Below, one piece after another: positions 1 to 35,868 of a stretch of DNA of 35,868 nucleotides. Below the pieces are notes generated by a model that was not told where the DNA came from, did no database searches, and saw only the letters and a program-made list of their open reading frames with translations. The translations under genes were made by a program, and so were the position numbers. The DNA is taken from the NCBI GenBank assembly GCA_009691305.1, contig SICS01000010.1, positions 1 through 35,868 of the forward strand. The letters run 5' to 3'. Position 1 is the first letter of the stretch. Every line of letters starts with the position of its first letter. The stretch is from Candidatus Peribacteria bacterium (GTDB lineage: Bacteria > Patescibacteriota > Gracilibacteria > Peribacterales > Peribacteraceae).

Positions 1-1518
1 TACGCCTCGCTGATCACCGACGTGGTGAAGAACGGGAAACAGGCGATCCTTCTTGTGCCCGAGATCTTGCTGACCGAGAACGTGATCGACCGCTTTGAGC
101 AACTCTTGCCACGCGACCGCATCGCCGTCCTCCACAGCCGCCTGAAACCGGGACAGCGCAAAGAAGAGTGGAAGCGCATCCACCGTGGCGAGGTGAGCCT
201 TGTGATCGGTTCGCGCAGTGCGCTCTTCGCTCCGCTCCACCAGCTTGGGCTCATCATCATCGACGAAGAGCATGAGTGGACCTACAAGAACGAACAGACA
301 CCGCGCTACCATGCGCGGGAGACTGCTGAAGCGCTCTGCCGACATGCGGGCGCGAAACTGGTCCTCGGTAGTGCGACACCATCGCTGGAGTCCTGGGCGA
401 GGGCAAAATCTGAAATGATTGGAGGAGCGGGCTTTCTGCCCGCGGGCACCGCAGCCAGAAAGGCTGCTCCCCGTTACCATCTAGCGCGCCTCCCCGACCG
501 CTACGGAAGCAATGCGCTACCCACTGTACGGATCGTCGATCTGGCACAGACAGAATTTGGCTCCCAGTACCCGTTTTCACAGGAACTGATCACGGCGATT
601 GATGAACGTCTCAAGAAGAAAGAGCAGTGCGTCCTATTCCTCAACCGCAGAGGCATGGCGAGCGCTCTGCTGTGCATGCAGTGCCGCCGACGCGTGATCT
701 CGCCCGAATCACAACTCCCCTTCACTGTGCATCATCGAGCAGACGGCACACCGTACTTGGTCGACCACAGCACCGGGACGACGGGTGCCGTGCCCGCACA
801 TTGCCCCCACTGCGCGAGCGCAGAGCTACGAGAAGTGGGAGCCGGCACACAGCGGATTGAATCGATCCTTCAGAGAATCTTCCCACGAGCGCGATTGCTG
901 CGTGCGGATACAGACACGCTGGAGACACCGGAGCAGATGCGTGCACTACTCCACAAGATGAAGAACGACGGAGCAGACATTCTGCTCGGCACACAGACGG
1001 TCGTGAAAGGCCTCGACCTGCCCAACGTGACACTTGCGGCCGTGTTGATCGCCGATATCGGCCTCTCACTGCCCCACTTTCGCGCGGGCGAGCGCATCCT
1101 GCAATTGCTCACCCAGCTCACCGGACGCAGCGGCCGCGCAAAGCCAGGTGAGGTGATTATTCAGACGTTCCGGCCGGATGCACCCGAGGTGGTCGCCGCA
1201 GCCAAGCACGAGACAGAGCGGTACCTGGAAGACGAACTGAAGATGCGGACACACGCCGGATATCCGCCTGTGACAAGTATGATTCGCATCCTTCTGCGCG
1301 GGCCCGATGCCGAGTCGCGCGCGAAGAAACTGCAGGCAGAACTGCTGAACGCAAACGCACGCTCAACGGAGCAGACAAAAATCTCGCGCGCACCGACTCT
1401 CTTCGGAGGCGGACGCGAGTGGCATATTCTTCTGCGAGGTCTCAACCCGCGAAGCTTGCTGGAACATATCAACAGGAACGAGATCGTCATTGATGTCGAC
1501 CCGATGGAGACGTTGTAG
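1..1518 (+). CDS. priA: Primosomal protein N' (PriA helicase), 5' end outside window
   Basis: Reading frame is open from base 1; DEEHEWTYKNEQTPRYHARE, LVLGSATPSLES, FLNRRGMAS, GTQTVVKGLDLPNVTLAAV and QLTGRSGRAKPGEVIIQT helicase motifs. Confidence 0.95.
   Translation, partial: YASLITDVVKNGKQAILLVPEILLTENVIDRFEQLLPRDRIAVLHSRLKPGQRKEEWKRIHRGEVSLVIGSRSALFAPLHQLGLIIIDEEHEWTYKNEQTPRYHARETAEALCRHAGAKLVLGSATPSLESWARAKSEMIGGAGFLPAGTAARKAAPRYHLARLPDRYGSNALPTVRIVDLAQTEFGSQYPFSQELITAIDERLKKKEQCVLFLNRRGMASALLCMQCRRRVISPESQLPFTVHHRADGTPYLVDHSTGTTGAVPAHCPHCASAELREVGAGTQRIESILQRIFPRARLLRADTDTLETPEQMRALLHKMKNDGADILLGTQTVVKGLDLPNVTLAAVLIADIGLSLPHFRAGERILQLLTQLTGRSGRAKPGEVIIQTFRPDAPEVVAAAKHETERYLEDELKMRTHAGYPPVTSMIRILLRGPDAESRAKKLQAELLNANARSTEQTKISRAPTLFGGGREWHILLRGLNPRSLLEHINRNEIVIDVDPMETL
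427..467. repeat. Twin-hairpin REP-like element inside priA
   Basis: GCGGGC-TTTCT-GCCCGC and GCAGCC-AGAAA-GGCTGC; the two loops are reverse complements. Confidence 0.75.
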
Positions 1519-1608
1519 CTCCGCTTGACGGGAAAGCGCTCCGTACGGACGACACTCTGGCAGGAATTTCGACGGATCTGTAGAGTTTTGGATAATTTCC
1601 CCTCCGCT

Positions 1609-2202
1609 ATGCACTATCACAAGTATGCAGCCGAGCTTCTCGGCACTTTCACCCTCACGCTCGTCGTGTGGCTTTCGGTCACGCTCGATGTCCCGTTCGC
1701 CACGCCGATGGCTGCTGCTCTGACGCTGGGCCTTTTCGTGTACACCGTCGGCGGCATCAGCGGCTCTCACCTCAACCCCGCCGTCACGATCGGCATGCTG
1801 AGCGTGAACAAGATCAAGACCAATGACGCGGTCATGTACATCGTGTGCCAACTCGCGGGCGCAGTCCTCGCCATGACGGTCGCTCGGATGATGAGCGGAC
1901 AGATGGCTCCCCTCGCCTACGCCACAACCCTGTCTTCCGGCGTCGCCGAGGCCATTGGCGCCTTCTTCTTGGCATTCGCCGTGATGAGCGCGACCATGCA
2001 GAAAGTTCAGCCAGCCGCTGCAGGACTCGTGGTTGGCGGTTCCCTGCTCCTTGGCGTCTATATCGCCTTCCCCTTCAGCAACGCGATCCTCAACCCGGCT
2101 GTCGCGCTGGGCGTCAACGCTTTCGGCCGCATGGAGATCTTCGGCCCGATTGTCGGCGCAGTGTGTGGCGCGTGGGCACGGAAGTCGCTGGATGGGAAGT
2201 GA
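1609..2202 (+). CDS. MIP-family aquaporin/glycerol facilitator-like channel
   Basis: Two half-helix motifs SGSHLNPAVT and NAILNPAVALG; multiple TM segments; start at MHYHKYAAELLG. Confidence 0.9.
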   Translation: MHYHKYAAELLGTFTLTLVVWLSVTLDVPFATPMAAALTLGLFVYTVGGISGSHLNPAVTIGMLSVNKIKTNDAVMYIVCQLAGAVLAMTVARMMSGQMAPLAYATTLSSGVAEAIGAFFLAFAVMSATMQKVQPAAAGLVVGGSLLLGVYIAFPFSNAILNPAVALGVNAFGRMEIFGPIVGAVCGAWARKSLDGK

Positions 2203-2209
2203 TCGTCAA

Positions 2210-2258
2210 CAGCGCGCGTCTTCGACGCGCGACGCCGCAGGTCGAAGACCAGCGGCTA
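2210..2258. repeat. Twin-hairpin REP-like element (TTC/GAA loops)
   Basis: CGCGCGTC-TTC-GACGCGCG followed by GCCGCAGGTC-GAA-GACCAGCGGC, just after the aquaporin stop. Confidence 0.75.
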
Positions 2259-2711
2259 TCTATTACGTAAATAATGCAGCGCAATCCCCGCGGCAACTGC
2301 CACGTTCAGTGATTCCTTTTTCCCGAGCATCGGGATCTTGATCACGGACTGCGCAACATCAAGGATTTCCTGAGGAACCCCGGAGAGTTCATGGCCGACG
2401 ACCACACACATCTTCTCGTGCGGCGTGAATGTGGTGAGGTCGACGGCATCAGCAGTGAGTTCTAAAGGGACGATCGACCAGCCGTCTGCCTTCAGCTTGG
2501 TGACAACGTCTATCGGATCTTCCGCATGCTCCCACGGCACGGTCTCCTCGGCACCGAGTGCTGTCTTCGTGATCTCCTTGCGCGGAGGTGTGCCTGTGTA
2601 ACCGGTCAGATAGATTTTCTCGACGTTGAACGCATCGCACGTACGGAAGAACGAGCCGACGTTCCAAAGCGAGCGCACGTTGTAGGCCAGGAGTCGAATC
2701 TTCCGTTTCAT
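2256..2711 (-). CDS. TrmH/SpoU-family RNA 2'-O-methyltransferase
   Basis: NVGSFFRTCDAFNVEKIYLTG, VVVGHELSGVP, KIPMLGKKESLNVAVAAGIALH SpoU motifs; ATGA overlap with the upstream gene. Confidence 0.9.
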   Translation of the reverse strand: MKRKIRLLAYNVRSLWNVGSFFRTCDAFNVEKIYLTGYTGTPPRKEITKTALGAEETVPWEHAEDPIDVVTKLKADGWSIVPLELTADAVDLTTFTPHEKMCVVVGHELSGVPQEILDVAQSVIKIPMLGKKESLNVAVAAGIALHYLRNR

Positions 2712-3922
2712 ACGGAGAGGCGCTCGAGCACGCTCGCATGCGGGTTCGCGAAGACTTCGAGGAGTTTTATTGAACACAATTCTTGTTCGGAAATTCCCTC
2801 TATTCCATAAGCAATTCCGGTCTCAGTCCCCTGCCCCAGTGATGCCGCTCCGGTGTCCGGAATATCGCGACGGATGAGCACAGTCCGTTTGCCGATAAAT
2901 TCGGTGCCATCGTTTCCCTGCTTAATGAACGCGCGTTCCTTATTTGCATTGAACAACGTGAGGTCAGCGAGGACAGCCTTCACCTGCTTCTCCGGAACGC
3001 ACAAATATTTCCACTGCTTGAGCCGCAGAGACGGCGCAATCCTCCGCGCTGCCTGCTCCACCGTCCGCTCTTCGTTGTTCGTGATGATGGTCTCGATGAA
3101 GATTTCGGGATTCTGTACAGAGCGAACGGGAAGCGTGACCGGAGCATCAACATCTTTCTTTGATATCATTGATTTCTTTGACGTCCTTGATTTCATAAGC
3201 CAGCTCTTCATCGAGGCAAAATACGCATCCCCATTCCCCGGCGCTCTCTCCGGATGCGGCATCAACGCGATCACGTTCCCCTGAGGATTGCAGACACCCG
3301 CAATGGCGAGCATCGACCCGTTCGGTGTCACAACGGGATCCTCACTGATCTTCCCCTCGGCATCACAGTACGAGAAGGCAATCTGATCATTCTTCTTCAA
3401 CTCTTCCATCAAATCTTTATCCTGCGTGGTAAATCGACCCTCCCCGTGCGCGATAGGGATCTGCATGACGCCCTCCCAGTTACTCGTCGCACAGCGATCC
3501 TTGGAACACGAAGGCGTGATCCAGATCCACTCACTCAGCAGCGGCAACCCGCGTACACCGTCCTTCGTCGTGATGGCATTACGCGCGAGACACATCTGGA
3601 GATTCTGTCCATTCGGGATCAATCCGCTCTCAACAAGTATCTGCGCGCCATTGCAGATGCCGATGACGACTTTTCCCTCCTCAGCTTCGGATGCGATGAA
3701 TTCCATCAGCGGATCACGCGCGGCAACCATGCCGCTCCGGCCACGGTCTTCGTAGGAGAAACCCCCTGGGATGAAATAACCGTCGACGTCCTTCAAAATC
3801 GCACGATCATCATTCCATCGGAAGAACACCGGCTCCATGCCCACCCTCCGGATCACGCTCATCGACTCGACCTCCCCATTGTTTCCCGGAAACGAGACGA
3901 TGGCGATACGGGGGGTCTTCAT
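2708..3922 (-). CDS. purQ: PurQ-like phosphoribosylformylglycinamidine synthase glutaminase with an extra ~150-aa C-terminal region
   Basis: IVSFPGNNGEVES, PGGFSYEDRGRSG, VIGICNGAQILVESGLIP, ALMPHPERA; C-terminal region not recognised. Confidence 0.8.
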   Translation of the reverse strand: MKTPRIAIVSFPGNNGEVESMSVIRRVGMEPVFFRWNDDRAILKDVDGYFIPGGFSYEDRGRSGMVAARDPLMEFIASEAEEGKVVIGICNGAQILVESGLIPNGQNLQMCLARNAITTKDGVRGLPLLSEWIWITPSCSKDRCATSNWEGVMQIPIAHGEGRFTTQDKDLMEELKKNDQIAFSYCDAEGKISEDPVVTPNGSMLAIAGVCNPQGNVIALMPHPERAPGNGDAYFASMKSWLMKSRTSKKSMISKKDVDAPVTLPVRSVQNPEIFIETIITNNEERTVEQAARRIAPSLRLKQWKYLCVPEKQVKAVLADLTLFNANKERAFIKQGNDGTEFIGKRTVLIRRDIPDTGAASLGQGTETGIAYGIEGISEQELCSIKLLEVFANPHASVLERLSV

Positions 3923-3937
3923 GATTTGAGTATAGCA

Positions 3938-4010
3938 GCGGCCCTTCGTGGCCGCGGCATGATTCCGCGCCCTTCCACGGGCGCGAAAATACGCAGCCGT
4001 GGAAGGCTGC
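3938..4010. repeat. Triple-hairpin REP-like element
   Basis: GCGGCC-CTTCGT-GGCCGC; CGCGCCC-TTCCAC-GGGCGCG; GCAGCC-GTGGAA-GGCTGC; the last two loops are perfect reverse complements. Confidence 0.75.
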
Positions 4011-4036
4011 GCTGGTATATGTGCAAGGTCATTGAA

Positions 4037-4576
4037 TCAGACCTTCATCACCTCCTCTTCCTTCTTCTTCGCCAATTCCGCGATCTTGCCATTGTAGTCG
4101 TCGACGGACTTCTGGAGCTGCTCGTTGAGCGTTTCCTTCACGTCCTCGTCCTTCTCCGGCTTGATGGCATCGTGGGCGACCTGGCGGTGTTTGCGCAGCG
4201 CAACACGCGACTCCTCAGCCAGTTGATGGACTACCTTTTGGAGATGTTTGCGGCGTTCCTCCGTCATGGAAGGCAACGTCACGCGAATGACGATACCGTC
4301 ATTCACCGGAGATCCACCCAAGTCAGCCAGCTGTAGGGCTTTCTCAACTGCGGCAAGGATCCCGCGATCCCATGGCTGGATCACAAGCGAACGCTGGTCC
4401 ACGCTGATGCCGCAGAGCGAGCGGAGGTCCTGTTTCTGCCCGTACGCGTCGATCATGATGTGCTCGATGAGTGCAGCGTTGGCGCGCCCCGTCTGCAATT
4501 TGCTGTACTCCGACTTGAGATTGCTAAGAACTTTCTCCCCATCAGTAATAAAGGTTGCAAGACGTGGATCGGACAT
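4037..4576 (-). CDS. frr: Ribosome recycling factor
   Basis: LKSEYSKLQTGRANAALIEHIMIDAYG, DLGGSPVNDGIVIRVTLPSMTEERRKHLQKVV. Confidence 0.95.
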   Translation of the reverse strand: MSDPRLATFITDGEKVLSNLKSEYSKLQTGRANAALIEHIMIDAYGQKQDLRSLCGISVDQRSLVIQPWDRGILAAVEKALQLADLGGSPVNDGIVIRVTLPSMTEERRKHLQKVVHQLAEESRVALRKHRQVAHDAIKPEKDEDVKETLNEQLQKSVDDYNGKIAELAKKKEEEVMKV

Positions 4577-5018
4577 AGGAGATAGGAATTAGGAATTAGA
4601 ACTAAGATTTGTGATAAGACTATTGAGCATTTTCATAACTTCTTCCAGCAAAGCATCTACTTTACTAAAATTCAAGCCTCGTCCGAATGATAAACGTTTA
4701 ACAATAAGTACTTGGGTTTCAAGTTCGGAGCCAGATCCAAATGCAATTCGTACACACCGACGAAATTCCTGCTTCGACGAGTGTTTCCTTCCTTCAGCAA
4801 TATTGCTGGGAATAGAAACAACGCTTCTTCTCATTTGTGCGGTGAGCCCAAATTGTTCAGAATGCGGAAATTTTTCCGTCAGATCGTATATGAGTTCTAC
4901 CAGATCCATCGCTTTTTGCCAGACGATTAAATCTTTGAAGGTCTTGATAGACATAGGACAACGATTATACACCCGCTGCTAATTCCTAACTCCTAACTCC
5001 TAACTCCTAATTCCTAAT
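4577..5018 (-). mobile_element. IVS-like insertion between pyrH and frr, bracketed by AT-rich inverted repeats
   Basis: Left GGAATTAGGAATTAG (approx. 4585-4600) against right CTAATTCCTAACTCCTAACTCCTAACTCCTAATTCCTAA (approx. 4979-5017); AT-richer than the flanks. Confidence 0.55.
4589..4954 (-). CDS. Four-helix bundle protein (S23/IVS-encoded family)
   Basis: FKDLIVWQKAMDLVELIYDLTEKFPHSEQFGLTAQMRRSVVSIPSNIAEGRKHSSKQEFRRCVRIAFGSGSELETQ. Confidence 0.9.
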   Translation of the reverse strand: MSIKTFKDLIVWQKAMDLVELIYDLTEKFPHSEQFGLTAQMRRSVVSIPSNIAEGRKHSSKQEFRRCVRIAFGSGSELETQVLIVKRLSFGRGLNFSKVDALLEEVMKMLNSLITNLSSNS

Positions 5019-5715
5019 GAACGACGGTTCCAATACGTTCCCCTTTTGCAGCCTTGAGCAACGCGCCTGACGTAAAGAAGTTGAAGACGACAATCGGGAG
5101 CTTCTGGTCCTGGCAGAGGCTGAATGCGGCCTGATCCATTACCTGGAGGCGCTGTTCGATGGCCTGCTGGAACGTCAGTTCGTCGTACTTCTTTGCACTG
5201 CGGAACTTCTTGGGGTCTTTGTCGTACACGCCGTCGACGTTGGTCGCCTTGAGGATCACATCGCAGCCCAGTTCGAGTGCGCGGAGTGCGGCAGCGGAAT
5301 CTGTCGTGAAGTAGGGGTTGCCAGTGCCACCCGCGCAGATGACGACGCGGCCTTTTTCGAGATGACGCTGTGCCCGGCGCTTGATAAAGGGCTCTGCCAG
5401 CTGTGGCACGTCGACCGCAGAGAGCACGCGTGACTCAATCTTCGCCGCCTCCAGAGCCGACTGCAGCGCGACCGAGTTCATAATCGTCGCCAGCATGCCC
5501 ATTGCGTCACTCACCGTCCGCTCGATCCCTGAATCTTTCGTATCACGGAATCTCCAAATATTCCCGCCTCCGACCACCACAACGACCTGTGCGATGTCGG
5601 CAACCGCTGCGATCTGCTTCGCCACGTGCGTGAGCGTTGGTTTATCGATACCGAATGCGTGCTTACCGGAAAACACTTCGCCCGAGAGCTTGAGCATGAT
5701 TCGCTTGTAGCGCAT
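5014..5715 (-). CDS. pyrH: Uridylate kinase
   Basis: RIMLKLSGEVFSG, VVVVVGGGNIWRFRD, DAMGMLATIMNSVALQSALE, DVILKATNVDGVYDKDPKK. Confidence 0.95.
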   Translation of the reverse strand: MRYKRIMLKLSGEVFSGKHAFGIDKPTLTHVAKQIAAVADIAQVVVVVGGGNIWRFRDTKDSGIERTVSDAMGMLATIMNSVALQSALEAAKIESRVLSAVDVPQLAEPFIKRRAQRHLEKGRVVICAGGTGNPYFTTDSAAALRALELGCDVILKATNVDGVYDKDPKKFRSAKKYDELTFQQAIEQRLQVMDQAAFSLCQDQKLPIVVFNFFTSGALLKAAKGERIGTVVH

Positions 5716-5813
5716 AGGAAGGTGGATGGGAGGGAGTATGTGGCCTGTTGATCAGACAGAGTATACTCAAATGTCGTCAGCAAATCCATGCTCATGATAG
5801 AATGGACGATAGT

Positions 5814-5889
5814 GCCCCCGTAGCTCAGTGGATAGAGCAGCGGGTTTCTAACCCGTTGGCCGTAGGTTCAATTCCTACCGGGGGTACCA
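5814..5889 (+). tRNA. tRNA-Arg (anticodon TCT), CCA encoded
   Basis: GCCCCCG acceptor, anticodon arm GCGGG-TTTCTAA-CCCGT, T arm GTAGG-TTCAATT-CCTAC, 3' ACCA. Confidence 0.93.
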
Positions 5890-5948
5890 TACTGGATGAT
5901 CAGCGTACAGCACGATTAGCGAGTACCATCATTTTCCTCCCTCATAGT

Positions 5949-6593
5949 ATGCCCTTCCCCGCCTGGCTCCCCGATGTGTATAAACCGATGGTCACGTACC
6001 TGCTCGAGCTGGGACTCGTCAGTATGTTCTACATGTGGATCTTCGTGAACCTCGCGATGCTCCTTGGTATGGCATCCAGTTCGCTGAAGACGCGCGAAAA
6101 CATCGAGACGGTGTTCACCATGACTGCCGGACATTATTTCCTAACGGCAATGGCGTCTATTGTGGTCATCGCGGCTGCAAAAGCGGAACCGCAGATGTGG
6201 CTTGTGTATACGCTCATCGGTGCATGTATGGTGTGGGGTACGATGGCCTCTGAGTTGCACGAGGACATCGGCGGCACGGTTCCGGAGGAGCGGATGCGGA
6301 TGCGGCATTTTTTTCTCACACGCTTCTCCCTGCAGGCTGCATGGATATTTCTGTTCGTCCTTTGCGCCCAGGGCAATATTTCCATCACGAACGGGGTTCT
6401 GACGTGGTTGGACGATCTGTTTCCCGTGCTTCTGGAGTTTCCATTTGCCGTTGGCATCATTTTCGCTTTGATCAGTGTATTCTCGCTACTTTGGGTATTC
6501 TTTCGAGCCTTGCGGTCGACCTTTGGCGTTTGTATTCAAGTCCTGCGGCTGTATGTGAGGACGTCTGCGCTTCCGGAAAAACGCGCATCGTGA
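5949..6593 (+). CDS. Multi-pass membrane protein of unknown function
   Basis: Start MPFPAWLPDVYKPMVTYLLELG chosen because the longer ORF runs through the tRNA; about four hydrophobic segments. Confidence 0.65.
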   Translation: MPFPAWLPDVYKPMVTYLLELGLVSMFYMWIFVNLAMLLGMASSSLKTRENIETVFTMTAGHYFLTAMASIVVIAAAKAEPQMWLVYTLIGACMVWGTMASELHEDIGGTVPEERMRMRHFFLTRFSLQAAWIFLFVLCAQGNISITNGVLTWLDDLFPVLLEFPFAVGIIFALISVFSLLWVFFRALRSTFGVCIQVLRLYVRTSALPEKRAS

Positions 6594-6606
6594 CAGACTG
6601 GAGGCG

Positions 6607-8298
6607 ATGTTGCAGACCGTGTTCGGAGGCAAACGATGGCTGTTGATGCTGCTCCTCGTCTTGGCAGCGTTTGGAACATACAAGGATTCGCTCCACAACG
6701 CGTTCGCCATTTGGGACGACGACACGCTCGTGTACGAAAACCCACTGACCCAAAGGATCACACTCGAAAACGTCGCTGGTGCGTTCACCTCGTACGATCC
6801 GGAACTGTATGTGCCGGCGACGATTGTCAGTTTTCAGATTGAACACGCGCTGTTCGGGTTCAACGCGTTCAATTTCCATCTGGATAACCTTCTTCTGCAT
6901 ATCATCGCCGCATGCCTGGGCATGCTCCTGCTGGAAAGACTGGGATTACGGCAAGGGACGGCATTCTTCGCCGCGCTCCTCTTTACAGTCCATCCGTTGA
7001 ATACGGAAGCGGTGGCGTGGGTCAGCGCACGCAAAGACCTGTTTGCCGGCGTCTTTTCGCTCTCTTCGGCTTTGGCGTATCTATCGTATCGCGATGGCAA
7101 TCGACGGTTCCTCTGGATCAGTATTGGGTTCTTCGTGCTCGCACTTCTCTCAAAGCCTGTCTCGATCGTGCTGCCATTTGCCTTGCTCCTCCTCGACTGG
7201 AAGGAAACCGGCAAGATCCGCCGCGCCGACTGGACGGGAAAGATCCCATTCTTCGCGCTGTCCGCGATCTTTCTGATCATCGGCATCTATGGAAAACAGC
7301 GCAACCTCGCCGCACTCTCACTATTGGAGACGTTGCTGCTCGCCGTAAAGAGCACGGTGTTCTCGTTGGAGAAATTTTTTCTGCCAACGGCCCTCAGCCC
7401 GATCTATCTGCAGACAAATCCCATCAGCATAACCCAGTCGGAGTTCCTTGTACCGGTTGGCATCGTGATCACAGCATTGGCAATAATCTTTCTCATACCG
7501 AAAAAGGGCGGAAAATGCTCTGCTCCTGTAAAAGCAATCATGTTTGCGTCTATGTGGTACGCAGTATTCCTCGTGCCCTCCTTCGCCAACTTCGACAAAG
7601 ACCATTCTGTGTACTTCTTCTCCGACCGGTACATCTACCTGTCGCAGATCGGCATCTTCTTTTTGCTCGGCTTCGCGATCGACACGTACGTCCTTACGGA
7701 TCACGGGAAGGTAAGGCGCGCGGCATTGATGCTGATGACAGCGGGCATCGCTGGCTTGTTCTCCTGGGGCGCGCATGCACAGAGCCTGCTCTGGAAGGAC
7801 AGCGAGACGCTGTACCGCGACTCACTACGCAAGAACGACCGCAGTGTGATCATGCATTACAATCTTGGCTTGCTTGAACAGAAGAGGGGAAATCGGGATG
7901 CGGCGTTCGCGGAGTATCAGAAGGTCCTCTCACTCGACCCGGATGACTGGAAGACACTGACGAACCTCGGCATGTGGTACAACGAGGAAGGTGACCGGAC
8001 AAAAGCGATGGAATACCTGCAGCGGGCCGCGGATATCGCACCCACGTCCCCGCTCGTCCACAGCAACATCGGCGTCGTACTGATGGACCAAGGGGACACC
8101 GACGGGGCCATCGCGGCATTCCGCAAGGCGATCGTCGCCAGTGAGCGTTTCGCCCAGGCGCATATCAACCTCGCCGCCGCGCTTGGGAGGAAGGAGCTCT
8201 ACGAGGAGGCGCTGCGCGAATACAAGCGCGCGTACGAACTCGTCCCGGAACTACTGAACGACCTACCGGACGTGCGCAGAGCCTTGGAATCGTTCTGA
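6607..8298 (+). CDS. TMTC-like membrane protein with C-terminal TPR repeats
   Basis: FAIWDDDTLVYENP, HPLNTEAVAWVSARKDL, multi-TM, then HYNLGLLEQKRGNRDAAFAEYQKVLSLDPDDWKTLTNLG TPRs; GGAGG SD upstream. Confidence 0.85.
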   Translation: MLQTVFGGKRWLLMLLLVLAAFGTYKDSLHNAFAIWDDDTLVYENPLTQRITLENVAGAFTSYDPELYVPATIVSFQIEHALFGFNAFNFHLDNLLLHIIAACLGMLLLERLGLRQGTAFFAALLFTVHPLNTEAVAWVSARKDLFAGVFSLSSALAYLSYRDGNRRFLWISIGFFVLALLSKPVSIVLPFALLLLDWKETGKIRRADWTGKIPFFALSAIFLIIGIYGKQRNLAALSLLETLLLAVKSTVFSLEKFFLPTALSPIYLQTNPISITQSEFLVPVGIVITALAIIFLIPKKGGKCSAPVKAIMFASMWYAVFLVPSFANFDKDHSVYFFSDRYIYLSQIGIFFLLGFAIDTYVLTDHGKVRRAALMLMTAGIAGLFSWGAHAQSLLWKDSETLYRDSLRKNDRSVIMHYNLGLLEQKRGNRDAAFAEYQKVLSLDPDDWKTLTNLGMWYNEEGDRTKAMEYLQRAADIAPTSPLVHSNIGVVLMDQGDTDGAIAAFRKAIVASERFAQAHINLAAALGRKELYEEALREYKRAYELVPELLNDLPDVRRALESF

Positions 8299-8319
8299 AA
8301 AAAGCGTACTGTTTAGCCA

Positions 8320-9744
8320 ATGCGACGGCTCACCAAGATCATCTGCACCCTCGGGCCCACGGCGAAAACGCCCGCCCAGGTGGAGGCACTCGCGCGAGGC
8401 GGCATGAACGTGGCGCGGATCAATTTATCGCACGGGTCGTGGGAGGAGCACCGAGCAACCATCCGTTTGGTGAAGGCTTTGAACAAGAAGCTGGCGGCAG
8501 AGGGAAAATTACCTTCCTGTGTGGGCATCCTTCTGGATACCAAAGGTGCCGAGGTACGGACGGGGAACGTCACGACGCCTTTGAAGGTGAAGAAGGGCGA
8601 GCTCGTCGTCTTCTCCCCCAAGCCGCTGCCAAAAGAGAAGAAGAAAGTCGTTATCGTCGATTACAAGGGCTTCGCACGCGATGCGAAGGCGGCCGACCAG
8701 ATCCTTCTCGATAACGGGAAGATCACGTTTCAATTTGTCTCGGCAAACAGGGACGGATCGGTGGTCGCCCGCGCCAAGCAGGACGGCTCCATCGGCTCAC
8801 GGCGACATGTGAACCTGCCGGGGGCGAACCTCGACATGCCCTCGCTGACGAAGGATGACTGGATAAGCATCGCTGTGGGTGCGGAAGAAGGCGTCGACTT
8901 TCTGGGCCTCTCTTTTATTCGCAAAGCATCCGAAATCCATGACGTGCGCGATTGGCTGAAGAAAAAGAAGAAACACGTCAGCCTGGTCGCCAAGATTGAA
9001 ACCCGCCAAGGCGTCGACAATCTGCAGGACATCATCGATGTGTCCGATGCCATGATGGTCGCCCGCGGCGACCTGGGCGCCGAAATCCCCTTTGAACAGG
9101 TCCCCGTGGTGCAGGACGTGATGGTGTCACTGTCCCGCAAAGCGGGCATCCCCGTGATCGTGGCCACCCACATGCTCGAGAGCATGGTCGAGAACCCGAT
9201 CCCCACCCGCGCCGAAGTCACCGATATCGCCCACGCAGCCACCACGTCGACAGACGTCACGATGCTTTCGGGCGAAACCGCAAGCGGCGCGCATCCACTG
9301 CTGGCATTGGACGCGATGGACCGCGTACTCCGCGAAACCGAGAACCACCTGAGTAAATCGCGCAAAATGCTCCACGCCGAGATCCGCAATGAGCGCGACG
9401 CGCAGGCACAGTCGGCAGTCACCTTTGGGCTTTCGTCGCATGCGGCAGCGATCGTCGTGATGACGCGCTCCGGCCAGACCGCACGCGAAATCGCACGCTT
9501 CCGCCCGCACCTCCCCATCATCGCTCTCACACCCGACCCGCAGGTGCAGCGCGCACTGCAGCTCTCCTTCGGCGTCTTCCCACTCGTTGTCCCCTTCAGC
9601 GCGGATCCGGAACGGACGGTGAAGGAGTCCATGGCGAAGATCAAAAAGGCAGGCTTGCTCAAGAAAGGCGAAAAATTCGTCCTCGTCACCGACATGAAAT
9701 CGCACAGCGAAAGCCACAGCACGATGCAGGTAAGAATTGCTTAG
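8320..9744 (+). CDS. pyk: Pyruvate kinase
   Basis: TKIICTLGPTAKTPAQVEALARGGMNVARINLSHG, VAKIETRQGVDNLQDIIDVSDAMMVARGDLGAEIP, TSTDVTMLSGETASGAHPLLAL. Confidence 0.97.
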   Translation: MRRLTKIICTLGPTAKTPAQVEALARGGMNVARINLSHGSWEEHRATIRLVKALNKKLAAEGKLPSCVGILLDTKGAEVRTGNVTTPLKVKKGELVVFSPKPLPKEKKKVVIVDYKGFARDAKAADQILLDNGKITFQFVSANRDGSVVARAKQDGSIGSRRHVNLPGANLDMPSLTKDDWISIAVGAEEGVDFLGLSFIRKASEIHDVRDWLKKKKKHVSLVAKIETRQGVDNLQDIIDVSDAMMVARGDLGAEIPFEQVPVVQDVMVSLSRKAGIPVIVATHMLESMVENPIPTRAEVTDIAHAATTSTDVTMLSGETASGAHPLLALDAMDRVLRETENHLSKSRKMLHAEIRNERDAQAQSAVTFGLSSHAAAIVVMTRSGQTAREIARFRPHLPIIALTPDPQVQRALQLSFGVFPLVVPFSADPERTVKESMAKIKKAGLLKKGEKFVLVTDMKSHSESHSTMQVRIA

Positions 9745-9822
9745 CAGCAGCCCGGAGTTTATCCTGAGCCGAGCCGAAGGGTGGCTGCGGGATTTTTTAC
9801 TTGAGGATTTTTCCTGGATTCC

Positions 9823-9840
9823 GCGCCCGCGAAGGGGCGC
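9823..9840. repeat. Single hairpin resembling one arm of the twin-hairpin family
   Basis: GCGCCC-GCGAAG-GGGCGC. Confidence 0.5.
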
Positions 9841-9842
9841 TG

Positions 9843-10226
9843 CTACTCCCTCACCACTGCCACCACCGGATCCTGTTGCGTATAGCGGAGTTTCGCTGCA
9901 GGGATCATCGCGGCGATCGCGGGGTCTTCTTGCAAATTCTCGAGCGACTGCGCCTCGGCGATCTGCATGTTCAGGACTTCCTGCTGCAGCAGGAGGATGG
10001 AGCGCTGGTTTTCCAGCTTGCGGAGGTTGTAGCCCTTTGTGGCGTTCGCGTTCTCGTGGAAAAGGATCAGCAGAGCAAGCACCAGAATGAGCGTACCGAC
10101 GCAGACCATCAGGAGCGCTGTGCTCTGGCTCACGAGGCGTCCAAGTGACGCCCTGCGGGGCATCGACGACGATGGCTCCCCGAACGGAAATGAAAACAGG
10201 CGGCTGGTGAGCGAGAGTGCGGACAT
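9843..10226 (-). CDS. FtsL/DivIC-like septum protein
   Basis: Immediately downstream of rsmH; single TM (LLMVCVGTLILVLALLILF) followed by a coiled-coil; upstream TTG start at 10265 also possible. Confidence 0.6.
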   Translation of the reverse strand: MSALSLTSRLFSFPFGEPSSSMPRRASLGRLVSQSTALLMVCVGTLILVLALLILFHENANATKGYNLRKLENQRSILLLQQEVLNMQIAEAQSLENLQEDPAIAAMIPAAKLRYTQQDPVVAVVRE

Positions 10227-10281
10227 CGGGCACAGAAGTATGGATCGGAAGCGACGAATTTGCAAATTTTAGCTCATGGGA

Positions 10282-10323
10282 GCGCGCGTTCGGCGCGCGT
10301 CATTCCGCAGGCCGAACGCCTGC
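10282..10323. repeat. Twin-hairpin REP-like element (GTTCG/CGAAC loops)
   Basis: GCGCGC-GTTCG-GCGCGC and GCAGGC-CGAAC-GCCTGC; loops exact reverse complements. Confidence 0.75.
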
Positions 10324-10337
10324 TCCTAATTACTTGC

Positions 10338-11261
10338 TTATAGTTTCCGAATGGCCCGGAACTTTGCGCTCCTAGACCGGGGATTTTCCGCAAGCTCCTG
10401 CGCAGATGGGGAGACGGCCTTCTTCGTCAGCAGCTCAAAAGGTGCGGCCACAGAAACTTGGCCCGTGACGTCATTCAGCACGGGCGTGGTCATGGTACGG
10501 AAGGCCTGCTTGACCATCCGGTCCTCCAGCGAGTGGTAACTGATGATGCCTGCGCGTCCGCCGCGCAGGAGAATCGATGGCAAAGCGTCCAACAGGAACC
10601 GGAGCGCGCCAAGTTCATCGTTCACAGCGATCCGCAGCGCCTGGAACACCTGTGGCAGGACACCGGGTGCGCGATAGGTGAAGACCTTCTCGACGCAGCC
10701 AACCACATCATCCGTTTTCCAATCGTGTAGAGGGCGGGTCTCCGCGTGGAAATGGAGATGGAGGACCTCGGCCAGATGTTTGCTTCGCTGCAGCTCGCCG
10801 AACTCCCGGAACATCCGCGCGATGTCCTCGACCGATGACGTGATCAATAACTCCGCTGCTGACTGTCCTCTCGAGCGGTCGTACCGCATATCTAATGGGG
10901 AGGGACTGTCTCCGCTTTTGCGAAATGAAAATCCCCTCTCTGGGTCATCGAAATGCGGTGAGCTCACACCCAGATCGGCGAAAACGATACCGACAGGGAC
11001 ACCGGGGACTTCAGCGACATCGCGGAAATTCCGGTTCTGCAGATCGATCCGCGTCGCAAACCGCCCCAGATTCTTTCCGGCAGCAGCGAGGTTCCCCGCA
11101 TCGGCATCCAGCCCGATCAACCTCCCATCAGGACTGGTCGCCTCCAGGAACGCCACCGCATGGCCGCCGAGGCCAAGGGTGCAATCGAGAACGCTCTCCC
11201 CGGGCCTCGGAGAGAGAGTCTGGAGCGCCTCCGCTCGGAGAACCGGGACATGTGCCTGCAT
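10338..11261 (-). CDS. rsmH: 16S rRNA (cytosine1402-N4)-methyltransferase
   Basis: HVPVLRAEALQTLSPRPGESVLDCTLGLGGHA, FADLGVSSPHFDDPERGFSFR, DMRYDRSRGQSAAELL, ISYHSLEDRMVKQAFR. Confidence 0.96.
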   Translation of the reverse strand: MQAHVPVLRAEALQTLSPRPGESVLDCTLGLGGHAVAFLEATSPDGRLIGLDADAGNLAAAGKNLGRFATRIDLQNRNFRDVAEVPGVPVGIVFADLGVSSPHFDDPERGFSFRKSGDSPSPLDMRYDRSRGQSAAELLITSSVEDIARMFREFGELQRSKHLAEVLHLHFHAETRPLHDWKTDDVVGCVEKVFTYRAPGVLPQVFQALRIAVNDELGALRFLLDALPSILLRGGRAGIISYHSLEDRMVKQAFRTMTTPVLNDVTGQVSVAAPFELLTKKAVSPSAQELAENPRSRSAKFRAIRKL

Positions 11262-11391
11262 GTGACGAGTGTATGCCCAATCCCCTTTTATTGAACAAAT
11301 AATGTATACAACATTATACTTTCTATTGACCTCGAATTGCCGTTTTGTGGCTGTAATTAGGTATTAATAAGGCCATTGACCTTTCAGAATA

Positions 11392-11988
11392 ATGAAGTAT
11401 TATGATCAGCTCTTGAAGAGATTACTCGTCCTCTTCGGCCTGTTCCTGCTGGCGGCACCGTTGGGTGCGTCTGCGGCGGACAACATGACTGTCGGCGGCT
11501 GGGAGCCTGCCGCCGGTGACGTCTTTATCGTCGATGTGCCCTCCAATATGGGCTACTTGGTGCACGAAGACGGGCGCGCGTTCCCCTTTACCGTTGCTAC
11601 GGGACGCAAGGCCTTTGTCCATTACATCGGCAAGTACTACAACGCCGAGACGCCGCTTCGCACCTGGAAGGCCCAGTCGCGCGAATCGACGAATGACCGG
11701 TACACCTTCGGCGTGAGCGGCCGCTTCCTTCGTCTCTACCAGGATGGCAACCGCACCTCCTACGGGATCCACAGTTACTACAAAGTGGACGAATGGATGC
11801 AGCAAGACGAGCGATTCCTCTCGATGGGATGCATCATCGTGACCGAGAACATCCTGGACGTGATCGAGAAGACGTACACGCTGAACAAGAAGTCACTGAC
11901 GATCATCACGACCGATGATGTGGAGGATGAGTTGCTCAGCCTCATGTATACGCCCAAGGAGACCTTCGGGCCGATAGCAAAGAAATAA
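11392..11988 (+). CDS. Exported L,D-transpeptidase (YkuD-like) family protein
   Basis: Signal peptide; YGIHSYYKVDEW and RFLSMGCIIVTE around candidate His/Cys. Confidence 0.7.
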   Translation: MKYYDQLLKRLLVLFGLFLLAAPLGASAADNMTVGGWEPAAGDVFIVDVPSNMGYLVHEDGRAFPFTVATGRKAFVHYIGKYYNAETPLRTWKAQSRESTNDRYTFGVSGRFLRLYQDGNRTSYGIHSYYKVDEWMQQDERFLSMGCIIVTENILDVIEKTYTLNKKSLTIITTDDVEDELLSLMYTPKETFGPIAKK

Positions 11989-12023
11989 TGGCCTGCCATG
12001 TACCAGTCGCCCTGCGGGGTCCA

Positions 12024-12122
<99 letters not shown>

Positions 12123-12150
12123 GCGGTACGATGAGTATAGACGAAGTCCT

Positions 12151-12894
12151 TCACGATTCCACTCCCCGAGCCGCTTTCCTATACCCGCACCATTCACAGC
12201 CGGATGCGGCAGCCGGAGGCAGATCGCGACAGAGGCACGCATGTGCCTCCATGAGCGCCTCCTCGACCCATCCGTCGTCAGCTGTATAGGGAAGGATCTG
12301 CATGGAGAATTCCAGTTTCCCGCCGAAATGGTCGAGCTCCTTATCGCCGTTGACGAAGACGAAGTACCCGATGTCGGAGACGGGGAACGCATTGCGTCGA
12401 AACAGCCACTGATAGATCTCCATTTGGCGCTTGTACGCTTGCTTCCACTCATCCTCCAGGCTGATCTCGTTGGGCGTGCTTGTCGCCTTGTAATCGACGA
12501 TATGCAGGCTGCCCTCCGGCCCCTCCCAAACGTCATCCACGGCACCGAAGAAAAGGAAATTCGTCGGCTCATGCAACGCCTGCATGCCGTGGAAGTTCTC
12601 GCGCCATTCATCAAGTTTGGGATGCGAAAAGGGCACGGCATCTATGCCAAACTCCTTCATAAGCGCGTGAGGTTCTTTCCGTGCGCGATGGAAATCGAAC
12701 TCCCGCTTCATCAAGGCATCCACGGCAATATTGAGCGTGTATGGCGGCGTGGACGGCCGCCCGATGCCAGAGCGGCGGTCCAGATAGAAGCACCGCGGAC
12801 ACCCGAGAAACATCTCAAGCTTGGTTCGGCTCAGTTTGTACGGTTCTTTCGACGCCGGGTCGAAGAGGTTGCGCGTGCGCGTTGCAGTCGCCAT
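12151..12894 (-). CDS. PD-(D/E)XK nuclease, Cas4/RecB-like
   Basis: LSRTKLEMFLGCPRCFYLD, FFGAVDDVWEG..LHIVDYKAT, YKRQMEIYQWLF, C-terminal CLC...CEWCGYR suggesting a Fe-S cluster. Confidence 0.8.
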   Translation of the reverse strand: MATATRTRNLFDPASKEPYKLSRTKLEMFLGCPRCFYLDRRSGIGRPSTPPYTLNIAVDALMKREFDFHRARKEPHALMKEFGIDAVPFSHPKLDEWRENFHGMQALHEPTNFLFFGAVDDVWEGPEGSLHIVDYKATSTPNEISLEDEWKQAYKRQMEIYQWLFRRNAFPVSDIGYFVFVNGDKELDHFGGKLEFSMQILPYTADDGWVEEALMEAHACLCRDLPPAAASGCEWCGYRKAARGVES

Positions 12895-12948
12895 ACCAAA
12901 AGAATACCAGAGACGATGTCATGGTGAGCCTGCGAACCAGACATCGGC

Positions 12949-13000
12949 GTGTCGTCCGGAGTTTATCCTGAGCTTGACGAAGGACAGCTCAGGATGACAC
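12949..13000. repeat. Dispersed repeat hairpin (CCGGAGTTTATCCTGAGC family)
   Basis: GTGTC..ATCCTGAGC-ttgacgaaggaca-GCTCAGGAT-GACAC; related CCGGAGTTTATCCTGAGC also near 9750. Confidence 0.6.
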
Positions 13001-13004
13001 GCAG

Positions 13005-14156
13005 TTAAGCAGCGACCGGCTTGCGGCACATCTGCTCCCACCGTGTCTTGCATTCCTCCACCATCCGCTGCGCCTCGCGCTGGCACTGGAGCAATTTCTG
13101 CCGCTTCACGTAGGCCGAGTGCGCGATCGATTCACGCATTGCATCGAGCCGGGCAACGGCCTGGCTGTGGAACGATTCCCACTGCACCCACTGCTCATCG
13201 GCCAGGGCATATTCGGGCATCATGTTGCTGCCATACGCGGCCAGATCGTTGCGCATTGAACCCAGCGACGTGAGGATCGACTGGCGGAGATCGGACATGC
13301 CGCTGCGCATTGCCTGCATGCGGGTGCGCTGAGCCTGTTCAGTATCCAGTGACACGCGCTGCACCTCCCAAACCAATCCCGTCATCTCTAGTCCACGGAT
13401 CAGCAGCCCTGAGAGGTCAAATTGCCACCAGCGCAGGCCATGGAACGCGCTTCGGGGAAATGCATGATGGTTGTTGTGCCAGCCCTCACCGAAGGCGAGG
13501 AGCCCAATCACCCACTCATTCCTACTCTCATCCGATGTCTCAAATGCGCGCTTACCGAATGTGTGGCAAATGGAATTCACGCTCCACGTCACGTGCTCGG
13601 TCCAGAACAGCCGCACCACGCCTCCCCACAGCAGGCCCGTCCAGCCGCCCAGAACGAAGGGGATAATGAACGGCAGAACCGTCCACAACAGGGACCAGCG
13701 CGAAACAAACATTACTGTACGGTCCTGAAGGAGGCCGGGTGCGAACTCCTCGGCATAGGAATAATTCTTGAGGGAAAATAGCCAGCCCATGTGCGCGTGC
13801 CAAAAACCTTCCAGGGGGCTGTGCGGATCTCCTTCTTCGTCGGACATCGCGTGATGGCGGGTGTGCGTCGCAGCCCACTCGTCCGGCTTTGAGCCAACCA
13901 GAGCCATGCAGCCGAGGGCGAGGAAAATGCCGCGGATCCATTCGTAGGTCTTGAACCCCTGGTGCGTGAGCATGCGGTGATAGCCGACAGTCACCCCCAT
14001 CGCCAACACGAGGGTCATGACCGCAAACAAGACAATGTCGCTGACGAACAGATAGCGTTGCCATGCAAAATACACGCCGAGGAGCAGGCCCAAAAACGGA
14101 CCGACGACCGCGATTGTCATAATAACCCTGTTCATCAACTCGTCGCGAGATCGCAT
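13005..14156 (-). CDS. Membrane fatty acid desaturase (acyl-CoA delta-9 type) with C-terminal extension
   Basis: Histidine boxes HRMLTHQGFK, HTRHHAMSDEEGDPH, HNNHHAFPRSAFHG. Confidence 0.92.
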   Translation of the reverse strand: MRSRDELMNRVIMTIAVVGPFLGLLLGVYFAWQRYLFVSDIVLFAVMTLVLAMGVTVGYHRMLTHQGFKTYEWIRGIFLALGCMALVGSKPDEWAATHTRHHAMSDEEGDPHSPLEGFWHAHMGWLFSLKNYSYAEEFAPGLLQDRTVMFVSRWSLLWTVLPFIIPFVLGGWTGLLWGGVVRLFWTEHVTWSVNSICHTFGKRAFETSDESRNEWVIGLLAFGEGWHNNHHAFPRSAFHGLRWWQFDLSGLLIRGLEMTGLVWEVQRVSLDTEQAQRTRMQAMRSGMSDLRQSILTSLGSMRNDLAAYGSNMMPEYALADEQWVQWESFHSQAVARLDAMRESIAHSAYVKRQKLLQCQREAQRMVEECKTRWEQMCRKPVAA

Positions 14157-14236
14157 AGACCCATGCTAATCAGATACAAAAGTCATGGCAAATTGGATTC
14201 AGACAAAAGGGAATAAACCATGGTAGAGTGCCGGAG

Positions 14237-15100
14237 ATGTCAACGACCGTTATCGGCTTCGACCTCGGCGGCACCAAGAGCGCGATCAGCCTCTACGACA
14301 CGGATCTGTGGACGGCCGTGGCACATGAGAGCATGCCCACGAACGCACATCTCGGATTGCCGGCCGTGATGGACAATGCCGCAGCGATGATTGCAAAGTT
14401 CCGCAGAGACGACACGGTCGCCGTCGGCTTCGGAATGCCGGGGTTGATCCGGCACGCGGACGGCAGCGTGGCACAGACGCCGAACATCCCGGGCGGAGAG
14501 AACTTTCCGGCGAAGCAATTCCTGGAGAAGCAGTCGAAACTGCCGGTCTTTGTGGATAACGACGCACGCTGTTTTACGCTTGCCGAAGCCAAACTTGGTG
14601 CAGGAAAGGGGCATTCGGTCGTGATCGGCATCACGATGGGCACGGGGGTGGGCGGAGGCGTCGCGATGGATGGGAAACTCTTCCACGGCGCACACGGCTT
14701 CGCGGGCGAAATCGGGCACATGCTGCTGATCCCCGGACAGCCGCCGGTAGGATCCAAGCATACGCGCGGCGATGTGGAGCAATTCCTCTCCGGTACCTCC
14801 CTCGGTAGGCGCTGCGAACCGGCGGAGAAGCCCGAGGATTACCTGGACGGCCATGCATGCGCGTTCCTCTGGGCCGACGTGTTCCGCGAGATCGCCTGGA
14901 TGCTCTGCAACCTCACGCATATGTTCGACCCTTCCGTGATCGTTTTCGGCGGAAGCACCGGCCGCGCACTGCGTCCGCACCTTAAGAATATCGGCACCGA
15001 ACTTGGCCTGTGGCTCCTGCCGGGCATGCCGATCCCCACACTCACAATCGCCGAACGGCAGGATGCCGGGTCGCTGGGGGCGGCGTTGTTGACCCAATGA
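14237..15100 (+). CDS. ROK-family sugar kinase (glucokinase-like)
   Basis: VIGFDLGGTKSAISLYD, FVDNDARCFTLAEAKLGAGKG, GITMGTGVGGGVAMDGKLFHGAHGFAGEIGHM. Confidence 0.9.
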   Translation: MSTTVIGFDLGGTKSAISLYDTDLWTAVAHESMPTNAHLGLPAVMDNAAAMIAKFRRDDTVAVGFGMPGLIRHADGSVAQTPNIPGGENFPAKQFLEKQSKLPVFVDNDARCFTLAEAKLGAGKGHSVVIGITMGTGVGGGVAMDGKLFHGAHGFAGEIGHMLLIPGQPPVGSKHTRGDVEQFLSGTSLGRRCEPAEKPEDYLDGHACAFLWADVFREIAWMLCNLTHMFDPSVIVFGGSTGRALRPHLKNIGTELGLWLLPGMPIPTLTIAERQDAGSLGAALLTQ

Positions 15101-15108
15101 AATCTGAG

Positions 15109-15156
15109 GGCGGGCATACTTGCCCGCCATGATGACCGCAGGCAGGTATGCCTGCG
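15109..15156. repeat. Twin-hairpin REP-like element (TACT/GGTA loops)
   Basis: GGCGGGCA-TACT-TGCCCGCC and CGCAGGCA-GGTA-TGCCTGCG between convergent genes. Confidence 0.7.
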
Positions 15157-15157
15157 C

Positions 15158-15691
15158 TCAAGCGATGGAACGTTTAATGTACTGGTTCCCCGGAAACGTC
15201 ATCGCCAGGTAGTCCTGCGCGGTATCCGCGTATTGAGCGTCATCATGGAGCGACTGTTCCTGCCAGAGGCGCGTGCACTCGCTCGCATCCATCGCACCCT
15301 GGTAGCCGTTGTCCGCGTTCTGGACTTGGCCGTTCTTCAGCAACTTGAACGTCCAGTGGAGGTGCGGCCCCGTGCAGTTGCCCGTCTTCCCTGAGAGCCC
15401 AATCGGGTCGCCCTGGGAAATCGTCTTGCCGCTCACCGCAGTCGCACTGGAGAGGTGCGCGAGGAGGCTGCGCCGCTTGCCGTCGTCGATCGTGACGCTG
15501 ATACCGTACCCCTGTGAGCCTTCATCTTTGACCGTGATGGTGCCATCGTGAGGCGCGTAGACCGCAGTGCCTTCGGGTATCCCAAAATCGATACCGTTGT
15601 GTCCTGCCATGCCAAATACGGCGTAATCGGAAGGATTCTGACCGAAGCCCTGCGTGATCAGCGGTGAGCCGGGAAGTGGTGAGAAGATCAT
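15158..15691 (-). CDS. M23-family metallopeptidase
   Basis: HNGIDFGIPEGTAVYAPHDGTI, LLAHLSS, GKTGNCTGPHLHWTF. Confidence 0.92.
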   Translation of the reverse strand: MIFSPLPGSPLITQGFGQNPSDYAVFGMAGHNGIDFGIPEGTAVYAPHDGTITVKDEGSQGYGISVTIDDGKRRSLLAHLSSATAVSGKTISQGDPIGLSGKTGNCTGPHLHWTFKLLKNGQVQNADNGYQGAMDASECTRLWQEQSLHDDAQYADTAQDYLAMTFPGNQYIKRSIA

Positions 15692-15710
15692 AGGAAGAAA
15701 TTTTAGCAGA

Positions 15711-15756
15711 GCCGCAGGTCTTCGACCTGCGGACCGCGCGTCGAAGACGCGCGGCT
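15711..15756. repeat. Twin-hairpin REP-like element (TTC/GAA loops)
   Basis: GCCGCAGGTC-TTC-GACCTGCGG and CCGCGCGTC-GAA-GACGCGCGGC. Confidence 0.8.
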
Positions 15757-15761
15757 ATGTA

Positions 15762-17162
15762 TCAAGAATTCCAGTCCGTGTGAAATGCGCCAGGTTTATC
15801 AATGCGTTGATACGTGTGTGCCCCAAAAAAATCTCTTTGCGCCTGGATCAGGTTCTGTGCGAGACGCGGACGCCGGAGGGTATCAAAGAACCAGAGGGAG
15901 GCCATTGTTGCGGGGATAGGAATGCCGGAGACGACAGCAAGCGCGACCAACTGACGCCACTCCGCCTGTGTTTTGCCCTCAAAGCGCTGCAGGACTTTCT
16001 TCTCCGCAGCCGCATTGCCCGTCTGAGCGGGTTGGAGGATCGTGAGAAACTTGGACCGAATGATGCACCCGCCACGCCAGATGCGCGCGACCTCGGCCAG
16101 ATCCAGATTCCATTTTTTCTCGGACGACATGGTCGCCATCATCTCGAAACCCTGTGCATAGGCACAGATAATGGAAAGCTCGAGCGCGGCTTTGACGAGC
16201 GAAATGACTGCAGGCTTCGTCACTTTTGTCGCTTTGGCGAGGGACTCCGGAAGTTCCTTCATGCGCCTCGCGCGGTGCGCGGTCTCGCCCGAGAGGATGC
16301 GTGCATCGACGGCGGCATTGATCGTAGGAATCGCGATGCCGAGATCCATTGCGGTCTCGGTCGTCCATTTGCCCGTCCCTTTTTGGCCCGCAACGTCAGC
16401 AATCACGTCGATGAGGTCCCCCTTCGTCTCAGGGTCCTTCTTCGTGAAAATCTGCGCGGTGATCTCCATGAGGAACGATCCTAGCTCATCACCCTTACTC
16501 CAGTCCTTATACGTCTTCGCAAGTTCCGCGTTGTCCAACCCACCGACAGACTTGAGCACGTCGTAACTCTCCGCAATCAACTGCATGATCCCGTACTCGA
16601 TACCGTTGTGGACCATCTTCACAAAGTGCCCCGCTCCACCCGGCCCGATGTACGTGACACATCGTCCCGAGCCCGAGCCCGCTTTTGCGGCCATCTTCAA
16701 AAACAGTGGCATCAGGGTTTCCAGTGCCTGTGCATCGCCCCCCGGCATCATGCTCGGACCCATCAATGCACCCTCCTCGCCACCACTCACACCCATGCCC
16801 ACAAAGTGCATCCCGAGTTTCTTGAGACGTGCTTCGCGGCGCTCTGTGTCGCGGAAATGGCTGTTCCCGGCATCAATCAGGATATCTCCTTTCGTGAGCA
16901 TTGGGAGCAGTTCTTCGATAACCGCATCGACAGGATCACCCGCCTTCACCATGAGCAAAATCGCACGCGGCGCTTCCATTCCCGTCACAAACTCGCGCAG
17001 GGATTCCGCCGCGACGAACTCCCCTTCCTTCCCGAATTTCTGGACGAACTCGTGTGTCTTCTCCGTGGTGCGGTTGAAAACAAAAACTTTGGCCCCATTC
17101 CTCGCCGCGTTCCGTGCGAGGTTGGCTCCCATGGTGCCGAGACCGATGACGCCCAACTGCAT
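15762..17162 (-). CDS. gnd: 6-phosphogluconate dehydrogenase (decarboxylating)
   Basis: MQLGVIGLGTMGANLARNAARNG, DAGNSHFRDTERR, GMGVSGGEEGALMGPSMMPGG, GGAGHFVKMVHNGIEYG, QKGTGKWTTETAMDLG. Confidence 0.96.
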   Translation of the reverse strand: MQLGVIGLGTMGANLARNAARNGAKVFVFNRTTEKTHEFVQKFGKEGEFVAAESLREFVTGMEAPRAILLMVKAGDPVDAVIEELLPMLTKGDILIDAGNSHFRDTERREARLKKLGMHFVGMGVSGGEEGALMGPSMMPGGDAQALETLMPLFLKMAAKAGSGSGRCVTYIGPGGAGHFVKMVHNGIEYGIMQLIAESYDVLKSVGGLDNAELAKTYKDWSKGDELGSFLMEITAQIFTKKDPETKGDLIDVIADVAGQKGTGKWTTETAMDLGIAIPTINAAVDARILSGETAHRARRMKELPESLAKATKVTKPAVISLVKAALELSIICAYAQGFEMMATMSSEKKWNLDLAEVARIWRGGCIIRSKFLTILQPAQTGNAAAEKKVLQRFEGKTQAEWRQLVALAVVSGIPIPATMASLWFFDTLRRPRLAQNLIQAQRDFFGAHTYQRIDKPGAFHTDWNS

Positions 17163-17173
17163 GGCAATATCAT

Positions 17174-17233
17174 AGCGCAGGTCTTCGACCTGCGGCGAAT
17201 GAATCCGGTTTCGCACGTCGAAGACGTGCGCTA
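17174..17233. repeat. Twin-hairpin REP-like element (TTC/GAA loops)
   Basis: GCAGGTC-TTC-GACCTGC and GCACGTC-GAA-GACGTGC abutting the gnd upstream region. Confidence 0.75.
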
Positions 17234-17869
17234 CCTCACCTTCTCCCAATCCTCCAAGAATTTCTTCACCCCGCTGTCTGTAAGCGGATGCATCGGCAAC
17301 TTCTTGAAGACGTCATACGGGATGGTGCAAATGTGTGCACCGAGTTTCGCGGCGTCGACGATGTGGCGGGGATGGCGGGTGGAGGCGACGAGCACTTCAC
17401 AGTCAAAATTGTAGTTGCTCCACGCGTCCATGATCTCCGCGATCAGCATCATGCCATCTTCCGACGCGTCATCGAGGCGGCCGATGAACGGACTGATGAT
17501 GTTAGCGCCCGCCTTCGCGGCGAGGATCGCCTGGGAAACGGAGAAGACCAGCGTCGTGTTCGTCTTGATCTTCTTGGAGCGGAAATGCTTCAACGCCTTG
17601 AGGCCCTCCGTCGTCATCGGAACCTTCACGACGACGTGCTTGTGCCATGCTGCGTACTCCTCGCCTTGTTTGATCATACCGGGTGCATCCGTCGCGGTGA
17701 CCTGCGCACTCACACACGGAACGTGCTTGCACATTTCGAGGACCGTCTTTTTAAAGTCTTTGCCTTCTTTCGCGACGAGGGACGGGTTCGTCGTGACACC
17801 ATCGAGAACGCCCCACTCGGCGATTTCTGCGACATATTCGACGTTGGCCGTATCCAGGAAAAGCTTCAT
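17231..17869 (-). CDS. tal: Transaldolase (small TalC/fructose-6-phosphate aldolase-like class)
   Basis: MKLFLDTANVEYVAEIAEWGVLDGVTTNPSLVAKEG, VVVKVPMTTEGLKALK, NTTLVFSVSQAILAAKAGANIISPFIGRLDD. Confidence 0.95.
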   Translation of the reverse strand: MKLFLDTANVEYVAEIAEWGVLDGVTTNPSLVAKEGKDFKKTVLEMCKHVPCVSAQVTATDAPGMIKQGEEYAAWHKHVVVKVPMTTEGLKALKHFRSKKIKTNTTLVFSVSQAILAAKAGANIISPFIGRLDDASEDGMMLIAEIMDAWSNYNFDCEVLVASTRHPRHIVDAAKLGAHICTIPYDVFKKLPMHPLTDSGVKKFLEDWEKVR

Positions 17870-17889
17870 GACTGTATGGTACATCCCCT

Positions 17890-18633
17890 ATGCGCCGTTC
17901 TCCACTCCTCTTTTGCACGCTCGTGATTCTGAGTGCGTGTTTACCTTCCGCAACTCTATCGCCACCTGCTTCTTCGTCGCAGGCAAGTACGCCTGCGCTC
18001 AGTTCTGATACATCGCTATCATCTTCCGCCGCTTCAACATCCACCAAAGAACTACCCGCCTCCATCCCTCCCCTCCCCGTCCCCTTCTCCCCGCAGGCAC
18101 CCACGGCAAACTGGGATGCGCTGCATGAGGAATCGTGCGAGGAAATGGCCATGTTGATGGTCGTGCACTATCTAAACGGCACTCCATTGAACCCCGAGAT
18201 CGCCGAACGCGAAATCCAGGACCTCGTCGCGTGGGAACATGACCATGGCTACGGCGATGATGTGAATGCTGAAAAAATGGTCGAGATTGCGCAAAAGAAA
18301 TTGGGCGTTCGTGCGCGGGTCCGCACCGATGTGACGATCGAGACGATCAAGGAAGAACTCGCGTCGGGCAACCCCGTCGTCATCCCAGCAGCTGGCCGCA
18401 AACTCGGGAATCCCTACTTTTCCGGCGACGGCCCCTGGTACCACGCGCTGACGATCATCGGCTACAAGCCCGGATGGACGGGCGATTATTTCGTCACCAA
18501 CGATCCGGGTACGAGACGCGGGCAGCAGTACACGTACCGGGCAGATGTCCTGCTCGACGCCATCCACGATTGGACAGGCGTAAAGGAAGAGATTGGGAAT
18601 GGCAGGAAGGCGATGGTGATACTGGAACGGTGA
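17890..18633 (+). CDS. C39-like (papain-fold) peptidase domain lipoprotein
   Basis: Lipobox LSAC; Ser/Thr/Pro-rich linker; EESCEEMAMLMVVHYLNG and WYHALTIIGYK with FVTNDPGTRRG. Confidence 0.75.
   Translation: MRRSPLLFCTLVILSACLPSATLSPPASSSQASTPALSSDTSLSSSAASTSTKELPASIPPLPVPFSPQAPTANWDALHEESCEEMAMLMVVHYLNGTPLNPEIAEREIQDLVAWEHDHGYGDDVNAEKMVEIAQKKLGVRARVRTDVTIETIKEELASGNPVVIPAAGRKLGNPYFSGDGPWYHALTIIGYKPGWTGDYFVTNDPGTRRGQQYTYRADVLLDAIHDWTGVKEEIGNGRKAMVILER
17978..17997. repeat. Single REP-like hairpin inside the C39-like lipoprotein linker
   Basis: CGCAGGC-AAGTAC-GCCTGCG, nearly identical to the second hairpin at 15137-15156. Confidence 0.65.
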
Positions 18634-18663
18634 TGTTCCATAGGGGTGTGGAACCGTTTTTTT
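18625..18663 (+). terminator. Probable Rho-independent terminator
   Basis: GTTCCA-taggggtg-TGGAAC followed by CG and a T-tract after the C39-like gene. Confidence 0.6.
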
Positions 18664-18752
18664 GTTGATCTGATGCGGAAGAATCAACATTTGAAAAATT
18701 TTATGATCAACGGTGCCTTCCGGCAAAGATTGATCCTATTCACGATGGGAAT

Positions 18753-19403
18753 ATGACATTGTTTCGGAATCGATATCGGAATGAATCGGCACGAATGCCG
18801 GGGCATGATTATGCCTCACCCGGATGGTATTTCGTCACCATTTGTACCGGAGACCGAATTGGTTATTTCGGTACGGTACGAAACGGATACGTGTGCCTAT
18901 CAAATATCGGATCGATTGTTGCGGATGAATGGATGAAAACGCCGATAATCCGTCCATGTGTGCAATTGGATGATTGGATCATCATGCCGAACCACATGCA
19001 CGGGATTATTCGCATCACGGAAATGGGGACGCCCAGGCGGGGCGCGGGAAATGCATATCCGTTGTCGGACGTTATCGACGCGCCCCATGTGGTCCGCAAA
19101 TTATCCGTAGGGACGCCCCGGCGGGGCGTCCCTACGATGTCGGATGCGTCGCCGGACGCGTCGGATATATCCATGGACGGAATTGCGCCGCACGCGGCCG
19201 GACGGAATGCACATCCATCATGGAAACCCGGTTGTTTGGGATCCATCATCAACCAATTTAAAACCGTTTGCACAAAACGTATCCGCGCGGCGGGATTTGT
19301 CGATTTCGCCTGACAACCACGGTTTCACGACGTCATCATCCGCGACGCCGAATCCCTGGATCGTATCCAACGTTACATCATCGATAACCCGCGAAACGGG
19401 TAG
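18753..19403 (+). pseudogene. REP-associated tyrosine transposase (RAYT / Y1_Tnp, IS200-like) interrupted by an in-frame TGA
   Basis: MPGHDYASPGWYFVTICTGDR, WIIMPNHMHGIIRI, LGSIINQFKTVCTKRI; frame continues after TGA as QPRFHDVIIRDAESLDRIQRYIIDNPRNG before TAG. Confidence 0.8.
19107..19135. repeat. Perfect palindrome of family C (GTAGGGACGCCCC-GGC-GGGGCGTCCCTAC) inside the RAYT gene
   Basis: 13-bp perfect stem with 3-nt loop; a related degenerate copy GGGGACGCCCAGGCGGGGCG lies at about 19024-19044. Confidence 0.8.
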
Positions 19404-19439
19404 ATGGCATTTCGTCGCAATAATCCATAGAATCACGCC

Positions 19440-21728
19440 ATGACTCGCCCCGACGCCAAATCGCTCATCGGCAAACCCTCGCATGAGGTCCCGATGTCCC
19501 TGCAGCGTATCGCTGCTGCGGCGGTGCCGGGCGAACGCCACTGGATCGGGCCGAAGGAAGCGAAAGCGCTGGGGAAGGACGAACGTATGGCCTACGACTT
19601 GGCGCACAAGATCATGGCGCACCTGTGCATCCAGGCCCCCACAAAGCACAAATCCGGCCATCCGGGCGGTCCCCTCTCGGCCTTCACATTTACGTATTTC
19701 GTCCATAAACGGAGGAATCCCGAGGTCGACCCCGCGATGCGGATGAGCGCGGGACACTTAAGTTTGCTCGCGTACGGGATGCAATGGCTGATGCACCGCG
19801 AAGGGCGGGACAAGCGCCTTGCATCGCCCCAGGCGATCATCGACAGTTTCCGCAAACCCGACGGTCTACCCGGGCACGTGGAAGCAGGCATCGGCGATAT
19901 CCCCTTCGGCTTCGGGCCGCTCGGAAAAGGGCTGAGCAACGGGCTCGGCGTCGCCTTCGGCCTCAAGTACCAGGAAAAGCAGGGCACGGTCGACGTGCTG
20001 ATCGGCGATGGCGACAGCCAGGAAGGCCAGGTGATGGAAGCCGTACGCCTCGCATCGCACCTAGGCGTTCCGAACCTGATGATGCACGGCGACTTCAACG
20101 ATGTGCAGCTCAGCGGCTTGCCAACGCAGACCGTTGCAGCGGATTTTCCGTCGATCGTGGCTGCCTCAGGCTGGACGGTGATCGAGGTGCAGAATGGGAA
20201 TGATCCCGGACAGGTGGTTGCGGCACTCGACCTCGCGGATTCGTTGTGTAAGGGCACTTCGAGAAGCGCCCCTACGTTCATCTGCTACTACACAACCATG
20301 GGCGACGGTGTGACGGTGATGGAAGAAGGTTCGAACACCGGGGCCGTCAACTATCACGGCAGCCCGCTGAAAGATGACGTCGTGGCTGCAGCCCTGAAGG
20401 ACTTGCCACCCCTTGATGAGCTCACAAAACACTATGAAATATTTCGCCCGAGCCCTTCCAAAAGCCAAATACCTGAAGATCTCCCTTTCACGCCGCCCAA
20501 GGGGTACAGCCGTGCAATCACGAAGGAAAAAGGGGCCGCACGCCAAGACTTTGGCGCAGTCCACCTGAAAGAAATGATGAAAGGCGATCGCCGGATTGTC
20601 GTCCTCCATGCCGACCTCGCAGGATCGGGCGGGTTCGATAAGGTCTCGAAGGAATTCCCCGACCGCGTGATTAACGTAGGCGTAGCCGAAGCCAATATGT
20701 ACATGATGGCCGCAGGCATGCGCCAATCCGGCCTGCTTCCCGTCACCTACACATTCGCGGCTTTTGGGACCAACGAGGCACGAGCGAATGCGCGCTTGAT
20801 CGACGTGAACTGCGGCCACACCCGCTGCGGTATCCTCAACGACTGCACGCACGCAGGCCTGAGCGTCGGCGAGGATGGGGAGACGCATCAGGAGCGTCAC
20901 TATGTGAACATTCCCTTCGATAACACACAGGTCTGGATGCTCGCCGATAGCAACCAATCTGCTGCGGCAGCCGAACGAGCGATGGGCATCGTCGCTGAAG
21001 GAAGCCAGAGCGTGTATGCATTCTTCCCAAGGAGCGGCCACGACCAACTCAAGACCCCCGCCGGTGAAGTGATCTACGGAAAGGACTACACGTTTAACGG
21101 GAAGATGGACATGATCCGCGGCGCCGGAGATCAGACGGACGACATCACGATCATCGCAACAGGAATTCCTGTCCACGATGCCATCGCCGCCATCGATATC
21201 CTGAAATCCAATCCGCATCCCCCCTCGATCCGGATCTTAAACGCCGCTTGCATCCGCCCACTCGACGCGTCGGCCGTCGTGGAAGCCGCTCTGGAGACCG
21301 GGCACATCGTGGTTGTGGAAGACCATTCGTCGGAAGGAGGGTTGGCCAGCCAGGTCGCCGACGTGATTGCCGACTTCCAACTCCCCTGCTCGCTCCGTCG
21401 TATGGGGGTAAACCGGTACTTCCCGTCCGGCACGGCGAATGACCTCAAGCTCATCGCGGGGCTCGACGCCGAGAGCATCGCCGATGCGATCCTTGACGAG
21501 GTGAATGCCGAGGTGACCGGCGGGGAAGATGCCTTTGTGACGGTGATGCACACGCTGGCGGCAAACAAGAAGAGGAGCCGTTTTGGCCCGTCCATCCAGC
21601 CCTTTATTGACCGTGTCCTGAAAGAAAAGTCCTATATGGAAGGCTTGCGCGTGAAGTGGAAGAAGCGAGGCCTCGCTGCCTCAAAACTCCCGGGAAACGC
21701 CCAGCTTAAAAGTGCCCTAGAGGAGTGA
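19440..21728 (+). CDS. tkt: Transketolase
   Basis: TKHKSGHPGGPLSAF, GPLGKGLSNGLGVAFG, IGDGDSQEGQVMEA, NVGVAEANMYMMAAGM. Confidence 0.93.
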   Translation: MTRPDAKSLIGKPSHEVPMSLQRIAAAAVPGERHWIGPKEAKALGKDERMAYDLAHKIMAHLCIQAPTKHKSGHPGGPLSAFTFTYFVHKRRNPEVDPAMRMSAGHLSLLAYGMQWLMHREGRDKRLASPQAIIDSFRKPDGLPGHVEAGIGDIPFGFGPLGKGLSNGLGVAFGLKYQEKQGTVDVLIGDGDSQEGQVMEAVRLASHLGVPNLMMHGDFNDVQLSGLPTQTVAADFPSIVAASGWTVIEVQNGNDPGQVVAALDLADSLCKGTSRSAPTFICYYTTMGDGVTVMEEGSNTGAVNYHGSPLKDDVVAAALKDLPPLDELTKHYEIFRPSPSKSQIPEDLPFTPPKGYSRAITKEKGAARQDFGAVHLKEMMKGDRRIVVLHADLAGSGGFDKVSKEFPDRVINVGVAEANMYMMAAGMRQSGLLPVTYTFAAFGTNEARANARLIDVNCGHTRCGILNDCTHAGLSVGEDGETHQERHYVNIPFDNTQVWMLADSNQSAAAAERAMGIVAEGSQSVYAFFPRSGHDQLKTPAGEVIYGKDYTFNGKMDMIRGAGDQTDDITIIATGIPVHDAIAAIDILKSNPHPPSIRILNAACIRPLDASAVVEAALETGHIVVVEDHSSEGGLASQVADVIADFQLPCSLRRMGVNRYFPSGTANDLKLIAGLDAESIADAILDEVNAEVTGGEDAFVTVMHTLAANKKRSRFGPSIQPFIDRVLKEKSYMEGLRVKWKKRGLAASKLPGNAQLKSALEE
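20248..20275. repeat. Family C-like palindrome inside tkt
   Basis: GTAAGGGC-ACTTCGAGAAGC-GCCCCTAC, encodes KGTSRSAPT. Confidence 0.6.
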
Positions 21729-21811
21729 TTTTGAGACATATGGAGGTATTCTAGAAATATACCAGTCCCGGGATTCAGCAAGTCGCTCGCCGGGATTGAA
21801 CAATGATTGTG

Positions 21812-21820
21812 TGCTATAAT
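21812..21820 (+). promoter_or_regulatory. Extended -10 promoter-like TGCTATAAT
   Basis: TGC-TATAAT upstream of the ATG at 21838. Confidence 0.5.
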
Positions 21821-21905
21821 TTGAGGATTCTATCGACATGAAAAAACAAACACTTCATTCAGGGCTATACACGCAAATTCTTTCCTCTAAAGGGGTGAAG
21901 AAGCG

Positions 21906-22240
21906 TCATTCATCGAGCAATTCGACGTACCGTAGCTCAAGGTCACCAATGTGCACCTCGGCCGCGCTCTTGGCGGAGACCTTGAACTTGACGAGGAAGG
22001 TGTCGCCAGCAGTCCACGTGGGCGCACCCGAGAAGGTGACGGTGGACGTCGTCCAGCTGGCCGATGCCAGGGTGCTGCGCCGGTGATGGAGACCGCGGCG
22101 TCCGCCGTGTCGAACACGCTCAGGTCGAGCTTGTTGTTCGTGGTGACGCCATCGGTGGTGCGGTAGTTGACGGTGATCGGGTTCGCCTTCCAGCGGACGA
22201 ACTGCTGCGGGAGCGTGACGCGGAGGATCATCGGCCAGCT
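21906..22240 (-). pseudogene. Frameshifted fragment with a beta-rich, tail-fibre-like or surface-protein-like sequence
   Basis: MILRVTLPQQFVRWKANPITVNYRTTDGVTTNNKLDLSVFDTADAAVSITGA in one minus frame continues as STLASASWTTSTVTFSGAPTWTAGDTFLVKFKVSAKSAAEVHIGDLELRYVELLDE* after a 1-nt shift near 22075. Confidence 0.45.
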
Positions 22241-22305
22241 CCGGCGGTGGAACAGACGCTCCCCCTTTCGGTGCCTGCCGCGGACAGAACTGTTTCCATC
22301 CCCCC

Positions 22306-22740
22306 GTGGGACCCGTGACCCACCCGGCCGCCGCATCGTCATCGCGTAGATCCACCCCGCCGACATCGGCCATCCCAGCACCCGGCACCAAACCACTGCC
22401 ACCGTTCATCGAGGGCTTGCCCGACTTGATCGCCAACGGTTGGAATCTTCTCGGCATCAGGATCACCAGCGGCACACCGTTGCGCTTCTTCGGCGTCGTC
22501 GATACCGCGCCGCAGGTGGCCTTGGGCTGCACGGAACAACTGCTCGCGATCCGGGTAATGCTGGGAGCGATCGTGCAGATCCTCATCAGTCTGATAGGTC
22601 TTCTATTTGCACTGGCCGTGTTGCTCTTCTTGGCAAGGAACCGTGGCGGGAGATACGACTTCAGCTACATTTTCCTGCCGTTGCTCTTCCTGCGCCGTCG
22701 GAAGAAGAAGGAAAAGAAACGCAAGCCATCACACAAGTGA
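22306..22740 (+). CDS. Hypothetical protein with one TM and a Lys/Arg-rich tail; N-terminus uncertain
   Basis: PFIEGLPDLIANGWNLLGIRIT...VMLGAIVQILISLIGLLFALAVLLFLARNRGGR..RRRKKKEKKRK. Confidence 0.4.
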   Translation: MGPVTHPAAASSSRRSTPPTSAIPAPGTKPLPPFIEGLPDLIANGWNLLGIRITSGTPLRFFGVVDTAPQVALGCTEQLLAIRVMLGAIVQILISLIGLLFALAVLLFLARNRGGRYDFSYIFLPLLFLRRRKKKEKKRKPSHK

Positions 22741-22788
22741 GGACAACGCTTTGTCCTTTGCCTCACATTTGCTAGGATGTGTACCACT

Positions 22789-23835
22789 ATGATCCGAATC
22801 AAAACGTTTGTTGCCGCGGTGTGCATGTTCTTGATGGCAGCCGCAGCAATCCCAAGCCCGGCATTTGCTGCGGGATCCTTTTCCGACGTGTCGGAGAAGA
22901 GTCCGGAGTTCGCCGCAGTAGAGTTCCTGAAGGCCAAAGGCATCATGCAGGGATACCCCGACGGGACGTATAAGCCGAAGCAGACAGTGACTCGTGCCGA
23001 AGCGGTGAAGATGCTCGTGTCCACGAGGCTGTCGCCGGAAGAGATCCAAACCTTCACGAAACGCTCCTACACGGATGTCCCGACAGATGCGTGGTACCGG
23101 CCCTATGTGGAAGCGGCATTCCAGAAGCTCGGCTTGATCGACGGTCCGCCCAAAACGACAACGTTCAACGGCGGCCGCACAATCCAACGCGCGGAATTCC
23201 TCAAGTTGCTGTTTAAATCGCAGGGCATCGACACGAACGCGTACAGCGAAATCGTGCTGCCGCTCGCATTCGACGTCACCGATACCACCGCGTGGTACTA
23301 CCCGCTGATGCGCTACGCCGTCTCCACGATGATCATCCACGTCGAACCGGATGGAAAACTCCACCCCGACAGTGAACTGACGCGCGGCGAAGTGGCGCTG
23401 GAGATCTATTACCTGGCGATGTACCAGGCGGGCAAGCGCACGCAGGCCGGCCTCTCTATGGAGGAGAGCGACCTCGTGAACACCCTCCAACTCCTGGAAC
23501 AGAAGCAGTTCGCGGCGGCGGAGATGGCTTCCGCACGCGCACTCCTCGCGGCGCGTGGCGCGCTCACGAGCAAGCCGACGACAGCCATCGTCCAGGCAGC
23601 CGTGAAGATCGCCGAAGCGTTCCGCGGTTTGGTGCGCGCATACGTTGCCGGCACCGAAGGCCGGCTGGATGACGTCCTCGCTCTCAGCAAGGAAGCGTGG
23701 GGACTCGCAGAGAGGGCGCAGCAACTCAGCCCTAGCCTCAAGGACCTCGCAGTGCGCGTACAGACCATTGCGAAAGGAATGGCCGACCAAGCGCGGGAGA
23801 TGATCAAAGGAGGGACAGGGGCACCAGCGCAATGA
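22789..23835 (+). CDS. Secreted S-layer homology (SLH) domain protein
   Basis: Signal peptide; FSDVSEKSPEFAAVEFLKAKGIMQGYPDGTYKPKQTVTRAEAVKML and further SLH repeats. Confidence 0.9.
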   Translation: MIRIKTFVAAVCMFLMAAAAIPSPAFAAGSFSDVSEKSPEFAAVEFLKAKGIMQGYPDGTYKPKQTVTRAEAVKMLVSTRLSPEEIQTFTKRSYTDVPTDAWYRPYVEAAFQKLGLIDGPPKTTTFNGGRTIQRAEFLKLLFKSQGIDTNAYSEIVLPLAFDVTDTTAWYYPLMRYAVSTMIIHVEPDGKLHPDSELTRGEVALEIYYLAMYQAGKRTQAGLSMEESDLVNTLQLLEQKQFAAAEMASARALLAARGALTSKPTTAIVQAAVKIAEAFRGLVRAYVAGTEGRLDDVLALSKEAWGLAERAQQLSPSLKDLAVRVQTIAKGMADQAREMIKGGTGAPAQ

Positions 23836-23865
23836 TACTTGTGGAATCGCGGCTGCGCTCAGAGT

Positions 23866-23947
23866 CATTCGACTCGTCTAAGACAAAGAATGGCCCGAGT
23901 CCGCCGAGACGGACGAGGACCATGAGCGAGCGAAGCGAGTCGAATGG
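23866..23947. repeat. Inverted repeat on the 3' side of tRNA-Ser(UGA)
   Basis: CATTCGACTCG (23866-23876) and CGAGTCGAATG (23936-23946), with inner hairpin GTCCG-ccgaga-CGGAC. Confidence 0.6.
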
Positions 23948-24035
23948 CGGAGAGGGTGGGATTCGAACCCACGAACCCATTGCTGGGTTACCTGATTTCA
24001 AGTCAGGCGCCATAGACCACTCGGCCACCTCTCCG
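23946..24035 (-). tRNA. tRNA-Ser (anticodon TGA), CCA encoded
   Basis: GGAGAGG/CCTCTCC acceptor, anticodon loop CTTGAAA, long variable arm, G-CCA. Confidence 0.93.
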
Positions 24036-24086
24036 GGGATAGTGTACGGAATTGAAGGAAAATCTGCTACAATTGACCGGATACCA

Positions 24087-25103
24087 ATGCCTCTTTTGTC
24101 CCACCTCTTCCGGCTTCTTTCATTGGCGTTGCCAGTGATCGCTTTGTTCTCTATTGAGGGCGTGTCGGCCGCGGTATTCCCCGATGTGCCCAAGGACCAT
24201 TTCGCGCTGGAGGCGGTCAACTACCTGACGGAGAAAAGCGTGCTGACGGGCTACGCGGACGGCACCTTCCGACCCGACCAGAAAGTCAACCGCGCGGAGG
24301 CACTCAAGATCATCGCATCCGCATTTGTCCCTGTGAGCGATACCGTGCGCCTGAAGAGCAAGGATTTCACGGACGTGCCCGATGACATCTGGTACCTGCC
24401 GTCCATCGAGTGGGCAATGTCAAAGAAAGTGATCGACGGTCCGCCCAAGAAGACGGCCTTCCTGCCCACGCAGGCCGTGACGAAAGCGGAATTCCTGAAG
24501 ATGCTCTTTGCGGCAAACGGCGTCGATGCCAACGCGTTCGGCGACATCAAGCTGCCGCTCTCCTCCGACGTCGCAAACACCAAAGAATGGTCCTACCCGC
24601 ACCTGCGGTATGCAGTCGCGAGCGGCACGACGGAAATTTCCGACGGCGGGCTCTTTGGCCCCACCCGTGAACTGACGCGCGCAGATGTCTCTCTCCTCCT
24701 CTACCGTTTCACGCTCTACCGCAGCGGCCAGCGGACGCAGGATCTACTCACGTTGACGCACGAAGACGTGGAGAATGTCATCACGGCCCTCTCGAAAGGG
24801 AAGGCGACAGAAGCCGAGTACGCTTCGGCACGCGCAATCTTACTAGCGCGCGCGGCCGTACTGACGGAACCGGATGCCGTGGTGGTGAAAGTCGCCGTGA
24901 AGATTGCGGAGGGGTACCGCGCCCTTACGCGTGCGTACCGTGCGGGGCTCAACGGCGACGTGAACACTGTCGTGAAGCTCTCGGCGGACGCGGCGACGTT
25001 GGCTGGCCAGGCGCGGAGGTTGAGCCCGGAGAGTAAATCGTTGGCGGATCAATTGGATAAGTACAGCAGGAGTTTCTCTGACCAGGCGAAGAAGAAAATG
25101 TAA
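24087..25103 (+). CDS. Secreted SLH domain protein, paralogue of 22789..23835
   Basis: FPDVPKDHFALEAVNYLTEKSVLTGYADGTFRPDQKVNRAEALKII; same architecture and C-terminal helical region as upstream neighbour; longer ORF start lies across the tRNA. Confidence 0.9.
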   Translation: MPLLSHLFRLLSLALPVIALFSIEGVSAAVFPDVPKDHFALEAVNYLTEKSVLTGYADGTFRPDQKVNRAEALKIIASAFVPVSDTVRLKSKDFTDVPDDIWYLPSIEWAMSKKVIDGPPKKTAFLPTQAVTKAEFLKMLFAANGVDANAFGDIKLPLSSDVANTKEWSYPHLRYAVASGTTEISDGGLFGPTRELTRADVSLLLYRFTLYRSGQRTQDLLTLTHEDVENVITALSKGKATEAEYASARAILLARAAVLTEPDAVVVKVAVKIAEGYRALTRAYRAGLNGDVNTVVKLSADAATLAGQARRLSPESKSLADQLDKYSRSFSDQAKKKM

Positions 25104-25121
25104 GGGGTATAGTCTAACGTG

Positions 25122-25490
25122 ATGGAACCCATCCGTTTTCATGCACGCGTTATTCCCGGCCGAGCCCGCGGTAGGAAGCTCGGCGTGCCAACATTGAACT
25201 TTGAACTGGCTGATGTCCCTGCAGTGCTTGACGAGGGACTCTATGCAGGACGCGTGACGGTGGATGGCACCACGCACCTGGCGAGCATCCACTACGGGTT
25301 CCGTCCCACCTTTGATGATTCGAAGACATGCGAGGCGCATCTGATCGACATCACGCTGCCCTCTTCCCCAGCAGAAACTGATGTGGAGGTGATCGAGTTT
25401 TTGAGGCCCATCACCAAATTCGAATCCGCCGAGGCATTAGCAGCCCAAATGCAGAAGGACATTCAAAAGACGAGAGTGATTCTCTCGTAG
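25122..25490 (+). CDS. Riboflavin kinase domain protein (stand-alone)
   Basis: RGRKLGVPTLNFEL, LDEGLYAGRVTVDGTTHLASIHYGFRPTFDD, EAHLIDIT; no FAD synthetase domain. Confidence 0.8.
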   Translation: MEPIRFHARVIPGRARGRKLGVPTLNFELADVPAVLDEGLYAGRVTVDGTTHLASIHYGFRPTFDDSKTCEAHLIDITLPSSPAETDVEVIEFLRPITKFESAEALAAQMQKDIQKTRVILS

Positions 25491-25530
25491 TGCCGGTTCG
25501 CGAACCGCCACGACGAGTTATACTTCTGGT

Positions 25531-26859
25531 ATGAGAGTTCTCGGCGTCATCAAAGGCCTGTTGCCCAACCGCTCGCCGGTGCGCCTGGCATGGCATCGGT
25601 TGAAGGCACTCGCAGCAGCTGTGCGGTACCGATTCCCCGCACGCAGCCTAATAGTGATCGGCATCACAGGCACCGACGGCAAGACCACGACGGTCGGCAT
25701 GACGGCGCATATTTTGCATGAAGCAGGAATCCCGGTCGGTGCGCTCTCCACAAGCTTCTTCCGTATCCGCGGCAAATCCTGGGACAACCCCACGCACAAG
25801 ACGTCGATCTCGCCGTTCGCAATGCAGCGGTTCCTTCGGCAGTGCGCGGATGAGGGTTGCACGCACGCAGTGGTCGAGTGTTCGTCGCACGGCCTGGTGC
25901 AGCACCGCAACGACTTCCTCTGGCCGCGCGTCACCGCGATCACAAACATTTCCCCCGAACATCTCGACTACCACGGGACGATGGAGCAATACCGCCACGA
26001 CAAAAGCATCCTCTTCCAGATGCTCCGGAAGGACGGCGTCAGCGTGCTGAACGCCGACGATGAGACGTTCCAGGAGTACACACTGCTCCCAGCACAATGG
26101 CGCATCGCCTGGTCGGCATCCCGTTCGTTTAGCCATCCGATGGGCGGGCGCGACTGCGCGATCTGGACGGAGAACGTGGCAGTGACGCCCGCAGGATCCT
26201 CTGCCACGGTACTCAGCAATGTGGAAGAAGAGACGCGGAACCTGCAGCTGCACATCCCCGGCGGCTTTAATATTGAGAATGCGCTCTGCGCGATCAGCTG
26301 CGCCCATGCGGTGGGGGTGGAGATTGCCCTGGGTGTGAAGACTCTCGCGGATTTCCGCGGAGTGCCCGGGCGCATGGAGAGCATCAACACAGGGCAACCC
26401 TTCGCCGTCTACGTCGACTTCACGATCACGCCGAATGCCTACGAGAAGACACTCGCTACTGTGCGCCAGACCCTCGCACCCGGAGCCAGGCTCCTCGTGC
26501 TCACGGGGAGTTGTGGCAACAGGATGCGGGAAAAACGCCCGATGATCGGCAAGATCGTCAGTGAGATGGCCGATGTGGTGGTCGTCAGTGAGGATGAAAC
26601 AGTGACCGAAGATCCGCTGAAGGTGATCGACGAAGTCTGGGCGGGAGTCGACCAAGCGCGGTGCGAAGCCCACAAGATCCCCGACCGCCGCGAGGCTATC
26701 CGGTTCCTCTTCAAGAATGCCCATCCCGGTGACGCGGTGCTCCTCTGTGGTATGGGCGCGTGCTCGACCATGCAGACGAGGGAAGGGTTACGAAAATGGG
26801 ATGAACGAGAGGTTGCGAAGGACTTGCTGAAAGAAATAGGGAGGAATATTGGCGTATGA
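25531..26859 (+). CDS. murE: Mur ligase, MurE-like
   Basis: GITGTDGKTTTVGMTAHIL, TNISPEHLDYHGTMEQY, FRGVPGRMESINTGQPFAVYVDFTITPNAYEKTL. Confidence 0.88.
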   Translation: MRVLGVIKGLLPNRSPVRLAWHRLKALAAAVRYRFPARSLIVIGITGTDGKTTTVGMTAHILHEAGIPVGALSTSFFRIRGKSWDNPTHKTSISPFAMQRFLRQCADEGCTHAVVECSSHGLVQHRNDFLWPRVTAITNISPEHLDYHGTMEQYRHDKSILFQMLRKDGVSVLNADDETFQEYTLLPAQWRIAWSASRSFSHPMGGRDCAIWTENVAVTPAGSSATVLSNVEEETRNLQLHIPGGFNIENALCAISCAHAVGVEIALGVKTLADFRGVPGRMESINTGQPFAVYVDFTITPNAYEKTLATVRQTLAPGARLLVLTGSCGNRMREKRPMIGKIVSEMADVVVVSEDETVTEDPLKVIDEVWAGVDQARCEAHKIPDRREAIRFLFKNAHPGDAVLLCGMGACSTMQTREGLRKWDEREVAKDLLKEIGRNIGV

Positions 26860-26864
26860 TGGTA

Positions 26865-26906
26865 AGATGGCTGGATGGTAAACACCATCGAACCATCCAA
26901 CCATCT
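26865..26906. repeat. Hairpin covering the predicted rnhB start
   Basis: AGATGGCTGGATGGT...AACCATCCAACCATCT, about 14 of 16 positions paired. Confidence 0.6.
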
Positions 26907-27585
26907 CACAATCCGTAAAATCTTTACAGCCATAGACTCTGCTACAACTATTGCAGGCATAGATGAAGTCGGCCGTGGCGCAGTTGCCGGTCCAGTGGTT
27001 GCGTGCGCATGCGTCATCGCGACTCCCCTCTTCCGACGTAGAAGAAGTTTTTCGTGCTGGTCACCGTTCGAGAAAAAAGCGGATGACGACGTGCTCATCG
27101 CGGACAGCAAACTGCTGAGTCCCCATGAGCGGGAAATTTCCTCCGCATGGATCCGTTCCGCCTGTGCATTCGGCGTGGGTGCCGTGAGCGCATTTGTCAT
27201 TGATAAACGGGGAATTCTCTATTCGACGAACCAAGCGATGCTGTTGGCGCTTGAGGATCTTCGTTCAAAAACCTCCGTGCAATCACTACTCGTCGACGGC
27301 CGGGATCGTTTTCACTTTCCCCTCCCCCATCAGTCCATCATCCGTGGAGACCAATCGGAACCTGCCATCGCCGCTGCCTCCATTGTTGCAAAAGTCTTCC
27401 GCGATGGATTGATGCGGGAGTATGCAAAAGACTTTCCTCTCTTCGGCTTTGAGCATCACAAAGGATACGGGGCACCGGTTCACCTTGCAGCGATCAGCGA
27501 ACATGGGCCGTGCACGTTGCATCGGCGGAGTTTCCTGCGAGCACACCTCGAGAATCAGACTCTTCCTATTGTACACAATTTTTGA
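26875..27585 (+). CDS. rnhB: Ribonuclease HII (start uncertain)
   Basis: IAGIDEVGRGAVAGPVVACACVI, DSKLLSPHERE, SIVAKVFRD, HKGYGAPVHLAAISEHGP. Confidence 0.93.
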   Translation: MVNTIEPSNHLTIRKIFTAIDSATTIAGIDEVGRGAVAGPVVACACVIATPLFRRRRSFSCWSPFEKKADDDVLIADSKLLSPHEREISSAWIRSACAFGVGAVSAFVIDKRGILYSTNQAMLLALEDLRSKTSVQSLLVDGRDRFHFPLPHQSIIRGDQSEPAIAAASIVAKVFRDGLMREYAKDFPLFGFEHHKGYGAPVHLAAISEHGPCTLHRRSFLRAHLENQTLPIVHNF

Positions 27586-27608
27586 TCGACTTTTTCCTCT
27601 TCTCTTAG

Positions 27609-28394
27609 TCATTTTCTAATCCTGTTCATCATACATATACCTACGCCGACAACGATGAGGGGTAGCGTCAGGAGCTGACCACGCGTGAGGAAGATCCCGA
27701 AAATGTCTGAGAGCGGATACTGCTGCTGGCGGATGAATTCGAGCAGGAAGCGTCCGACACCGTAGAGGATCAAAAATGCGGCGGCCGTGCACCCGACGCG
27801 TCGCAGGTTTCCTGTGGTGATGCGAAGGTGCCAAAAACAAATCGTGGCGATCAGGAGATCCTTCCCGATGGCGTACAGCTGAATGGGGTGGCGCAGGCCG
27901 TCGGCGCCAGGGAACATCATCCCCCACGGGAGCGTCGTGACCGTGCCGTAGAGTTCCTGGTTGATGAAGTTGCCCAGCCGTCCGAGTGCGAGGCCGATAG
28001 CGACGGGGACGATGATGACATCTGCGAGTGCTAGCAGGCTGATCGAGTGTTTGCGACAGAAGAGCGACAGCACGAGCACGACGCCGATGAGACCGCCGTG
28101 GAACGACATTCCGCCTTCCCACACGGCAAAAATCTTGAGTGGATCGACCGAGAAGTATGTCGGCTCGTAGAAGAGCACGAACCCCAACCGCCCACCGATA
28201 ATCACCCCAATGACGGACCAGGAGAGCAACGACATCCACGTGTCCCGTGTCAGCGCGAGGTCCCTATACCGCTGGAGACGCGGGAGAACCCATGCGGCGA
28301 TCAGGAATCCCAGAAGATAGAGGAGGCCGTACCAGTGGATCTGGAAGCCGAAGAGGTCGATTGCGACGGGACGGGATGGGAATAGATGAATCAC
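27609..28394 (-). CDS. lgt: Prolipoprotein diacylglyceryl transferase (GTG start)
   Basis: IHWYGLLYLLGFL, VWEGGMSFHGGLIG, GLALGRLGNFINQELYG. Confidence 0.95.
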   Translation of the reverse strand: MIHLFPSRPVAIDLFGFQIHWYGLLYLLGFLIAAWVLPRLQRYRDLALTRDTWMSLLSWSVIGVIIGGRLGFVLFYEPTYFSVDPLKIFAVWEGGMSFHGGLIGVVLVLSLFCRKHSISLLALADVIIVPVAIGLALGRLGNFINQELYGTVTTLPWGMMFPGADGLRHPIQLYAIGKDLLIATICFWHLRITTGNLRRVGCTAAAFLILYGVGRFLLEFIRQQQYPLSDIFGIFLTRGQLLTLPLIVVGVGICMMNRIRK

Positions 28395-28449
28395 GCAGAC
28401 AGTCTAGCCCGCTCCGATTGAAGAATCACGAGGCGGAGCGCTTTCTTTG

Positions 28450-28482
28450 CTCCTTTCTTTGTCGCCCTGACAAAGAAAGGAG
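28450..28482 (+). promoter_or_regulatory. Perfect hairpin sequestering part of the tsaD Shine-Dalgarno region
   Basis: CTCCTTTCTTTGTC-gccct-GACAAAGAAAGGAG then AGGAGAATGTCCCC-ATG. Confidence 0.6.
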
Positions 28483-28496
28483 AGGAGAATGTCCCC

Positions 28497-29588
28497 ATGC
28501 GTATTCTTGGTATTGAGACTTCCTGTGATGAAACGTCTGTTGCAGTGGTCCTCGACGGCATTCACGTCCAGTCGAACGTGATTTCCAGCTCCCGCGCGAC
28601 ATTTGAAAAGCTTGCAGGTGTGATCCCCGAGCAGGCGGCGCGGATGCAGATCGAATGCATCACGCCTGTTTTGCAGGAAGCCCTGATTGAAGCCAAAATC
28701 ACGATGTCCGACATCGATGCAATCGCTGTGACCCGCGGCCCCGGCTTGCTCGGCTCTCTCCTCGTCGGAACCGTGACGGCGCGTGCGATTGCCTCAATCC
28801 ACAAGAAGCCACTCATCGGAGTCCATCACACGCTGGGGCACCTATCATCGACATGGCTGGAAGGTGGCCATGAAATCACTTCGTACGGACGCCCGGGCGG
28901 GGCCTCACTACCCCTTTTTCCACTCCTGACTCTCTCCGCCTCCGGCGGCCATACAGACCTCTGGCATCGCGCTTCCCATACGCGGGGGAGGCTCCTGGGC
29001 CGAACACGTGACGATGCGGCGGGCGAAGCGTTCGACAAGGGCGCGTCGATGCTCGGACTCCCCTACCCCGGTGGCCCATCGATCCAGAAAGCTGCTGAGG
29101 GCGGTGATGTGAAGGCGTATGACTTTCCTCTTCCGCTCCATGCAGAAGACACATTGGATTTTAGTTTCTCGGGATTGAAGACGTCGTTGAAATATTTGTT
29201 GCGGGATATTAGCCGCGCGTCTTCGACACGCGGTCCGCAGGTCGAAGACCTGCGGCTAACAATTGATATGGCCGCATCCTTTCAACACGCCATCTGCCGC
29301 CATCTCGTTGACCGCGTTGAGCGCGCGATCACGCGCCATCCCGACGTGAAGGAAATCCATCTCGTCGGCGGCGTGTCAGCGAATATTCATCTCCGCAACG
29401 TCATGGGTGACCTCTGTAGAAAGAAAGGCGTGACCGTCCGCGTGCCAAAGAATTTGAGCTACTGCACAGACAATGCCGCGATGATTGCGGCTGCAGGATT
29501 CTTCCTACACCAAGAACTCGGAGATGACGTGTTCAACACATTCCAGACGGAGGCGTCCATTCCGCTGGAAGCAGTCATCAAGGAGTAA
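28497..29588 (+). CDS. tsaD: tRNA N6-adenosine threonylcarbamoyltransferase
   Basis: RILGIETSCDETSVAVV, AVTRGPGLLGSLLVG, LSASGGHTDLW, GEAFDKGASMLGLPYPGGPSIQKAA, FSFSGLKTSL, LVGGVSANIHLR. Confidence 0.96.
   Translation: MRILGIETSCDETSVAVVLDGIHVQSNVISSSRATFEKLAGVIPEQAARMQIECITPVLQEALIEAKITMSDIDAIAVTRGPGLLGSLLVGTVTARAIASIHKKPLIGVHHTLGHLSSTWLEGGHEITSYGRPGGASLPLFPLLTLSASGGHTDLWHRASHTRGRLLGRTRDDAAGEAFDKGASMLGLPYPGGPSIQKAAEGGDVKAYDFPLPLHAEDTLDFSFSGLKTSLKYLLRDISRASSTRGPQVEDLRLTIDMAASFQHAICRHLVDRVERAITRHPDVKEIHLVGGVSANIHLRNVMGDLCRKKGVTVRVPKNLSYCTDNAAMIAAAGFFLHQELGDDVFNTFQTEASIPLEAVIKE
28883..28911. repeat. Degenerate family C palindrome inside tsaD
   Basis: GTACGGACGCCCGGGCGGGGCCTCACTAC matches 25 of 29 positions of the perfect palindrome at 19107-19135. 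Confidence 0.65.
29211..29258. repeat. Twin-hairpin REP-like element inside tsaD
   Basis: AGCCGCGCGTCTTCGACACGCGGTCCGCAGGTCGAAGACCTGCGGCT; near-identical to the reverse complement of 15711-15756. Confidence 0.8.
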
Positions 29589-29826
29589 GGAGTGTCCGGA
29601 TGGAGATCCTCAAAACACTGGCTAGTCTGACTAGCGTCTTCAGTGTCGGATTATTGTCCTCAGAAAGGATGCGGCTGACATTCGCCCTGGCAGTCGCTTC
29701 TGAAAATCCCATTTGGAGGCCGATTTCCTCTTGGGTCATGCCCGATTGGCCTACGGCGTATCTGATGCTCTGCATGATTTTGTCATGCTCTTGAAGAGCC
29801 ACATCAGAGGAGAATTTGCGTGTCAT
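29578..29826 (-). CDS. XRE/HTH-type DNA-binding protein
   Basis: GMTQEEIGLQMGFSEATARANVSRILSEDNNPTLKTLVRLASVL; 3' end overlaps the tsaD 3' end by 11 nt. Confidence 0.8.
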   Translation of the reverse strand: MTRKFSSDVALQEHDKIMQSIRYAVGQSGMTQEEIGLQMGFSEATARANVSRILSEDNNPTLKTLVRLASVLRISIRTLLTP

Positions 29827-29872
29827 AGGGCAATCGTAACCCACTCCCGACACAATTCAAGAATTACCTAGA

Positions 29873-29962
29873 TCACTGCGCAAACGCCGGCAGTAGGGCG
29901 CCCAGGACGATGCCGAGGATGCCGACGATGGCAAACGTGCGGACGAACGAGGAGTACTTCAT
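29873..29962 (-). CDS. 29-aa hydrophobic small protein, translationally coupled to the PKD gene
   Basis: MKYSSFVRTFAIVGILGIVLGALLPAFAQ*, ATGA overlap with the upstream stop; not in the supplied ORF track. Confidence 0.55.
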   Translation of the reverse strand: MKYSSFVRTFAIVGILGIVLGALLPAFAQ

Positions 29963-32010
29963 GGGGAGGCGGGGGTAGTGGAAGCGACGGTGATAGCGAT
30001 CGACTTTTCATCGGTATTGCCGAGGGCGTCGGTCAGCGTGAGAGTGACCGTGTAGTCACCCTCTTCCTCGAACACGTACACGTACTGCGCGTCGCTGCTC
30101 TGGCCGAGAGCATCATCCGGCGAATTGTCGTTGCGCACATCCCAGAGCAGAGATTTCGTGTCCCCAGTGGAGCAGGAGGAATCGAACTCCACGCCCTTGC
30201 CCGGCTCCACGCGCAGCCGGCTGGCAGTGATGCACGCGCTGAGGGTGGGCTTGCGCACGATAATCGTGCGTTCCGCGGTGAACTCCTTGCCCGAGATTAG
30301 GACAACGTGCAGCTGCACACGGTATTCACCCGGCATCTTGTAGGTGTGCGTGACGCGCGCAGCGCCCAACTCTGCTTTCTTCACGCCCTGGCCTTCGTCA
30401 CCAAAGAGCCACTTGAACCCCGCGACGGTCTCGCCTGGCGGTACGAACGTCTGCGATCCGTCGAACGTCACCGTGAGCGGTGCGACGCCACCATCGGGCG
30501 TCAGGAGGATCGTCGGCTCCGCGGAGGGTGGCTTCACATCGATCGTGATCGGCAGGCGTGTGCTCTTGCCATCGGCGCCCTGGGCCAGCAGCGTGACGGT
30601 GTAGGTTCCTTCTTTGCGCAACACACCCGTGAGCGTCGCATCCTCCGCATGGAGAGTGGAATCCTCAGCGAACTCCCAGCTGAAACGCACAAGCGGGGTC
30701 GTGGTCTTGGGCGTCAGGGAGATATCGAGCGGCACCTCGCCGCTGATCTTGTTGTTTTGGACCGCTGGCTTGCCTTCAAATTGGAGTGCGGAGACCGTCA
30801 GCTGCTCGGTGACGCGGACGATCACCGTGAGTTCCGCCAGTTCGCCCTTGGCGGACCGCGCGCGCACCTGGACGGGATAGATGCCGGCAGATTCAAACGC
30901 ATGGGACTCCCGGATGAGTGCCGCACCGCGGTCTTCCTTTCCGTCACCAAAGCTCCACGCGACCTCTTTGAGTGGCTCGACCGTCTGCAGCGTCAGCAGG
31001 ACGCCAAACGGCGTGGGTCCAGTGAGGATTTTCGGTTCCGTGATCAGGGTAATCGGGAACGGCAGCGGCGGCTGTTCCTGCACGGTCACCGTGCGCTTGT
31101 AGGCAGTCTGCGACTGGTTCTGGAGCTGAACCGTGGCGACGATCGGGTACGAACCGATCGCGTAGAACGTATGCACAATGTCGGGACTCGTCAGGGTTTC
31201 GGGCGCATTGCCGTCGCCGAAATCCCATTGCACCTGCTTGAGGAGTTTGGGGTCGGACAGCAGTCCAGCGACACTGAACTTCACGGCTTTCTCCATCACC
31301 AGCTGCACGGGCACCATGGAGAAGACCGCCTGCGGTATTACGATGCGGCGGACGATGCGGCGGTACGACCCGCCGGCGAGCATCACGCGTACGACGGCGG
31401 TGTAGGCGCCCTGGCGTTCGTAGATGACGGTCGTCTGGGGCGTCACCGTCTCCTCGTTCATCGTGCCGTCACCGTCGGTGTCCCACTGGTACTTTACCGC
31501 CTGCAGGCCCAGGTTGCGCAAAATGCCCGCAGCACGCTCGGCGCTGACGGTCACGGCAACCGGTGCGATCAGGTCGGACGCGCTTGTGGGGGACACGATA
31601 TCGAGCGGCAGCGCCGGCTCGCGAATGATCAAGAGCGGCGTGACGAGGCTGATAAGCAATATGGGGAGGAGCACGGCGATCATTTGGATCAGGCTGCGGC
31701 GGCGCAGCGCGATGGACGTGGATGACTGCGAAATCCGCTTGAGTGCGAGGAGGCCGACACCGATGGTCGCCACTCCGCCGATGAGAGACGAGAGCAGCCC
31801 AGCGGAGACAAGTGAGCCACCTCCACCCGTTGGCACGGGCAACGTCGCGAGCAGGAAGCCACACCAGAGAACATACAGGGCGTAGAGCGAGCCACCGACC
31901 AGAAGGATGCGCTTCTTCACGATCTGCACCTGCGGAACCGATGATGCCGCAGCGGCCATTCCTGACGCGGATGTCAGGCTGTCAACGGAAATGTCGGAGG
32001 GGTCGGGCAT
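29959..32010 (-). CDS. Membrane-anchored multi-PKD-domain protein
   Basis: Three N-terminal TM segments then repeated W.FGDG..../HTY....Y.V.. units (VQWDFGDGN, VAWSFGDGK, FKWLFGDEG). Confidence 0.85.
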   Translation of the reverse strand: MPDPSDISVDSLTSASGMAAAASSVPQVQIVKKRILLVGGSLYALYVLWCGFLLATLPVPTGGGGSLVSAGLLSSLIGGVATIGVGLLALKRISQSSTSIALRRRSLIQMIAVLLPILLISLVTPLLIIREPALPLDIVSPTSASDLIAPVAVTVSAERAAGILRNLGLQAVKYQWDTDGDGTMNEETVTPQTTVIYERQGAYTAVVRVMLAGGSYRRIVRRIVIPQAVFSMVPVQLVMEKAVKFSVAGLLSDPKLLKQVQWDFGDGNAPETLTSPDIVHTFYAIGSYPIVATVQLQNQSQTAYKRTVTVQEQPPLPFPITLITEPKILTGPTPFGVLLTLQTVEPLKEVAWSFGDGKEDRGAALIRESHAFESAGIYPVQVRARSAKGELAELTVIVRVTEQLTVSALQFEGKPAVQNNKISGEVPLDISLTPKTTTPLVRFSWEFAEDSTLHAEDATLTGVLRKEGTYTVTLLAQGADGKSTRLPITIDVKPPSAEPTILLTPDGGVAPLTVTFDGSQTFVPPGETVAGFKWLFGDEGQGVKKAELGAARVTHTYKMPGEYRVQLHVVLISGKEFTAERTIIVRKPTLSACITASRLRVEPGKGVEFDSSCSTGDTKSLLWDVRNDNSPDDALGQSSDAQYVYVFEEEGDYTVTLTLTDALGNTDEKSIAITVASTTPASP

Positions 32011-32013
32011 GGA

Positions 32014-32892
32014 TTAGGGAGAGGGCAGCAGCGAACGGAGCAGGGTAGGCGGCACGAGTCTCGCGTCCGACGGGATGGTGATCGATGGAGCCGTATTGTG
32101 CATTGCGAGGTCTGCGGAGAACATCACGCGGAACGGGGTGGTATCTGCGGCCGCCTGCTTGGACGTAACGTTCCAGACAAGGCGCCGAACCAGGAACGTT
32201 CCGGCATCAATCCACAGCTCGCCTGTCGCATCGTACTTCGCAAGGTCATCGCGCGCGAGCGCAAGGTCGAACGCCCTGCCGTTGGATTCGGCCGTCGACT
32301 GCATGAGTGCGAGTAACCGTTCGGGGTTGATCGAGACGATGTAGTGATACGCATCCTTGTCATTCATGCGTTCCAACCCCTTATCCTCCACAACGTTGAC
32401 GACCGATGCCTGCGCGCGGAGGAAGAGCGGGTCGGGCGTGAGCGATAGGGCGGGCGGCGCATCCGTATCGCGTGGAAGCCGTAACCACGACCCGAGCAAC
32501 CCCTGGCTCCCGGTGAGACCCGACAGTGCGGGATTGAACGACAGCGTGTGGAAGAGGACGTAGGCGTCCGTCGGTTCGCTCACGACGTCCGCCTGGACGG
32601 TGAAGGCCGTCTGCGGGAGGCCGGCGCGGGAAAAACTTCCGTTGACGGCTGCCGAAAATGCCGTTTCCTGACCGCCGTGGCCGAGGATGCCGTGCAGTTC
32701 CGCTCGCGCATCAAATGCCACGGGCGCTTTTCCGGAGGTGATCTCGACGCGTGCTTCATATTGCGCCGATTCCAGCTGCGCGCTGGCGGCTGTGGCACGT
32801 TGAAGCACCTCCGCCGACGGAAGTGACCCGAACCTCCGGCAACCGGAGAGCACGAGAACGCACAACGCCGTCACTGTTACCAACCGTCGCAT
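32014..32892 (-). CDS. Lipoprotein of unknown function
   Basis: MRRLVTVTALCVLVLSGC lipobox; beta-rich body. Confidence 0.7.
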   Translation of the reverse strand: MRRLVTVTALCVLVLSGCRRFGSLPSAEVLQRATAASAQLESAQYEARVEITSGKAPVAFDARAELHGILGHGGQETAFSAAVNGSFSRAGLPQTAFTVQADVVSEPTDAYVLFHTLSFNPALSGLTGSQGLLGSWLRLPRDTDAPPALSLTPDPLFLRAQASVVNVVEDKGLERMNDKDAYHYIVSINPERLLALMQSTAESNGRAFDLALARDDLAKYDATGELWIDAGTFLVRRLVWNVTSKQAAADTTPFRVMFSADLAMHNTAPSITIPSDARLVPPTLLRSLLPSP

Positions 32893-32952
32893 CGTTGGAG
32901 TGCAGTGTACAGGACACAGGCCTGAATCATATTTTTTGAATCCTGAATGTTC

Positions 32953-33861
32953 TTACCTTGCGGGTGCCGTTTCAATATCGGCCGGCTCCTGGATGAAGAG
33001 ACGCACGGTCCTGCGCCTACTCGCTCGGATATCCGCAAGCAGCTGAATCAAACGCACTTCGTTCCTGTTGAGCACAAGCGGCGGATCCAGGACGACACGG
33101 ATGTGGTCGCCGTCAAGCGACAGAACCGTCTGCGCGAGCCGCGTGTGTCCGCTCGTCTCAAGTACGAAGTTCTGCAGGTCGTCCCCGCGGGCGGTGCCGT
33201 CATTGACGAACGTGATGGCGGTGACGGCGATCATGTCGCGCGCGTCCGCCCGCAACCGCAGCCGGGCGACGGTCCGCGCGGAGCCATACGTCAAGGTACC
33301 GGGAAGGTTCAGCGATTCCGCGGAGACGGTGCCCGTCGGCGTCCCGACAGGGATCGTGACTTGGGTGCTCCCCGCGGGGTTTAGGACAATCTTCACTGGC
33401 GCATCGGCGTCCACGTCTTCCCGCGTATCAATCGCTAGCGCGTGTTCTCCCGCTCGTACGGCGTCGATGCGGAAGTCGGCAAGAATATCGAGGCTCTCGG
33501 TCGTGCATGCGCGCACGACCATGCCACGGAAGTGCAGTCGTGCGGAGCCTTCACTGCCCGTCACGGGCACAGTGCGCGTCTTGCGCGTCGCCCCGGCCAC
33601 CGCGTAGACGCGTTCGATATCCTTGGGGTCACCCAGGGCCTTGTGATGGAGTGTCATCGACGACAGGTGGATATCGCGTGTGCACGAGGCGGTCAGGCGC
33701 ACAGTCAACATCGTGACCCGCTGTGCGCCGATGGGCACCGAGGTCGATGGACGTGGAACCACCTGCACGGTCAATTCGGACTTGTCATCGGCAAAGCAGG
33801 CCATGGGAGCCATCGCCATCAGTCCGACAAGGACACCGGGCAGTATTTTCCTCACGAGCAT
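32953..33861 (-). CDS. Secreted protein of unknown function, probable Ig-like/surface protein
   Basis: Signal peptide MLVRKILPGVLVGLMAMAPMACFA; beta-strand-rich repeats. Confidence 0.65.
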   Translation of the reverse strand: MLVRKILPGVLVGLMAMAPMACFADDKSELTVQVVPRPSTSVPIGAQRVTMLTVRLTASCTRDIHLSSMTLHHKALGDPKDIERVYAVAGATRKTRTVPVTGSEGSARLHFRGMVVRACTTESLDILADFRIDAVRAGEHALAIDTREDVDADAPVKIVLNPAGSTQVTIPVGTPTGTVSAESLNLPGTLTYGSARTVARLRLRADARDMIAVTAITFVNDGTARGDDLQNFVLETSGHTRLAQTVLSLDGDHIRVVLDPPLVLNRNEVRLIQLLADIRASRRRTVRLFIQEPADIETAPAR

Positions 33862-33883
33862 GGGATGCAGTATACAGGAGAGA

Positions 33884-34759
33884 TCACCATCCGCCACTCG
33901 CGCCACCACCACCCGAACTTCCCCCGCTGAAGCCACCGAACCCTCCGCCACCGCTGCCAGAACTGCCGCCGCCGAATCCCCCACCCCAACCTCCACGTCT
34001 GCCACCGCGGTTGCGGAACACATTCGGAAATTTTGAGAAGAGGAAGTCGAACCCCAAACCCATGACGGTCAAAATCGGAATCGTAATCCAGAGGCTGAAC
34101 ATCACTGCCAGCACAAAGCCGAACACAGTGCCCAGCACGCCGCCGAGCCACCACGACTTGGTGCGCCCCAGCCACGCGCCGAAGACGTTAAAAAAGAGGA
34201 ACAGGAAGAAGAAAACCACCGGGATCGCGCCGGCACCATTGTCGTTCACCGTGTAGCGCTCAGCCGTGTACTCGCCTGCGATGTGCATCTGGAGCGCGTC
34301 GATGCCCTCCAGCAGGCCGTCGGAATACTTTCCTTCGCGGAAGTATGGCGCGATGTCCTTCTCGATGATGCCTTTCGCGACGATATCCGGGACTGCACCT
34401 TCCAGACCGTAACCCACTTCAATCCGCATCTTCTGGTCCGCAGTCGCGACCACGATGAGGATGCCGTTGTTCTTGCTCTCGTCGCCGATCCCCCACTCGC
34501 GGAACACGGCGTTGGCAACGTCTTCGATGGGCTCATCGTGGAGGGATTCAAGAACCAGAATGGCAATCTCATTGCTCGTGCGTGATTGTTCGGTATGCAG
34601 GATGTTCTCGATCCCCTCCTCCTGGTCCGGCGTCAGCACGGGCGTGGTCTGCGTGTAGAACCCGTCGTTGGCGGGAACCTCAAAAGCAAATGTGGCAGAT
34701 GGCATCACGACCACCAGCGTGGCCAGCAATGCCAGTGCTGTAGATCTGACCAAATGCAT
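33884..34759 (-). CDS. TPM (YgcG-like) domain protein with Gly/Ser-rich tail
   Basis: NEIAILVLESLHDEPIEDVANAVFREWGIGDESKNNGILIVVATADQKMRIEVGYGLEGAVPD; GGGFGGGSSGSGGGGFGG tail. Confidence 0.92.
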   Translation of the reverse strand: MHLVRSTALALLATLVVVMPSATFAFEVPANDGFYTQTTPVLTPDQEEGIENILHTEQSRTSNEIAILVLESLHDEPIEDVANAVFREWGIGDESKNNGILIVVATADQKMRIEVGYGLEGAVPDIVAKGIIEKDIAPYFREGKYSDGLLEGIDALQMHIAGEYTAERYTVNDNGAGAIPVVFFFLFLFFNVFGAWLGRTKSWWLGGVLGTVFGFVLAVMFSLWITIPILTVMGLGFDFLFSKFPNVFRNRGGRRGGWGGGFGGGSSGSGGGGFGGFSGGSSGGGGASGGW

Positions 34760-34767
34760 CTGCGGGA

Positions 34768-35331
34768 TCAGAACTGGACGGCTGGAGCTTTGTCTGCACC
34801 GTCATCGCTCGCGAACATCGCCTCAGGCGTGAACCCAAACATGCCGGCGAGGATATTCTTCGGGAAGCGCTTCACGAGGACGTTGTAGCCCTGGACAGCA
34901 GTGTTGTAATCCCTGCGCGCTGTGGCGATACGGTTCTCCGTGCCTTCCAGCTGCGTCATGAGGTCACGGAACGCCTGGGTCGCCTGCAGCTGCGGATACG
35001 CTTCCACCGTCACGAGCAGGCGCGACAGCGCGGAATCAAACCCCGATGCGGCCGCCACCTTCGCGTCGCGCGTTCCGGCACCCTGCCACTGCGAGCGTGC
35101 CTCCGTGATAGCCGTAAAAGTGCTCTGTTCAAACGCTGCCGCACCTTTCACGGTGCTGACGAGGTTGGGAACAAGGTCAATCCGGCGCTGGTATTGCGTT
35201 TCCACCTTCGCCCACGCGCCTTCCACCCCCGCCTTTGCAGTGACGAGGCTGTTATAGCCCGACCACAGCCAGACGGTGAGGACCGCAACGATTGCGAGCA
35301 GGATCCAGGTCGAACGTGATTTCATCGCCAT
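34768..35331 (-). CDS. lemA: LemA family protein
   Basis: YNSLVTAKAGVEGAWAKVETQYQRRIDLVPNLVSTVKG; upstream of TPM gene by 8 nt. Confidence 0.95.
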   Translation of the reverse strand: MAMKSRSTWILLAIVAVLTVWLWSGYNSLVTAKAGVEGAWAKVETQYQRRIDLVPNLVSTVKGAAAFEQSTFTAITEARSQWQGAGTRDAKVAAASGFDSALSRLLVTVEAYPQLQATQAFRDLMTQLEGTENRIATARRDYNTAVQGYNVLVKRFPKNILAGMFGFTPEAMFASDDGADKAPAVQF

Positions 35332-35368
35332 ACAGGTGAGGGGGAAAACGGCCCCACTCTACACTGCA

Positions 35369-35767
35369 TCACTTCCACATCATAAGGACCCCGGTGGCAA
35401 CAATGATGTTCGTCGCCGAGTGGCCGCTGTCGATGAGGACAAGCTCCACAGGCTTCTTGGCGAAGAGCGCGCGCGTCAGGTTTGGCATGAAATCGAGCCC
35501 GAACCACAGCAACGTGCTGATCTTCCACGCATCCACCAGCACCGTGATCTTCAGGAGGGCAAAGAGCAGGCTCAGGAGGAACGCCAACACAATGCTGGTG
35601 CCAAACGTGGCAGCGAACGGCAGGAAGTATCCGCATTTCGCCTTCTTCTTGGGATTAATGCCGTTGAGCTTCATCCACGGTTTTGCAAAAAGCACCGGCG
35701 AGTACCAAAGGGCCCCGACGGGCACAGTAGCCGCAGCAGCGGCAAACATTGCAGTGACGTTGATCAT
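35369..35767 (-). CDS. DUF1761-like membrane protein
   Basis: GALWYSPVLFAKPWMKLNGI, four hydrophobic segments. Confidence 0.75.
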   Translation of the reverse strand: MINVTAMFAAAAATVPVGALWYSPVLFAKPWMKLNGINPKKKAKCGYFLPFAATFGTSIVLAFLLSLLFALLKITVLVDAWKISTLLWFGLDFMPNLTRALFAKKPVELVLIDSGHSATNIIVATGVLMMWK

Positions 35768-35847
35768 GAGGGATGGGAAAGGACGGGATTCACCCTAAAC
35801 CCCCGCATGGCTCAAGAACAATCAACTGAAAGGGATACTATGGTGCT

Positions 35848-35868
35848 ATGTATGAAATGTTGGTCGGG
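35848..35868 (+). CDS. Possible start of a gene truncated by the window edge (MYEMLVG...)
   Basis: ATG six nt after TACTAT, matching the local start-site architecture. Confidence 0.35.

What the first reader, a model, noticed from the sequence alone, without database searches (positions are those of the whole stretch)
427..29258. Twin-hairpin REP-like family with copy-specific but mutually complementary loops
Eight elements (427-467, 2210-2258, 3938-4010, 10282-10323, 15109-15156, 15711-15756, 17174-17233, 29211-29258) have two adjacent GC-rich hairpins. One usually has a GCG-type stem and the other a GCAG-type stem. Loop pairs differ between copies: TTTCT/AGAAA, TTC/GAA (four copies), TTCCAC/GTGGAA, GTTCG/CGAAC, TACT/GGTA (one G-U). 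Within every copy the two loops are reverse complements. Part of the extended complementarity follows trivially from shared stem bases, but the loops vary in sequence and length and still match. This suggests a maintained loop-loop (kissing) or alternative long-stem structure, or a copying mechanism that generates hairpin 2 from hairpin 1. REP/BIME elements paired with RAYTs are known; this loop-covariation rule is, as far as I know, not a standard description.
Basis: seen in the sequence. Interest (0 to 1): 0.82.

Follow-up and report, generated by a model that had tools for sequence, protein, structure and literature searches.

The report
Inverted REP pairs with transposase-specific loops
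The twin hairpins are short mobile repeats (REPINs) of a tiny-genome Patescibacteria lineage; each loop sequence is probably the address of one particular transposase, so the two loops match because both hairpins belong to the same transposase's family, while their stems, unexpectedly, are always different.

Summary
The eight twin hairpins are real and far above chance. They are REPINs: two REP hairpins in inverted orientation with GNAG-like tags facing outward, in a 1.07 Mb genome of the Ca. Peribacteraceae group (Patescibacteria; placement inferred). The genome carries five REP-associated tyrosine transposases (RAYTs), each with hairpins of its own loop around it (GTTCG, CTTCGT, TTC, TTTCT, ACGG). 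Two further loop families (TACN, TTCCAN) have no RAYT found here, but relatives hold RAYTs with the same loops. Of 83 RAYTs of the family, 44 have complementary loops on their two sides; shuffled partners give 3.4. So loops match within a copy because both arms belong to one RAYT family. Inside families the variable loop base matches no better than chance (3 of 18; 6.7 expected), so maintained loop-loop pairing is not supported. The more telling rule: stems within a twin are never identical (0 of 41; 10.9 expected; 0 of 32 in relatives' loci), whereas distant RAYT-flanking REPs are identical in 19 of 44. Unequal stems make the two-hairpin and long-hairpin folds nearly equal in predicted energy. 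SbcCD, the published suggestion for such heterodimers, was not detected in this genome or 19 relatives. New member of a known kind, with a testable twist.

The parts
427..467 (.). REPIN, family F2 (loop TTTCT), stems GCGGGC / GCAGCC, inside priA (in frame)
   Evidence: insert absent in relatives G002, G003, G004, G005, G006
2213..2254 (.). REPIN, family F1 (loop TTC, core GTC-TTC-GAC), stems CGCGTC / CTGGTC
3938..3955 (+). lone REP, family F4 (loop CTTCGT, tag GCAG)
3967..4010 (.). REPIN, family F6 (loop TTCCAC), stems GCGCCC / GCAGCC
10282..10323 (.). REPIN, family F3 (loop GTTCG), stems GCGCGC / GCAGGC, GGAG tags outward
15109..15156 (.). REPIN, family F5 (loops TACT / TACC), between convergent ORFs
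15712..15754 (.). REPIN, family F1, stems CAGGTC / CGCGTC
17176..17230 (.). REPIN, family F1, stems CAGGTC / CACGTC
29213..29255 (.). REPIN, family F1, stems CGCGTC / CAGGTC, inside tsaD in a variable linker

Best explanation
Each element is a REPIN: two REP hairpins of one family in inverted orientation, non-autonomous DNA moved (inferred) by a RAYT, a single-strand-DNA HUH/Y1 transposase encoded elsewhere in the genome. Each RAYT recognises the tag plus hairpin with its own loop sequence, so the loop is the family address; loops of a twin are complementary only because two same-address REPs face each other. The stems of the two partners must differ (usually one or two pair changes, mostly C-G to G-C). 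Shown: family structure, the association of loop with RAYT, presence/absence of a copy at an orthologous site, and the stem rule. Inferred: loop reading by the protein, transposition itself, and that the stem difference serves to keep the two separate hairpins (the form a RAYT can bind) from being locked into one long hairpin.
For: Five Y1_Tnp genes in the genome; four of five exceed the NCBIfam cut-off for REP-associated tyrosine transposase NF047646, the fifth is just below; best solved relative is E. coli TnpA-REP 4er8. The hairpins around each of the five carry a loop of their own; in L026 one of the two hairpins lies inside the RAYT gene, and around L029 all matching hairpins lie upstream. 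Of 83 RAYTs, 44 have complementary loops on their two sides against 3.4 +/- 1.8 with shuffled partners, maximum 9 in 500 shuffles. Loop classes cluster on the RAYT tree: 23 changes against 36.1, 0 of 200 shuffles as low. Loop families without an own RAYT (TACN, TTCCAN) have RAYTs in relatives with the same loops and similar stems. Stems identical in 0 of 41 twins, expected 10.9 +/- 2.75, 0 of 20,000; mid-stem C/G swap 30 of 30 in four families, random 16.1; relatives' twins 0 of 32 against 19 of 44 for distant RAYT-flanking pairs, P=5e-6; own genome near 0/36 against far 7/12, P=1e-5. DNA energies: long minus twin form -0.4 kcal/mol native, -12.5 if both arms were equal. Insertion in priA, absent in five relatives, with a different REP at that site in a sixth. 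Prior work: loop bases are critical for group 3 TnpA-REP, and reverse-complementing the loop severely impairs cleavage and binding (PMC8266576).
Against: No experiment shows mobility or loop recognition here; loop clustering on the tree would also follow from co-inheritance alone. 39 of 83 RAYTs show no exact two-sided loop match (several differ by one base or have one side missing). The energy balance is a model prediction and follows partly from any one or two mismatches. One priA site is the only clear empty site shown.
Confidence: 0.9

Rival explanations
1. The loops are kept complementary by selection for a loop-loop (kissing) contact or for the long hairpin in DNA or RNA.
For: Loops in a twin are nearly always the same family (50 of 53 adjacent pairs), and the long form is predicted slightly more stable in 25 of 41.
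Against: Partners do not match better than chance at variable loop bases (3 of 18, expected 6.7). Stems differ without exception, which weakens the long form by about 12 kcal/mol. Lone and tandem copies carry the same loops, and so do RAYT-flanking REPs some 500 bp apart.
Confidence: 0.05
2. Unequal-stem twins result from purging of perfect palindromes by a hairpin nuclease (SbcCD) or by replication slippage, not from a need of the transposase. (This competes only with the stem part of the best explanation.)
For: The rule depends on distance: near twins never equal, distant inverted REPs often equal. Published suggestion for REP heterodimers (PMC3733652).
Against: SbcD not detected in this genome or 19 relatives while the same search rings in 13 of 14 control genomes; no SbcC above cut-off, only weak N-terminal matches in some relatives. 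Slippage or another nuclease remains possible.
Confidence: 0.35
3. The two stem types are distinct left and right ends required by the transposase, as in IS200/IS605 elements.
For: Stem types fall into two polarity classes that always pair with each other (30 of 30 in four families).
Against: The two REPs that flank a RAYT gene, the natural left and right ends, have equal stems in 19 of 44; many different stem combinations occur (17 in own twins).
Confidence: 0.15
4. Intrinsic terminators or a known structured RNA.
For: GC-rich hairpins, several between genes.
Against: No T-run after any of the eight on either strand; no Rfam family at gathering score other than three tRNAs elsewhere in the window; two copies lie inside genes.
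Confidence: 0.03

Closest known systems
REPINs of Pseudomonas fluorescens with RAYTs (Bertels and Rainey 2011, PMC3116915)
   Same: Inverted REP doublets; several REP groups in one genome, each tied to its own RAYT; two alternative folds (long hairpin, clover).
   Different: Very small Patescibacteria genome; tag GNAG (mostly GGAG/GCAG); perfect 6-9 bp stems with loops of 3-6 bases; stems within a pair never equal, whereas the SBW25 GI REPIN is described as symmetrical.
Group 3 TnpA-REP systems of Stenotrophomonas maltophilia and Marinomonas (PMC8266576)
   Same: Short perfect palindromes, often several systems per genome, loop bases essential for recognition.
   Different: The known host range is mostly Xanthomonads and Pseudomonads (subclass 2.5 in PMC6006769); loop use here is inferred from genomics only.
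REP heterodimers (Di Nocera et al. 2013, PMC3733652) and E. coli y/z BIMEs
   Same: Preference for unequal partners in a dimer, exclusive in some families; two separate hairpins or one large one possible.
   Different: Here the rule is without exception over several loop families, mostly a mid-stem pair swap with shared loop, in a lineage where SbcCD was not detected.
Rickettsia palindromic elements (recalled from memory, not tested)
   Same: Palindromic repeats inserted in frame inside genes of a small-genome bacterium.
   Different: No RAYT link and no sequence relation tested.

Membership tests
REP/REPIN | short palindrome with 5' GTAG-like tag, many copies per genome | tested here: met
   tags GGAG/GCAG/GTAG/NTAG; 154 REP-like calls in 380 kb against 32 in the control. 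The tag is GNAG-like, not strictly GTAG.
REP/REPIN | two REPs in inverted orientation, tags outward | tested here: met
   42 of 50 adjacent same-family pairs (one of the 42 is a duplicate locus)
REP/REPIN | cognate RAYT flanked by the same REPs | tested here: met
   four of five own RAYTs have two complementary copies (in L026 one of them inside the gene), L029 one-sided only; 44 of 83 RAYTs across the family
REP/REPIN | mobility | tested here: inconclusive
   presence/absence and a different REP at one priA site; no excision or movement assayed
RAYT (NF047646, Y1_Tnp) | HuH motif and catalytic Tyr, family score over cut-off | tested here: met
   PDHxH and YIHxNP in the four aligned own copies; Pfam 5/5, NCBIfam 4/5 over cut-off, one at 74.7 of 80 bits
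RAYT group 3 / subclass 2.5 | short perfect REP, DHxH/WQ/YIxANP signature | tested here: inconclusive
   motifs similar (PDHxH, WQ, YIHxNP) but no tree with reference groups was built
Intrinsic terminator | T-run after the hairpin | tested here: not met

The most novel reading that the evidence does not exclude
In Peribacteraceae the REP loop is a private address read by one RAYT, and the obligate stem difference within each REPIN is selected to hold the twin-hairpin (bindable) and long-hairpin (silent) folds near equal energy: a built-in fold switch that limits transposition, independent of SbcCD.
Probability: 0.3. Interest if true: 0.65.

Novelty: new member of a known kind. Interest (0 to 1): 0.45.

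Why it matters
It explains the apparent loop covariation simply and places a rich RAYT-REP system in a Patescibacteria lineage with very small genomes; I found no paper on this in the held library (limited search). The natural series of about 14 loop classes paired with their transposases is ready material for working out a recognition code. The strict unequal-stem rule in genomes where SbcCD was not detected bears directly on a puzzle the literature calls without obvious explanation (PMC3733652).

Tried and rejected
Kissing/long-stem maintenance: tested on variable loop bases and by folding, not supported. Terminator and Rfam families: negative. A single master REPIN with unequal stems as source of all copies: 17 different stem combinations in own twins speak against it. 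Detection bias against equal-stem twins: the own-genome scan treats each arm separately; no long perfect hairpins masked equal twins in the loci searched, and the same scan found equal-stem twins in another phylum (L291). A covariance model of loop-loop pairing was not built: family membership accounts for the loop match, and within-family variation was tested directly instead. Extra Peribacteria loci gave no new twins, probably because they are largely the same records. The ACGG family scan (F7) is mostly noise: 18 calls against 14 in the control.

Full report
What is there. Each is a pair of GC-rich perfect or near-perfect hairpins separated by a short spacer, with GGAG/GCAG/NTAG-like tags at the outer feet. 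Read in REP sense (tag first), both arms of a twin carry the same loop. The window also holds two lone REPs (3938-3955, 9823-9840).

Host. The window is contig 30 of a 1.07 Mb, 44-contig genome.

RAYTs. Five Y1_Tnp genes lie in this genome, matched by the NCBIfam model for REP-associated tyrosine transposases (four over cut-off, one just below) and by sequence to E. coli TnpA-REP 4er8. Each has hairpins with its own loop around it: GTTCG (L025), ACGG (L026, with one copy inside the gene), CTTCGT (L027), TTC (L028), TTTCT (L029, all upstream). Four of these loops are loops of window elements. Two other loop families, TACN and TTCCAN, have no RAYT found here but do in relatives (L171, L182, L110).

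Loop rule. Across 83 distinct RAYTs, 44 have exactly complementary loops on both sides; re-pairing upstream and downstream sides between loci gives 3.4 +/- 1.8. Several of the rest differ by one loop base. Loop classes cluster on the RAYT tree with repeated switches (23 changes, shuffled 36.1). This RAYT clade, at the threshold used, was seen only in the own family among 288 genomes drawn from the class. In group 3 TnpA-REP enzymes loop bases are known to be essential (PMC8266576), so loop reading by the RAYT is the natural inference.

Loops inside families. In the three families with a variable loop, twin partners agree in 3 of 18 cases against 6.7 expected (P=0.04). A kissing or long-stem constraint predicts the opposite.

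Stem rule. In own-genome twins the inner six stem bases are identical in 0 of 41, against 10.9 expected from random pairing within families; 17 different combinations occur. In families F1, F3, F4, F6 the partners always have opposite C/G polarity at one mid-stem position (30 of 30, random 16.1); that position was chosen after seeing the data. In relatives' RAYT neighbourhoods 0 of 32 near twins are equal, while the two REPs at either side of a RAYT are equal in 19 of 44. In the own genome near inverted pairs are equal in 0 of 36, pairs 100-5000 bases apart in 7 of 12. The effect therefore depends on adjacency. Predicted single-strand DNA energies put the two-hairpin and one-hairpin forms within 0.4 kcal/mol of each other on average, and equal stems would favour the long form by 12.5. 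Heterodimer preference is known in several REP families and was called without obvious explanation, with SbcCD as a suggestion (PMC3733652); SbcD was not detected here or in the 19 relatives searched, and SbcC not above cut-off.

Mobility. The REPIN at 427-467 is an in-frame insert of about 20 codons in priA; G002, G003, G004, G005 and G006 lack it, and G001 has a single REP-like hairpin of the TTC type at the same linker. The copy at 29211-29258 sits in a variable linker of tsaD.

Verdict. A real and well-developed RAYT-REPIN system, a new member of a known kind.

Noticed in passing
window 19106-19136: A 14-bp perfect palindrome with GTAG at both ends (GTAGGGACGCCCC-GGC-GGGGCGTCCCTAC); similar GTAGGGGCG hairpins occur at several places of the genome sample (L052 12746, L057 5216, L061 13176, L063 2186). 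Probably a further, classical GTAG REP family.
   Followed up: partly
L026 1679-1700: A REP hairpin (loop CCGT) lies inside the reading frame of one own RAYT between the HuH and Tyr motifs, a feature described as unique to subclass 2.4 in PMC6006769.
   Followed up: no
L191 (G001), priA linker: A same-genus relative has a different, single REP-like hairpin (TGGGTC.TTC.GACCC) in frame at the site where the window has its F2 REPIN: the linker seems a repeated landing site.
   Followed up: partly
L055 2642-2769: Three same-sense copies of a TACT REP with identical stems in a 54-base tandem array.
   Followed up: no
window 23948-24034 (-): Rfam tRNA match that lies under the long ORF 23832-25103 on the other strand.
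   Followed up: no
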